Assembly (NCBI GenBank): GCA_937872315.1
Contig: CALMST010000244.1
Location: 1 to 52,128 of the forward strand
DNA: 52,128 bases
Origin: an uncultured Ignavibacteria bacterium
GTDB lineage: Bacteria > Bacteroidota > Ignavibacteria > Tepidaquicellales > Tepidaquicellaceae
Direction: 5' to 3'
The translations under genes and the position numbers were made by a program. How positions within the stretch are numbered: position 1 is the first letter of the stretch; every line of letters begins with the position of its first letter. The notes beneath the pieces are model-generated. The model searched no databases, was not told the DNA's origin, and was given only the letters and a program-made list of their open reading frames with translations. This document shows, in pieces, positions 1 to 52,128 of this stretch.

Positions 1-201
1 GGTAAGATAAGGATTTTAAGTTTTTGGAAAAATGATCTAAAAGCGGTAATTTTACTATGAGTAAATGCATCCTTTTTATATAAATGGTTATGGTCATTCT
101 TTTATTATCAATCAGATTAAAAGCTGTTTAATTATCAAAATTGTTCTAATGGTAACACTTAACTTAAAAAAAGGCAACAAACATATAAACTAAAAAACAA
201 A

Positions 202-1626
202 ATGAAAAACACCTTACTCGTGTTACTTGCTGTTTGTCTTATATTTTCTTCCTGCGGAAGTAAGGAAGATAAAACACAGGCAGATAACAAAGACAAAAGC
301 TCCAAAACTAATGACTCCGCAATAATCAAGACAGCAGAAGAAGCTTTTCTGTACTGCTATTCATTGGTAATAATGGATATCACAAGAAAAAAACTGACTA
401 ATGCTGAAACTCCCGGTCAGAATGCCGCTCCAATCAATCAGTTCGCAAATAAAAGCTCATTTCCAGATTACACATTTAAAGATGTCGTTCGACCAAATGC
501 AGATACTTATTATTCGACAGCTTTCTGCGATCTTGGCAAAGACGCTCTGGTTCTTTCTCTTCCGAATACTAATGACAGGTATTATTTAATGCCGATGCTT
601 GACGCTTATTCCAATGTTTTTTCTTCACCCGGAAAAAGAACTACAGGAACAGAAGCGGGTAATTATTTAATAACAGGACCAAAATGGAAGGGGACGGTAC
701 CGGAAGGAATTAAAGAACAAATTAAAGCTCCTACGGATATGATATGGATTCTCGGAAGAATACAATGTAACGGAAAAGAAGACGGTGAAAAGGTAGTAAT
801 ACCAATACAGAAAAAATTAAAGCTTACACCTTTAAGTTCGTGGGGTATGGAATATACTGACCCGAAAGGGACTATTGATCCCACAGTTCCAAAAGATGAT
901 CCGAATAATACAGTTCTTAACATGCCGATAGATGAGTTCTTTAATTATGCTAATGAACTTATGGTAAACAATCCTCCTGCCACGGCGGACAAACCTGCAT
1001 TAGATGCATTTGCGAAGTTGGGAGTCGGTCCGGGTATTAAATTTGATCTGAGTAAATTCGACGCAGAAACACAGACAGCAATGAAGAATATTGCAAAGAA
1101 TGTCTATGCGGCATTTGATAAACAACTCGCAAAACCTGAAAAACTAATTAACGGATGGAACATTTTAATTAAAGGAATGGGATCTTACGGAACGGATTAT
1201 GAGATGAGATCGCTTGTTACATATGTTGGTTTAGGCGCAAATCTTCCTCAGGATGCTGTATATCCTTCAAACAGTCTTGATCAGGATGGCAAGCCATACA
1301 ACGGTGCAAATAAATACATGATACATTTTGATAAAGGTCAGACGCCTCCCGTCGATGGATTCTGGAGTCTTACAATGTATGATCAGAACGGATATTTTAT
1401 TGAGAATCCTATAAATACATATGCCATTGGACACGGACCTCCGTTCAAATACAATGCCGATGGCTCTGTGGATATTTATATTCAAAACGAATCTCCGGGA
1501 AAAGATCTTCAGAACAACTGGCTGCCGGCACCTAAAGGAGATTTTAATGTAATGATGCGTCTTTACTGGCCAAAAGAAACAATGCTTAATGGTACATGGT
1601 CTCCGCCTGCAATTAAGAAACAGTAA
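202..1626 (+). CDS. DUF1254/DUF1214 lipoprotein
   Basis: A 474-residue predicted lipoprotein. The N-terminus is a short basic hydrophobic signal ending in the lipobox FSSC, with Cys18 as the lipidation site, followed by a charged linker to about residue 40. The body matches the DUF1254 (roughly 45-180) plus DUF1214 (roughly 370-470) architecture. The DUF1254 hallmark P-N-A-D-T is at 98-102, and the C-terminal block has GFWSLTMYD and ENPIN motifs typical of DUF1214. The biochemical function of the family is not established. It is a periplasm-facing envelope protein. A paralogue at 3005 lies on the other side of the FGE gene, suggesting a common context. An intrinsic terminator follows at once, so it is probably transcribed alone. 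The ATG is the only start that supplies a signal peptide. Confidence 0.88.
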   Translation: MKNTLLVLLAVCLIFSSCGSKEDKTQADNKDKSSKTNDSAIIKTAEEAFLYCYSLVIMDITRKKLTNAETPGQNAAPINQFANKSSFPDYTFKDVVRPNADTYYSTAFCDLGKDALVLSLPNTNDRYYLMPMLDAYSNVFSSPGKRTTGTEAGNYLITGPKWKGTVPEGIKEQIKAPTDMIWILGRIQCNGKEDGEKVVIPIQKKLKLTPLSSWGMEYTDPKGTIDPTVPKDDPNNTVLNMPIDEFFNYANELMVNNPPATADKPALDAFAKLGVGPGIKFDLSKFDAETQTAMKNIAKNVYAAFDKQLAKPEKLINGWNILIKGMGSYGTDYEMRSLVTYVGLGANLPQDAVYPSNSLDQDGKPYNGANKYMIHFDKGQTPPVDGFWSLTMYDQNGYFIENPINTYAIGHGPPFKYNADGSVDIYIQNESPGKDLQNNWLPAPKGDFNVMMRLYWPKETMLNGTWSPPAIKKQ

Positions 1627-1651
1627 ATTTATTTCTTGTTAAACTTTTAAG

Positions 1652-1684
1652 AGGTTCTGATTCACAAAGTCAGAACCTTTTTTA
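1652..1684 (+). terminator. Intrinsic terminator after the first DUF1254 gene
   Basis: A perfect 9-bp inverted repeat (AGGTTCTGA / TCAGAACCT, 1652-1660 and 1670-1678) with a 9-nt loop, followed by a run of Ts. It lies 26 bases after the stop codon of the upstream lipoprotein gene. Confidence 0.85.
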
Positions 1685-1909
1685 TTACTGATACTAAGAA
1701 CTGCACCTGGGGTATTTTCAATTTTCAATTTATATTTCTGAACAGTAGTATCCGGATTAATTTAAAAAAGTTATAAAAAGATATTGTTATAATCTAAATC
1801 AACATTTTTAAATTAATTTTCAAAACAAACCCGCCTTTTGGAAAATACTTTTGTGTTCAAATCCATACTTTAATTTAGTAAATTAAACAAAAAGAATAAA
1901 AAAAAAATA

Positions 1910-2869
1910 ATGAGTGAAGTTAAAATAATCAAAGCTGATCTTACTGACATGATAAAGATCCCCGGCGGAAAGTTCTTGATGGGATCTGAAAATTTTTATC
2001 CCGAGGAATCACCGGTTCACGAGGTGACAGTTGACGGTTTTTATATGGATAAATATTTAGTCACAAATGAAGAGTATGAAAAATTTGTGAATGAAACCGG
2101 ATATGTAACTGTGGCTGAGAGACCGCTGGATCCCGGGGAATATCCTTCAGTAGATCCTGAGCTCCTTGTTCCCGGAGCGCTGGTATTCCAGAAAGCCAAA
2201 GGTCCCGTAAATCTTTATGATTATCACAACTGGTGGGCGTGGGTTCCGGGCACCAGCTGGAAACATCCAAAAGGTCCTGAAAGCTCTTTATCGGGAAAGG
2301 AAAAATACCCTGTAGTACATATAGCTTTTGAAGATGCCGAAGCTTATACAAAATGGATCGGGAAAGAATTGCCGACTGAAGCCGAATGGGAGTTTGCTGC
2401 AAGAGGCGGACTGGACGGAAAGAATTTTATATGGGGAGACGAAGATGTGCAGTTTTCAAAGCCGCAGGCAAATACCTGGCAGGGAGAATTTCCGTATCAG
2501 AATTTATTGATAGATGAATATGAAGGAACTTCTCCGGTCGGAGAATTTGCACCAAACGGATACGGACTTTTTGACATGGCAGGGAATGTATGGGAATGGA
2601 CGAATGATTGGTATGTTTTAAATCTTGATGAAAGAGCAGATGAATTCAAATCCTGCTGCACTCCGGCAGTAAACCCAAGAGTAGATAATCCCGGAGGAAG
2701 TTTTGATGAATGCCAGCCTCAGGTTAAGATCCCCAGAAAAGTTGTAAAAGGCGGATCGCATCTTTGCGCTCCGAATTACTGCCTCAGATACAGACCAGCT
2801 GCCCGGCAGCCGCAGATGATCGATACAGGGATGAGCCATATCGGATTCAGGTGTATCGTTAGAAAATAG
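1910..2869 (+). CDS. Formylglycine-generating enzyme (sulfatase activator)
   Basis: A 319-residue FGE-sulfatase (SUMF1/PvdO/EgtB fold) protein. Such enzymes oxidise the Cys of the sulfatase CxPxR motif to C-alpha-formylglycine, using O2 and copper. Family signatures are the N-terminal IPGGKFLMGS, the VTNEEYEKFV block, the LPTEAEWEFAARGG block, GLFDMAGNVWEW, and the C-terminal KGGSHLCAPNYCLRYR followed by GFRC. The two Cys separated by four residues (Cys286 and Cys291) match the redox/copper pair of authentic aerobic FGE (C336/C341 in human FGE), which argues for true sulfatase activation rather than an EgtB or PvdO role. There is no signal peptide, so it acts in the cytoplasm, matching the leaderless sulfatases nearby. 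A TACTTTTG box at 1846-1853 resembles a Bacteroidota -7 element, but no clear -33 box precedes it. Confidence 0.92.
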   Translation: MSEVKIIKADLTDMIKIPGGKFLMGSENFYPEESPVHEVTVDGFYMDKYLVTNEEYEKFVNETGYVTVAERPLDPGEYPSVDPELLVPGALVFQKAKGPVNLYDYHNWWAWVPGTSWKHPKGPESSLSGKEKYPVVHIAFEDAEAYTKWIGKELPTEAEWEFAARGGLDGKNFIWGDEDVQFSKPQANTWQGEFPYQNLLIDEYEGTSPVGEFAPNGYGLFDMAGNVWEWTNDWYVLNLDERADEFKSCCTPAVNPRVDNPGGSFDECQPQVKIPRKVVKGGSHLCAPNYCLRYRPAARQPQMIDTGMSHIGFRCIVRK

Positions 2870-2891
2870 TTAAGTCAGTTGAGTATGTTGA

Positions 2892-2918
2892 GTTTGTAAA
2901 GTTTGTAAAGTTTGTAAA
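2892..2918. repeat. Tandem array, 9-bp unit x3
   Basis: Three exact head-to-tail copies of GTTTGTAAA just downstream of the FGE stop codon. It is followed within 25 bases by a second array with an unrelated 8-bp unit. Confidence 0.9.
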
Positions 2919-2942
2919 GTTGATAATTCGAAAATTGTTTAC

Positions 2943-2990
2943 GATTAACCAATTAACCGATTAACCAATTAACCAATTAACCAATTAACC
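2943..2990. repeat. Tandem array, 8-bp unit x6
   Basis: Six contiguous copies of RATTAACC (the first base pair of the unit alternates between GA and AA), ending 14 bases before the start of the next gene. It occupies the presumed leader of the second DUF1254 gene. Confidence 0.9.
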
Positions 2991-3004
2991 AAAAACCTTA
3001 TTTC

Positions 3005-4414
3005 ATGAAAAAAATAATCATTATCGTTTTTATTGCCTGCATAGCATTATCTTCCTGCGGAAAAAAGGACGATTCAAAAACTGAGACAAACGAAAAATCC
3101 TCTTCACAGGCAGATGCAACAAAGACAATTGCAAAAGAGGCATATATTTACGCCTATCCAATGGTGCAATTGTACGGTATAATTTATTCTTATAATATTA
3201 ATTCAAAAAGTCCTGAATACAAAGGTGACTTTAATAAAATACACAATGTGCCAAAAGTTTTCACACCTGCCGATAAAGCGATTGTAACACCTAATTCAGA
3301 TACTCCTTATTCATTTCTTACAATGGATCTGAGAGCGGAACCGATTGTCATCTCAGTTCCGGAAATTGAAAAAGACAGGTATTACTCAGTTATGATGCTG
3401 GATCTGTATACTTATATATATGGTGTAATAGGAAGCCGTGCAACGGGAAACGGTGCAGGAAAATTTCTTATTGCAGGACCTGACTGGAAAGGTGAAAAAC
3501 CTGAAGGAATTAAGGAAGTTTTCAGATGTGAAACTCAGTTTTCATTTGTCTGTTTCAGAACACAATTGTTTAATCCGGCTGACCTGAAGAATGTTATAAA
3601 AATACAGGATCAATATAACGCAGAACCTTTGAGCGCTTATTTAAAAACAACACCTCCGCCTGCGCCTCCGGTAGTTAACTGGCCGGCATTTGATCCTAAG
3701 GTTGCAGAGAGGGATGGAATGCTTTCTTATCTGAATTTTCTTCTTCAGTTCTGTCCGGTCGATAAATCTGAAACAACTCTGAGAGCAAATTTTGAAAAGA
3801 TTGGAGTTGTTCCGGGAAAACCTTTTAACGAAGGATCGAAAGAAGCTTCGCTGATAAATGCAGGGTATGAAGAAGCTATGGAATTAATGAAGGAAACCAC
3901 AGAAAAGGATCTTAAGAATAAAGTTTCTTCGGGTAAATTTTTTGGATCCAGAGAATTCCTGGGTGACAATTATATTAACAGGGCAATTGGCGCAGAACTG
4001 GGAATAGGCGGACTTATTGGACAGGAAGCTGAATATTATCCGATGAAAACGGATGCAAGCGGACAGCCAATAAATACTGCTGTTAATAAATATGAAGTTA
4101 CATTTAAAGCAGGGGATTTCCCTCCTGTAAATGCCTTCTGGTCATTTACTATGTATGATGGTAAGACACAGCTGCTTATAGAGAATCCTATTAACAGATA
4201 TATCATTAATTCACCAATGCTCCCAAATTTAAAACTGAATGCTGACAGTTCACTGACAATCTACATTCAGAAAGATTCTCCCGGAAAAGATAAGGAATCA
4301 AACTGGCTGCCGGCTCCTGATGGTGATGCATATGTTGTTCTCAGATGTTACTGGCCTAAAGAGGCTATATTGAACGGAACGTGGAAAGCCCCGGCAATTA
4401 CTTTGGTTAAATAA
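3005..4414 (+). CDS. DUF1254/DUF1214 lipoprotein (paralogue)
   Basis: A 469-residue predicted lipoprotein, paralogous to the product of 202-1626. The signal peptide ends at the lipobox LSSC with Cys18 lipidated, followed by a Lys/Glu/Ser-rich linker. The DUF1254 hallmark TPNSDTPYSFLTMDL lies near residue 97, and the C-terminal DUF1214 block carries NAFWSFTMYDG and ENPINRYI. It has a proline-rich insert (TPPPAPPVVNWP) near residue 215 that the other copy lacks. Family function is unknown. The gene is preceded by 8- and 9-bp tandem arrays and followed by a strong terminator, so it is probably a single-gene unit. Confidence 0.87.
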   Translation: MKKIIIIVFIACIALSSCGKKDDSKTETNEKSSSQADATKTIAKEAYIYAYPMVQLYGIIYSYNINSKSPEYKGDFNKIHNVPKVFTPADKAIVTPNSDTPYSFLTMDLRAEPIVISVPEIEKDRYYSVMMLDLYTYIYGVIGSRATGNGAGKFLIAGPDWKGEKPEGIKEVFRCETQFSFVCFRTQLFNPADLKNVIKIQDQYNAEPLSAYLKTTPPPAPPVVNWPAFDPKVAERDGMLSYLNFLLQFCPVDKSETTLRANFEKIGVVPGKPFNEGSKEASLINAGYEEAMELMKETTEKDLKNKVSSGKFFGSREFLGDNYINRAIGAELGIGGLIGQEAEYYPMKTDASGQPINTAVNKYEVTFKAGDFPPVNAFWSFTMYDGKTQLLIENPINRYIINSPMLPNLKLNADSSLTIYIQKDSPGKDKESNWLPAPDGDAYVVLRCYWPKEAILNGTWKAPAITLVK

Positions 4415-4431
4415 ATGCAGTCATAAATTAT

Positions 4432-4474
4432 AACAGACTGATTAGTTTTAACCGGCTATCAGTCTGTTTTTTTT
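4432..4474 (+). terminator. Intrinsic terminator after second DUF1254 gene
   Basis: An 11-bp perfect inverted repeat (AACAGACTGAT / ATCAGTCTGTT, 4432-4442 and 4458-4468) with a 15-nt loop and an eight-T tail. Confidence 0.88.
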
Positions 4475-4505
4475 ATAACTTTTTGACAAATCAAAATTTA
4501 AGATA

Positions 4506-5546
4506 ATGAAAAAAATGAAATACATTTTTATAATTACACTTCTTTTACTGGTATCATCCGGATCTGCAAAAGCGCAGGGACTTGACACGCTAAAAGGAGC
4601 TTCCCCTTTTACAGCGGGACATTATGTTCCCGGTGTATGGGATATAAGAGATTATGCTACACCTGCTCCGGGATTTTACATTCTGGATTATAATATATTT
4701 CTCAGCGGATCAAAATTCTTTGACAGTGATGGAAATCAGGTAACGGAGATTGTGCGTTCGAACAGCACGACTACGTTGAATCTTGATGTAAGCGGTTATG
4801 TAAATGCTCCTACTTTTTTTTATGCATCTGATTTTAAAATTTTAGGCGGAACATATCTTGCCGGAATAACACCTCCTTACAGTACGGTAAACACTGATTT
4901 TGCTTATGATGCCATTGCTACAATTCTGAGAGATACATTAACTAAATCAGAAACAATTACTGGAAACATCAGCGGCTTCAGCGACATGACATTCCTTCCT
5001 TTTGGATTAAGCTGGGCTTCGGAAATGCTGAATCTTACAGTTGCTTATTCACTTACAGCTCCAACCGGAAGTTATACTCCCGGCGGAAGTGATAATGTAG
5101 GATATGGTTACTGGACAAACATGTTCCAGGCATTCGGATATATTTATCCAATGAAAATTAAAGGAAAACCAAGTCAGGCAATGGCAATAATGGGAGCATT
5201 GACTTATGAAATAAACAGTAAGATTAAAGATGTTAATGTTTCACCCGGAAACAGATTAACAGTTGAATATGGAATTAGTCAGTATTTAAGTCCGAGATTT
5301 GAAGTCGGATTCATGGGTGGAAATAATTTTCAGATAACGGATGATAAGGGAAGTGATGTCTGGTGGAATGCTTCAATACTTGATCAGATGGGATATATAG
5401 GCTTTCAGGTTGCAGGATGGCCAGTAGCAAATAAGCTTTATACTTCTGTTAAATACAATATTGAATATGGATTAAGACAAAGATTAAAACAGGATATGAT
5501 AATGCTAAATATTATTTATGCGCTGGGTTGGTTGTCAGGTAATTAA
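4506..5546 (+). CDS. Outer-membrane beta-barrel, MetA-pathway-of-phenol-degradation-like
   Basis: A 346-residue exported protein with a clear Sec signal (hydrophobic stretch, cleavage near AKAQ). The mature part is built of alternating amphipathic strands with aromatic girdles. The N-terminal AGHYVPGVWDIRDYATPAPG and the GYGYWTNMFQAFGYIYP segment recall the Phenol_MetA_deg family (PF13557) of outer-membrane transporter-like proteins. The 47628-48596 product looks similar in type. The role is inferred: a barrel that could pass hydrophobic or aromatic compounds. It starts 31 bases after the upstream terminator, so it probably has its own promoter. Confidence 0.75.
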   Translation: MKKMKYIFIITLLLLVSSGSAKAQGLDTLKGASPFTAGHYVPGVWDIRDYATPAPGFYILDYNIFLSGSKFFDSDGNQVTEIVRSNSTTTLNLDVSGYVNAPTFFYASDFKILGGTYLAGITPPYSTVNTDFAYDAIATILRDTLTKSETITGNISGFSDMTFLPFGLSWASEMLNLTVAYSLTAPTGSYTPGGSDNVGYGYWTNMFQAFGYIYPMKIKGKPSQAMAIMGALTYEINSKIKDVNVSPGNRLTVEYGISQYLSPRFEVGFMGGNNFQITDDKGSDVWWNASILDQMGYIGFQVAGWPVANKLYTSVKYNIEYGLRQRLKQDMIMLNIIYALGWLSGN

Positions 5547-5953
5547 AAAAGTTTATACTCCCCGGATATGAATCGTTGCTTTCCGGAATATTTTTAAAAA
5601 TGTAACTTTGGGTTACCGCTTTTTATAAAAGGTAATTAAATGATAATTTTTTACCGCGATTTATCACGGATTATGTATTATTACAATATAAATTCTATTA
5701 CTGATCTGTGAAAATCCTTTTCAATCTGTGGCTAAAAAGAGTTTTGGAATTTGACTTTCAAATAAATTAAGTAAAGATACTTTTTATAAATGCCTGTAAT
5801 AAATTGACAGAAGAAATTCATAGTGTTGCAGGCAATTTATTCACGGATCCCACGGAACAGGATGTTTTCTTTGCCGGGCAAAAAGTTATATTCGGACTGT
5901 AAAGAAAGCAACATTTCATTTATATGTTTCTATAATTAAAATTAAACTACTCT
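5547..5953. other. Intergenic region between convergent genes
   Basis: About 400 bases between converging genes. It holds one degenerate copy of a dispersed repeat (see 5650-5775). No open frame with coding character, RNA gene or convincing terminator is seen. Confidence 0.7.
5650..5775 (+). repeat. Dispersed repeat family A, copy 1
   Basis: A degenerate ~130-bp element sharing the core AATCTGTGGCTAAA (5723-5736) and flanking similarity, in the same orientation, with 25199-25340 and 33410-33530. It is non-coding. The shared order of blocks (TTTTTTxCCG, a CACGGATTAT-like block, the CTGTGGC core, then TAAGTAAA) marks a family rather than chance. Confidence 0.6.
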
Positions 5954-6469
5954 TTACACAGAAAATGGAATATCCTCTTTTTTATCCAGGAGAGAATCTT
6001 CCAGAGTTTCTCTTCTGAAAATAAGTCTTAGTAAACCCAGACCGGCCGCAAAACCCAGAGCTATTGATACAGTTATTACAAATACAATTGCTGTATTTGC
6101 GCTAAGATCTATTGCTGCCTGATTCAATGCATCTCCGCTCAGTAAAGAGACTTTTCTGAGATCATTCAATAATCCAAACATTGAAACAGAAGCCCAGAGA
6201 GGTAATACAGCGCAGATCATAACAACCGGAGGTACTTTTTGACTTCTGATGTAAAGGCCGGTTAGCATTACTATCACAAAGGCAGCAGATAGAGTGGACC
6301 AGTTTGTACTTAAACCGTAATTTTCAAGAGAGTCGCGTGTGATTACTGCGGCAACACTGCTTAAAAAAGTAGGAATTATATATTTATACGGTGTGGAATT
6401 TCGTATGCTCATTGCAGTTGCAAAAAATGCTGACCAGAGTCCGTCGAGAAGAATTTTTTCGAGATCCAT
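5954..6469 (-). CDS. ThrE-type exporter, small subunit (DUF3815)
   Basis: A 171-residue membrane protein with about five hydrophobic helices, matching the ThrE_2/DUF3815 half of threonine/serine exporters. It starts 22 bases after the stop of the 6492-7274 gene, which encodes the other half, so the two form an operon and probably a two-component exporter. In Corynebacterium ThrE both halves are fused in one chain; the split arrangement is common elsewhere. Substrates are inferred to be small amino acids or related metabolites. No signal peptide is needed. Confidence 0.85.
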   Translation of the reverse strand: MDLEKILLDGLWSAFFATAMSIRNSTPYKYIIPTFLSSVAAVITRDSLENYGLSTNWSTLSAAFVIVMLTGLYIRSQKVPPVVMICAVLPLWASVSMFGLLNDLRKVSLLSGDALNQAAIDLSANTAIVFVITVSIALGFAAGLGLLRLIFRRETLEDSLLDKKEDIPFSV

Positions 6470-6491
6470 TTTTTCCTGTATAAAATTTTTT

Positions 6492-7274
6492 TTAAATTAA
6501 TGTAATTGAAAAAGCTACTAAAATAACAACTGCAAGGATCAGTAATAAATACAAAGCGTTTAATAACCTTTGCGCACCTATGAAAGTATATTTCAGGCTT
6601 GTCAGATCTATGAATCCATTTATCATTCTAAGTCCGGGGACTAAATAAATTATGGAAGCTATCAAAGTAATGATATCAAGTGTTCCAAATCCAAAGTGCA
6701 GAATAATACCTGTTATACCGGCAGAAGTAATTCCTGAAATAAACATTATACGGTTTCCGGGTACAGACATTGACTGTAGTTTATATCTGACTGTTTCACC
6801 TATCATAGCAGCACAAAAGACAATAACAATACTTTCAAAACTGCCATGATGAAATTTCAGATAAAAAGCGGCTGCAAGACCATCCAGTAAAATATACACG
6901 ATCCGTTTATGTATAAGAGGAAGCTCAATTACTCTCGTAAGTTCTGAATCAATACCGGATACAAGGATCTTACCGCTTTTCACATCTGCAGAAAATTCCA
7001 TGGTTTTATCAAGACCGTTCAGAGAAGTTCCGATCGAATAAATAGGTTTTATCAAATATTCAGAAACGCCATTAATTTTGTATGTTACTGTTATGTTGTC
7101 AAGCCGCCAGAGTATATCAAAATTTTTAATATTTGTAAGGCTCATTACGTTGTTGAAGGCTTTTTCTGCCATCGCTGTAACTCCGTTAAAATGAAGAACC
7201 GTTAAGGCGGTATTTGCAGCAGAATTTACGATTGATTTAATTTCATTTGTATCTTTAGCTTGAATGGAATTCAT
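6492..7274 (-). CDS. ThrE-type threonine/serine exporter, large subunit (DUF1212)
   Basis: A 260-residue protein. The first ~110 residues form a soluble domain with the DUF1212 pattern (LHFNGVTAMAEKAFNNV, then an ITVTY-type strand), followed by about five transmembrane helices from residue ~125. This is the N-terminal half of the ThrE threonine/serine exporter family. It is the first gene of a two-gene operon with the small subunit at 5954. The family has a hydrolase-like soluble domain of unclear role. Transport direction and substrate are inferred from the family only. Confidence 0.85.
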   Translation of the reverse strand: MNSIQAKDTNEIKSIVNSAANTALTVLHFNGVTAMAEKAFNNVMSLTNIKNFDILWRLDNITVTYKINGVSEYLIKPIYSIGTSLNGLDKTMEFSADVKSGKILVSGIDSELTRVIELPLIHKRIVYILLDGLAAAFYLKFHHGSFESIVIVFCAAMIGETVRYKLQSMSVPGNRIMFISGITSAGITGIILHFGFGTLDIITLIASIIYLVPGLRMINGFIDLTSLKYTFIGAQRLLNALYLLLILAVVILVAFSITLI

Positions 7275-7756
7275 TTGCTCCCGGAATTTTATTTTTAAGT
7301 GTTAAAAGTATATATAAAGGAATAGGTATTCAATCTAATAAGTATAATCAGATAGACAAAGCTTTCGCATCCGTTCAAAAAGATTTAAAGTAATGTAAAA
7401 CAGGTAAAATCCGTTAAAAGCTTTTTATTAAATGTTATATGGATTCAACTTTGCTCCGGCTAACCATCTGACTTTAGAAAGGTCAAAGCAAAGAAGCAAA
7501 GAAAAACCGCACTCTTGTTTTATTTTACAACCTCAAATGCCGGATATTGAATAGAATTTAAATCAAAAATTAATTTTAAAAATTGCTTTGGAAGATATGC
7601 TGATGCTTTAAAAAATTATTCCGGATCAAATACAGATATATGTATTCTGAAGTTAAGTAATTTAATTCTTATGCTGATGATTAAGTTTTATTTATATATG
7701 CAATAAGTTATTTTGTATAAAATTTAAAATTTGTATATAATTATTAAGTAATATTT
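7275..7756. other. Intergenic region between divergent genes
   Basis: About 480 bases between the divergent ThrE operon and the DUF202 gene. It must contain promoters in both directions, but I could not identify a convincing -33/-7 pair, terminator or repeat. Confidence 0.6.
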
Positions 7757-8188
7757 ATGAAAGATAGTTTACAAAAAAATCAGCAGCAATTTGAAAGCGA
7801 ATTAAAGACTTCTGATAAATTAGCTATCGGAAGAACTGTCCTTGCTCAGGAAAGAACTCTTATGGCTACTGTCAGAACTTCAGTTTCTCTTATAAGTTTT
7901 GGGTTTACAATAGCTAAGTTTTTTCAGGATCTGAAATCAATGAATGTTTTGAATTCAGGTGCTAATATCCCTTCAAGCAGAGTGGGGTTATGGCTTGTGA
8001 TCATAGGTACAATATACATTATTCTGTCATCAATTCAGCATGTTCTCGTCCTGAAATCCCTCCATTTTGAAGGACAAAAAAGAAGAATTTCATTTACGTT
8101 TATTCTTGCTGTTCTGATCTCGCTATTGGGTATTAGTTTAATAGTATCTTTTTATTCCGATATTTTTTCACTTGGACTGAATAAGTAG
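7757..8188 (+). CDS. DUF202/YidH-like inner-membrane protein
   Basis: A 143-residue protein with a soluble N-terminal ~30 residues and three predicted transmembrane helices (about 47-63, 77-98 and 113-135). The block LAIGRTVLAQERTLMATVRT just before the first helix is the DUF202 (YidH/YidG) signature. Function is unknown. The gene converges with the MscS gene at 8217, with 28 bases between stop codons and no strong hairpin. Confidence 0.85.
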   Translation: MKDSLQKNQQQFESELKTSDKLAIGRTVLAQERTLMATVRTSVSLISFGFTIAKFFQDLKSMNVLNSGANIPSSRVGLWLVIIGTIYIILSSIQHVLVLKSLHFEGQKRRISFTFILAVLISLLGISLIVSFYSDIFSLGLNK

Positions 8189-8216
8189 CTTTATCAGTTA
8201 ATATGATTTGTCCGGA

Positions 8217-9062
8217 TTAATTTTCAGGAGGGGGATTTTTTTCATTTTGATGAAGAACTACCTGAAGGAATGGTATTGTAATATCATTTTCTCTGAAGAT
8301 CTTTGTGATCTCATACCGGATATTACTTTTCGTAGATTCTATTCTGAATAAATTATGACTCCAGAAGATAAGCTGAAAATCAAGCGCCGAAGCTCCGAAA
8401 TCATTGAACCTTACAAAAGGTTTATATTTTTCCCCGATAAAAATATCAGGATTATTATGTACAGCCTGAAGAAGGCATTTTGTTACCAGATCAACATCGG
8501 AAGAATAATCCACTCCTACGTCAATTATGAATCGTGTAGGTGCAGTGTTGTGTGTCCAGTTAATTACATATTCTTCTACAAACTTATGATTCGGAATTAT
8601 TACAATATTGTCATCTCTTGTCAGAACTGTTGATGTTCTCAAAGAAATTTCTTTGACCTTCATTATTTTATTTTCTATCTCAACAATATCATTAACTTTT
8701 ATAGTCCCTTCTATAAGTAAAACAATTCCGGACATAAAATCTTTGAAAATGATTTGCATACCAAGTCCTAAACCTACTAATAAAGCTGCGCTGCTTGCAA
8801 TCAGAAAAGTAATATCAATATTCAGAATATTAAGGCAGCTGATAACCGCGACAATCCAGAGAATATATTTCAGAAGCTGAACGACTGCATGAACTCTTCC
8901 ATCTGGTATTCTGGTGGTGGTCATTCTCTTTATGATTATCCTGGAGATGATCTTTATCAGAAATACATTGGCAAGTAAAACCGCAAATACGAAAAGTATT
9001 CTGCCTATGGTAAGTGTGAAGTCTTTATAATGCAGCAATTCGATATTGAGAATTTCTTCCAT
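8217..9062 (-). CDS. Small-conductance mechanosensitive channel (MscS family)
   Basis: A 281-residue MscS-family channel. Three N-terminal transmembrane helices end in the pore-lining segment containing GLGLGMQIIFKDFMSG, then the beta domain with EGTIKVNDIVEIE and TSTVLTRDDNIVIIPNHKF, and an alpha/beta C-terminal cap. Length and layout match classical E. coli MscS (286 residues). Such channels release solutes on hypo-osmotic shock. It starts 24 bases after the stop of a second, larger MscS gene and lies third in an antiporter-MscS-MscS operon. Confidence 0.9.
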   Translation of the reverse strand: MEEILNIELLHYKDFTLTIGRILFVFAVLLANVFLIKIISRIIIKRMTTTRIPDGRVHAVVQLLKYILWIVAVISCLNILNIDITFLIASSAALLVGLGLGMQIIFKDFMSGIVLLIEGTIKVNDIVEIENKIMKVKEISLRTSTVLTRDDNIVIIPNHKFVEEYVINWTHNTAPTRFIIDVGVDYSSDVDLVTKCLLQAVHNNPDIFIGEKYKPFVRFNDFGASALDFQLIFWSHNLFRIESTKSNIRYEITKIFRENDITIPFLQVVLHQNEKNPPPEN

Positions 9063-9086
9063 CTTATATTTAGTATGCAGATTTAA

Positions 9087-11012
9087 CTATTCTTCGATAT
9101 TTTTTTTGTCATCATTCTTTATCTGTGTTATTCTGAATGCCGGAGCTTCATAATTCTTATCAAGATATTCCGAAGGAATTGTGACAGTATTACCGTCACG
9201 CTCTGCTCTGTAATGAGGTGACAGAATTTCAATACCCGCTTCATTGCAGCAGTCCTGAATATTCTGGTGAAGCTGGGAATAGATGACTGCCTGTTTCCCG
9301 GCATCTTTTGTATATCCATTTATCTGGTAAGATACATAAAAATCATCGAGGCTTGTCTGTAATACAAATGGAGAAGGATCTTTCTGAATCATATCAGTTC
9401 TGAGTGCAGCGTCAATAAGAGCTTTATGCATGATCTTCCAGGGGACGTCATAACCAATGGTAACAGTAGAGTGAACTATCAGACCCGGATCTTCCGGTTT
9501 TGTGTTTGTGGAATAGTTTATTGTGCTGCTTGATAATACGTTAGCATTCGGAACCGTAATGTCCTCATTCTTAATTGTTCTGATGCGTGTTACAAGCATG
9601 GATTTTTCTATTACATCTCCTGTCACTTCACCTATCTTTACACGATCTCCTATTTTAAAAGGTCTCATATAAGTGATCACAAGACCTGCCACCATGTTCG
9701 AAATTGCATTGGAAGAACCAAGTGAAAAAAGAACACCTATGAACACAGATACTCCCTGAAATGCCGGCGAGTCCGAACCCGGAAGATAAGGAAATATAAG
9801 AACTATCATAAAAGCATATAAAAGAAATTTTATGATATTAAAAGTAGGCAATGCCCAGTCCGAATGAAATCCGCTAATATTAATGTTTCCGTTCTGGATC
9901 TCATCAAAGAAATATTTTACGCCTTTTAGTGCGTAACGGAATATGGAGTAGATTACAATTATCGTAAAAAGATTTGGAAGGTAATCAAGTATTCCCGACA
10001 TTGCATTCCCGGCAGGTGTTAAAACCCAGCTGAGTAAAGTATTTGTATAAGCCTTTGTATTTGGAAAAATGCTGAATAAAACCGGTAAACTGAAATATAT
10101 TACCAGTATGATCACAATTACACGCAGTATGTTTAATGCTCTTAATGCAAATTTAAGCTGATGATGCGGGGTCAGCAATTTTATATTACGTATAGTAAAT
10201 CCATTGAAATATTTCTCTTTGTTTTTATGGAGATATAATTCAAGCCGTTTGAATAATTTACGAATGGAGATTATCAATACACTTAGTATCACAATGATGA
10301 GCAGAACCATGCCAATTCTTTTGAGCCAGCTAATAAGGCTGTTATCACCGCGAACTTTTTCTATTTCATATCTGATTGTTGAAAGATATTCTTCCGCAAG
10401 CTGATTACTTTCCTTATTAAACCAAAGAGCATCCAGATTATTTACGGAAAGTATTACGGATTCATTATTATAGACTATGTCATTTCCGTATTCAGTTTCT
10501 ACAATTCTTAAAGAATCCGGATTAAAAAACGGATCATCATAAAGTTTTCTGATCCGGAGCGAAATAGCAGATGCTCTGTCTTTGGAGTTAAATGAACCGG
10601 ATTTTGTATAAATAAAAAACAGAGTGTCGTTCCTCAATGTAACCGGGTATCCTAACGCATTTTTTTTCAGTTGTGCAATATTTTCCAGCTGTTCAGCTTT
10701 ACGAAGTGAGTCATTGACGGCGATCTCATTTAATTTCGCCTCAAGTTCTTCGGTTTTCTGTTTGTCATCACCCGCATCCTCAAGTTCTTTTCGAAGCTGG
10801 ATTTTAATTAAAGAATCCATATGCTGCATCTGCTGCTGGTGCATAAGTGTAGACTGAGTGGCATTGCTTAAAGAATCAGCTTTTAATGAATCATTAATGA
10901 CTTTCTTTGACGTGGCGGAAAAATCTCTTTTTGAATTATCATCCCTGGAATACACCGATAAGGAAATGAAGCATAGTACAGAAATAAAAAATACTATTTT
11001 AAGCCTGTTCAT
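9087..11012 (-). CDS. Large MscS-family channel with periplasmic N-terminal domain
   Basis: A 641-residue MscS-family protein. A signal peptide (about 1-22) is followed by a charged, Gln/Lys-rich, probably coiled-coil stretch to about residue 115 and a soluble domain to about 225. Four or five membrane helices follow, then the conserved pore and beta domain: SLGSSNAISNMVAGLVITYM, RPFKIGDRVKIGEVTGDVIE and NEDITVPNANVLSSSTINYS. The extra N-terminal module suggests a channel that senses more than bilayer tension. Its start codon overlaps the end of the upstream antiporter gene by 14 bases, which implies translational coupling. Confidence 0.88.
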   Translation of the reverse strand: MNRLKIVFFISVLCFISLSVYSRDDNSKRDFSATSKKVINDSLKADSLSNATQSTLMHQQQMQHMDSLIKIQLRKELEDAGDDKQKTEELEAKLNEIAVNDSLRKAEQLENIAQLKKNALGYPVTLRNDTLFFIYTKSGSFNSKDRASAISLRIRKLYDDPFFNPDSLRIVETEYGNDIVYNNESVILSVNNLDALWFNKESNQLAEEYLSTIRYEIEKVRGDNSLISWLKRIGMVLLIIVILSVLIISIRKLFKRLELYLHKNKEKYFNGFTIRNIKLLTPHHQLKFALRALNILRVIVIILVIYFSLPVLFSIFPNTKAYTNTLLSWVLTPAGNAMSGILDYLPNLFTIIVIYSIFRYALKGVKYFFDEIQNGNINISGFHSDWALPTFNIIKFLLYAFMIVLIFPYLPGSDSPAFQGVSVFIGVLFSLGSSNAISNMVAGLVITYMRPFKIGDRVKIGEVTGDVIEKSMLVTRIRTIKNEDITVPNANVLSSSTINYSTNTKPEDPGLIVHSTVTIGYDVPWKIMHKALIDAALRTDMIQKDPSPFVLQTSLDDFYVSYQINGYTKDAGKQAVIYSQLHQNIQDCCNEAGIEILSPHYRAERDGNTVTIPSEYLDKNYEAPAFRITQIKNDDKKNIEE

Positions 11013-12186
11013 TTTGTAATTGATTTTTTTTATTGAACATAATACCTGCCATCATTATGATTGCAGATAATAAAATTACCTGAATGATCAAAGATTCATT
11101 TACAAAAGAAAGTTGCTGCGAAGAAGGTATGGAAATGAAAAGCAGGATTGTAATTAAACCTCTGGGCGCGATAAAAAGTAATGGGCTGACATCCATTTTA
11201 CCAATTTTCAACTGAATGAAACGGACAAAGTATATTACAAAAATTATTCCGAAAGCTATCAGGAGTCCGTTTGGCTCCAGAAGAGTTGAAGCGTCTATAA
11301 GAAACCCAAACAAAAGGAAGAACATTGTCCTTACCAGAAAAGCTATTTCCACCACTACTTCTCTGAACCTCTGTACTTCCGTTTCAAGTTTTTCCGGAGC
11401 TAATTTTTTTATGAAAGAAAAATTTTTCAGCTCTTCAAGATTGTTGAGCCACAAACCGAAGATCAATATAAAGATCAATGAAGGCAAGTGATAAATCTTC
11501 GATACGGTATAGATCAGGATCACGATCATTATTATCGGTATGAACTTTACATGATGATCAATATTCTTGATAAGTAAAGCCAGTCCTATGCTTGCTCCAA
11601 ATGAGATCAGAAGAATACTTACAAGCTGTAATAAAAAATGTCCGCCTGCAGTCAGGTTTATGATCTCATTTACCGTAAAAAAATTAAATATGATGACTCC
11701 GAAAATATCAGACATACTTGATTCATATATGACGAATTCCTTGTTAGTTTTACTTAAATATCTCACACTCGGAATCGCGACTGCGCTGCTTATAATACAA
11801 AAAGGAATTGCATGTATAAAACTGTCCTTGAGACTTGCTTCCGACATCAAGTGAAACACATATCCGATAATTAAAAATAATACAATTATAGGTATAAGTG
11901 CTGAAAGCGCTGATTTTGTTAAAACATCCTTCTTACTTTTGTTTATTTCAAGTTCAAGACTGCCTTCAAGCACAATAAGAATTAGTCCGACAGTACCAAG
12001 TATGGGAAGTAAAGGATCCAGATCCGGTACCCCGGTAATATCAAAAAAAGAAATCAGCTGATGAACTCCCCATCCCAAAGCCAGCAGTAATACAACAGAT
12101 GGTATTTTCGTATGCTTAGAACTTAGATCAAACGCATAAGATATTAAGATAAGTATACACAGAGTTACAATAATGGCTGTTGTCAT
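10999..12186 (-). CDS. Cation:proton antiporter (CPA family)
   Basis: A 395-residue polytopic protein with about twelve hydrophobic helices and the monovalent cation:proton antiporter pattern: an N-terminal SSKHTKIPSVVLLLALGW block, then PLLPILGTVGLILIVLEGSL, which resembles the helix 3-4 region of NhaP/KefB-type exchangers. It is the promoter-proximal gene of an operon with two MscS channels and overlaps the second gene by 14 bases. The context points to ion and osmotic homeostasis. Na+ versus K+ specificity cannot be read from the sequence. Confidence 0.87.
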   Translation of the reverse strand: MTTAIIVTLCILILISYAFDLSSKHTKIPSVVLLLALGWGVHQLISFFDITGVPDLDPLLPILGTVGLILIVLEGSLELEINKSKKDVLTKSALSALIPIIVLFLIIGYVFHLMSEASLKDSFIHAIPFCIISSAVAIPSVRYLSKTNKEFVIYESSMSDIFGVIIFNFFTVNEIINLTAGGHFLLQLVSILLISFGASIGLALLIKNIDHHVKFIPIIMIVILIYTVSKIYHLPSLIFILIFGLWLNNLEELKNFSFIKKLAPEKLETEVQRFREVVVEIAFLVRTMFFLLFGFLIDASTLLEPNGLLIAFGIIFVIYFVRFIQLKIGKMDVSPLLFIAPRGLITILLFISIPSSQQLSFVNESLIIQVILLSAIIMMAGIMFNKKNQLQNEQA

Positions 12187-12334
12187 TCTTTAGATAGAAA
12201 TTCAATTATATTGTTATTGCCCGTAAACCTTTGTTTTAAGAGGATTCAAAATACCTCCGAATGATAAAATAAGCAATGAATTAACTTTTTATGAGTCAGA
12301 TGTTTTGCAGGAAATTACAAAGTTTCCCAAATCC

Positions 12335-12372
12335 GTCCATAACGTTTTAATAAATTACAAAATAGATTTATC
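12335..12372. repeat. Dispersed repeat family C, copy 1 (38 bp)
   Basis: Begins GTCCATAACGTTTTAAT and ends ATAGATTTATC. It matches 22031-22068 at 31 of 38 positions without gaps and in the same orientation. Confidence 0.55.
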
Positions 12373-12417
12373 TGTATTTCGGTTTAACTTCTGTGTCTGT
12401 CCAATAAGTCATAAAGT

Positions 12418-12486
12418 ACCACGAATATTCAAATTCAAGAAAATGTTTGAAAATTAAATTCTTTGAGCCTTTGTGTCTGTGAGTAA
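12418..12486 (-). repeat. Palindromic dispersed repeat family B, copy 1
   Basis: Read on the minus strand this ~69-bp element matches 19157-19232, including a 22-base core (12440-12461) with one mismatch. Its ends carry inverted motifs (ACCACGAA on one side and GTGTCTGTGAGT on the other). It is non-coding and MITE-like in form, although no target duplication is visible. Confidence 0.6.
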
Positions 12487-12558
12487 AAAATTAATTTTTC
12501 ATTTAAGACTATCCAAGAAGCAATGAAAACCAACGGCCGCATGTTGTAAATTTTGATT

Positions 12559-12635
12559 GCCGGAAATCCATTCTTCATTGGCGGCAAAAACTTCAACTCA
12601 CCGCCCTCAGAAAAGTTCTGCCGTGCGTTTCCGGC
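12559..12635. other. Nested inverted repeats, possible structured RNA or element remnant
   Basis: An outer pair GCCGGAAA (12559-12566) / TTTCCGGC (12628-12635) encloses an inner pair GGCGG (12580-12584) / CCGCC (12601-12605). The region is clearly richer in G and C than its surroundings and has no open frame. It could be a structured RNA, a recombination site or a decayed element; nothing in the sequence decides among these. Confidence 0.4.
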
Positions 12636-12808
12636 GGGAAATATTTTCTTATCCCTATGTTCTGAGTTTCATTCTGTAAATTAGCAAATGCGGATTATTT
12701 TGTTTCAATAACTGTAATGTCTGATTATGTATTGAATCTAAATCAATTTATATTATTTAAGAATGTTTGGACAACAATGAGATTTTCCATACAGATTACC
12801 GCAATTGA

Positions 12809-13429
12809 TCATTCAACAATGTTTTTTCCGGTGAGAAGTTCGGTAGAACCCGAACCGTATTTTTTCAGATATGAGATCGCTTTTTCTTTATCTATTTCAA
12901 TCAGGCTTACATCACTTTTAGAAATGATCTTTGTACCGCCTTTGAGAAAATCAGGTGCTCCCGGTTCAAAGATTGTTAAAAAACCATTATCATTTTCTTC
13001 GACAATAAAAACTATTTTCCATTCGAGATTTATTTTCATCATCACTGTCTGCCAGTTATCATATATGTTCACAGTCTTATCAAGGAGTTTCTTATCAACC
13101 TGTTTAATTGTTTCCGTTTTCATTTGTTTGTAACCCGGAATGAACGTACTTGCAATATTATCAAGCTTGTCATGGAATTTTTTGGCAAATCCGAATTTCA
13201 CTATCAATCCGGCTAAGAAACAAATTAAAAGCAGAATAAAAATAACGGCAATAATAACTGCAAGTTTTCCCAGTAATCTTTCTACACCAACTGAAACTGC
13301 AACAGGAGCTACAATCTTGTATATACTGGTATAAATATCTTCTACTATATAAATTATAACAGTAAGAGGTATTAAAAATAAAACACCTCCATAGATCGTT
13401 GTCTTTGCATAATCCAGAAATGATCTCAT
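12809..13429 (-). CDS. DUF502 family membrane protein
   Basis: A 206-residue protein with two N-terminal transmembrane helices (about 11-30 and 52-76) and a cytoplasmic beta-rich domain, matching DUF502 (PF04367). Supporting motifs are the short IPLTVIIYIV helix, the IPGYKQMK linker after the second helix, and GFLTIFEPGAPDFLKGGTKI. Function is unknown. It stands alone, downstream of the sulfatase at 13518 but separated from it by a strong terminator. Confidence 0.8.
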   Translation of the reverse strand: MRSFLDYAKTTIYGGVLFLIPLTVIIYIVEDIYTSIYKIVAPVAVSVGVERLLGKLAVIIAVIFILLLICFLAGLIVKFGFAKKFHDKLDNIASTFIPGYKQMKTETIKQVDKKLLDKTVNIYDNWQTVMMKINLEWKIVFIVEENDNGFLTIFEPGAPDFLKGGTKIISKSDVSLIEIDKEKAISYLKKYGSGSTELLTGKNIVE

Positions 13430-13466
13430 TCGGGAATTTAAAAGGGCGATTTTTTAAAAAGTTATT

Positions 13467-13500
13467 AAAAAAATCAGGATCCGGATTACCGGACCCTGAT
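13467..13500 (-). terminator. Intrinsic terminator after the 516-residue sulfatase gene
   Basis: On the minus strand, a 12-bp stem (ATCAGGGTCCGG / CCGGATCCTGAT) with one non-Watson-Crick pair and an ATTA-type tetraloop, followed by a run of Ts. It lies 17 bases after the sulfatase stop codon. Confidence 0.88.
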
Positions 13501-13517
13501 CTGTGTAAACAGAATAT

Positions 13518-15068
13518 TTAATGAAGAGAGCCGCTCATTGCACCGTCAAGCATTTCACTTGTCTGCTCAATTGTAAATGATCCCGGTTTCTGACTTGGCG
13601 GAAACTCTTTGAATGTCATCATGAAATTACCGATAATGTCTTTGACCGGTCCGAGAATATACACTCTTCTGAACATCCAGTCATAATATGTATTCGATGT
13701 TATGTCAGCTCTTTCATACGGATCAGTTCTCAGATTAAACAGTTTCGGGCACCGGAGCTTTGTAAAAGGCTCTGACCAGATCTGTAAAGTTCCTCTTTCT
13801 CTTTGCTCCATAAAAACAGCTTTCCAGTTGTCAAACCTCAGACATACTACTTCACCGTCATCATTAAAATAAATAAATCCCTGTCTCGGACTGGTTTCAG
13901 ATTTTCCGGTAAGATAATCTTTCTGGTCTTTTCCATCCAGATGAACTTTAAAAGTTTCGTTACCGATTTCCAATCCTTTAAGGAGCTTTTCAGTAATTTC
14001 GCTGTCTCCTGCAACTGACAGAATAGTCGGAAGCATATCAAGGTGACTCATTATTCCGTTCAATTCTGTTCCGGGTTTAATGTGACCGGGCCATCTGAAC
14101 ATTGCCGGTACTCTGAAAGCGCCTTCCCAGTTTGAGTTCTTTTCATTTCTGAAAGGTGTCATAGCTCCGTCCGGCCAGGTATTCATATGCGGACCATTAT
14201 CTGTGCTGTACATGACAAATGTATCTTCAGCTATTCCGAGTTCGTCAAGAAGATTTAACAAGTCCCCAATATTTTTATCATGATCCATCATTGTATCATG
14301 ATATTCAGACTGCCATCTTCCGGCTTGTCCTATGCTTTCGGGTTTGGTATGTGTAAATGCATGCATGTGAGTTGTATTGAACCAGCAGAAGAACGGCTCG
14401 TCAGATTCATTACTCTTCTTTATGAAATCTTTTGCAGCTGCCAGGAATTCCTCATCAACAGTTTCCATTCTTTTAGCTGTCAATGCTCCTGTGTCCACAA
14501 TTTTCTGCTTACCGACTTTTCCCCATCTTGGCATTTCAGTTGTATCTTCCTCTTCTGTTGCCCAGCAGTGAAGCACGCCCCTTGGACCATACTTTTCTCT
14601 GAAGTGCGGAAAATCTTTTGGATCAGGATAATCTTTATGCTCCGGCTCTTCTTCTGCATTCAGATGATAAAGATTTCCAAAGAACTCGTCAAATCCATGA
14701 GCTGTCGGTAAAAATTCATTCCTGTCTCCGAGATGATTTTTCCCGAACTGACCCGTTCTGTATCCCATAGGCTTTAATAACTGCGCTATGGTAACATCTC
14801 TTGCCTGCAAACCTTCCGGCGCGGCCGGCATTCCTACCTTTGATAAACCTGTTCTGTATGTGCATTGTCCCGTAATGAAAGCGGATCTTCCTGCAGTACA
14901 ACTCTGTTCTCCATAATAATCAGTACAGATAGCACCTTCTGAAGCAATCCTGTCAATATTTGGTGTCCTGTATCCCATCATTCCCCTGGAATAACAACTT
15001 AGGTTTGTCTGTCCTATATCATCTCCCCATAAGATTAGAATGTTAGGTCTTTTCTTTTCTTTTGCCAT
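13518..15068 (-). CDS. Type I sulfatase (arylsulfatase-like), 516 residues
   Basis: A 516-residue sulfatase without a signal peptide. N-terminal RPNILILWGDDIGQTNLSCY supplies the metal-binding Asp16-Asp17 pair. The formylglycine site is Cys57-Thr-Ala-Gly-Arg61, the CxAxR variant of CxPxR, followed by SAFITGQ. FGKNHLGD gives the Lys/His pair, FNTTHMHAFTHT a substrate His, and YSTDNGPHMNTWPDG the second Asp-Asn metal pair. It lacks the ~200-residue C-terminal beta domain present in the larger sulfatases of this window and belongs to another subfamily. A strong Shine-Dalgarno AAAAGGAG (15080-15087) lies 11 bases from the ATG. Substrate is unknown; activation by the FGE at 1910 is inferred. Confidence 0.93.
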   Translation of the reverse strand: MAKEKKRPNILILWGDDIGQTNLSCYSRGMMGYRTPNIDRIASEGAICTDYYGEQSCTAGRSAFITGQCTYRTGLSKVGMPAAPEGLQARDVTIAQLLKPMGYRTGQFGKNHLGDRNEFLPTAHGFDEFFGNLYHLNAEEEPEHKDYPDPKDFPHFREKYGPRGVLHCWATEEEDTTEMPRWGKVGKQKIVDTGALTAKRMETVDEEFLAAAKDFIKKSNESDEPFFCWFNTTHMHAFTHTKPESIGQAGRWQSEYHDTMMDHDKNIGDLLNLLDELGIAEDTFVMYSTDNGPHMNTWPDGAMTPFRNEKNSNWEGAFRVPAMFRWPGHIKPGTELNGIMSHLDMLPTILSVAGDSEITEKLLKGLEIGNETFKVHLDGKDQKDYLTGKSETSPRQGFIYFNDDGEVVCLRFDNWKAVFMEQRERGTLQIWSEPFTKLRCPKLFNLRTDPYERADITSNTYYDWMFRRVYILGPVKDIIGNFMMTFKEFPPSQKPGSFTIEQTSEMLDGAMSGSLH

Positions 15069-15079
15069 TTACTGTTTCT

Positions 15080-15087
15080 CTCCTTTT
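15080..15087 (-). promoter_or_regulatory. Shine-Dalgarno for the 516-residue sulfatase
   Basis: AAAAGGAG on the minus strand, 11 bases upstream of ATG at 15068. It supports this start. Many other genes here have no recognisable Shine-Dalgarno. Confidence 0.6.
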
Positions 15088-15194
15088 TTAGTTTTTGAAT
15101 GAAATAAATATATATTTTTAATGATAAAAAATAGCATAAGCATAGTATTTTAACAGAGTAATTTAAAATACTCAATACTCAAAACCAGTCACAC

Positions 15195-15773
15195 TCACTC
15201 TCCGATCTTTGCCTTCAATTCCCCGATCTTATCCTTTACTTTACCCGCAATTGCTTTTTTTGCAAAGGAAAGTAAGATCAGGGCTATACCTGTCAATACA
15301 ATGGTCATCCCAAGAATAGTAGCAATTCCTGCGGCACCGCTTCCCATATTCATGACCATCATAAGTCCGGCAACTATGCCAAGAATTCCAACGATTAACA
15401 AGAACCAGCCCATTGAACTCTCAGACTTCAGTGACCAGCCATTTGCCATAAGACTTATTCCTGTCATCAGAACCCACAATCCAAAAACAATAGTTACGGC
15501 TTTCATTGTAACTAATATATTGCTCAATATTAAAATGCCAAATAATGCTGACAACAGACTCCAGATTAGAGAACCTGTATCTCTTTCTCCGCTGCCTGCA
15601 AAAATCCATCCAAAAACTCCAACAACTCCTGTCACTAAAATAATAATTCCGAACCATAAAGAAATTCCTGCAAGCACATCCACAGGATTACTAAAGATGA
15701 ATAAGCCGAGTATGAACATCAGAATACCCTGCAATAATATCACCCACCATTTTTTTAACATTGTTTTTAACAT
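15195..15773 (-). CDS. HdeD family membrane protein (DUF308)
   Basis: A 192-residue protein with six predicted transmembrane helices in three similar pairs, the HdeD/DUF308 pattern. The N-terminus LKKWWVILLQGILMFILGLF is characteristic. The C-terminus is a short charged amphipathic tail (KDKIGELKAKIGE). E. coli HdeD is an acid-stress membrane protein; the role here is unknown. It is 27 bases downstream of the 15801-16481 barrel gene and probably cotranscribed with it. Confidence 0.88.
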   Translation of the reverse strand: MLKTMLKKWWVILLQGILMFILGLFIFSNPVDVLAGISLWFGIIILVTGVVGVFGWIFAGSGERDTGSLIWSLLSALFGILILSNILVTMKAVTIVFGLWVLMTGISLMANGWSLKSESSMGWFLLIVGILGIVAGLMMVMNMGSGAAGIATILGMTIVLTGIALILLSFAKKAIAGKVKDKIGELKAKIGE

Positions 15774-15800
15774 GGCTTTGTTTTTTTTAAGTTAGTTTAA

Positions 15801-16481
15801 TTATCTTCTTATTCTTGTTTTTGGCTGACCGAATTGAATTATAAGAGCTCCCCCAAGTCCAAACTGATACATTGAGGATTCGGTATTTATTCCGGTACTG
15901 ACTCCGCCTGTGCCAAGATAAACACCGCCGCCGATATCCTGAACTGCAGACTGAAGCTGCGCCTGCAATCTTATTCCGACATTTGGAGAAAACATAAAAT
16001 CAGATCCGAGTCTCGCCGACCATGCAAAATTTGTAGTAGAAGATTCTGCTCCAGGAGGCGGATTTTGATTGTTCAGAATCGCTACACCAAGCATTATTCC
16101 GCCGAATGGTTTTATACTTTGACCCGGCAATGGTAAATATTTATTACCGCCGATCAGAATATAATTAATGTCCACATCATAAGTCCTGTTTGTATCTGCA
16201 AGATTAGATGTGTAGGTTACGGGAAACTCTGTGTTTTGCCTGTTGTACATTAGTTCAATACCGTAGGTCTGCTTTAATATATATTCAAAACCCACACCCC
16301 ATTGATAATTTCCGTTTATAGTTCCTCTGATGTATCTTCCATTATCTAATGTAGCGTCAACTCCGTCGTCAAAGACATAAGAATTGTACAGATTGATCTT
16401 GTAAGGCTGCGCTATGGAAGAATTACTGAAATAAAAGGAGATTAAAGAAAATGTTAAAAAAGTAAAAATAAGTTTTTTCAT
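15801..16481 (-). CDS. Outer-membrane beta-barrel protein
   Basis: A 226-residue exported protein with a signal peptide cleaved near SIAQ. The mature chain alternates polar and aromatic residues in short strands (GNYQWGVGFEYILKQ, FGGIMLGVAIL, FAWSARLGSDFMF, PNVGIRLQAQLQ) and ends in a basic tail. This is typical of small eight-stranded OMP_b-brl barrels. No specific function is recognised. It is the first gene of a probable two-gene unit with the HdeD-like gene. Confidence 0.75.
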   Translation of the reverse strand: MKKLIFTFLTFSLISFYFSNSSIAQPYKINLYNSYVFDDGVDATLDNGRYIRGTINGNYQWGVGFEYILKQTYGIELMYNRQNTEFPVTYTSNLADTNRTYDVDINYILIGGNKYLPLPGQSIKPFGGIMLGVAILNNQNPPPGAESSTTNFAWSARLGSDFMFSPNVGIRLQAQLQSAVQDIGGGVYLGTGGVSTGINTESSMYQFGLGGALIIQFGQPKTRIRR

Positions 16482-16718
16482 CTTAATTGATTTTAATTAA
16501 AAAATAATACTTAAAAATTGAGTTTTATCTGTAATGAAATTTTTAAATGGTTTAAATTTTAAATATTACTATTACTTTATGCAATTCAAAAAGGTATTTT
16601 TTTTTGGATAAATTCATTTAAATGTGACCCGAAAAAATTTAAAATTCTGAGATTACTTTATATTTACATTGTATTTTAGCATATATTAGGCAAATTTAAA
16701 ATAAACGTGACCCGGAAA

Positions 16719-18212
16719 ATGCCAAATTCAAAAGGAATTTCAAATTATGATTTCATCAAAGTAATCAGCAAATTTTCGAAAAAGGAAATTAGCGGGTTTA
16801 ATAAAATGCTGAGATCACCTTTATATAATAATCATTCTACTTTATTAACCCTTTTTACAGAGCTCAGGAAATATCATCCCGGATTTGAAAATAAAATTCT
16901 TACAAAGGAATATCTGTATGGAATAGTGAATCCCGGGAAAAATTATAATGACATATTGTTCAGAAAATATCTTTCAAGATTATATAAACTGGCAGAAGCA
17001 TTTTTGGATTTGTCTGAGAGAAGTACAATTCCAATTGAATACGAACTTAATATAATGCAGCAGCTAAGTAAACGAAACATTGATGATATTTTTGAAAGGA
17101 AAAAAAAAGAAATATATAAAAAATTCATTTATAAAAGAAAATTAAAGTATGATAACTTTTATTTCCTCCACAAATTAAGTGAAATAAAAGGATACCAATC
17201 TGCTAAAAAGAATTCATCCAGAGAAAGACAGAATGAACTTCTGGATTCAACCACTCATATCTTTATACATTTTTTATCTTTAGCATGTATAAATACAGGT
17301 CAGTTTGAAACTGATTCTGTAACCTTCAAATCTGTTTACGGGACTGAATATGCTCATTCTGTTCTTAAATTTATTGATATTGAGTTTTGTCTGAATGAAT
17401 TAATTAAAAGCAGGAATAAAAGAGCCCTGAATAAAAATGACATTATCCTGATAGAAATTATTTCCAATGACTTTAAGCTGAATATACCAAATGAAAAAAA
17501 ATCTTCTTACGGAAAACTCAGGAGTCTTGTAAATAAAAATATAGATTTGATTGATAAGAATTACTTGCTGTATTTGCTAAAAAGAATGAATACATTCTGT
17601 ATATCCGAGCAATTGAAAAATAATTCTGACTATGATAAGGACCTCTTTGAAAATTATAAATATATTATGGAACACAGACTTTTTAGCTTAGAAGGAACCC
17701 CAAGCTTAAACTTAAATGATTTCAAAGCTATACTCTACAGCGCAACAAGGAGTAATGAACTTGAATGGCTTAAAAATTTTATAAAAGAATATAAAGAACA
17801 ATTTGGATTTATTTCAGGAGATGAGATATACAATTACGGTATGGCATATTTATCATTTTATAAAAAGGAATATGAATTGTCACTTGAATATCTGGCAAAA
17901 ATATCGATCAGGCAATTTGTATTTACTCTTGATTCGTACATTCTGAAATCCAAGATATATTTTGAAATGGGATTCCGGAAGTCTTCAATTTCGGTTTCAA
18001 ATGCATTCAGACATTATTTAAATAACAATAAATCAATGTCCGAAGAATTAAAATCCGGTCTGATCAATTATCTTAAATATTATAAAATACTCTTAAGTCT
18101 GAAAGGAAAAAATAACTCTGAAAGATCATATAAAATTTTAAACGAAATAAAAGAAAGTTCTGTACTGCGGAATAAAGTTTGGCTGACGGAAAAAGCAAAA
18201 GAACTTACCTGA
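16719..18212 (+). CDS. Unknown TPR-like helical protein (paralogue of 40655-42088)
   Basis: About 497 residues, Lys/Asn/Leu-rich and nearly all helical, with repeated aromatic/Leu helix pairs suggestive of TPR-like folds. It has no signal peptide or membrane segment. The N-terminus (FSKKEISGFNKMLRSPLYNN then LFTELRKYHPGF) resembles a widespread Bacteroidota/Ignavibacteria family of uncharacterised ~500-residue proteins and the product of 40655-42088. A GTG at 16707 would add four residues. I prefer ATG at 16719 because both paralogues carry ACCCGGAAA immediately 5' of the ATG. It is single-gene, without a clear terminator. Function is unknown. Confidence 0.78.
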   Translation: MPNSKGISNYDFIKVISKFSKKEISGFNKMLRSPLYNNHSTLLTLFTELRKYHPGFENKILTKEYLYGIVNPGKNYNDILFRKYLSRLYKLAEAFLDLSERSTIPIEYELNIMQQLSKRNIDDIFERKKKEIYKKFIYKRKLKYDNFYFLHKLSEIKGYQSAKKNSSRERQNELLDSTTHIFIHFLSLACINTGQFETDSVTFKSVYGTEYAHSVLKFIDIEFCLNELIKSRNKRALNKNDIILIEIISNDFKLNIPNEKKSSYGKLRSLVNKNIDLIDKNYLLYLLKRMNTFCISEQLKNNSDYDKDLFENYKYIMEHRLFSLEGTPSLNLNDFKAILYSATRSNELEWLKNFIKEYKEQFGFISGDEIYNYGMAYLSFYKKEYELSLEYLAKISIRQFVFTLDSYILKSKIYFEMGFRKSSISVSNAFRHYLNNNKSMSEELKSGLINYLKYYKILLSLKGKNNSERSYKILNEIKESSVLRNKVWLTEKAKELT

Positions 18213-18496
18213 ATTTTATTACAATTTCTTTTAAATCCTGAAAAGATGATTAAAGTACTGACCGGAGTATTTATTATAACAAGTAATTTTGTCTGACCGC
18301 TTATTATCAATAGCAACTGATCATTTCGTTTTCAAGCCTCACAGACTGTCCGAAAACCAATCCATTTTGATTAACGGATCTTTGTTGTTTACCTCAGGCA
18401 TTATGCCTTCGGTTAAAATAACAATAGTGCTTTCAGGTTAGGTGCCTGCACCGGAACGACCTCCAGCGGGATTTATCTCAAATCAGCAATGGCAGA

Positions 18497-19146
18497 TCAT
18501 TGACTTATAGAATGCAATTCTTTTTCATGTGCAGAATATTTTGCAGACTTTGGAATAAAATAAATGGGAGCGCCGGGTTTGGTAAGTTCTTCTCTGAGAG
18601 TACTTTCAACAAATTTTTGAAGCATATTGGCAAAATGAAAAACCGTCCATGTATGAAGATATTTAAAATTCATTGGTTCTCTTTCTTTTAAACTTCTTTC
18701 GTGGTAATACAGGCATATGCATCAATGTATAGTTGTTATACAGTAAAAATGGTTTATCTGACTTTACGCTTTTCTCAAGGTATTTAAAAGCGCGGCGTTC
18801 ATATTCGGTATCAAGATTTAATTTCAGAACCATAGTGATTTTTTCTTTTTCAACCACCTTCCCGCCTTTCTTTCCTTCCATCATATAAGAGACCGGATCC
18901 CGTCCGGGTAAATACCATGGATCAGTTTCCCATAATGCGCAATCATATGATCCCGGAGGACCATACCATTCATCAAAGCCATGATCTGTCGCCCATCTTA
19001 CATCTTTTTCTCAGATATGCCATTTTCCCAAACATAAAGTTGAATATCCGGCATCCGAAAAAAGGTCTCCCATAGTCCGCTCCCATGCAGTAAGGCCGCC
19101 CGGAACTACCGGAAAAGTTGCTTTTGTATTTCCGGTAAGTAGGGAA
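18497..19146 (-). pseudogene. Decayed sulfatase relic
   Basis: Minus-strand reading from 19146 gives a sulfatase fragment starting just after the formylglycine site (LLTGN). It continues through LFSDAGYSTLCLGKWHI, an in-frame TGA at 19011-19013, HGFDEWYGPPGSYDCALWET, then KPFLLYNNYTLMHMPVLPRK. After a stop near 18672 a shifted frame gives HTWTVFHFANMLQKFVEST and KPGAPIYFIPKSAKY, which look like a sulfatase C-terminus. The 5' third (metal Asp pair and CxPxR), the middle (DNG region) and the reading frame are all lost. The 5' break lies next to the palindromic repeat at 19157. It resembles signal-bearing arylsulfatases more than the 780-residue type nearby. Confidence 0.75.
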
Positions 19147-19156
19147 ATTAAATTTT

Positions 19157-19232
19157 ACCACAAAGACACTAAGTCTCAATGAATTTATTTTTCAAACATT
19201 TTTTATTTTGTGTCTTCGTTTCTTCTTCGTGG
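19157..19232 (+). repeat. Palindromic dispersed repeat family B, copy 2
   Basis: A 76-bp element with inverted ends (ACCACAAAGACAC ... GTGTCTTCG ... CGTGG). The 22-base core at 19181-19202 matches the minus strand of 12440-12461 with one mismatch. It begins ten bases from the broken 5' edge of the sulfatase relic. Confidence 0.65.
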
Positions 19233-19375
19233 ACAGTTTTGACAAGATTAATTAATCATAAATTATTTCTTAAAATTATGAATATACTTTTGAATAAATT
19301 TTAATTATTGTGAATTTTTATAATTTTTAAATTAATGAATGTTAATCAAAATTAACTTAAAAGAAAGGAAGCAAA

Positions 19376-21730
19376 ATGGCTTTAAAAGAATACAAACCGG
19401 GGACAGCTTTCACCGGTGTAATTGGAAGAACATTTGATGTTTCGTCACCGGCATGACCCGAGCCCAAGCGTGCCAAAAAAGGAACGCCGAATGTTTTATT
19501 CATCGTTCAGGACGACACAGGTTTTGGAAATCTTGGTTGTTTCGGAAGTCCTATAAAAACACCTAATCTTGATTCACTCGCAAAAGGCGGTTTGATATAT
19601 AATAATATGCATACAACAGCTTTATGTTCACCAACCCGTTCATGCATACTCACCGGAAGAAATCATCATTCAAATGCAATGGCTTGCATAACGGAAGGCT
19701 CGGAAGGATTTCCGGGAAGCAACGGGTCCATACCATTTGAAAATGGATTCTTATCGGAAATGTTGTTGCAAAACGGTTACAATACTTATGCGGTAGGAAA
19801 GTGGCATCTTACTCCGGCAGAACAAAATTCAGCCGCCGGTCCTTATGACCGCTGGCCGCTAGGAAGAGGATTCGAAAGATTTTACGGATTTCTCGGAGGA
19901 GATACCAGCCAGTATTATCCTGATCTTGTTTATGATAATCATCAGGTGGAACCTCCAAAAACTCCTGAAGAAGGTTATCATCTTACAGTTGATCTGACTG
20001 ATAAAGCCATCGGTTTTATAGCGGACTCAAAGCAGGTAGCTCCTGACAAACCTTTCTTTTTGTATTTCTGTCCGGGAGCGATGCATGCACCGCATCAGGT
20101 ACCGAAAGAATGGGCTGATAAATATAAAGGTCAGTTTGATAAAGGCTGGGATGATTACAGAGAGAAGACTTTTGCAAGACAAAAGAAACTTGGGATAATA
20201 CCAAAGGATGCTGTTTTATCACGCCACGATCCTGATGTTCAGGACTGGAAGAAACTTTCTGCAGATGAAAGAAAATTATTTTCAAGAATGATGGAAGTAT
20301 TTGCGGGATTCCTCGAACATACCGACCATCAGTACGGAAGATTATTTCAGTTTTTAAAAGATATGAAATTATGGGATAATACTCTGATCATGTTCATTTC
20401 GGATAACGGAGCAAGCTCTGAAGGTGGTCCTACCGGATCCACTAATGAAAATAAATTTTTCAATAATGTACCTGAGGATCTGGAAGAAAATCTGAAAGCC
20501 ATGGATGAACTTGGCGGACCAAAATATTTCAATCATTATGCATGGGGCTGGGCGCACGCAGGTAACACTCCGTTTAAGAGATGGAAACGTGAAACATACA
20601 GGGGAGGAGTTTCAGATCCGTTTTTAGTTCACTGGCCAAAAGGTATTAAATCCAAAGGTGAAACGAGAACCGCATTTACCCATGCAATAGATATGCTGCC
20701 GACTGTACTGGATGCGCTCAACATTACTCCGCCGGATTCGATAAAAGGTGTATCTCAGTCACCGATACAGGGTAAGAGTTTTGCCAGAACTTTTGATGAT
20801 AAAAAATCTAAAGGAGATCACATAACGCAATACTTTGAAATGTTTGGTCACCGGTCTTTGTATCATGACGGATTCAGAGCCGTTTGTCCTTGGCCCGGTG
20901 ATTCTTTTACTGAGTCAGGACTTGGATTCGGAGCTCCAATAGATGCTGCAAAGCTTACAGAGCTGGATGCAAATAACTGGGAATTGTATGATCTTACAAA
21001 AGATCCTACGGAAACAAATAACATTGCAAAAAATAATAAGGCAAAGTTGATAGAGATGATTGCGCAGTGGTATGTGGAAGCCGGAAAATATGATGTGCTG
21101 CCGGTTGACTCACGCGGAACCTTGAGATTTACTGATGAAAGACCGCAGATTGCTGAAGCCAGGAAATCTTATACATATTATCCTGGTACTCAAACGGTAC
21201 CATCATTTGCTGCTGTCGATGTTATGAACCGTTCTTTTAGTATCACAGCAGATGTAGATATTCCAAAAGACGGCGCTGAAGGTGTCATTTTTTCATTCGG
21301 AGGAAATGACGGAGGTGTTACTTTTTATATTAAAGATAAAAAACTTCACTTCGGATATAATTATGTCGGTTCAGAATATTTTTATGTCTCATCCGTCGAT
21401 GATGTACCAAAAGGAAGACAGAAGTTAAGATTAGAATTTGAAATATCCGGTAAACCAAACTTTGAAATAGGAAAAGGTGCTCCCGGCACGGCGCAGCTTT
21501 ATTTCGGAAAAAAGCTAAAAGGTCAGAATGATTTCAAAACTACGCTTCCTATTGCATTTGGACTCGGCGGAGGTGTTCATATAGGCAGAGATACAGGTTC
21601 TGCTGTGGTACCGGTATATAAACCGCCGTTTGATTTTACAGGTAAAATTTATTCTGTAACTGTCGATGTGAGCGGAGATCTGATAAAGGATGATGAAGCA
21701 ACAATGAAAGCTATCATGGCCAGGCAGTAG
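19376..21730 (+). pseudogene. Arylsulfatase interrupted by in-frame TGA at codon 27
   Basis: From ATG 19376, preceded by an intact AGAAAGGA, the frame is 785 codons long and open except for TGA at 19454-19456 (codon 27). The 27214 paralogue has TGG (Trp27) at this position in the same PA-W-P context. All catalytic elements lie downstream: Asp46-Asp47, the Cys84-Ser-Pro-Thr-Arg88 formylglycine site, GKWH at 141-144, the GAMHAPH His, SDNG and the FKRWKRETYRGG Lys block, then the ~200-residue C-terminal LamG-like domain. No ATG, GTG or TTG lies in frame between the TGA and the Asp pair. The next start, TTG at 19592, would lose it. So it is either newly inactivated or expressed by readthrough. 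No other damage is seen. Confidence 0.8.
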
Positions 21731-21758
21731 AGCAATTATCACTATACAATTATCAATT

Positions 21759-21792
21759 ACTCCTTCTTTTGTTTTACCGGGAAGGAGTTTTT
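21759..21792 (+). terminator. Intrinsic terminator after TGA-interrupted sulfatase
   Basis: Stem ACTCCTTC / GAAGGAGT with a 14-nt loop and a T tail. The 3' arm and preceding bases (ACCGGGAAGGAGTTTTT) are identical to those of the terminator after the 27214 sulfatase, so the duplication included the 3' flank. Confidence 0.8.
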
Positions 21793-22030
21793 ATTTAACC
21801 GGTCTTTACATGATTACTATTGGTATTTATACAAAATTAAAGTTTTGAAAATTTAAATAAACGTCTGTGATAAATTACCATTTCGAAATAATTTTTCCGA
21901 TGCTATTGGTATTCCAAAAAGTCTGATCAAAGAGTGTCGTGAAATTATGCAATTAAAACGTTTATACTTTCTGGAACAATAACAACGGTGATGATTTTAT
22001 TTCGGATATTTCTGATTTATCAGCATGTAT

Positions 22031-22068
22031 GTCCAAAACGTTTTAATGAAACATAGAATAGATTCATC
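22031..22068. repeat. Dispersed repeat family C, copy 2 (38 bp)
   Basis: Begins GTCCAAAACGTTTTAATG and ends ATAGATTCATC. It is the ungapped partner of 12335-12372 (31 of 38 positions), in the same orientation. Confidence 0.55.
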
Positions 22069-22239
22069 AGCACTCTGAATGCCTTTTTTCTTAAAAACTT
22101 TTTTAATAAAAATCATCTGATTTTTTATATTCAGATTAAATTCAGATTATTAAAGAGTAAATCATATAAATCTTTTTATACAAGATTGCCTGTTTACATA
22201 TATAATTTAAAAATCTTATGTTTGATTATGCAGTAGATA

Positions 22240-23067
22240 TTACAGATCCGTTATCTTCAGTTCTTTTAAAATTTTATAAGTAATTCCTCTTCTAGAATTA
22301 TTGAATAAATCAGCCCGTTCATTATCATCAATATTTTTACTGTCTGTCTGCACACAGATTGCGAAATAATATACATTATCATTCGCTTCGGCATATCCGA
22401 CAAACCATCCTATATCTAAATTATCCTGACTTCCCCAGCCGGATTTTCCTCTTAAGACATAGCCGGCAGTATCATTTTCTATCATTATCTCTTTAACTAT
22501 ATCCAGCGAGCGTTGTGAAAAGGGGAGTTTATTTGTGTTCAATCTTATCAGAAAATCTATTTGTTCTGATGGAGTGATCCGCAGTCCGCCTGTAAGCCAG
22601 AATTTATCAATCCCTCCGGACGTATCTGCATTGCCGTAATCAGCTGTATCCAGCCAGTATTGCATTCTCTCTCCTCCGACTCTTCTTGCAAGCTCCCGGT
22701 AATACCAGACAGTTGAATTTTTAAAGGCATTTTTGAGATCATAATCCTTATCCCAAACCGGATTTCTCTGCACGCTGTCCCAGGGGATCACAAAATTTTC
22801 ATCAGGTATTACACCGGTTTCAAGTCCTATAAGGGAATTACATATCTTGAATGTGGAAGCCGGGGTAAATTGACGATTGTATTGTTCCTGATTATAAAAT
22901 ATGAATCTGTCTGCTTTGCTGTCATATACTACAGCTGAACCTTCAACCTGATATTCATCAAAGTATTTTCTGAATTCATCCCGTATTTCAATCGTCTGTG
23001 AATATCCGGGCAACAAATAAAATATCATAATCAAAAAGATTGTCAGAACTTTTATTTTTCTTATCAT
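22240..23067 (-). CDS. Class D beta-lactamase (OXA-type)
   Basis: A 275-residue serine beta-lactamase with a Sec signal peptide (cleavage near GYSQ) and all class D motifs in register: Ser71-Thr-Phe-Lys74 (active serine and carbamylated lysine), Ser118-Thr-Val120, Tyr144-Gly-Asn146, Lys208-Ser-Gly210 and Trp221-Phe-Val-Gly224. The length is that of typical OXA enzymes. It acts in the periplasm on penicillins and possibly other beta-lactams; the spectrum cannot be inferred. No mobile element or integron feature flanks it and its composition matches the neighbours, so it looks like an intrinsic chromosomal gene. It could instead be a related BlaR1-sensor-like domain, but it lacks any membrane receptor part. 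Confidence 0.93.
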   Translation of the reverse strand: MIRKIKVLTIFLIMIFYLLPGYSQTIEIRDEFRKYFDEYQVEGSAVVYDSKADRFIFYNQEQYNRQFTPASTFKICNSLIGLETGVIPDENFVIPWDSVQRNPVWDKDYDLKNAFKNSTVWYYRELARRVGGERMQYWLDTADYGNADTSGGIDKFWLTGGLRITPSEQIDFLIRLNTNKLPFSQRSLDIVKEIMIENDTAGYVLRGKSGWGSQDNLDIGWFVGYAEANDNVYYFAICVQTDSKNIDDNERADLFNNSRRGITYKILKELKITDL

Positions 23068-23259
23068 TACTTTAAAAGATTAATTTTAAAATGCCAGCTG
23101 CTATCTGTTAATTACATAATGTTTTCAAATTTTTCCATCTGTTTTGAATTGCCGGTCTTAATCACTTCACACAATGCTTTCATTACTTTTCCGCCTTTAA
23201 AAAAATATTAATTCCGGGAGGAAATTCAAATGAATATTCTGAATTCAAAAATCTGATTA

Positions 23260-23781
23260 TCAGGATATTACAAGTTTCATCAAAAGATCTGTCTGATCAT
23301 CATTGCCATATCTGAATATGTGCTTGTCAAATTCTATGAATCCGGATTTTTTATAAAATGCAATTGCCCTGTGATTATTTTCCCAGACACCAAGCCAAAT
23401 ATAGTTTAACTTATTCCTTAAGGCTGTTTCTAAAGCTTTATCAAACAGTATCTTGCCGATTCCCTTTCCGTGATATTCCTTATACACGTAAATTCTTTCG
23501 ATCTCCAGTGAGTCGGGGTCGTTAAGGTCAGACTGGGCTTTATTGAAATTTATTTTTAGATAACCGATCACTTTATTATCCGACTCAGCCAGAAAGAATT
23601 CAGAATCGGGATTTGTTAGTTCCTTCAGTACTTTTTCCGGATCAAAACTTTCACTCAGATATTTCTCAGTATTCTCATCTTCATTACTCAGAGCAAATGT
23701 TTCTATTATAGTGTAAATGCCTATCTTACGGATCTTTTCCAGGTCACAGATGCTTGCTTTGGTCAGTTTAATATTAAGCAT
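23260..23781 (-). CDS. GNAT family N-acetyltransferase
   Basis: A 173-residue single-domain GNAT protein. Motif A (ERIYVYKEYHGKGIGKILF) supplies the acetyl-CoA pyrophosphate-binding Gx-GxG-type loop, and motif B is NHRAIAFYKKSGF. The preceding strand FLAESDNKVIGYLKINF is also typical. The C-terminal GNDDQTDLLMKLV is the usual final strand. It transfers an acetyl group from acetyl-CoA to an unknown amine. It is followed by the beta-lactamase gene about 190 bases away and is probably an independent unit. Confidence 0.88.
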   Translation of the reverse strand: MLNIKLTKASICDLEKIRKIGIYTIIETFALSNEDENTEKYLSESFDPEKVLKELTNPDSEFFLAESDNKVIGYLKINFNKAQSDLNDPDSLEIERIYVYKEYHGKGIGKILFDKALETALRNKLNYIWLGVWENNHRAIAFYKKSGFIEFDKHIFRYGNDDQTDLLMKLVIS

Positions 23782-23842
23782 ATTAAGAAATAATATAACT
23801 CTGTTTATTTTAAAATATTAAATCCGGGTTATTGAATCTGAC

Positions 23843-24307
23843 TTATATCCAGAACTCATCTTCGGAATTTTCACAGAATTTTTCATCCTTGTGATGTTTC
23901 CTGATTTTTTCTAACTCTTCATCAGTAGCTGCAGTTTGTATCTTATTAAACAATACTCTTTCTTCAAACCTGATATGCTTTTCAAGTTCTTCTGAGATCT
24001 GTTTCAAAGAACTTTCTAAATCCGGAATATTATTATTCTTAAAAAGTTTTTCGAGTATCTTATGTTCTTTCAATGCCTGTTTTACGAGTTCGTTATCATT
24101 TCCCAAAACGGGAAATACATATTCTTCTTCGATCTCAAAATGTTCAATCAGATGAGTTTTGTAAAACCAGTCAGTATAAACTTTCATTCTTTCCGGGGAA
24201 ATACCTTTTAAAAATCCTCTTCTGATTTTCCAGCAAAGCAATAGTCCGTGATGATGATCTCTGCTTAGTGGCCGGATTGCCGGATCTCGTTTTATTGGAT
24301 TGCTCAT
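23843..24307 (-). CDS. Hemerythrin HHE domain protein
   Basis: About 154 residues of helical bundle with the hemerythrin-like metal-ligand pattern: RDHHHG near residue 20, HLIEHFEIEEEYVFP near 70, KEHKILEKLF near 100, and HIRFEERVLF near 130. Such proteins bind a di-iron centre and serve in oxygen, NO or iron handling. I start at ATG 24307; a TTG at 24313 would add two residues. It lies 36 bases after the membrane protein gene at 24344 and may be cotranscribed with it. Confidence 0.87.
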   Translation of the reverse strand: MSNPIKRDPAIRPLSRDHHHGLLLCWKIRRGFLKGISPERMKVYTDWFYKTHLIEHFEIEEEYVFPVLGNDNELVKQALKEHKILEKLFKNNNIPDLESSLKQISEELEKHIRFEERVLFNKIQTAATDEELEKIRKHHKDEKFCENSEDEFWI

Positions 24308-24343
24308 AAACAAAAAGTTTAATTTTGAAAAGAAGTAAGCTCT

Positions 24344-24997
24344 TCAAGCCGAAATTCTATTTCTGTCAACAATGAATGCTATGATCACAAACAGCCATTG
24401 CAACTGTCCTGCCCATGCAATTGCATTTACGCTTGGCGGTGGCGGTCCGAAAATATTTGCAATTTGAATCAATACAAGAAAAGAAATAAGAAAAACGAGA
24501 AGATATTTTCCTGTTCTGTTAACAGGTTTTGTTGCTTTATAATAAATGAAGACCCCTGTGAAAAAAATCAGACCTTCTATTATCACTGATAAATAAGGAT
24601 AGTTCCAGAGTCCGAAACCTGTTTTCATAGAATCTTCAGCAGGCAGCAACGGGAGGTCAGGTCTGTGAACGATCAGATCAAGAAACCAGTGACTTATTAC
24701 ACACACAAAAATTACTAATGAATATCTGAATTTTTTTAAAAACAGAAAAGAAACAATTCCTAAAATCAATCCCCATACAGTTACCATTAAAAGGCTGTGG
24801 GATAACGGATAGTCCGTAAAATCCAGCGGAGTTAATTTTGTGATGCCGGGAGAGATCACCACGTGCTCAATATTCAGAAGTAGTAAAGTCGGCCAGATAA
24901 GATCAAGGAATTGCGCTGCAATGAAAAGATATCCAAGCGATATTACAGGAGCATATTTCTTTGCTCCAAACCCGACTCCGAAATGACCTATGAACAT
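24344..24997 (-). CDS. YdjM/DUF457-like membrane protein
   Basis: A 217-residue protein with six or seven hydrophobic helices. N-terminal MFIGHFGVGFGAKKYAP and conserved polar residues in AAQFLDLIWP, DYPLSHSLLM and SHWFLDLIVHRPDLPL match the membrane-bound metal-dependent hydrolase-like YdjM group. The regularly spaced His/Asp inside helices suggest a metal site. No substrate is known. The gene appears to head a small operon with the hemerythrin gene. Confidence 0.8.
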   Translation of the reverse strand: MFIGHFGVGFGAKKYAPVISLGYLFIAAQFLDLIWPTLLLLNIEHVVISPGITKLTPLDFTDYPLSHSLLMVTVWGLILGIVSFLFLKKFRYSLVIFVCVISHWFLDLIVHRPDLPLLPAEDSMKTGFGLWNYPYLSVIIEGLIFFTGVFIYYKATKPVNRTGKYLLVFLISFLVLIQIANIFGPPPPSVNAIAWAGQLQWLFVIIAFIVDRNRISA

Positions 24998-25005
24998 TTT
25001 AAAAT

Positions 25006-25047
25006 AAAAGTTAAAAGTTAAAAGTTAAAAGATAAAAATTAAAAGTA
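25006..25047. repeat. Tandem array, 7-bp unit x6
   Basis: Three exact copies of AAAAGTT followed by three diverged copies, beginning nine bases upstream of the YdjM-like start codon. Confidence 0.85.
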
Positions 25048-25198
25048 AATTCCCGGATCCCAGTTCTGAAATGGTCTTTTGTCCCGGTAATAATCTCCGG
25101 TCCGATATGTGTTTTTCATTTTTCCTGTTTTTCTAATGATCTGTGTTAAGTACATAATTAAAGTTGAACGCTTCTGATCAACAGCAATTGATCAATGA

Positions 25199-25340
25199 TT
25201 TTTTTGCCGGGAATTAACACAAATTATCATGAATAATGTATTCTTATAAATTAAATTTTTGCAGATCCTTTAAAATCAGCGTTAATCTGTGGCTAAACCT
25301 TAGTTTCATTATCTGACAGTCAACCTAAGTTACTTTATTA
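25199..25340 (+). repeat. Dispersed repeat family A, copy 2
   Basis: Carries the AATCTGTGGCTAAA core at 25284-25297 and aligns over ~130 bases with 5650-5775 and 33410-33530, in the same orientation. Confidence 0.6.
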
Positions 25341-25411
25341 AACTCATAAGGAAAAACTGCTGAAGGTATTCTTAAAACCAGGTATTCAATTTTATAAAAT
25401 ATCGTATTGCT

Positions 25412-26098
25412 TTAAGGAGCCAGTCTTTTTTTTGTCCATACCTTATCATTAAGTGTGTAAAGAATCCTGTCATGTAACCGGCTTGCCCGTCCCTGCCAGA
25501 ATTCTATACTGACCGGATTTAAGCAATAACCTCCCCAGTTTTCAGGTCTCGGTACGGGCTTGTTCTCAAATTCTTTATTAAGCTCCAGTACTTTTTTTTC
25601 AAGCTCTTCCCTGCTTTTTATTACGCTGCTTTGTGAAGATGCAACTGCGCTTATCTGGCTACCCCGCGGACGACTGTGAAAATATTTATCGGATTCATCG
25701 CCGGATATTTTTTCTGCAACCCCTTCGATCCTTACTTGCCTGTACAACTCAAACCAAAGAAAGGTCATTGATGCATTTGAATTATTAATAAGTTCTGATC
25801 CTTTCCTGCTGTCATAATTTGTATAAAATACAAATCCCTTTTCATCAAAACCTTTTAAAAGCAAAACCCTTCCTGAAGGCTTACAATCAGCTGAGACAGT
25901 TGAAAGATGCATTATGTTTGGTTCAGGGATTTTATTTTTCACTGCTTCATTAAACCATATTTCAAACTGAAATATCGGATCATCTGACATATTAACCTCA
26001 TCGATTCCGTCAGATAAATATTCAGTTCTGAAATTCGCAACTAATTGCCGGATAGATTTATTTTGAAACTGACCTTTTATGTCATTTAGGAAACTCAA
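25412..26098 (-). CDS. pdxH: Pyridoxamine 5'-phosphate oxidase
   Basis: A 228-residue FMN-dependent oxidase that converts pyridoxamine/pyridoxine 5'-phosphate to pyridoxal phosphate with O2, the last step of vitamin B6 salvage. FMN-site residues are visible in RVLLLKGFDEKGFVFYTN and YDSRKGSEL. The C-terminal IEFWQGRASRLHDR matches the family signature almost residue for residue, ending in the usual RLAP. Length is typical. It is cytoplasmic, with no operon partner. Need for O2 fits with the O2-dependent FGE and beta-type aerobic lifestyle suggested elsewhere. Confidence 0.96.
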   Translation of the reverse strand: MSFLNDIKGQFQNKSIRQLVANFRTEYLSDGIDEVNMSDDPIFQFEIWFNEAVKNKIPEPNIMHLSTVSADCKPSGRVLLLKGFDEKGFVFYTNYDSRKGSELINNSNASMTFLWFELYRQVRIEGVAEKISGDESDKYFHSRPRGSQISAVASSQSSVIKSREELEKKVLELNKEFENKPVPRPENWGGYCLNPVSIEFWQGRASRLHDRILYTLNDKVWTKKRLAP

Positions 26099-26123
26099 TT
26101 TTTTAATTTTGAATATAGATTAA

Positions 26124-26214
26124 AGAGTTACGAATTACGAATTAAGAGTTACGATTTACGAATAACGAATTACGAGTTACGAGTTACGAGTTACGAATAA
26201 CGAATAACGAATTA
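26124..26214. repeat. Tandem array, 7-bp unit x13
   Basis: Thirteen contiguous copies of a CGARTTA/CGAATAA-type heptamer with point variation between copies, beginning about 25 bases upstream of the pdxH start codon. Confidence 0.9.
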
Positions 26215-26259
26215 TTAGTGACTTAATTTTAAATAAATTTATTATTGCTGATCATAAAC

Positions 26260-26308
26260 ACTCAATACTCAATACTCAATACTCAATACTCAATACCCAA
26301 TATTCAAT
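26260..26308. repeat. Tandem array, 7-bp unit x7
   Basis: Seven copies of ACTCAAT, the last two each with one change. The heptamer is unrelated to the CGARTTA unit 46 bases away. The same heptamer appears twice near 15170. Confidence 0.9.
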
Positions 26309-27041
26309 TCAGCCATTTCATTAACTTGAAGCACCGGTTCATCAGAAATGTCAATGTGTAATAACCTTTCCCTGAACTTTAATATGCCGGGACACAGATC
26401 TATTTCCTCAATGATTCCAATAGTGAATAGTTTATGATTCTGTTTTAAATTCAAAAGCATGTTATCAAATATGATCAAAACAATCTGTCAGGCCGGTGGA
26501 TCCAAAGACAATTTCATTATATATTTCTGAAGTAGATCTTATGACCTATTTATATTATCTGAAAAGACTCTGATATATATTTCTGATCTGCAATAGATAC
26601 TCATTGTTTTATTTTTTTAAAATTGACTTCAAAACGGATGAATTATATGTCAAACCGGTTTTCCAACAGAGTGCCGATATTAGATTCCCTGCTGCTTTTC
26701 GGACCTGCGAGTTAACATATAAATTTATGATTCATACCGGACGATCATTTTTTTAGTCAGCATTCCGATCTCAAATCAGAATTTAAATTAAAATACCTAA
26801 TAAGAAAAAATCTTACTATATAAATTTCAGGTCAGCAAAAAAATAAGTTTAATTAAAACCGGAATTCCCGTACATACGATTTATATTATTGCTTTTTTCT
26901 GAATATTGAAAGACCTAACAGTGTTTTTTGTTCGTTAAGAAGAAAGAAGTTAAACCGGAAAACAGATGGGTCTATTCTATTTATCTTTAAAACTTACCGG
27001 ACAGTTTTGGAATCTGTTTATATGAAAATGAAATTACTGTA

Positions 27042-27072
27042 TTGCTATAGATAGAAATGATTTCTAATTTTG
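27042..27072 (+). promoter_or_regulatory. Candidate Bacteroidota-type promoter for sulfatase
   Basis: A -7 box TAATTTTG (27065-27072, TAnnTTTG consensus) lies 20 bases after a partial -33 box TTG (27042-27044). The implied leader before ATG 27214 is about 135 bases. The assignment rests on consensus match only. Confidence 0.35.
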
Positions 27073-27213
27073 CGTACCAAAAAATTTAACTGCCTCATTC
27101 TGATTAATTCTTTTACCCGTTTATAAAATAAATTTTATTCAATACAACCTGTAATATTTTTAGCATTATAAATATATTACTTAATAATTTATTTAAAAAA
27201 AGAAAGGATCAAG

Positions 27214-29568
27214 ATGGCACTAAAGGAATACAAACCGGGAACAGCTTTTTCCGGTGTAATAGGAAGGACATTTGACCAGTCAACACCAGCCTGGCCAATG
27301 CCAAACCGCGCAAAAGAAGGAGCTCCGAATGTTCTGTTCATAGTTCAGGATGATACAGGATTCGGGCAAATGGGATGTTACGGAAGCCCTATCAGCACAC
27401 CCAACATAGATGCGCTTGCAAAAGAAGGATTACTCTTCAACAATATGCATACTACTGCATTGTGCTCTCCTACAAGATCTTGTATACTAACCGGAAGGAA
27501 TCATCATTCAAATGCAATGGCCTGCATCACTGAAGGTTCGACAGGATACCCGGGCGCAAATGGAAATATTCCATTTGAGAATGGATTCTTATCTGAAATT
27601 TTAAAAGAAAACGGTTACAATACTTATGCTCTGGGAAAATGGCATTTAACACCAGCCGAACAGAATTCCGCAGCCGGACCTTATGACCGCTGGCCGCTTG
27701 GAAGAGGATTCGAAAGATATTACGGATTCCTTGCCGGAGATACGCATCAGTATTATCCCGAGCTGGTATATGATAATCATCAGGTAGATCCTCCCAAAAC
27801 TCCTGAAGAAGGTTACCATCTTACCGTAGATATAACCAACAAAGCTATGGGATTCATTGCGGATTCAAAACAGATCGCTCCGGATAAGCCATTTTTTATG
27901 TATTTCTGTCCTGGCGCGGGTCATGCGCCTCATCAGGTTCCGAAAGAATGGGCTGATAAATATAAAGGAAAGTTTGATGAAGGATGGGATGCGTACAGAG
28001 AAAAAGTCTTTGCAAAACAAAAGGAGCTTGGCATCATACAGGAAGATGCTGTGCTTTCAAGACACGATCCTGATGTTCAGAACTGGGAAAAATTATCTGA
28101 TGATGAAAGAAGACTGTATTCAAGAATGATGGAAGTGTTTGCCGGATTTCTTGAACATACAGATCATCAGTACGGAAGACTGTTCCAGTTTCTAAAAGAC
28201 ATAGGGGAGTGGGATAATACGCTGATCATGTTTATTTCAGACAACGGAGCAAGCGCGGAAGGCGGACCTACCGGCTCGGTAAACGAGAATAAGTTTTTCA
28301 ATAATGTACCGGACAGTCTGGAGCAGAATCTTGCAGCAATAGATGATATAGGCGGACCAAAATATTACAATCATTATCCATGGGGCTGGACTTTTGCCGG
28401 CAATACTCCATTCAAAAGATGGAAACGCGAAACATACAGAGGCGGGGTCAGCGACCCGTTTATTGTTCACTGGCCGAAAGGTATTAAATCAAAAGGTGAG
28501 ATCCGCGAACAATATGCTCATGCAATTGACATGGTGCCGACTGTTCTCGATGCGCTGGGAATTGAAGCGCCTTTAGAGATCAAAGGAACAACACAGTCGC
28601 CAATCCAGGGAAACAGTTTTGCGCATGCTTTTAATGACGGCAATGCTGAAACCAAACATAAAGTTCAGTATTTCGAAATGATGGGTCATCGCTCGATCTA
28701 TCACGATGGGTGGAGAGCGGTATGTCCCTGGCCGGGTGAATCATTTACTGAAGCTGGCATGGGATTCGGAGCGCCGATAGATGCGGCTAAACTCACGGAA
28801 CTTGATGCAAACAGCTGGGAGCTTTACGATCTCTCAAAAGATCCGACCGAGATGAATGATCTTGCCAAAGTCAACAGACCGAAACTTATAGAAATGGTTT
28901 CGCAGTGGTATGTGGAGGCAGGTAAATATAACGTTCTTCCTATAGACAGCAGAGGAGTTGAAAGGCTGGCTGAACCAAGACCGCAGATTGCAGGACCGAG
29001 AAGTACATATACATATTACCCTCTCACGCAATCAGTACCGGGTAACGCCGCGGTTAATATTCTTAACAGGTCACATTCAATAACTGTCGATGCTGAGATA
29101 CCGGAAGGCGGAGCAGAAGGTGTCCTTTTCAGTATGGGCGGATGCGACGGAGGTTTTACTTTATACATACAGGATAAAAAACTTCATTACGGTTACAACT
29201 ATGTTACATCGGAATATTTCTATGTAAGATCTGTAGATGATGTAACGGAAGGAAGACATAAATTCAGATTTGAGTTTGAAGTCAAAGGGAAACCTGACTT
29301 TGCAATAGGAAAAGGAACACCCGGTTCAGCTCAGTTGTATATAGATGATAAACTTGTTGGTGATAACGAATTTCCATATACAATTCCTTTATCAATCGGG
29401 CTCGGGGCAGCTGTTTCAGTCGGTTCAGATCCCGGTTCTCCGACAATACCTGATTATCAGCCTCCCTATGATTTTACCGGGACAGTCTATAAAGCCGTAG
29501 TGGATGTAAGCGGTGAGCTGATCAAAGATGATGAAGCAACGCTTAAAGCGCTTATGGCAAGACAGTAA
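27214..29568 (+). CDS. Arylsulfatase, 784 residues, intact PAWP-type copy
   Basis: A type I sulfatase lacking a signal peptide. Metal ligands are Asp46-Asp47 (VQDDTGFG) and Asp343-Asn344 (ISDNGASAEG). The formylglycine site is Cys84-Ser-Pro-Thr-Arg88, followed by SCILTGRNHH. Lys142/His144 (GKWH), His237 (GAGHAPH) and the Lys in NTPFKRWKRETYRGG complete the active site. Residues ~620-784 form a concanavalin/LamG-like beta domain of unknown ligand. The N-terminal linker holds Trp27 in a PAWP motif, the codon that is a stop in both sister genes. AGAAAGGA (27201-27208) lies five bases from the ATG. It hydrolyses sulfate esters in the cytoplasm; substrate is unknown. It is a single-gene unit with its own terminator. 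Confidence 0.94.
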   Translation: MALKEYKPGTAFSGVIGRTFDQSTPAWPMPNRAKEGAPNVLFIVQDDTGFGQMGCYGSPISTPNIDALAKEGLLFNNMHTTALCSPTRSCILTGRNHHSNAMACITEGSTGYPGANGNIPFENGFLSEILKENGYNTYALGKWHLTPAEQNSAAGPYDRWPLGRGFERYYGFLAGDTHQYYPELVYDNHQVDPPKTPEEGYHLTVDITNKAMGFIADSKQIAPDKPFFMYFCPGAGHAPHQVPKEWADKYKGKFDEGWDAYREKVFAKQKELGIIQEDAVLSRHDPDVQNWEKLSDDERRLYSRMMEVFAGFLEHTDHQYGRLFQFLKDIGEWDNTLIMFISDNGASAEGGPTGSVNENKFFNNVPDSLEQNLAAIDDIGGPKYYNHYPWGWTFAGNTPFKRWKRETYRGGVSDPFIVHWPKGIKSKGEIREQYAHAIDMVPTVLDALGIEAPLEIKGTTQSPIQGNSFAHAFNDGNAETKHKVQYFEMMGHRSIYHDGWRAVCPWPGESFTEAGMGFGAPIDAAKLTELDANSWELYDLSKDPTEMNDLAKVNRPKLIEMVSQWYVEAGKYNVLPIDSRGVERLAEPRPQIAGPRSTYTYYPLTQSVPGNAAVNILNRSHSITVDAEIPEGGAEGVLFSMGGCDGGFTLYIQDKKLHYGYNYVTSEYFYVRSVDDVTEGRHKFRFEFEVKGKPDFAIGKGTPGSAQLYIDDKLVGDNEFPYTIPLSIGLGAAVSVGSDPGSPTIPDYQPPYDFTGTVYKAVVDVSGELIKDDEATLKALMARQ

Positions 29569-29672
29569 CGTGATTTAGGATTTGGGCTACAGGTTTCAGG
29601 AATTAAATGATTTTGTAATTTCAGGATCTTTGATCCGGGATCTTCCATATCACAAATTGATGCATCAAAATT

Positions 29673-29709
29673 CTCCTTTCCGGATATAATACCGGGAAGG
29701 AGTTTTTTT
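29673..29709 (+). terminator. Intrinsic terminator after intact sulfatase
   Basis: Stem CTCCTTTCCGG / CCGGGAAGGAG with an 8-nt loop and a seven-T tail. The 3' half is shared with the terminator at 21759. Confidence 0.85.
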
Positions 29710-30040
29710 ATTATGGATTTCATAAAAGAGATTTAAAATGATTTTTGGTATGGAATTTTCTGCTGATGTGGATTGGAATTTTTATATAAAATTATATTAT
29801 GACTAATATCTTATTCAGGTTACCTGAAAAGCATTAATTTATTTTTACCAATCAGATCATAATTAAATTTAACCATAGAAGTAGTAAACTTTTTTTTGTT
29901 TTTTTTCTTTTATTAATAATGGTAGTAATGTTAATAATTTTATTTTCATATTTGCTTAAAAATTATGCGAAAAGATATTTCATTGTTGATCCCATGCTTA
30001 TAATTTATTAACCGTTTTTATATTAATATAATATGGTTAC

Positions 30041-30101
30041 ATTAAATATGACTCACCGACCTTCTTCTTGAATACCCCCGGCGTATATTAATTATGACTC
30101 A
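30041..30101 (+). promoter_or_regulatory. Pair of 15-bp direct repeats, possible operator
   Basis: ATTAAATATGACTCA (30041-30055) and ATTAATTATGACTCA (30087-30101) differ at one base and are spaced 46 bases start to start, about 180-235 bases upstream of the DUF3943 start codon. Repeated half-sites at this spacing could bind a regulator. Confidence 0.3.
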
Positions 30102-30277
30102 ATTTTGGTAAGTTCTTTTTAAAAAAGTGTGTTTGCAGTAATAAATTTTAAAATAATATAACACGAAAAAATAAAAAACAATAATTCTAATCTAAAAATA
30201 ATACGTTTTGATTTAAATCAATTTTATATAAGTTGTTCTAAATTAAAACAAAAATTAAGCAGCATTAAATACTAAAT

Positions 30278-31993
30278 ATGCCTATTAAAAAAACTACACT
30301 ACTTGTTTTATTTGTACTGTTTATTGCATTTTTAAACATTTCTTACGCACAGGAAACTGCCGGAAATAAAGAAGTTCTTACTTTGAAAAAACTTTCGGAG
30401 AAAATTTCTTATGCAAACAACAGTAATAAAATAAAATTAACTTTTAATTCTTTTACCGATGAGCAGTACAGTTCTTCGGTGATCAAAAAGTTTTCAGTTA
30501 AGAGCAATAAAGCTCTTTCTAAAAGTTATGATGATTTTGGAAATTTAAATTCTGATGATAATAACTTCTTATCATTATCTCCGAAAACAAAATACTCCTT
30601 AAAAAACATTACATCAAAACAACTACCACCTCCTGAGAAATATATTCCATGGGAATCATCGAAACATTTCGGATGGGCAGTTTTTGATGAACTGTTTTTC
30701 AACATTGCTTTCCCTTGGGCTCTGGCAAGATTTGGAAGAGACTGGGATGATCCCGGTCAGGGGGAAAGATGGCCGTTTATAGGTTTTCAGTCTATCTGGT
30801 CTAATTTAAATAACGGCTGGAATTATGACGGTGATAACTTCCAGACAAATTATTTCGCTCATCCGTTCGGAGGAAGTTTATTCTTTAACAGTGGAAGGGC
30901 AAACGGTTATAACTTCTGGGAATCAGGCGCATTTGCACTCGCAGGAAGTTTTATATGGGAGCATTTCATGGAAACTAATCAGCCAGCTATAAATGACTGG
31001 GTAAATACCGGTTTAAACGGAGCGGCTTTCGGTGAAATTCTTTACAGACTTTCTACTATGGTAACTGACAATACTGCCCGAGGATCTCACAGAGTCTGGA
31101 CTGAGATCGCAGGTGGTTTATTTAATCCTGTAAGATTATTTCAAAGATTAGTAACAGGTGAAGTTTCAAAAGTTTTCCCGAATCCGGATTGGCGTGAACC
31201 GGATTTCTTTGATCTTAATCTTGATGCGGGTACTCAGGTTTTTATAAATGATTCTTCTGATAATAAAGAACTTGAAGGATTGTTTGAAATGGAAATTGTG
31301 TATGGTGATCAATACGATCTAGCACATACAACTCCGTTCTCAAATTTTAGATTTGATCTTGGGATAGGAACTATTTCACCTTCACTTCAGGAAATGCATG
31401 CAAATGGAAGTCTTTTAGCATTTCAGATCTCTGATAAGAAAACTGCCAAGCATTCTCTTGAAACAACTTTGAATTATGATTATATCAATAATATTGCTTT
31501 GATTTACGGAAGTGCTGCATTTATTGAAAAATTAAATTCAAAATATGAATTGAATGATAATAACCTGACATTAAGAACAAATATTGGATTAAGAATAGCT
31601 CCTATGGCTGCTACATCAGATAATTATTTCCTTGATTCTACTGACGGTAGAAATTATGACATGGGACAAGCTCTTGGAGCAAGTGCCGGTATTGGTTTGT
31701 ATAAAGGTGATTGGAGTATATTTGAAGTTGATTATACAATGGACTATTTGTGGACACAAAGCGAACCTGCATTTTCTGAACATTTACTTCAGTGGGGTGA
31801 AGCAAGATTTCAACTTCCTCTGAAAGATTATTTTGTATTCGGAGTTGCATTAGGGTTTTATAAAAGTAACAGTTACTACCATTACCCACCCGGATTCATT
31901 ACTGATCCCAATACAGGTCAACCAATGGCGACTCCGGATGTAAGTTTTCAGTCACCGCTTATCAGAGCATACTTTAAAACAAGGATATTTTAA
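30278..31993 (+). CDS. DUF3943 outer-membrane-associated protein
   Basis: A 571-residue exported protein with a signal peptide cleaved near SYAQ and a polar linker to about residue 120. A DUF3943 domain (PF13084) follows: FFNIAFPWALARFGRD, YFAHPFGGSLFFNSGRANGY, EHFMETNQPAINDWVNTG and the basic RLFQRLV block. From ~310 to the end it is beta-rich with aromatic-terminated strands, like an outer-membrane barrel. Function is unknown. A second barrel gene starts 16 bases downstream, so the pair forms an operon. Confidence 0.85.
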   Translation: MPIKKTTLLVLFVLFIAFLNISYAQETAGNKEVLTLKKLSEKISYANNSNKIKLTFNSFTDEQYSSSVIKKFSVKSNKALSKSYDDFGNLNSDDNNFLSLSPKTKYSLKNITSKQLPPPEKYIPWESSKHFGWAVFDELFFNIAFPWALARFGRDWDDPGQGERWPFIGFQSIWSNLNNGWNYDGDNFQTNYFAHPFGGSLFFNSGRANGYNFWESGAFALAGSFIWEHFMETNQPAINDWVNTGLNGAAFGEILYRLSTMVTDNTARGSHRVWTEIAGGLFNPVRLFQRLVTGEVSKVFPNPDWREPDFFDLNLDAGTQVFINDSSDNKELEGLFEMEIVYGDQYDLAHTTPFSNFRFDLGIGTISPSLQEMHANGSLLAFQISDKKTAKHSLETTLNYDYINNIALIYGSAAFIEKLNSKYELNDNNLTLRTNIGLRIAPMAATSDNYFLDSTDGRNYDMGQALGASAGIGLYKGDWSIFEVDYTMDYLWTQSEPAFSEHLLQWGEARFQLPLKDYFVFGVALGFYKSNSYYHYPPGFITDPNTGQPMATPDVSFQSPLIRAYFKTRIF

Positions 31994-32009
31994 AACTGCA
32001 AATTAATCT

Positions 32010-32684
32010 ATGAAAATAATTTTATTAATAATAGTATTTTGTCTTTCGATAACCGGGTTGAGTTTTTCTCAATCACTGTCTCCTTTAAAATTATCGGACA
32101 ATAATAAAAAAACAATTGTAAATCCTGTAAAAGAAGCAGGTTCATATGATTACAAGAAACAGCTAAGTGATCAGATCTTTGTAACATATAGTTCTATACA
32201 GAATTTAGGTAATTTCAAGAATTATTATAGTAACGGATCCGGAGTTATGATCAATTATGGTATGTACTTTCCCAATTCATGGCTGGCGGTAGTTCGTACC
32301 GGATATTTCAATGAACCTTTAAAAGTTGGTGTGGATTCCGGCGGATTTAATAATTTTAATTATATTCCGATTCATTTCGGCGGTAGATTTTATGTTTACA
32401 AAAATGTTTTCATGCCGTATTTTTCTTTCATGAACGGTATAAACATAATTTCTGCTTCAGATTTTGCAGGTGATTCTAATCATGATGATGAGACAACAGT
32501 TAAGTATGCATTTCAGGTAGGCTTTGGTTTTGATGTTAAGTTTACAAAGAATTTTGGAATTAATGCAAGTATCAATTTTAATAATAGCTTCTGGGAAGAT
32601 GCTGATCCCGGAATTGGTCAGGAAGGAAAAATGATGACAGGATTTGAATATTCGGGAGGTCTGGTGTATAATTTTAACAGATAG
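32010..32684 (+). CDS. Small outer-membrane beta-barrel protein
   Basis: A 224-residue protein with a signal peptide (cleaved near LSFSQ) and a chain of amphipathic strands (SWLAVVRTGYFNEPL, HFGGRFYVYKNVFMPYFSF, YAFQVGFGFDVKFTKNFG, FEYSGGLVYNFNR), the last ending in the usual aromatic-plus-polar barrel terminus. It resembles OmpW/OMP_b-brl-type eight-stranded barrels. It is cotranscribed with the DUF3943 gene, 16 bases upstream. Function is unknown. Confidence 0.75.
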   Translation: MKIILLIIVFCLSITGLSFSQSLSPLKLSDNNKKTIVNPVKEAGSYDYKKQLSDQIFVTYSSIQNLGNFKNYYSNGSGVMINYGMYFPNSWLAVVRTGYFNEPLKVGVDSGGFNNFNYIPIHFGGRFYVYKNVFMPYFSFMNGINIISASDFAGDSNHDDETTVKYAFQVGFGFDVKFTKNFGINASINFNNSFWEDADPGIGQEGKMMTGFEYSGGLVYNFNR

Positions 32685-32720
32685 ATTTAAATTATATAGT
32701 AATCTTTTTAGCATAGAACA

Positions 32721-32756
32721 AGAAAAAGCGGGATAATATCCTGCTTTTTCTTTTTT
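32721..32756 (+). terminator. Intrinsic terminator after DUF3943 operon
   Basis: A 13-bp stem (AGAAAAAGCGGGA / TCCTGCTTTTTCT) with one G-U pair, a short loop and a T tail. The A-rich 5' arm could also function for the opposite strand. Confidence 0.85.
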
Positions 32757-32857
32757 ATCTAATTTTCGGGTTTTATAGAAATATTTTGATTTAAAATTAA
32801 TTATAAATGACAGGACAGGGCAATATGAGATACATGCAAGTTAGTTAAAAAACTATC

Positions 32858-33319
32858 TTATTTTTTTTTAGTTTTTGCTTTGGCTTTCGGCTTAGCTGTA
32901 GATTTAGCTTTCAGCTTAGCTGTAAATTTAGCTTTCGGCTTAGCTGTAGATTTAGCTTTTGGCTTAGCTGTAGATTTAGCTTTTGGCTTAGCTGTAGATT
33001 TAGCTTTCTCTATTGGTAAAGAACTTTCTGATTCAGATTTTTTATTTTTTCGGATTTTAGTTTTGGGGATCTCCGGGAGAATTTTTTGAAAATTATTATT
33101 TTTAAAAACCTTTTGCATTTCTGTCTTAACCTTTTTAAGATTTCTGTTTGCTTCATCTTCCATAATAAAATAAACCATCTTGGATTTCCCGTTATGGAAT
33201 TCAATAATCAAGCAGTAAGGTTTTTTTGGATTGTCTGATTCTGTACTTTTTACGGATTTTATAAACTCGGATTGTATAAACGACAGATCATTTACAGGTC
33301 CAACTGAAATAGATCTCAT
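32858..33319 (-). CDS. Protein with histone-H1-like Lys/Ala repeat tail
   Basis: 153 residues. The first ~85 form a small alpha/beta domain (SISVGPVNDLSFIQSEFI, KPYCLIIEFHNGKSKMVYF, then a helix NLKKVKTEMQKVFKNN) that I do not recognise as a named family. From residue ~90 the chain is very basic, with five tandem 8-residue repeats (PKAKSTAK) ending in AKTKKK, like the tails of bacterial histone-H1-like proteins (Hc1, AlgP). It probably binds nucleic acid or another polyanion. AAAGGAAAG lies about eight bases before the ATG. Copy number of the 24-bp repeat could vary between strains. Confidence 0.8.
   Translation of the reverse strand: MRSISVGPVNDLSFIQSEFIKSVKSTESDNPKKPYCLIIEFHNGKSKMVYFIMEDEANRNLKKVKTEMQKVFKNNNFQKILPEIPKTKIRKNKKSESESSLPIEKAKSTAKPKAKSTAKPKAKSTAKPKAKFTAKLKAKSTAKPKAKAKTKKK
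32883..33002. repeat. 24-bp coding tandem repeat x5
   Basis: Five in-register copies of a 24-bp unit encoding PKAKSTAK-type octapeptides in the basic tail of the 32858 gene. Copies differ by single bases (one encodes KFTAK and one LKAK). Confidence 0.92.
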
Positions 33320-33409
33320 GACTTTCCTTTCTTTAGTTTTTTGATTTAAATAAAGCTAAGAGGAAGTTTAATCATTTTTTTTTGAATATATAAGTCATTC
33401 AGGATATTT

Positions 33410-33530
33410 TTTTAAATTTACCCGATTTAAAATATTCTTTGTATCTGCAGTGTATTATATCAAACTTCCTGGTTAATCTGTGGCGTAATAGCAGTTTCGG
33501 GATCAGACGGTCAACTTTAGTAAATTACTG
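33410..33530 (+). repeat. Dispersed repeat family A, copy 3
   Basis: Shares TTAATCTGTGGC (33473-33484) and the downstream TCAGACGGTCAACTTTAG-type block with copy 2, in the same orientation. It is the most diverged of the three copies. Confidence 0.5.
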
Positions 33531-33547
33531 TTTATCTGAATATAGAA

Positions 33548-33558
33548 CCCCCCCCCCC
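33548..33558. repeat. Homopolymer C11
   Basis: Eleven consecutive Cs followed by GG and seven Ts, exceptional in this AT-rich context. It could be a slippage hotspot. Confidence 0.95.
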
Positions 33559-33608
33559 GGTTTTTTTGAAAGATAAGATGAAAGCGGGCAAATATTTCAA
33601 GTAAGCGT

Positions 33609-33629
33609 TCGGCGGATGAGATCTGCCGA
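33609..33629. other. Hairpin TCGGCGGAT/ATCTGCCGA
   Basis: A 9-bp stem (one G-U pair) with a 3-nt loop and no T tail, so not a terminator. It lies in a GC-richer patch about 50 bases after the C11 tract. Role is unknown. Confidence 0.5.
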
Positions 33630-34094
33630 GCATCCCGGACAGGAAATTTTTGCTTATCGCCGAAGCTCTGAAATTTTTTCAGCAAATAATTACAGTTAGG
33701 TTATTTGATATCTCAGCCTGAAATGTTTGATTGTGAATTGGATATAATTCAAGTATAAATCTAGTAAAATGTTTTGGACAATGTTGAAATTTACTCTGTA
33801 TAATTAATGGCTCTTGAATTGAATCTGTAAATTTTAATTTTTACTTTATGATGTCTTTTAAATATTGTAAAAAATGTTTTCATATAAGTAAAATAGCTTT
33901 AAAAATAAATCGTGATCTGTGTTTTTTCTTATTTCTTCTGATCTTTCAAATTAAAAAGCTAAATCCGGTAGAGCTTAATTCTTTTATATATTTTATTAAA
34001 CATATTGGACAGGGTTGGAGTATATTAATAACTTTCTTAAAAATCCATTTTCAAAGTAATTATATCTATTCTATAAATTAAACCAACAAATCCA

Positions 34095-34835
34095 ATGAAA
34101 AAATTACTATTAGCTTCAATTTCATCATGTCTTTTCTTAATCTCATGCGGTGAAAAGAGTGAAGTAATACACGAAGAAAAACTGGATTCTAAAAAAGAAA
34201 CAGAAGTAAGAAATGATGTGATGACAAAAGAGCTTCAGAATGCTTCCACACCTGAGCAGGTACTGGAAGTATTAAAAGCAGGGAACGTAAAATTTGTAAA
34301 AGGTGATCTTACTTTTACCGATTATCCGAAACAGATAATGCAGACTTCGCAAGGTCAGTTTCCGACAGCAGTAGTTCTGTCCTGCCTTGATTCGAGAGTT
34401 CCTGTCGAGAAAGTTTTTGATCTTGGCATAGGAGACATCTTTGTGGCAAGAGTAGCAGGAAATATTATTAATCCTGATATACTTGCAAGTATGGAATACG
34501 GATGTAAAGTTGTGGGCTCCAAACTAATAGTAGTACTCGGTCATACCGAATGCGGAGCAGTGAAAGCAGCTATTGATGATGTTAAACTTGGAAACATTAC
34601 CGAGCTACTCGAAAAGATCAAGCCGTCCGTGGATAGTCTTTCAAAATTTGAAGGAGATAAGACTTCTAAAAATAAAGAGTATGTAACAAAAGTAACAGAT
34701 GAGAATGTTTTAGTTGCAATTGAAGAGATCAGAAAAAACAGTCCGATTCTCAAAGAGATGGAAGAAAAGGGAGAGATAGACATAGTAGGAGGATTGTATG
34801 ATGTCAGTACCGGGTCAGTTACTTTCATGAAATAA
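34095..34835 (+). CDS. Beta-class carbonic anhydrase, exported lipoprotein
   Basis: A 246-residue beta-carbonic anhydrase. Zinc ligands are Cys97 in SCLDSR (with the Asp99/Arg101 dyad), His150 and Cys153 in GHTECGAVKAA. The GDIFVARVAGNI block and the C-terminal GLYDVSTGSVTF are also typical. It interconverts CO2 and bicarbonate. Unusually it carries a lipoprotein signal (lipobox LISC, Cys18), so it should be anchored in the envelope and act in the periplasm. A Glu/Lys-rich linker of ~30 residues follows the lipobox. It is single-gene, without a convincing terminator. Confidence 0.93.
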   Translation: MKKLLLASISSCLFLISCGEKSEVIHEEKLDSKKETEVRNDVMTKELQNASTPEQVLEVLKAGNVKFVKGDLTFTDYPKQIMQTSQGQFPTAVVLSCLDSRVPVEKVFDLGIGDIFVARVAGNIINPDILASMEYGCKVVGSKLIVVLGHTECGAVKAAIDDVKLGNITELLEKIKPSVDSLSKFEGDKTSKNKEYVTKVTDENVLVAIEEIRKNSPILKEMEEKGEIDIVGGLYDVSTGSVTFMK

Positions 34836-35259
34836 TACAGAGCGCAATTCCGGAAATTTCATAACTGTATTATCATGCCCAAAACTTTAAAGAGTTTTAT
34901 ATTCAAAGTGATAATTTTTCTATGTTAGTTTAAAATCAAAAATAGTTTTTCAAATTCTGAAAATATCCCATACTGCCCTTCTATTTTCTACGGAGAGTTT
35001 TAAGGGATTTTTGTTCAGCGTTAAAGATATCAGGGTAATTGCGTTTTTATTTTTTCCGGTGATTTAATTTAATTATTTTTTTCCAGAGATCTAACGCATC
35101 TCTGAATTTCCAAATTATTACATATTTTTTTTAAACTGTTCTATATAGTTTTGATTTATCAAACAAAGTAAATAATATTATTATTGTTTGGGATTTTTTC
35201 TTGAACATCAATGAAATATTTTAAAATTCACAATTCAGTAATCTAAAAAACAGAAAATC
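34836..35259. other. Intergenic region upstream of sulfatase
   Basis: About 420 AT-rich bases. No gene, repeat, RNA or recognisable promoter is seen, although the sulfatase promoter must lie here. Confidence 0.55.
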
Positions 35260-37635
35260 ATGAGTTTAGAAAGTAAATTACACAGGTCTCATCTTCCTAT
35301 ACCTAGCAAACAATTTAAAGGGTATATAGCATACGACGGTAAGGATCCTGATTCTAAATTTCCACCAATCAAATCGATACACCCCCCTGAAGGCGCCCCA
35401 AATGTTCTCTTAATACTTATCGATGATGCAGGGTTCGGATCATCAAGCGCTTTTGGAGGTCCCTGTTATACACCTAATGCTGAAAAGCTCGCGGCAGGAG
35501 GTTTGAAATTAAAACGGTTTCATACGACAGCATTATGCTCACCTACAAGACAGGCTTTGCTTACCGGACGTAATCATCATTCGGCAGGCATGGGCTGCAT
35601 TACGGAAGTTGCTACCGGAGCTCCCGGTTATTCTTCCGTTCTTCCGAATACAATGGCACCACTAGCAAAGACTCTTAAACTGAACGGATATTCAACTGCT
35701 CAATTCGGTAAATGCCATGAAGTCCCTGTCTGGGAAACCAGTCCGGCAGGACCTTTCAATGCATGGCCATCCGGCGGCGGCGGATTTGAGTATTTCTACG
35801 GATTCATCGGCGGTGAAGCTAATCAGTGGTATCCGACACTTTATGAAGGTACGGTTCCTGTCGAACCGGATAAAACCCCGGAAGAAGGTTATCATCTTGT
35901 CGATGATATGACGGATAAAGCAATTGCATGGGCAGGTCAGCAGAAAGCTCTATTGAGCGACAAGCCATTCTTTATGTATTTTGCTCCCGGAGCCACGCAT
36001 GCCCCGCACCATGTACCGAAAGAATGGGCGGATAAATACAAAGGAAAGTTTGATGCAGGATGGGACAAACTCCGTGAGGAAACTTTTGCAAGACAACTGA
36101 AACTTGGAGTGATTCCTCCTGACAGTCAGCTTACAGAACGTCCTAAAGAGATCCCTGCTTGGGATGATATGCCTGAAGACATGAAGCCCGTTTTACGGCG
36201 TCAGATGGAAGTTTATGCAGGTTTTATGGAATATACAGATTATCACGTCGGAAGGCTGCTTGATTCGCTGGAGAATCTGAATATTCTTGATGATACGCTT
36301 GTATATTATATTATAGGAGATAACGGAGCATCAGCAGAAGGTACTCTCAACGGCACCTATAATGAGATGCTTAACTTCAACGGTCTTGCATCGCTTGAGA
36401 CTCCGGAATTCCTGATGGAAAGGCTTGATAAGCTCGGCGGACCTGATTCCTATAATCACTATGCTGTCGGTTGGGCACATGCTCTAAATACACCCTATCA
36501 ATGGACGAAGCAGGTAGCATCGCACTGGGGCGGTACAAGGAACGGAACGATCATTCACTGGCCAAACTACATTAAGGGTAAAGGTGAAATGCGTGACCAG
36601 TTCAGCCATGTCATTGATGTGGCACCTACCATACTTGAAGCTGCCGGAATTCCCGAGCCGATTTCTGTCGACGGTGTTCAACAGCATCCTTATGAAGGAG
36701 TAAGCATGTTGTATTCATTCAATGATGCAAAGGCACCTGAAGCACATCAGACACAGTATTTTGAGATGTTCGGCAACAGGGGCATTTACCATAACGGCTG
36801 GACTGCAGTTACAAAACATAAAACACCATGGCTATTAATGGGTGAGGTTACTCCTCCTTTCGATGATGACGTCTGGGAGTTATACGATACAAATAAAGAC
36901 TGGACCCAGGCAAATGATCTTTCAAAGGAAATGCCTGAAAAACTTCATGAACTTCAGAGATTATGGCTAATGGAAGCTGTCCGTTATAATGTATTACCAC
37001 TGGATGATGATCTTGCAAAAAAAATGAATCCTGATACAGCAGGCAGACCAATTCTCATAAAAGGAAATTCACAAATACTTTTCGGAGGTATGGGGAGATT
37101 GTCCGAAAATTGCGTTATCAGCATAAAGAATAAGTCGCATTCAGTAACAGCTGAAATTGTGGTACCTGAATCAGGCGCGGAAGGTGTAATAATCGCTCAG
37201 GGCGCTAATATAGGAGGCTGGAGTCTTTATGCAAAAGACGGCAAGCTGAAATATTGCTATAACGTGGGTGGCATAAATTATTATTATGTCGAATCGGAAA
37301 ATAAAATACCTTCGGGAAAACATCAGGTAAGGATGGAATTCGCTTATGATGGCGGAGGTCTTGGAAAAGGCGGTACAGTTTCACTGTTCGTCGACGGTAA
37401 AAAAGACGGTGAAGGAAAAGTCGCCATGACGCAATCCATGGTATTCTCTGCAGATGACGGATGCGATGTAGGTGAAGACACCGGCGCACCGGTTTCCCAG
37501 GATTATGGTCCGCTTGGAAACCGCTTCAATGGAAAGGTAATTGGAGTTCAGCTTGCTATTTCTGACGATGCTGTGAATTCAGATCATATGGTCGATCCTC
37601 AGGAAGCTTTGCGAATTGCAATGGCAAGACAGTAA
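35260..37635 (+). CDS. Arylsulfatase, 791 residues
   Basis: A type I sulfatase without a signal peptide. Asp55-Asp56 (LIDDAGFG) begin the metal site. The formylglycine site is Cys93-Ser-Pro-Thr-Arg97, then QALLTGRNHH. The Lys/His pair lies in FGKCHEVP (Lys151, His153), where Cys replaces the Trp of the usual GKWH. GATHAPHHVP and IGDNGASAEG follow, then the TKQVASHWGGTRNG block in place of the KRWKRETYRGG of the PAWP-type copies, so this is a different subfamily. The last ~170 residues form a LamG-like beta domain. It is cytoplasmic; substrate is unknown. It ends with a strong terminator and is a single unit. Confidence 0.93.
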   Translation: MSLESKLHRSHLPIPSKQFKGYIAYDGKDPDSKFPPIKSIHPPEGAPNVLLILIDDAGFGSSSAFGGPCYTPNAEKLAAGGLKLKRFHTTALCSPTRQALLTGRNHHSAGMGCITEVATGAPGYSSVLPNTMAPLAKTLKLNGYSTAQFGKCHEVPVWETSPAGPFNAWPSGGGGFEYFYGFIGGEANQWYPTLYEGTVPVEPDKTPEEGYHLVDDMTDKAIAWAGQQKALLSDKPFFMYFAPGATHAPHHVPKEWADKYKGKFDAGWDKLREETFARQLKLGVIPPDSQLTERPKEIPAWDDMPEDMKPVLRRQMEVYAGFMEYTDYHVGRLLDSLENLNILDDTLVYYIIGDNGASAEGTLNGTYNEMLNFNGLASLETPEFLMERLDKLGGPDSYNHYAVGWAHALNTPYQWTKQVASHWGGTRNGTIIHWPNYIKGKGEMRDQFSHVIDVAPTILEAAGIPEPISVDGVQQHPYEGVSMLYSFNDAKAPEAHQTQYFEMFGNRGIYHNGWTAVTKHKTPWLLMGEVTPPFDDDVWELYDTNKDWTQANDLSKEMPEKLHELQRLWLMEAVRYNVLPLDDDLAKKMNPDTAGRPILIKGNSQILFGGMGRLSENCVISIKNKSHSVTAEIVVPESGAEGVIIAQGANIGGWSLYAKDGKLKYCYNVGGINYYYVESENKIPSGKHQVRMEFAYDGGGLGKGGTVSLFVDGKKDGEGKVAMTQSMVFSADDGCDVGEDTGAPVSQDYGPLGNRFNGKVIGVQLAISDDAVNSDHMVDPQEALRIAMARQ

Positions 37636-37680
37636 AGCAAGGTTCAAAATATAATGATAAATTTTCAATGTATCATATTT

Positions 37681-37718
37681 ACTTCCGGAACCAGCTTAAT
37701 GGTTTCGGAAGTTTTTTT
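37681..37718 (+). terminator. Intrinsic terminator after 791-residue sulfatase
   Basis: A 12-bp stem (ACTTCCGGAACC / GGTTTCGGAAGT, one G-U pair), an 8-nt loop and seven Ts. Confidence 0.88.
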
Positions 37719-37844
37719 ATGAAAATAATCTAATCTGCGGGGAAATAACTTTTGCTAATAAAATGGGGAAAGGAAACTGAATAAACATTTAAATTTTAAA
37801 TCTGTACAAAATATACTATGTTCCAGATAATTTAAAAAATTTAT

Positions 37845-38516
37845 ATGAGTCAGGATTCAGGATCTGAAAATGTTTTATTCGAAAAGCGCTGGCCGGTTGG
37901 TCTGACAGTTATCATAGTTCTTGCATTACTTACACTCATTCCCGAAAGAGTTTCCATACTTCCTCTCTGGGTTGGTTATGTGATAGGAGTCTTTATCCTG
38001 GTTCAGCTTATAGCAATCGGATATACAAAAGCAAATCACCGCTGGATCAGGATAGAAAATTATATTCTGGGAATTTTTCTTTTGTTCTCTGCCTTGGGAA
38101 ATCTCAGCAATCTTCAGCATCTTGTAGTGGAAATGCTTTTACCGACAAACACCATCAGCGGACTGCAGCTGCTTGCATCTAGTATTTCCATTTGGATCCA
38201 GAATATTCTTATGTTCTCATTATTGTACTGGCAAATAGACAGAGGAGGACCCGAATCCAGGATCAACTACAGTAAAGGAAAGCCGGACTGGTTATTCCCT
38301 CAGGATACTGCGCCGGAAGAATATGTAAGACAAAACTGGAATCCGGTTTTTGTAGACTATCTTTATCTTGGTTATTCCACATCCACTGCATTCAGTACTA
38401 CAGATGTTATTCCAATTACATCCAGGGCCAAGCTTCTCATGATGCTTCAGAGTTTTATTTCATTGGTTGTAATAGTTGTGGTTGGAGCAAGAGCCATAAA
38501 TATTCTCGGAAGCTGA
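37845..38516 (+). CDS. Conserved membrane protein with channel-like C-terminus
   Basis: A 223-residue protein with five or six hydrophobic helices. The C-terminal part has a re-entrant-loop-like segment (LYLGYSTSTAFSTTDVIPIT) followed by SRAKLLMMLQSFISLVVIVV, an arrangement like the pore loop and inner helix of two-helix ion channels, though without a classical TVGYG filter. It belongs to a widespread uncharacterised family. There is no obvious operon partner; it lies downstream of the sulfatase terminator and converges with the gene at 38592. Confidence 0.72.
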   Translation: MSQDSGSENVLFEKRWPVGLTVIIVLALLTLIPERVSILPLWVGYVIGVFILVQLIAIGYTKANHRWIRIENYILGIFLLFSALGNLSNLQHLVVEMLLPTNTISGLQLLASSISIWIQNILMFSLLYWQIDRGGPESRINYSKGKPDWLFPQDTAPEEYVRQNWNPVFVDYLYLGYSTSTAFSTTDVIPITSRAKLLMMLQSFISLVVIVVVGARAINILGS

Positions 38517-38591
38517 ATAAGCGAAGAGCAGTTTATCCGGCTTCCTGAATTAAGAAAAACTTCTGTTACAAATTAATTATTCAACAAGATT

Positions 38592-40061
38592 TTATTTAAA
38601 ACTTCTCTTTGAAACAAGGATCCTTTGTTTACTGGGTTCTGTAGGTGCAGACGGGAACTTCGGTAATTTAATCTTTTCCGGTTTCTCAGGTTCTCCGTCG
38701 CAGCTTCCGCCCGCAAGCGCATTTATTGCGCACTGCCACCATTCCATGGTTTTGGAAGTATTTTTGTCGATCCATTTTTGCTTGTCCTTGATATTCCCCG
38801 GATCAGTAGCTGCTTTCATCCCGTCTTTGAAATGCGAATCGGCATCAAAACTTCCTCCCTGAGATTCAGAAAGACTGTTCTCACCCTGAGACGACTTTTT
38901 TTTCTTTAAAGCCGAATAGACCTTTTTTATGTTTTCCTTTTCCGCATCCAGACCTTTGAGTCTTGAATTGTATTCGGCATAAGTCGGAGTGTTAATGCTA
39001 TTATCAGTTTCAACCGATAAGCCTTTTCCAGTGCTTCCCGAAATCGGTTTTCCGTCACCTCTTACCATCCACCCTGCATTTTCCAGAACCATGCTCTCTC
39101 CGTCCGGACCGTTAAGTGTGATGGTTTTGAATCTCCAGATCGGAAGATCAGGATTTCCGCTTGTAGACAGAATATCCCTGCCGGGTTCATCATCATATAC
39201 TATATCAATACTTCCTTCACCTTCGCCTATTTTCACGATGCGGTCCTTTGAGTCTCTGTCAACTTTTGCGGGATTTGCATAAAAGACATCAACCGATGTT
39301 TTATAATAAGCGATCGGCACAGCCCTTATATAAAAATTATTTCCGATATATGCCCATCTTGTATCATTGATCTCTTCTTTCAGATCCAGCTCCACGCCTG
39401 CATTCTGCACAGCAAATCTTTCAATATCCTGATAAGCAAGAGTTGGGTTAGTGATCTTGGAGCCGAGCTCTTTGTAAAATTTAGCAAGATCCACAAGATC
39501 GGATGGCAGAAGGTCGGTAAGATCGCTGACATCCACGCTTAATCTGGCCATGTCTTCCGCAGTAAGCAGCGGTTTAACTCTGATCTGAAGGTCATTGGGA
39601 AGATCGGTGAATTTCGTACCGGCTTCGATCGCCCACAGAAGAAGCTGTATATCTCTTTGAGCAATATCAGGATGATCCGCAGATCTTTCAACAATGCCGT
39701 ATACAATGTCAGCGTTTTTTCCGAGAAGGGGAGCAGTTCTGTAACCGGATCCTTTGGTAGGACCATAAGTACCTGCTTTAAGGCAGTATGACTGAAGCAG
39801 GATCCTGTGATATCCCGGGGTCATGTTATTCCAGCTGTCAATTGTGTCCGGTTCCGAATTGGAGAGCATTCCGAGCCATCCGACAGTCGGATATGCATCA
39901 TTTATTGAAGTTGTTATAGATTTTCCCGGAAGCCAGGCGTCCTTGTTGCCAACGGTCTTTTTAAGGAAATCATCTATCTGTGCCGGCGAAATACTGCTCA
40001 GCAAAAGATAGGTAAGTAATAAATAAGTTTTCAAGTTTTTAAATTTTAAATGCTGAATCAA
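38592..40061 (-). CDS. Unknown exported 489-residue protein, possible thioester domain
   Basis: A 489-residue protein I do not recognise. A basic start and a hydrophobic stretch (KTYLLLTYLLLSSISPAQ) form a signal peptide. Residues ~80-150 contain LLQSYCLKAGTYGP (Cys93) and RDIQLLLWAIEAG (Gln139, Trp143), a spacing and context reminiscent of the Cys-Gln pair of bacterial surface thioester domains; this is a resemblance only. The middle is beta-rich, with an NGPDGESMVLENAGWMVRG segment. Then comes a Lys/Ser/Asp-rich low-complexity region (~365-420) and a Pro/Lys-rich basic C-terminus ending KRSFK. It converges with the 37845 gene. Localisation is periplasm or cell surface. Confidence 0.65.
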   Translation of the reverse strand: MIQHLKFKNLKTYLLLTYLLLSSISPAQIDDFLKKTVGNKDAWLPGKSITTSINDAYPTVGWLGMLSNSEPDTIDSWNNMTPGYHRILLQSYCLKAGTYGPTKGSGYRTAPLLGKNADIVYGIVERSADHPDIAQRDIQLLLWAIEAGTKFTDLPNDLQIRVKPLLTAEDMARLSVDVSDLTDLLPSDLVDLAKFYKELGSKITNPTLAYQDIERFAVQNAGVELDLKEEINDTRWAYIGNNFYIRAVPIAYYKTSVDVFYANPAKVDRDSKDRIVKIGEGEGSIDIVYDDEPGRDILSTSGNPDLPIWRFKTITLNGPDGESMVLENAGWMVRGDGKPISGSTGKGLSVETDNSINTPTYAEYNSRLKGLDAEKENIKKVYSALKKKKSSQGENSLSESQGGSFDADSHFKDGMKAATDPGNIKDKQKWIDKNTSKTMEWWQCAINALAGGSCDGEPEKPEKIKLPKFPSAPTEPSKQRILVSKRSFK

Positions 40062-40191
40062 AAAAAACGGATTAATTGAAATTCTTTGGAACAGTAAAAT
40101 AACAATTACTTATTCAAAATTTAAGCATATTAAAATTCTGAGCAATGGTTTAACTTCCGTTAATGTTTTTATTAATTCAATTATTAAAAAA

Positions 40192-40632
40192 ATGATCAGA
40201 TCAATTTATTCAACTTCGGCCATTGTTCTGATATTGATATTTTTATCAGCATGTTCAGGCAGTAAATCCGAACCTGAAAAAATCACCGAGTCAGTAATGA
40301 TAGATAAAATATCAAGATCAGCCGGTCTGACAAGAAGTCAGGCTCAGATCGGTTTAAGCGCTTTAATGATATTGTCAGAATATAAACTCTCGCCGGAAGA
40401 ATTCACGAAGCTGACCGGTGATCTACCGGGAGGGGATAATCTTTTTAAACTTGCCTCAGATCTTGGGTTTGATTCCGGTTCTGTTACTACTTCTGCAGGT
40501 ATCATACAGATCCTGGTCAATCTCGGAGCCAATCCGGTGGATGCGGGAAGATTTCTGTCATCTGTATTGGGTTTTTCAAAGGAAATTGAAGGGGGTGTAT
40601 TTGGTTTGCTTTCAAAAGTATACGAAGACTGA
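40192..40632 (+). CDS. DUF2780 family lipoprotein
   Basis: A 146-residue lipoprotein (lipobox LSAC, Cys21). The mature domain is helical and matches DUF2780: ISRSAGLTRSQAQIGLSALM, LSPEEFTKLTGDLPGG, SAGIIQILVNLGANPVDAGR. Family function is unknown. It is paralogous to 42293-42730; the two flank the convergent or divergent 40655-42088 gene. Its stop lies 22 bases from the 3' end of that gene, on the opposite strand. Confidence 0.82.
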   Translation: MIRSIYSTSAIVLILIFLSACSGSKSEPEKITESVMIDKISRSAGLTRSQAQIGLSALMILSEYKLSPEEFTKLTGDLPGGDNLFKLASDLGFDSGSVTTSAGIIQILVNLGANPVDAGRFLSSVLGFSKEIEGGVFGLLSKVYED

Positions 40633-40654
40633 CAAAAGGAAACAAATAAGAACT

Positions 40655-42088
40655 TCACTGATTGCTGATCTCTAACTCATTAATTTTATCCGTTAACCAG
40701 TTTTTCCAGTGCAGTTCATTTGAATTTGCAAAAGCATACTTCAGGTCATGAAGTATGTTCTTCTTACCGGTTTCTTTATAACTCAACAGGTACGTCAGAA
40801 TCTTTAAGAAATTCATCACTCCTTTCCTGTTAATATCAGTCAGTTGTGAATTCTTGTTAACATATTCCTGAAATCTTTTTTTGATAATCATGCATTCTAC
40901 AATATTTCCCAGATCAAAATATGAAAATATCTGTATAGAATAAAAGTCAAGATTGTGGATGTAAAAATTGCTTTTTACTTTTTTAATATGATCGATCGCA
41001 TCCTGATAATTTTTCCGGTAATAACTGATGAATGCATATGCTGTATTTACGTTGTTTTCTTTAATGGATGAAGGAAGAAAACGGGAATATTCAGTTAAAA
41101 AATCTTCAGCCCATTTGTCTTCCTTTACCTGTAAAGCTGCATATATATAGTCCCTGAAATGATTCTCACCGATTTTTAACTGTTGAAGATCTTCAATGAA
41201 ACCGTTTTCGATCTTTGATTTAAGAATTCCGAACAAATCAGCTGATGTATCCTTTTTGCTTCTGTTTGAAACAATATTGCATAAGTTTATAAGTGCAATG
41301 TAAATATCGGAACTGAAACTTTTTGAAAAATTACTGACATTATTTAGTATTTTGTTTTTTAATATTTTGAATAATTTATAATCTGCAGGATCGTTAACTG
41401 AGCAGTTCATGTCATAAAGCAGTCTGAACAATTCATTGTATTCAGGATACTTCGAGGAAATAATATCAATAATTCTATTCAGGTCAATATGTGTTATGAT
41501 CTTATCCTGAAGGAGTTCGGCTTTATTTTCGTAAAATTCTTTTCTGAACTTATCTTCAATATTGGAAGACAGTATCTCCAAAATGAATGCTAAATTCTTA
41601 TAATCTGAATTCATCTCATGCACGGTATGAAATCGATCAGACAAACCATTTTTTATTAATTCCAGCATATATAAATATGCCGAATTATGAATGTCTTTAA
41701 ACTTAAAAAAGTAAAATTCAGAGGAGATCAGATCTCTGACTTCATTTTTATATTCAAAGAAAAGAAGCTTTCTTAATCCTCTTTTACTGAGCTGATTTCT
41801 TTTCAGATCATGCATTTTCTTTTCATTCCCTGTGACTTCTTTCAGAGCCAGGAATTCACCAATGGTTCTTGTCAGTTCTGAATAAATATTCCAAATGCTT
41901 CTTTCGGAATATTTATCGTCGAGATACTTATGCAGATCCTCTCCATTATATATCTTTTCGATTATGAATTCAGAAAGCCTTGGTCTTTTTATAAATGAAA
42001 GTCTTAGAAATTCACAGAACTCTTTTTTCTCTGTTTCAGAAAGTGTCTTAAAAATCGTAAAAAATTTATTATTTTTTTTAACTTTCAT
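40655..42088 (-). CDS. Unknown TPR-like helical protein (paralogue of 16719-18212)
   Basis: A 477-residue, Lys/Glu/Leu-rich helical protein without signal or membrane segments. The N-terminal FFTIFKTLSETEKKEFCEFL matches the start of the 16719 product in type. The helical pair YSELTRTIGEFLALKEVT aligns with YLSRLYKLAEAFLDLSE there, and both have a late tetratricopeptide-like region (AYAFISYYRKNYQDAIDHIK). The family is common in Bacteroidota/Ignavibacteria but uncharacterised. ACCCGGAA lies directly before the ATG, as in the paralogue. It sits between two DUF2780 lipoprotein genes on the opposite strand. Confidence 0.78.
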   Translation of the reverse strand: MKVKKNNKFFTIFKTLSETEKKEFCEFLRLSFIKRPRLSEFIIEKIYNGEDLHKYLDDKYSERSIWNIYSELTRTIGEFLALKEVTGNEKKMHDLKRNQLSKRGLRKLLFFEYKNEVRDLISSEFYFFKFKDIHNSAYLYMLELIKNGLSDRFHTVHEMNSDYKNLAFILEILSSNIEDKFRKEFYENKAELLQDKIITHIDLNRIIDIISSKYPEYNELFRLLYDMNCSVNDPADYKLFKILKNKILNNVSNFSKSFSSDIYIALINLCNIVSNRSKKDTSADLFGILKSKIENGFIEDLQQLKIGENHFRDYIYAALQVKEDKWAEDFLTEYSRFLPSSIKENNVNTAYAFISYYRKNYQDAIDHIKKVKSNFYIHNLDFYSIQIFSYFDLGNIVECMIIKKRFQEYVNKNSQLTDINRKGVMNFLKILTYLLSYKETGKKNILHDLKYAFANSNELHWKNWLTDKINELEISNQ

Positions 42089-42292
42089 TTCCGGGTAATA
42101 AATAATTCATTTTGTCCAAATTAATTCTAAAAACAGCAATTATCTACATAATTTTAAAGGTAAGAAATAAAAAAGCATCGTTTTGAAAATATCAGGTTAT
42201 TAAATAAATTGTACGAATTTGAAAAATATTATTTTTTCCGAATAATATTTCAATGAATCCCCCAATGTTTAATTAACTAAAAATAAAAAAAA

Positions 42293-42730
42293 ATGAGCAA
42301 ATTAATTTCTTCTGCTTTACTATTAGTATTAGCAGTTGTATTCCTTTCAGGATGTTCCGGAAGTAAATCAACAACAAATGCATTAACTCAGTCCGGAATG
42401 GTAAACCAACTTTCCAAAGAACTTGGAATGACAAAAGATCAGACCGAGGCAGGTCTGGGAGCAATAATGATGTTGTCAAAAGATAAATTATCTCCGGATG
42501 ATTTTTCAAAGCTCAGCAAAGGAATTCCGGGAGGAACATCAAGTCTGATCAGTGAAGCGACAAAGCTTGGAGTAGTTCCGGGTTCTGTAAGCTCAACTGC
42601 AGATATAATTCAGGTTCTTACAAAACTTGGAGTAAGTCCCGTACAGGCAGCTAAATTCACAGGATCTGTACTGAAGTTTGCCGGCAGTCTCGGTGGAAGC
42701 ACACTCGGACTTTTGTCTAAAGTGTTATAA
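42293..42730 (+). CDS. DUF2780 family lipoprotein (paralogue)
   Basis: A 145-residue lipoprotein (lipobox LSGC, Cys21, followed by the same SGSKS tail as its paralogue). The helical DUF2780 domain shows LSKELGMTKDQTEAGLGAIM, LSPDDFSKLSKGIPGG and TADIIQVLTKLGVSPVQAAK. The OmpA gene starts 53 bases later with a strong ribosome-binding site and no terminator between, so the two may be cotranscribed. Function is unknown. Confidence 0.85.
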   Translation: MSKLISSALLLVLAVVFLSGCSGSKSTTNALTQSGMVNQLSKELGMTKDQTEAGLGAIMMLSKDKLSPDDFSKLSKGIPGGTSSLISEATKLGVVPGSVSSTADIIQVLTKLGVSPVQAAKFTGSVLKFAGSLGGSTLGLLSKVL

Positions 42731-42770
42731 GAGTAATCATAATTACGGAAAAATAAATTATTAAATTTTA

Positions 42771-42777
42771 AAAGGAG
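42771..42777 (+). promoter_or_regulatory. Shine-Dalgarno that fixes a TTG start
   Basis: AAAGGAG ends six bases before TTG 42784. This, plus the perfect signal peptide encoded from that codon, establishes the non-ATG start of the OmpA gene. Confidence 0.75.
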
Positions 42778-42783
42778 ATAAAT

Positions 42784-44214
42784 TTGAAAAAGTATTTCTT
42801 ATTTTTTATCACAATATTTGCTTTTTTTGCATTTAATGCAAATGCGCAATTCAAAAATTATGGGGTTAAAGGAGGAATTCAATATCAGCAGTTACTTCCT
42901 TTTTCCGAGTTTGACGCAAGATTTTCATTTCTAGCAAGAGGTTTTGTTAATTTTGAATTAACAAATACTTTATCATTAGACCTTGGCGCAGGTTATGGTC
43001 AGTATAAGACTGATGATCATTTTAATACATATCCTGCATCTTCTCCTGGAGATCATGATGTTTCAACAGATATAATTCCTGTTGATGTAAGATTGAGAAT
43101 TGCTCCATTTCCTTCCAAAAACTGGAATCCATATTTTTATTTTGGCGGAGGAGTAGTAAAATATAATGTCCAAAATGTGCCTGGTGATACTGCTATTCCT
43201 CAATTTGATACCAAGGAGAGCGGATGGGCAGGGTATTTCCCTGTGGGAATAGGTACGGAAGCAAGATTATCGGATAATGTCTTACTTGATATTAATGGAG
43301 GAGTGTCATATACAACCACAGATCTGTTAAATAATTTTGTTATTCCGGATTTTCAGGATGCTTCAGCTAATCTTGGAATCGGTTTGACTTTTGCCGGAAG
43401 CGATCTATGTGAAACTGATGAGGACAGAGACGGACTTACCTATTGCAGAGAAGAACAGTTAGGAACAGATCCTGAGAATCCAGATACAGACGGTGACGGA
43501 TGTAAGGACGGAGAAGAGGTTGATGTTTATCTGACAAATCCTCTAAATGTGGATACTGACGGAGACGCATTGAATGATTGTGATGAGATAAGGATCCATT
43601 CAACAAATCCGTTAAAGATGGATACAGATGCGGACGGGCTAAATGATTATGATGAAATTAATAAATACTCAACACTTCCGACCAATCCTGATACTGACGG
43701 TGACGGATTAAAAGACGGCGCGGAGGTATTAACTCATAAGACAGATCCTAAGAACAAAGATACTGATGCAGGAACTGTGGGAGACGGAGTTGAAGTGGGA
43801 AGAGGTTCTGATCCTTTAGATCCGTCAGATGATCTTCCGCCGCCTCCACCACCTGAAGAAAAGGTAAAAGTAGGTGATGTGATTACACTTGAAGGAATCA
43901 ACTTTGCTACAAACAGCTGGCAGATCACATCGCTTGCAGAAGATAAACTCGAAGTAGCATTAAATTCACTTAAAGATAATCCGAATGTTGAAGTCGAGAT
44001 CATTGGACATACAGACAATACCGGACGCAGAGCCTGGAATATGGAATTATCAGAAAAGAGAGCTCAGTCTGTTAAAGAGTGGTTTGTAAGTAAAGGTATC
44101 TCCGGATCCAGAATTACTACAATCGGTATGGGACCTGATGATCCGATCGCTCCTAACAATACTAAAGAAGGCAGGTATATGAACAGAAGGATCGATTTCA
44201 AAAGAATTAAATAA
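42784..44214 (+). CDS. OmpA-family protein with TSP3 repeats
   Basis: A 476-residue outer-membrane protein from a TTG start. A signal peptide (cleaved near NANAQ) precedes an eight-stranded barrel to about residue 205. About five thrombospondin type-3 calcium-binding repeats follow (DEDRDGLTYC, DTDGDGCKDGEEVDVY, DTDGDALNDCDE, DTDADGLNDYDE, DTDGDGLKDGAEV). A six-proline hinge leads to an OmpA peptidoglycan-binding domain from ~365 (INFATNSWQIT, HTDNTGRRAWNMELSEKRA). It links the outer membrane to peptidoglycan; the acidic repeats are a calcium-stiffened periplasmic spacer. A strong terminator follows. Confidence 0.93.
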   Translation: MKKYFLFFITIFAFFAFNANAQFKNYGVKGGIQYQQLLPFSEFDARFSFLARGFVNFELTNTLSLDLGAGYGQYKTDDHFNTYPASSPGDHDVSTDIIPVDVRLRIAPFPSKNWNPYFYFGGGVVKYNVQNVPGDTAIPQFDTKESGWAGYFPVGIGTEARLSDNVLLDINGGVSYTTTDLLNNFVIPDFQDASANLGIGLTFAGSDLCETDEDRDGLTYCREEQLGTDPENPDTDGDGCKDGEEVDVYLTNPLNVDTDGDALNDCDEIRIHSTNPLKMDTDADGLNDYDEINKYSTLPTNPDTDGDGLKDGAEVLTHKTDPKNKDTDAGTVGDGVEVGRGSDPLDPSDDLPPPPPPEEKVKVGDVITLEGINFATNSWQITSLAEDKLEVALNSLKDNPNVEVEIIGHTDNTGRRAWNMELSEKRAQSVKEWFVSKGISGSRITTIGMGPDDPIAPNNTKEGRYMNRRIDFKRIK

Positions 44215-44230
44215 ATAAGTGCTGATTACT

Positions 44231-44271
44231 AACTGCGTCTTTTTTAAATATATCAAAGACGCAGTTTTTTT
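44231..44271 (+). terminator. Intrinsic terminator after OmpA gene
   Basis: A 12-bp perfect stem (AACTGCGTCTTT / AAAGACGCAGTT, 44231-44242 and 44255-44266), with the second arm running into a T tail. Confidence 0.88.
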
Positions 44272-44310
44272 AAAAATATCGGTAAGTTTATTTTTATTAA
44301 ATTAACTCTA

Positions 44311-44340
44311 TAATAATGCCACCACTAATAATGCCACCAC
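44311..44340 (+). repeat. 15-bp tandem duplication of a start-codon region
   Basis: TAATAATGCCACCAC occurs twice head to tail, giving two in-frame ATGs (44316 and 44331) for the following sulfatase. Compared with its sisters, this gene has no AGAAAGGA-type ribosome-binding site upstream. Confidence 0.92.
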
Positions 44341-46688
44341 TAAAAGAATACAAATCCGGACAGACGTTTCCAGGAGTGATTGGAAGAACATATGATCAAT
44401 CGCAGCCTGCCTAGCCTGAACCAAACCGCGCTAAAGAAGGCGCTCCAAATGTATTGTTCATTGTCCTTGATGATACAGGTTACGGTCATCTCGGATGTTA
44501 CGGCAGTCCGATAAAAACACCTAACATTGACAGTCTGGCAAAGAATGGTTTATTGTATAATAACATGCATACCACCGCTCTTTGCTCTCCCACAAGATCC
44601 TGCATTCTTACAGGCAGAAATCATCATTCCAATCACGTTGGATGCCTCACTAACGGCTCTACCGGCTTTCCGGGGTTTGACGGATACATGCCTTTTGAAA
44701 ACGGAACGATGGCTGAGATACTTAAGGAAAACGGTTACAATACATATTGCATTGGTAAATGGCATCTGGCTCCTGAAGAGACAATGTCAGCAGCTGGTCC
44801 ATATGACCGATGGCCGCTTGGAAGAGGATTCGAAAGATATTACGGTTTTCTCGGAGGGGATACGCATCAGTATTATCCTGAGCTTGTACGCGACAATACA
44901 CAGACTGAACCTGAAAAGACACCGGAAGAAGGCTATCATCTTACTCCCGATCTTGTGGATCAGGCAAAATCAATGATCGCTGATTCTAAGCAGATCGCTC
45001 CGAATAAACCTTTCTTTATGTATTTCGCTCCCGGAGCAATGCATTCACCTCATCACGTTCCTAAAGAATGGGCGGATAAGTATAAAGGTAAATTTGACAA
45101 AGGATGGGATGCTTACAGAAAAGAAGTCTTCGAAAAACAGAAGAAGCTAGGCATCATTCCAAAGAATACGAAATTGTCCCGGCATGATCCTGATGTGCAG
45201 GACTGGAACAAGTTATCTAAAAAAGAGAAAAAGGTCTTTGCGAGAATGATGGAAGTATTTGCCGGATTTCTGACTCATACAGATCATTACATTGGTGAAC
45301 TTATGGATTTTTTAAAGAAGATCGGTGAATATGACAATACTCTTATCATGCTGATATCCGATAACGGTTCCAGCGCTGAAGGAGGTCCCACAGGATCAGT
45401 AAATGAATGCAGATTCTTCAATAACCTTCCTGATACTGTCGATGAGATCTATGAAAAACTGGATGAGATAGGCGGACCGGAATGTTTCAACCATTTCCCA
45501 TGGGGATGGACCCACGCCGGCAATACTCCTTTCAGGAGATGGAAAAGGGAAACTTACAGAGGAGGCATAAGCGATCCGTTCATTATTCACTGGCCTAAAG
45601 GTTTTAAATCAAAAGGAAAAGTAAGGACACAATATACTCATGCGATAGATATGGTACCAACAGTTCTGGAAGCCGCTGGAATAGATCCTCCGGGATCGAT
45701 CAAAGGAATAACTCAGTCACCCGTTGAAGGCGTAAGTCTCGTCAGTACTTTTGATAATGAGAAAGATTCCGGTAAACATGTCACACAGTATTTTGAAATG
45801 CTCGGGCATCGTTCCATTTATCATGACGGCTGGAGAGCTGTCTGTCCGTGGCCCGGAACTTCATTCACTGAATCGGGAAGAAAATTCGGAACTCCCATAG
45901 ATGATAAGACTCTCACTGAACTTGATATAAAAGGCTGGGAGCTTTATAATCTGAAAGAAGATTTTGCGGAGACAAAAGATCTTGCTCAGAAAGAAAAAGA
46001 TCGTCTTATCGCAATGATCGGTATGTGGTATATTGAAGCGGGAAAATACAACGTTCTTCCTGTTGACGGCAGGGGAACTCAGAGAATTGCAGAAGAAAGA
46101 CCTCAGATTGCCGGACCAAGAAGCAGATACATTCTTTATTCAGGGACACAAGCAATTCCGGCAAATGCCGCTCCGAAGATACTGAACAGACCTTATTCAA
46201 TTACGGCTGAAGTTGAAATTCCGAAAGGCGGGGCTGACGGAGTGCTGTTAAGCATGGGCGGCAATGACGGCGGAATTACTTTTTATGTTCAGGACGGATA
46301 CTTATGCTATGCAATGAATTATGTGACCATGGATTATTTTTATGTGAAGTCTGATAAGAAAATTCCTGATGGACATCATTTCCTGAGTATGGAATTCAAA
46401 CCGACAGGGAAAGCTGATCCAATGAAAGGTAAAGGAACACCAGGCGATGTAAAGCTGATGGTGGACGGGAAAGTTATAGGAAAGGGAAAATTCCCTGTTA
46501 CAACTCCTATCCGTCTTGGACAAGGCGCGCAGATGCAGGTAGGAAAAGATGCCGGATCATCAGTAATTCCGGATTATAAACCGCCTTTTTCATTTTCAGG
46601 AAAAATAAACAGAGTAATTGTAGATGTCAGCGGGGAGGAAGTAGCCTATTATGAATCTGCAATGAAAATATTTTTAATGAAACAGTAG
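44331..46688 (+). pseudogene. Arylsulfatase interrupted by in-frame TAG at codon 28
   Basis: Counted from ATG 44331 the frame is 786 codons, open except for TAG at 44412-44414 (codon 28). Because the N-terminus is one residue longer, this aligns exactly with Trp27 of the 27214 gene and with the TGA of the 19376 gene. Downstream are Asp47-Asp48, Cys85-Ser-Pro-Thr-Arg89 plus SCILTGRNHH, GKWHLAPEE, GAMHSPHHVP, ISDNGSSAEG, FRRWKRETYRGG and the LamG-like C-terminal domain. A TTG at 44454 could restart and keep the Asp pair but would cut into the first beta strand. The ATG at 44316 is also in frame. Whether it is expressed is open. Confidence 0.8.
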
Positions 46689-46719
46689 ATCTCATCTTAT
46701 ATGATATTATCTAAAAAAT

Positions 46720-46778
46720 TCTGTCAGATGCTATCTTTATAAGTGAAAAGATTTTATTGGCTCTGACAGATTTTTTTT
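46720..46778 (+). terminator. Intrinsic terminator after TAG-interrupted sulfatase
   Basis: TCTGTCAGA / TCTGACAGA inverted repeat (9 bp) with a 33-nt loop and eight Ts. Unlike the other two sister genes, the sequence is not related to the CTCCTT/AAGGAG terminator. Confidence 0.75.
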
Positions 46779-46805
46779 GAAATATTATTAATTTAATTTG
46801 CGACA

Positions 46806-47618
46806 ATGAAATTTATATTTTTTCTTTTATTATTCTCAGGATATGCTTTCAGAATAACAGCACAGGATTCAAAAGAAATTGCTGAAGACAATGCCGCAGC
46901 AAATGCAACCAATCCACTCGCATTTGTAACAAAATTACAATTCCAGCCCAACTACTCATGGAAAGATGAAGGAGGTGATCAGCTTTCACTTATCAGCAGA
47001 ATTTCCAAACCAACAAAGACATTAGGACTGCCTTTTATTAAAAGCAAGGACCCTTCAAAAGTATATACAATATACAGGCTTGAAGTGCCGGTAATAGGTC
47101 AGACATTGTCTGACAGTCAGAGTGTCCTGAATGCTACAGGAATAAGTGATATGGTCCTTTTGGATGTGATCGCTTTCAAACAAAAATGGGGTCTTATTGG
47201 AATAGGTCCGGCATTGCTGATTCCTTCAGCATCTCCGGAAATTCTGGGAACAGGGAAATGGAGCGCAGGTCCTGTCGGAGTTTTGCTTTACACAGGAGTT
47301 AAGAAACTGCAGCTGGGTTTTCTTGCTCAGCAGTTTTTTTCATTTGCAGGGAGCGAGCAAAGAAAAGACGTAAATTTTATGCTGTTCCAGCCAATAGTAA
47401 ACAAAATATTCGTGGATGGTTATTTCATGCAAATTTCTCCAATTATGAAATTTGATTGGGAAATCAGCAAATATAATATTCCTGTAAGTCTTGCTTTGGG
47501 AAAAGCATTTGCAAAAAATCTTTCTATGTTCCTTGCGGGCGAATATGTTTTGAGCGGTCCCGGAACAGGCGATCTGACATTCAGAATTAATGTCAATGCT
47601 ATGTTTGCAGCACTTTAA
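46806..47618 (+). CDS. Outer-membrane protein, family often annotated neuromedin U
   Basis: A 270-residue protein with a signal peptide (cleaved near RITAQ). It resembles a bacterial outer-membrane family commonly and misleadingly called neuromedin U: NPLAFVTKLQFQPNYSW at the start, GISDMVLLDVIAF, GLIGIGPALLIPSASPEILG, GKWSAGPVGVLLYTG, then FLAQQFFSFAG. The strands and final amphipathic segment are barrel-like. It begins a probable operon with 47628 and the 48614 sulfatase (gaps of 9 and 17 bases). A role in substrate passage across the outer membrane is inferred from that linkage. Confidence 0.8.
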   Translation: MKFIFFLLLFSGYAFRITAQDSKEIAEDNAAANATNPLAFVTKLQFQPNYSWKDEGGDQLSLISRISKPTKTLGLPFIKSKDPSKVYTIYRLEVPVIGQTLSDSQSVLNATGISDMVLLDVIAFKQKWGLIGIGPALLIPSASPEILGTGKWSAGPVGVLLYTGVKKLQLGFLAQQFFSFAGSEQRKDVNFMLFQPIVNKIFVDGYFMQISPIMKFDWEISKYNIPVSLALGKAFAKNLSMFLAGEYVLSGPGTGDLTFRINVNAMFAAL

Positions 47619-47627
47619 AAAAATAAA

Positions 47628-48596
47628 ATGATTATTAAAAATAAGAAATATATTTTTGTTTTGATTATTTTTTGTATCTGCTCTTTTGGGCAGGTAAATG
47701 CTCAGGGTGACGGTCCGCGCGCATTCATGCTTGCTCCGAAAGGCGTTGCCGGAATTAATGCCAAATGGATGAATTTAAATCAGAATTTTCTTCCCGGAAG
47801 CAATATACTTGTTGAATCCGCCAATCTGGATATAAACGTATTTCCGGTTACGTTATTTTATAATTTCGGAATTGCTGATCATTATGCTCAGGCATTATTT
47901 ATGTTCAATCCCGGTAAGGCGACAGGGAGTATCACTTCTAATCTAAACATTCCATATGATAATCAAAGCGTTACAGGTTTTTCAGACGGATTTTTGGGTT
48001 TGAAATTCGGATTAATTGGCTCGCCTGCATTGGATCTTCTGCAGTTTGCAAAACATAAACCTGATTTTTCATTAATGAGTTATTTCAAACTTTGGTATTC
48101 AGGTTCATATGACAGCAGTAATGCGCTTAATTTAGGATCTAACCGCCTTACTTATGAAATGGGACTTCCAATTGTAATCCCGGTATTTAAAAGCTCTAAA
48201 AATCCTTTGTGGATCGAAGCTTATCCATTTATACAGTTTTATTCAACCAACACGGAACCATCTTTTATTTCGCGTTCTGAGGAATCTTATCAGAAGCCTC
48301 TCTTCGGACTTGAGACCCATTACACTTACAATTTATCGGATAAATTCTGGACAGGTATAGATCTAAGGTATCAGTATGGAGGTGAAGTTGAACTTGACGG
48401 AGTAACTCAGGATAATAAAATAAATATTCTTGGAGGAGGTCTCTCTGCAGGTTATCAGATTTTACCATTTTTAAGTATCTCAGGCAGCTATGGAAAAATA
48501 TTAACCGGAGACAATAATGCAAAATCCGATTTGATAAGATTAAGTCTGATATTCGTTTATGCAAACACAAAAAATCTTAACATGTTAAATAATTAA
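47628..48596 (+). CDS. Outer-membrane barrel, Phenol_MetA_deg-like
   Basis: A 322-residue exported barrel. The signal peptide ends near VNAQ. GPRAFMLAPKGVAGINAKWM and the following INVFPVTLFYNFGIAD block fit the MetA-pathway-of-phenol-degradation family (PF13557), which includes FadL-like outer-membrane transporters for hydrophobic compounds. SGFSDGFLGLKFGLIG and later strands SISGSYGKILTG support a barrel. It is the middle gene of a three-gene unit with another barrel and a sulfatase, suggesting uptake of sulfated hydrophobic substrates; that role is an inference. Confidence 0.8.
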   Translation: MIIKNKKYIFVLIIFCICSFGQVNAQGDGPRAFMLAPKGVAGINAKWMNLNQNFLPGSNILVESANLDINVFPVTLFYNFGIADHYAQALFMFNPGKATGSITSNLNIPYDNQSVTGFSDGFLGLKFGLIGSPALDLLQFAKHKPDFSLMSYFKLWYSGSYDSSNALNLGSNRLTYEMGLPIVIPVFKSSKNPLWIEAYPFIQFYSTNTEPSFISRSEESYQKPLFGLETHYTYNLSDKFWTGIDLRYQYGGEVELDGVTQDNKINILGGGLSAGYQILPFLSISGSYGKILTGDNNAKSDLIRLSLIFVYANTKNLNMLNN

Positions 48597-48613
48597 TTTA
48601 AAATATTATCGTT

Positions 48614-50929
48614 ATGAATTCAAAATCAAAGAAAGCAGAAACAGGGAAAATCCTGCCATTTCCTCCGGTTCCTTCCGCAAGTAAAGCAGGAGAAACCCTG
48701 GCTGAAAGTACAATGATCAGGAGACCTCAGCCGGATTATCTTCCGAAAGATGCGCCGAACATACTTATCATTTTAATGGATGATGTAGGATTCGGACAGT
48801 GCGGAACTTTCGGTGGAGAAGTAAATACTCCTACCATGACAAAACTTCGAAATGAAGGAATTGCTTATAATACATTTCATACTACTTCGATATGTTCACC
48901 GACAAGAGCTTCTTTGCTGACCGGAAGAAATCATCAGAGGGTCCACTCAGGTACTATTGCCGAAAGGGCTGTTGACTGGGACGGATACACCGGAGTAATT
49001 CCCGAGACATCAGCAACAGTAGCGGAAGTCCTTAAAGAGTATGGATATAAAACCTGCGCTTTCGGTAAATGGCACAACACTCCTGCCGATCAGACGACAT
49101 CCATGGGACCTTTTGACCGCTGGCCAAACGGTCACGGGTTTGAACATTTTTACGGATTCATGGCAGGTGAGACTTCTCAATATGAACCCAGACTTTATGA
49201 AAATTATAATGCAATCGAGCCGCCGCGAACTGCGGAAGAAGGTTATCATTTAACCGAAGATCTTGCTGACAAAGCGCTTGAATGGCTGAAGCAGCACAGG
49301 GCTTTTTCTCCCGACAAACCTTTCTTCATGTACTGGGCTCCGGGCGCAGCTCATGGTCCTCACCACGTGCATAAAGAATGGGCTGATAAATATAAAGGGA
49401 AATTTGATGACGGCTGGGATGAATACAGGAAAAGAGTTTTTGAAAGACAGAAAAAAATGGGCTGGATACCTGAGGATACTAAGCTGACTGAGCGAACTGA
49501 AACAATGGCATCATGGGACAGCATTCCGGAAGGTGAAAGAGCTTTTCAGAGAAGACTGATGGAAGTGTTTGCAGGATTTGCCGAGCATGCAGATGTACAG
49601 GCAGGGAAAGTAATTGACGGGCTTGAAGAGCTGGGAATAAAGGACAATACATTGATCTTTTATATCTGGGGGGATAACGGTTCAAGCGCTGAAGGACAGG
49701 GCGGATCAATATCCGAACTGCTTGCTCAGAACCAGATCCCGAATACAATAAAACAGCAGATGGAATCACTAGACAAACTTGGAGGATTAGATGTTCTCGG
49801 TTCTCCAAAAACTGATAACATGTATCATTCAGGATGGGCATGGGGAGGTTCTGCGCCATTCAAACATACAAAACTGATTGCATCACATTTCGGAGGGACA
49901 AGAAATCCTATGGTTGTTTCATGGCCGGAAAAAATCAAAGCCGATAAGACTCCAAGAGGACAATTCCATCATGTAAATGATATTGTTCCGACAATATATG
50001 ATGTACTTGGAATTACTGTTCCGGATTCAGTTAACGGATTTAAGCAGGATCCTATAGACGGGATCAGCATGAAATACACTTTCAGTAAAGCAAAAGCAAA
50101 AGGTAAAAAAGGTCCGCAATATTTTGATAACAACGGAAGCAGGGGAATATATCATGACGGGTGGTTTGCATGCGCTTTCGGTCCATTGTATCCGTGGCTG
50201 ACCGTAAGTCCGGGTCTTGCCGAATGGGATCCGAAAAAAGATGTTTGGGAATTATATGATCTGAGGAAAGACTTTTCTCAGGCAAATGATCTTGCCGGAA
50301 AATTTCCAAAGAAACTTGCTGAGATGAAAAAGTTATTTTTAAAAGAAGCAAAGAAAAATAAAGTGTTTCCGATAGGAGCGGGGATATGGCTCAGGCTGCA
50401 TCCCGAAGACAGGATCAAAACACCATACAGCAGCTGGACCTTTGATGAAAGCACCATCAGAATGCCTGAATTTACAGCTCCGGGGCTGGGCAGAGAAAAC
50501 AATAAAGTTGTTATAGACCTTGAAGTTGGAGAAACAGCAAACGGAGTTTTATATTCGCTTGGAGGATTTTCAGGAGGACTTACTTTCTTTGCGGAGAATG
50601 GGAAACTTGTTTATGAATACAATATGATGATCATTGAAAGATATACTGTGGAGACGAAGCAGAAACTTTCCAAAGGCAGGCATAAAATTGAAGTCATTAC
50701 AAAACTGACAGATAAGAGGCCAATGTCATCCGCAAAAGTCACAATAAAAGTTGACGGGAAAGAATGGGCAACCGGAATGGTCGGAAGAACAGTTCCTGCG
50801 GCATTCACAGCAAGTGAGTGTTTTAATGTAGGAGTTGATCTTGGTTCTCCTGTATCTGAAAGATATTTTGACAAAGCACCGTTCAGATATAACGGGAAGA
50901 TAAATACTGTAAAGGTTGTGTTAACGTAA
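48614..50929 (+). CDS. Arylsulfatase, 771 residues, in operon with two barrels
   Basis: A type I sulfatase without a signal peptide. Asp56-Asp57 (LMDDVGFG) and the formylglycine site Cys94-Ser-Pro-Thr-Arg98, then ASLLTGRNHQ, are intact. FGKWHNTP gives the Lys/His pair, and WAPGAAHGPHHVH and WGDNGSSAEG supply the remaining ligands. FKHTKLIASHFGGTRNP resembles the 791-residue enzyme rather than the PAWP type. Residues ~615-771 form the C-terminal LamG-like domain. An extended polar N-terminus (about 45 residues) is not a signal. It starts 17 bases after the preceding barrel gene and so is probably co-expressed with the two outer-membrane proteins. Confidence 0.93.
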   Translation: MNSKSKKAETGKILPFPPVPSASKAGETLAESTMIRRPQPDYLPKDAPNILIILMDDVGFGQCGTFGGEVNTPTMTKLRNEGIAYNTFHTTSICSPTRASLLTGRNHQRVHSGTIAERAVDWDGYTGVIPETSATVAEVLKEYGYKTCAFGKWHNTPADQTTSMGPFDRWPNGHGFEHFYGFMAGETSQYEPRLYENYNAIEPPRTAEEGYHLTEDLADKALEWLKQHRAFSPDKPFFMYWAPGAAHGPHHVHKEWADKYKGKFDDGWDEYRKRVFERQKKMGWIPEDTKLTERTETMASWDSIPEGERAFQRRLMEVFAGFAEHADVQAGKVIDGLEELGIKDNTLIFYIWGDNGSSAEGQGGSISELLAQNQIPNTIKQQMESLDKLGGLDVLGSPKTDNMYHSGWAWGGSAPFKHTKLIASHFGGTRNPMVVSWPEKIKADKTPRGQFHHVNDIVPTIYDVLGITVPDSVNGFKQDPIDGISMKYTFSKAKAKGKKGPQYFDNNGSRGIYHDGWFACAFGPLYPWLTVSPGLAEWDPKKDVWELYDLRKDFSQANDLAGKFPKKLAEMKKLFLKEAKKNKVFPIGAGIWLRLHPEDRIKTPYSSWTFDESTIRMPEFTAPGLGRENNKVVIDLEVGETANGVLYSLGGFSGGLTFFAENGKLVYEYNMMIIERYTVETKQKLSKGRHKIEVITKLTDKRPMSSAKVTIKVDGKEWATGMVGRTVPAAFTASECFNVGVDLGSPVSERYFDKAPFRYNGKINTVKVVLT

Positions 50930-50981
50930 CAGGTAAGAAGTCAATTATCAAAATTCAAATGATTTGCTTTCATTCGTACTG

Positions 50982-51006
50982 CCCCTCTTCTTGTTGGAAA
51001 GGGGTT
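50982..51006 (+). terminator. Weak hairpin after operon sulfatase
   Basis: CCCCT / AGGGG with a 13-nt interior and only a three-T tail. It may be a weak terminator. Confidence 0.3.
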
Positions 51007-51174
51007 TGGCTATAAATATTAATTTATTTTTGACAGAAATGAACAGTAATGATAGGTATGATACAGTTGCCGGTCTTAAGAACTTAGTGACCTGTAACAG
51101 TTATTTGTAAGTTGAAATTTATAACTTGTATCCGAAGCATCGGATCAACAATTTAATTTTTAAAAAGTAAAAAT

Positions 51175-52023
51175 TTGGCTGAGATACTTTTAAATGTCAT
51201 AAGCATAAGCGCAATACTGGCCATTCCCACACAGTCTATCATACTTGGACTGAAAGCCGGGAGACCGTTTTTCAAAGAATTATTTTCTCAGAAAAAGCTT
51301 CTGAGCAGATTCATAATTACGATGTTTGTGATCATTCCGGGAGTTGCCATAATGTTTTCATACATAACAGGTAACCTGATAAGCATATGGAGTGTAGTAT
51401 TGATCATTGCGGTAGCTCCTGCATCACCCGGTGTAGTAAAAGTTATGTCAAAACTGGAGGGTGATCAGAATGTCAGCACGGCATGGATGATCCTTACTAT
51501 GCTGCTTTCTCTGATATTTTTTCCCATTATTATAATGATGCTTCAGGCATATCTTGGTATTGTACTGAAACTGGGGGTAGTGGATGTGGTCATTAAGTTG
51601 ATGATCCTTTTCATAGTTCCGCTCGGAATTGGTTTTCTGATAGCAAAATATTCTCAGGAAAAAACGGATAAGATCAAGAAGATCCTTGAACCGGTTTCAA
51701 AAATTGCAATGCTTACATTGATAGTTTCCCTCCTCATAAGTTCAGTGCCCCTGATAATTAAAAACGGAATTACACCAATCATATTATTACTGTCATTTAT
51801 AATTGTATCTCTTGTAATAGCACATGTAATGGGCTCTCCGGAAAGGGAATTCGGACCTATACTCCCTTTTTCGATTGTTCACAGATTACCAGCTCCCGCG
51901 GTTATTCTCACCAAACTTAACGGCACTATGGAAATGCACCTGCCTGTTATAATTTCCTACACCATTCTTGCGACTATAGTGATGATCATTTACAATAAGA
52001 TATTTTTCGGGAAGAAAAATTGA
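51175..52023 (+). CDS. Bile acid:sodium symporter-like (BASS) membrane carrier
   Basis: A 282-residue protein with eight or nine transmembrane helices. Length, helix pattern and the conserved VVLIIAVAPASPGVVKVMSK segment near residue 80-100 resemble the SBF/BASS family of Na+-coupled organic-anion carriers, but the identification is moderate. It starts with TTG; an in-frame TAA lies 18 bases upstream and no alternative start is available. Known BASS substrates include sulfated steroids and bile acids, which would fit a role next to cytoplasmic sulfatases, but this is inference. A 9-bp tandem array starts within its stop codon. Confidence 0.68.
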   Translation: MAEILLNVISISAILAIPTQSIILGLKAGRPFFKELFSQKKLLSRFIITMFVIIPGVAIMFSYITGNLISIWSVVLIIAVAPASPGVVKVMSKLEGDQNVSTAWMILTMLLSLIFFPIIIMMLQAYLGIVLKLGVVDVVIKLMILFIVPLGIGFLIAKYSQEKTDKIKKILEPVSKIAMLTLIVSLLISSVPLIIKNGITPIILLLSFIIVSLVIAHVMGSPEREFGPILPFSIVHRLPAPAVILTKLNGTMEMHLPVIISYTILATIVMIIYNKIFFGKKN

Positions 52024-52128
52024 GTGTATGGAGTGTGTGGAGTGTATGGAGTGTATGGAGTGTGTGGAGTGTATGGAGTGTGTGGAGTGTGTGGAGTGTA
52101 TGGAGTGTGTGGAGTGTGTGGAGTGTGT
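52022..52128. repeat. Tandem array, 9-bp unit x12, running off the window
   Basis: Units of GAGTGTRTG (R is A or G, in irregular order) start at the second base of the BASS gene stop codon and continue to the window end. Total length is unknown. Confidence 0.95.

Follow-up and report, generated by a model that had tools for sequence, protein, structure and literature searches.

The sulfatase genes of the contig

The window, meaning the whole stretch of 52,128 nucleotides that was analysed, is the entire contig C244 of a draft genome (4.56 Mb in 386 contigs, 96% complete) whose closest matches among named relatives are Ignavibacteria. Three close sulfatase paralogues are encoded on it (66-77% identity), referred to in the following as the 19376 copy (copy A), the 27214 copy and the 44331 copy (copy B), and five additional sulfatases at 40-46% identity were found. 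The window holds the following features:

19376..19453, plus strand: leader frame of sulfatase copy A, 26 codons, with a ribosome-binding site (AAGAAAGGA) immediately upstream
19454..19456, plus strand: TGA at the conserved Trp codon of copy A, context GCA TGA CCC
19457..21730, plus strand: post-stop frame of copy A, 757 open codons, PF00884; first ATG/GTG/TTG at 19592
27214..29568, plus strand: intact paralogue, 784 aa, TGG at the equivalent codon
35260..37635, plus strand: another intact sulfatase, 791 aa
44311..44340, plus strand: 15-bp tandem duplication (TAATAATGCCACCAC x2) spanning the start codon of copy B, with in-frame ATGs at 44316 and 44331
44331..44411, plus strand: leader frame of sulfatase copy B, 27 codons
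44412..44414, plus strand: TAG at the equivalent conserved Trp codon of copy B, context GCC TAG CCT
44415..46688, plus strand: post-stop frame of copy B, 757 open codons, PF00884; first TTG at 44454, within the first beta strand
48614..50929, plus strand: another intact sulfatase, 771 aa

A sulfatase-like remnant at 18669-19010, upstream of copy A, returned no match in the Pfam search.

The original prediction held that two of the paralogues carry different stops at the same Trp codon, and this is what was found: the TGA at 19454-19456, the TAG at 44412-44414 and the TGG of the 27214 copy fall into one alignment column, located within the shared N-terminal motif R-T-[FY]-D-x-S-x-P-A-[W]-P. Likewise, both interrupted frames had been described as otherwise open with all catalytic residues kept, and indeed both run 757 codons past the stop to a normal C-terminus, show no frameshift and retain the C-x-P-x-R sulfatase signature (LCSPTRS) together with the HHSN and KWHL motifs, whereby this formylglycine motif and the DD metal ligands (VQDD/VLDD) are present in all three copies. 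Among 201 alignment columns that are invariant in the other full-length sequences, none is changed in copy B and one (W to F) in copy A. All three copies match the PF00884 profile with 184-233 bits (cut-off 25), and the post-stop parts of both interrupted copies match it on their own with 184-219 bits. The frame of the 44331 copy requires a correction of its start, as an alternative start is found at 44316 because the tandem duplication (44311-44340) doubles the start.

Comparison with the arylsulfatase from Pseudomonas aeruginosa (1HDH/4CXK) revealed that the sulfatase catalytic domain (residues 37-566) aligns to residues 4-518 of that enzyme (E 1e-75), with the C-x-P-x-R formylglycine motif being retained. 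The sulfatases described here differ from it by a C-terminal extension of ~220 residues and by an N-terminal extension of ~36 residues, which harbors the P-A-W-P motif and hence the site of the stops.

Conservation of the codon and origin of the two stops

Alignment of orthologues, which had been proposed as a check, identified TGG in every close family orthologue (L013-L018, L022, L033) and a stop in none of them. GTDB relatives spanning the codon likewise have TGG; the one exception among the alignable close relatives is TTT in L094, and among relatives at ~40-48% identity the Trp is sometimes absent altogether. Internal stops were found in five examined sulfatase loci (L109, L113, L117, L128, L039), all at other codons, and none of the 395 genomes searched within the phylum had a further stop at this Trp codon. 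As the relatives have TGG and no further example was found among the 395 genomes, the Trp is strongly conserved within this sulfatase subfamily and the stops are confined to this genome. The suggestion of a regulated, conserved site found no backing here, given that no relative examined carries a stop at this codon.

In the tree, the clade of the 19376 copy contains G013_C49 (support 0.998) and that of the 44331 copy contains G002_C418 and G022_C40, all of these relatives being sense. Because the stops differ and the clade relatives of each copy are sense, two separate events took place, namely recent single G-to-A changes from TGG to TGA and from TGG to TAG, as one of the two original readings had it; gene conversion, which had been dismissed from the outset because the stops differ, does not account for them. 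Neither of the post-stop frames (2 x 2271 nt) contains a second lesion, and the absence of a second stop in 2271 nt each limits the neutral distance since the stops arose to less than ~0.032 substitutions per site (95%). With dS to the nearest orthologues amounting to 1.7-2.2, the stops are young relative to the divergence from these orthologues.

A dN/dS ratio near 1 behind the stops had been named as the sign of simple pseudogenes. Pairwise post-stop values of 0.040-0.075 were obtained instead, documenting strong constraint; however, a low ratio is no proof of present function, because the stops are too young and the ratio reflects the time before they arose. Branch-specific change counts, derived by three-taxon parsimony, identified 49/111 nonsynonymous/synonymous changes for the 19376 copy as compared to 11/83 in its sister (p=0.0007), in line with branch lengths of 0.169 and 0.068 respectively, whereby this acceleration is weaker under other choices of sister and outgroup (p=0.18 and 0.045). 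No such acceleration is seen for the 44331 copy (29/117 as compared to 18/109 or 27/105).

Considering these data, the two stops are on balance best understood as recent, independent nonsense alleles, that is, as nascent pseudogenes or population polymorphisms within a redundant sulfatase family whose 27214 copy is intact. Here, one G-to-A nonsense change would have hit each paralogue at its first Trp codon, upon which translation should mostly end after 26-27 residues, so that null or near-null alleles would result. A lesion that would disable the gene and is absent from the orthologues, as is characteristic of a nascent pseudogene, was found, these having TGG. Most likely both copies have lost their function and redundancy is the reason why this is tolerated; redundancy is supported by the existence of three close paralogues (66-77%) plus five more sulfatases (40-46%). 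The faster evolution of the 19376 copy is expected of relaxed constraint, and the interrupted family members found elsewhere, with stops at other codons, also favor the reading as nonsense alleles. Against it count that the acceleration of the 19376 copy depends on the choice of sister and outgroup and is missing from the 44331 copy, that a double hit of the same codon has a chance of ~0.4-2.7%, and that a third gene with a stop in a Trp-Pro pair exists, as described below. If the two are young nulls, a sulfatase-rich genome has been caught losing spare copies, and annotation should count neither as an active enzyme.

Odds of hitting one codon twice

The chance of coincidence was estimated under plausible mutation biases, with 273 codons being stop-prone. 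Two single nonsense changes fall on one and the same codon, wherever it lies, in 0.4-1.6% of cases, and each hits codon 27 with a probability of 0.6-2.7%; this agrees with the about 1.5% estimated for independent orthologous stops in earlier work (PMC7918605). Such a coincidence is thus unusual (about 1-2%), not astronomically so, and cases of this kind are expected when many features are scanned. The shared codon is most likely in part a coincidence, with TGG being the codon that offers two transition routes to a stop.

Genetic code, tRNAs and downstream starts

The frames staying open past their stops might also be explained by functional recoding (by a suppressor tRNA, selenocysteine or reassignment) or by a start behind the stop. 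Reassignment had been considered unlikely already, and the long open reading frames in fact end on ordinary stops of all three kinds (TAA 256, TGA 111, TAG 60), i.e., the genetic code is the ordinary one. Reading of all 37 tRNA matches with ARAGORN identified a single, ordinary tRNA-Trp(CCA), while suppressor or Sec types were not found among the 37, whereby the first-look search scored 150/268 candidates and an odd suppressor could escape it. Relatives of the same genus and the same family which have sense codons share this tRNA-Trp at 100% identity, which excludes an altered tRNA-Trp (a Hirsh-type change) as a genome-specific difference. RNA structures that might stimulate recoding 3' of the stops are not significant as compared to shuffled sequence (z 0.20 and -0.57), and with tRNA-Sec not being found either, selenocysteine insertion was discarded. 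The use of two different stops speaks against recoding as well. A late start draws on the catalytic core beginning only at residue 37, which might make the 36 residues before it dispensable, but the downstream start proposed originally fails for the 19376 copy, whose next ATG/GTG/TTG follows 45 codons on, beyond the metal-binding DD ligands. Taken together, recoding and late starts are highly improbable.

A third gene with a stop in a Trp-Pro pair

An unbiased hexamer scan over 754 long coding segments (1.14 Mb, corresponding to 25% of the genome) identified few clear in-frame interruptions, one of which constitutes a third case: on contig C64 (L284), a gene encoding a DUF308 plus metallophosphatase protein carries a TGA at 3132-3130 on the minus strand, such that 31 codons are followed by the TGA (codon 32, TGA-CC context) and 750 open codons. 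Its orthologue in the relative G002 has Trp at this position (API*PDGP vs SPVWPDSP), and post-stop dN/dS is 0.053. In all three genes, the stop replaces the first Trp, lies in a Trp-Pro pair and is close to the N-terminus. Of the nonsense-prone weight, Trp-Pro pairs contribute 0.2-0.8% across the genome and 2-4% within the C64 gene, and a whole-genome search with the pattern CCNNNN-stop-CCYGA matched, in coding context, the three known sites only. This recurrence, which rests on one extra event, is hard to ascribe comfortably to plain chance, and the Trp-Pro context might matter, either via leaky reading of UGA-C or as a mutational hot spot. That Trp-Pro pairs near gene starts are special sites of recurrent stops in this genome (three such genes within 25% of its length), with low-level expression via readthrough by tRNA-Trp or with a strain-specific modification raising mutation, would be a bold reading and is an unlikely one.

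The recurrence also bears on the idea that the stops are errors or minority variants of the metagenome assembly or strain consensus. This idea gains from the genome being a draft in 386 contigs, but three hits on one kind of codon, each a single G-to-A change with the rest of the frame clean, and the lack of the frameshifts typical of noisy long reads, make such an artefact rather unlikely.

A proposed mutational hot spot at GGCC

Trp-Pro always spells TGGCC, hence a GGCC site is unavoidable and all three stops fall in TGGCC. If GGCC (or CCTGG) were 5-methylated, deamination would turn TGG into TGA or TAG. This hypothesis was attractive initially, as no other 4-base palindrome is as depleted as GGCC (O/E 0.29), a shift from GGC to GGT was observed, GCC makes up 2.8% against 16.3% among Ala codons after G, and two m5C methyltransferases plus Vsr are encoded on C114, where they sit within a Mza-type defence island; moreover, the PF00145 match is absent from G002. 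It was dropped, however, since the shift from GGC to GGT before C occurs also in other codon families and therefore is a general before-C effect, GGCC is equally depleted (0.29) in G002, which has no m5C methyltransferase match (0.44 in the wider family), and loss of GGCC is not raised on this genome's side (10 lost in G000 vs 19 in G002). Furthermore, the products of transition are not in excess (GACC/GGTC 0.92), the methyltransferase match to HaeIII covers the catalytic motifs but omits the target-recognition region, and other Trp-Pro sites of the same genes are intact. Avoidance of sites as a trace of restriction has been described (PMC4687349), and because avoidance is equal in G002, deamination products are not in excess, loss is not higher and the HaeIII recognition region is unmatched, the GGCC avoidance looks like an old trace of this kind. 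As a cause of the stops, the hot spot is not supported and accordingly considered improbable.

Leaky stops as the main rival

The main rival to nascent null alleles, to which a minor though appreciable probability is assigned, is that the stops are leaky and tolerated, with the ordinary tRNA-Trp misreading UGA (and UAG less easily) before C, so that weak-expression alleles would exist without dedicated machinery. Partial rescue by tRNA-Trp would then restore the wild-type residue, which fits the replaced Trp and UGA, and UAG less. All three stops replace Trp and have C at +4, and C follows TGA at only 13/151 real gene ends in this genome. A C at +4 raises readthrough, chiefly of UGA, as measured in yeast, and tRNA-Trp is known to misread UGA (PMC5289835); in addition, in-frame stops are widespread in bacteria, with downstream dN/dS below 1 (PMC7918605), both of which favor leakiness. 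In E. coli, however, misreading of UGA as Trp occurs mainly with A at +4, not C (PMC5289835). The tRNA-Trp being the same as in the stop-free relatives also means that nothing specific to this genome enables readthrough. Finally, UAG is a poor substrate for tRNA-Trp, which counts against leakiness of the stop in copy B.

Comparison with in-frame stops known from bacteria

The nonsense alleles described here resemble the in-frame stops under purifying selection reported by Belinky et al. 2021 (PMC7918605) in having a single stop, a constrained downstream frame and short evolutionary persistence. In that work, stops shared at the same position were attributed mainly to a SNP-like or readthrough-tolerated state and independent events were estimated to be rare (~1.5% of orthologous stops), whereas here the same codon is hit by different stops in two paralogues of a single genome, and the two events were independent. 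Nascent bacterial pseudogenes in redundant families share with the present case the one lesion in an otherwise intact frame, the presence of an intact paralogue and the apparently faster evolution of one copy, and differ from it in that here the same codon was hit twice and a third, unrelated gene was hit at the same dipeptide. The locus represents a clean natural case in which paralogues within a single genome underwent nonsense mutation in parallel, captured before further decay. A single in-frame stop with a constrained frame behind it is already known in bacteria; the thread of note is the Trp-Pro recurrence in the third gene, which makes it testable whether Trp-to-stop changes persist through leaky context.

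GGCC avoidance and stop codons at Trp-Pro pairs

GGCC was found to be very strongly avoided, its observed/expected ratio being 0.29 in the samples of both the own genome and the near relative G002 and 0.44 in other family members, and Trp-Pro pairs, which always spell TGGCC, are thus among the few sites where GGCC has to stay. A Mza-type defence island of the draft genome also encodes an HNH protein, two adjoining m5C methyltransferases and Vsr; a search of G002 for PF00145 gave no match.

Contig C114, 876-12154, minus: defence island matching MzaB, MzaC, MzaD and MzaE
Contig C64, 3243-877, minus: DUF308 and metallophosphatase gene (PF03729/PF00149)

Beside the 19376 (TGA) and 44331 (TAG) sulfatase copies, the latter gene is the third of this kind, as a lone TGA (3132-3130, minus; codon 32) replaces its first Trp, which belongs to a Trp-Pro pair, and is followed by 750 clean codons, the matching codon of the G002 orthologue being TGG.

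Sulfatase genes and further nonsense change

The region 13518-50929 of the window is rich in sulfatases, with at least six genes interspersed with outer-membrane protein genes.

13518-15068, minus: sulfatase gene
19376, 27214, 35260, 44331 and 48614, plus: sulfatase genes
18669-19150, minus: decayed sulfatase-like remnant, as judged by eye (LCLGKWHI*EKDVRWATDHGFDEWYG)
44311-44340: 15-bp tandem duplication over the 44331-copy start codon
Contig C24, 4638, minus: TAA in a C-terminal sorting signal (PNPFNPSTNIT*GISELGQVSLKIYD)

The remnant adjoins the 19376 copy on its upstream side, and its downstream piece gave no match in a Pfam search. The duplication created two in-frame ATGs at the start of the 44331 copy, where a clear ribosome-binding site is absent. 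On contig C24, the sorting signal is still recognisable apart from its TAA, which looks like a further nonsense change of recent date at a site that is not Trp-Pro.

Follow-up and report, generated by a model that had tools for sequence, protein, structure and literature searches.

Two barrels, a leaderless sulfatase and an SBF-family transporter in an Ignavibacteria genome: a candidate unit for sulfate-ester scavenging

Two outer-membrane barrel genes, a leaderless sulfatase gene and an SBF-family (BASS) transporter gene follow one another on the forward strand of a contig from an Ignavibacteria MAG, and we consider it an even proposition that this locus scavenges sulfate esters by means of the barrels, the SBF/BASS transporter and the cytosolic sulfatase. 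In the window, the whole stretch of 52,128 nucleotides analysed, the trio consists of BARREL1 (46806-47618, 270 aa), BARREL2 (47628-48596, 322 aa) and SulfL6 (48614-50929, 771 aa), with gaps of 9 bases and 17 bases, exactly as an earlier sequence-only reading had described them. The BASS gene (51175-52023) lies 245 bases downstream of SulfL6, and the contig ends at 52128, 105 bases past it. Its product matched PF01758 SBF (40.3 bits, cut-off 24.3), confirming the BASS-like protein noted nearby. The complete gene series at 42784-52023 runs OmpA, sulfatase, two barrels, sulfatase, SBF. Seven of the 12 PF00884 matches in this genome fall on the same contig.

In the proposed pathway, BARREL2 would pass an amphipathic or aromatic sulfate ester through the outer membrane, with the help of BARREL1 where this is present, and SBF/BASS would carry the ester over the inner membrane, probably as a sodium symport. 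In the cytosol SulfL6, brought to its active formylglycine form by the FGE-type enzyme encoded at 1910-2869, would then convert the ester to sulfate and an alcohol or phenol. The sequences themselves establish the order and families of the genes, the catalytic motif, the missing leader and the conserved series BARREL2-SulfL6-BASS; the transport, its import direction, the substrate class and the sodium step are what we infer.

The third gene was identified as a sulfatase by PF00884 (206.5 bits) and by the formylglycine-type C-x-P-x-R motif (CSPTR at residue 94). No leader-like hydrophobic stretch was detected by the leader test (best 11-residue mean 0.83, compared with 2.24 and 3.25 in the two barrels), in agreement with the leaderless sulfatase proposed before. 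The nearest solved chain is Pseudomonas aeruginosa AtsA (1hdh, E 2e-56), itself not known to have a leader, and the aligned stretches hold the motifs DD, GKWH, H and DNG plus a lysine motif, which we take to be the metal and active-site residues. The sulfatase core and catalytic motifs are thus common to both proteins, whereas the AtsA chain has 536 residues against 771 in SulfL6, and the match stops at SulfL6 residue 573. AtsA is assigned to family S1_4 in excerpts of PMC5066984. The formylglycine-generating enzyme, encoded on the forward strand of the same contig, gave the best of three PF03781 matches in the genome (272 bits) and is likely to mature the contig's sulfatases. It carries the two-cysteine motif GGSHLCAPNYC at residue 281.

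BARREL2 is a COG4313 channel by Pfam, profile and fold. The protein matched PF13557 Phenol_MetA_deg (35.5 bits, cut-off 22), as had been proposed for the second gene; its profile (A2) found the solved channel 4rl8 at E 3.3e-19, and the same structure was ranked first by Foldseek for the predicted model (pLDDT 73; E 1.4e-13, TM 0.69/0.82). A signal-peptide-like start is present. According to the excerpted text of PMC4493636, COG4313 channels are implicated in the uptake of hydrophobic molecules, a solved member bound detergent, and two members, TcpY and SphA, are proposed uptake channels.

BARREL1 was not assigned to any named family. The first gene had been labelled 'neuromedin-U-type', a label without backing from Pfam or NCBIfam, in neither of which BARREL1 found a match; since none of 13 aligned family members matched any Pfam family at E 0.01 either, PF13557 included, the label cannot be placed. 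Searches against solved structures, with the single sequence or the profile, returned nothing. The AlphaFold model (pLDDT 77) takes the form of an outer-membrane-type barrel, and the leader test indicated a signal-peptide-like start. Foldseek matched this model with FapF (5o68, TM 0.62) and COG4313 4rl8 (TM 0.63, E 5.6e-6, rank 9), FapF chains scoring alike, while rank 1 was taken by an OmpC model (TM 0.46).

Between BARREL1 and SulfL5, the upstream sulfatase gene (44331-46688, forward strand, in-frame TAG at 44412-44414), a forward-strand hairpin followed by a U-run was found at 46708-46780 by RNA folding (-22.9 kcal/mol, z -5.2; 0 of 200 shuffles folded equally well). The terminator pattern scan, with a loop limit of 8, missed it. 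This hairpin is likely the terminator of the preceding unit, so that BARREL1, BARREL2 and SulfL6 would begin a new one; we infer that these three genes are transcribed together, and BASS, 245 bases off, could have its own promoter. SulfL5 is a conserved neighbour, yet it lies on the far side of the hairpin. Separate promoters had been named as evidence against an operon. In a consensus scan, promoter-like sites were indeed detected immediately 5' of SulfL6 (48394 and 48577), and a terminator-like site within BARREL1 (47312-47331), but the scan totals were near chance, at 20 promoter-like sites where 13.0 would be expected and 6 terminator-like ones where the expectation is 3.5. If these three sites are real, the unit would be split. 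Elsewhere in the window, two MscS proteins are encoded. The label 'DUF502' considered for a 206-aa protein is unsupported by Pfam.

Comparison with relatives supports the view, at the level of sequence, that the trio genes belong together. Loss of the association in relatives had been set as the refuting outcome; instead, the order BARREL2-SulfL6-BASS is preserved in two of them, G033 and G028, and in G028 the BASS match begins about 21 bases past the sulfatase. The trio as such is not fixed: in G033 all that is left of BARREL1 is a decayed remnant, at the G028 locus none was detected, and in a third genome (G335) a frame change and stop codons disrupt the gene. A dedicated uptake-and-desulfation unit, as the sequence-only reading had it, is partly supported by the gene association and the channel family of BARREL2, but not in the form of a fixed trio. 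BASS, regarded before as a possible extra, is present as part of the conserved core. Between the window and G033, the dN/dS values of 0.05 (BARREL2), 0.10 (SulfL6) and 0.11 (BASS) suggest purifying selection on all three, values that are rough because dS is 1.1 to 2.6. Among 44 genomes of the order, BASS (E 1e-20 or better) was found in 7, all within the 9 having long sulfatases (P 9e-7 by genome and 5e-4 by genus, both inflated by genome kinship). Two genomes (G034 and G039) carry leaderless sulfatases and no BASS at that threshold.

The BARREL1 family could be followed more widely. Scoring in the genome searches was restricted to the top candidates of each genome (for instance the best 6 of 49 or the best 2 of 18), so that matches may have been missed. 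Of 16 loci in the order, 6 have a sulfatase no more than 5 kb away, compared with 0.23 expected, and the other 10 are without one. In other genomes of the phylum, 10 of 13 loci have a sulfatase-like frame no farther off than 5 kb, a count made without a random-gene control; at most of these 10 the nearby sulfatase is shorter, of a kind other than SulfL6, and usually carries a leader. BARREL1 and long sulfatases occur together in 10 genomes, against 0.7 expected (13 x 21 / 395). A contig scan gave three loci, namely G033's own contig, a Chitinophagaceae MAG (L049) in which SulfL6-like, BARREL1-like and shorter sulfatase genes are consecutive, and a weak alphaproteobacterial match with no sulfatase recognised beside it.

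BARREL1 homologues were also found on plasmids of another phylum, where 18 of 146 plasmid records were surveyed. A sulfatase was present in 7 of 17 annotated regions, again without a random-gene control, and these sulfatases belong to two unrelated superfamilies. The homologue lies directly 3' of an annotated alkylsulfatase gene once in Citrobacter and twice in Pantoea, and domain analysis of the Citrobacter protein confirmed a metallo-beta-lactamase alkylsulfatase; a search for the Citrobacter pair in E. coli genomes found nothing. At several loci MscS channel genes lie near the BARREL1 homologues. Tentatively, and with more doubt than belief, we propose that BARREL1 founds an unclassified barrel family of dedicated ports for amphipathic sulfate esters, spread over at least two phyla and serving formylglycine sulfatases as well as the unrelated metallo-beta-lactamase alkylsulfatases. 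The same tentative proposal includes an undescribed recurring gene set of sulfatase, FGE, DUF1254, HAD hydrolase, MscS and COG4313 barrel, with BASS added in Ignavibacteria.

Other explanations were weighed against the scavenging reading. Chance placement of general porins beside a sulfatase, the short gaps being due to genome compaction, would account for the BARREL1 loci without a nearby sulfatase (3 of the 13 in other phylum genomes, besides those in the order) and for the window's other long sulfatases, which, except for SulfL5, have no barrel directly adjoining. The excess over expectation in the order and in shared genomes, together with the high proportion of sulfatase-associated phylum loci, makes this explanation improbable. 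Export or envelope defence, in which co-located barrels would exclude or remove detergent-like sulfates or release the desulfated product, is an unlikely reading with rather more to recommend it: the secretion channel FapF is among the closest folds of the barrels, and the MscS genes near BARREL1 homologues and in the window fit envelope stress. No secreted partner was noticed adjoining the barrels, however, the pairing of a leaderless sulfatase and an SBF-type transporter is consistent with import, and uptake is the role proposed for TcpY and SphA in the available part of PMC4493636.

That SulfL6, within the same superfamily, is instead a hydrolase of phosphodiesters or phosphonate monoesters appears very improbable. 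Its NCBIfam matches, PehA among them, are weak and all far below the cut-off, while AtsA is the nearest solved chain, an FGE is encoded on the same contig, and barrel homologues accompany alkylsulfatases too. A sulfated-glycan utilisation system, as in Bacteroidota, might be expected from the number of sulfatases per contig, but was rejected as having very little chance: no open frame in the window exceeds 798 aa, and that one is a sulfatase, leaving no SusC-size receptor; no glycoside hydrolase was detected among 16 window proteins scanned with Pfam, and the sulfatases are leaderless with an arylsulfatase as nearest solved relative.

With scavenging as the preferred reading, the locus is a variant of the known sulfatase-plus-importer clusters of Pseudomonas, with other transporters. 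In the excerpted text of PMC3596284, the atsACBR-sftR-atsK-sftP cluster of Pseudomonas sp. UW4 combines sulfatases, among them an AtsA-type arylsulfatase, with an importer of the ABC type and, for uptake through the outer membrane, a TonB-dependent receptor, and is proposed to desulfurise aryl and alkyl sulfate esters. The earlier statement that no such unit has been described therefore holds for the exact composition only. The ABC importer, TonB-dependent receptor and LysR regulator of that cluster contrast with the barrels and SBF/BASS here: an AtsRBC-type importer adjoining the sulfatase is absent from the genes at 42784-52023, no regulator was seen beside the trio, and the window holds no TonB-dependent receptor, its open frames of at least 640 aa being sulfatases and one MscS protein. 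Among COG4313 channels (Pput2725 4rl8, TcpY and SphA), TcpY belongs to a trichlorophenol degradation operon, whereas the part of PMC4493636 available names no sulfatase-linked member, and any resemblance of BARREL1 to these channels would be in fold only. The transporter presumably shares a superfamily with SLC10A6 (SOAT), although the latter is an animal protein and BASS is bacterial. SLC10A6 carries sulfated steroids (excerpts of PMC10298714).

In the literature searched, mostly without subscription papers, no description of a barrel-sulfatase association was found, nor any paper on sulfatase with DUF1254 or sulfatase with Ignavibacteria; neuromedin U with sulfatase gave unrelated matches only, no DUF1254/DUF1214 paper concerned sulfatases by title, and no sulfatase paper among the matches listed named Phenol_MetA_deg, COG4313 or PF13557. 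The passage of sulfated hydrophobic compounds such as detergents and steroid or phenol sulfates through the outer membrane is poorly known, and a family of barrels outside Pfam whose members accompany two unrelated kinds of sulfatase would offer a testable entry point. If true, the proposal would give a pathway to DUF1254 and related unknowns, bear on sulfur scavenging and pollutant turnover, and supply a function for the plasmid genes, which the plasmid records label merely 'transporter' or 'hypothetical protein'.

The trio lies on the plus strand as two outer-membrane barrel genes, BARREL1 (46806-47618) and BARREL2 (47628-48596), followed by the sulfatase gene SulfL6 (48614-50929). The position, the single strand and the gaps of 9 and 17 bases, as described in the sequence-only reading, were confirmed by ORF coordinates. 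A hairpin with a U-run (fold −22.9 kcal/mol, z −5.2) separates BARREL1 from the upstream sulfatase SulfL5 (44331-46688), so a new transcript probably starts with the trio. The gene for the SBF-family transporter, BASS (51175-52023), starts 245 bases after SulfL6, with a weaker hairpin in between (z −1.7). Two promoter-like sites directly 5' of SulfL6 (48394 and 48577) and a terminator-like site within BARREL1 (47312-47331) count against a single unit; the consensus scans that gave these sites produced totals close to chance (20 promoter-like against 13.0 expected, 6 terminator-like against 3.5 expected). The host genome is 4.56 Mb in 386 contigs, of which the window is one entire contig, and a short repeat at its end (around 52030-52128, reading THSTHS on the minus strand) may have broken the assembly.

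BARREL2 matched PF13557 in Pfam, and the COG4313 channel 4rl8 was found both by a profile of eight relatives (E 3.3e-19) and as the best structural match of the BARREL2 model (pLDDT 73). BARREL1 had no match in Pfam or NCBIfam, and 0 of 13 family members matched Pfam. Its model (pLDDT 77) is a barrel, with FapF and 4rl8 nearest by TM-score and an OmpC model first by E-value; judged from this model BARREL1 looks COG4313-like in fold, and by sequence it did not test as a member of COG4313. A leader is present in both barrels and absent from SulfL6. SulfL6 matched PF00884 and carries the CSPTR motif together with other active-site motifs. A formylglycine-generating-type enzyme (FGE, 1910-2869) on the same contig carries the two-cysteine motif of such enzymes. 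Among solved chains, Pseudomonas aeruginosa AtsA is nearest to SulfL6 (1hdh, E 2e-56), and PMC5066984 places AtsA in S1_4.

Comparison with relatives separated a stable part of the unit from a variable one. In G033, a genome of the same genus, the order SulfL5, BARREL2 (81%), SulfL6 (77%) and BASS (80%) is kept, and BARREL1 is a remnant with stops. In G028, of another genus, the order is SulfL5, BARREL2 (46%), a 192-codon frame, SulfL6 (79%) and BASS (33%), the last starting about 21 bases past SulfL6; BARREL1 was not found in 20 kb of this locus, and a distant homologue is located elsewhere in the genome. G040 retains SulfL5 and about the first 70 residues of a truncated BARREL2, with BASS on a different contig and no SulfL6 orthologue found on the SulfL5 contig, and G032 retains a C-terminal remnant of SulfL6 followed by BASS. 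The adjoining genes of G027 are BARREL1, a HAD hydrolase, a shorter 516-type sulfatase, a BARREL2 relative, FGE and BASS. From this gene content, BARREL2-sulfatase-BASS is the stable core, and BARREL1 is variably present. Between the window and G033 the core genes showed dN/dS of 0.05 to 0.11 at dS of 1.1 to 2.6. Broken BARREL1 copies beside long sulfatases were seen in two genomes from different classes or orders (L030, around 6697-6993, in G033; L128, around 7831-8596, in G335), as if the gene is easily lost.

Long sulfatases, sorted by eye, are present in 9 of 44 genomes of the order. All 7 genomes with BASS at E 1e-20 or better, a count that leaves out one G018 match at 4e-4, are among these 9, and the 12 genomes with BARREL2 relatives include all 9. 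Of 395 genomes of the phylum, 21 have long sulfatases (E 1e-140 or better), 13 have BARREL1 (profile A1) and 10 have both; BASS was found in one, the window's own. Fisher P values were 9e-7 (BASS) and 4e-12 (BARREL1) by genome and 5e-4 and 5e-8 by genus, all of them too small owing to genome relatedness, and obtained with the best few candidates per genome.

The neighbourhoods of BARREL1 homologues were collected without a sulfatase as query. At 16 loci of the order (17 rows, two merged), PF00884 was detected within 5 kb at 6, where the numbers of sulfatases and the sizes of the genomes predict 0.23, and was not detected at 10, of which two lie on contigs shorter than 5 kb. In the phylum, the own genome excluded, BLAST against the window's sulfatases detected a sulfatase-like frame within 5 kb at 10 of 13 loci (G375, G213, G264:C19, G183, G248, G165, G356, G068, G161 and G335), mostly of the 516-type, and none at G154, G119 and G264:C18, the last having two DUF1254 genes. 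From 146 plasmid records matching BARREL1, 18 were chosen for variety, 17 of them carrying annotation, and flanks of 5-7 kb were inspected. Seven of the 17 regions have a sulfatase, either an arylsulfatase (two Rhizobium, Pseudochrobactrum, Persicobacter) or an alkylsulfatase (Citrobacter, two Pantoea); metallo-beta-lactamase alkylsulfatase domains were confirmed in the Citrobacter gene, and both Pantoea regions additionally encode an 'outer membrane protein transport protein'. The others encode FGE without a listed sulfatase (2), DUF1254 without sulfatase or FGE (5), HAD and MscS only (2) or none of the set (1). The phylum and plasmid figures are uncontrolled observed counts. The strongest pointer to the sulfate ester as the common factor, and to its possible alkyl or amphipathic nature, is that BARREL1 also pairs with alkylsulfatases from an unrelated superfamily.

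A cytosolic enzyme requires an inner-membrane importer. The Ignavibacteria sulfatase copies examined are leaderless, while in other genomes of the phylum 21 of 26 homologues, inspected by eye, have a leader or lipoprotein-like start and the 5 with none are all from G165. Among the genomes searched BASS is confined to the order. Its link to the leaderless, putatively cytosolic sulfatase is suggestive, as the sulfatases of G034 and G039 are also leaderless but no BASS accompanies them. SLC10 and SBF/BASS transporters form one superfamily. SLC10A6 is a carrier of sulfated steroids (PMC10298714). The solved COG4313 channel bound detergent, and the members of its family are considered likely passages for hydrophobic molecules, with lateral diffusion as a possible route (PMC4493636). 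The substrate would cross the outer membrane through a COG4313-type channel and the inner membrane through the SBF/BASS transporter, and would be hydrolysed in the cytosol by the AtsA-type enzyme, each of the three steps being plausible from family knowledge. The arrangement of sulfatase, importer and outer-membrane protein is already known, as in the Pseudomonas ats/sft genes with their outer-membrane uptake protein (PMC3596284); the parts used in the window differ. In the literature searched, bacterial sulfatases were linked neither to neuromedin U nor to DUF1254, and no link between sulfatases and Ignavibacteria came up.

The row at 202-5546, consisting of a DUF1254/DUF1214 lipoprotein, FGE, a second such lipoprotein and a further Phenol_MetA_deg barrel, is a second piece of the recurring gene set. 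The contig holds 7 of the 12 PF00884 matches of the genome, one of them decayed (18684-19145). The paralogues 19376-21730 and SulfL5, 65% identical, carry in-frame stops, TGA at 19454-19456 and TAG at 44412-44414 respectively. Both stops replace one and the same conserved tryptophan near the N-terminus and are followed by 757 open codons; intact relatives occur in G033, G039 and G027. An assembly error is possible, and a chance coincidence of the two positions is unlikely, because 276 of 784 SulfL5 codons could become a stop by a single change, whereas just 13 codons encode tryptophan. On the minus strand, 22240-23067 is by eye a class D beta-lactamase or penicillin-binding transpeptidase candidate with the STFK motif of such enzymes, and 8217-12186 contains two MscS-type channels and, by eye, a cation/proton antiporter-like gene; MscS genes recur close to BARREL1 homologues on plasmids.
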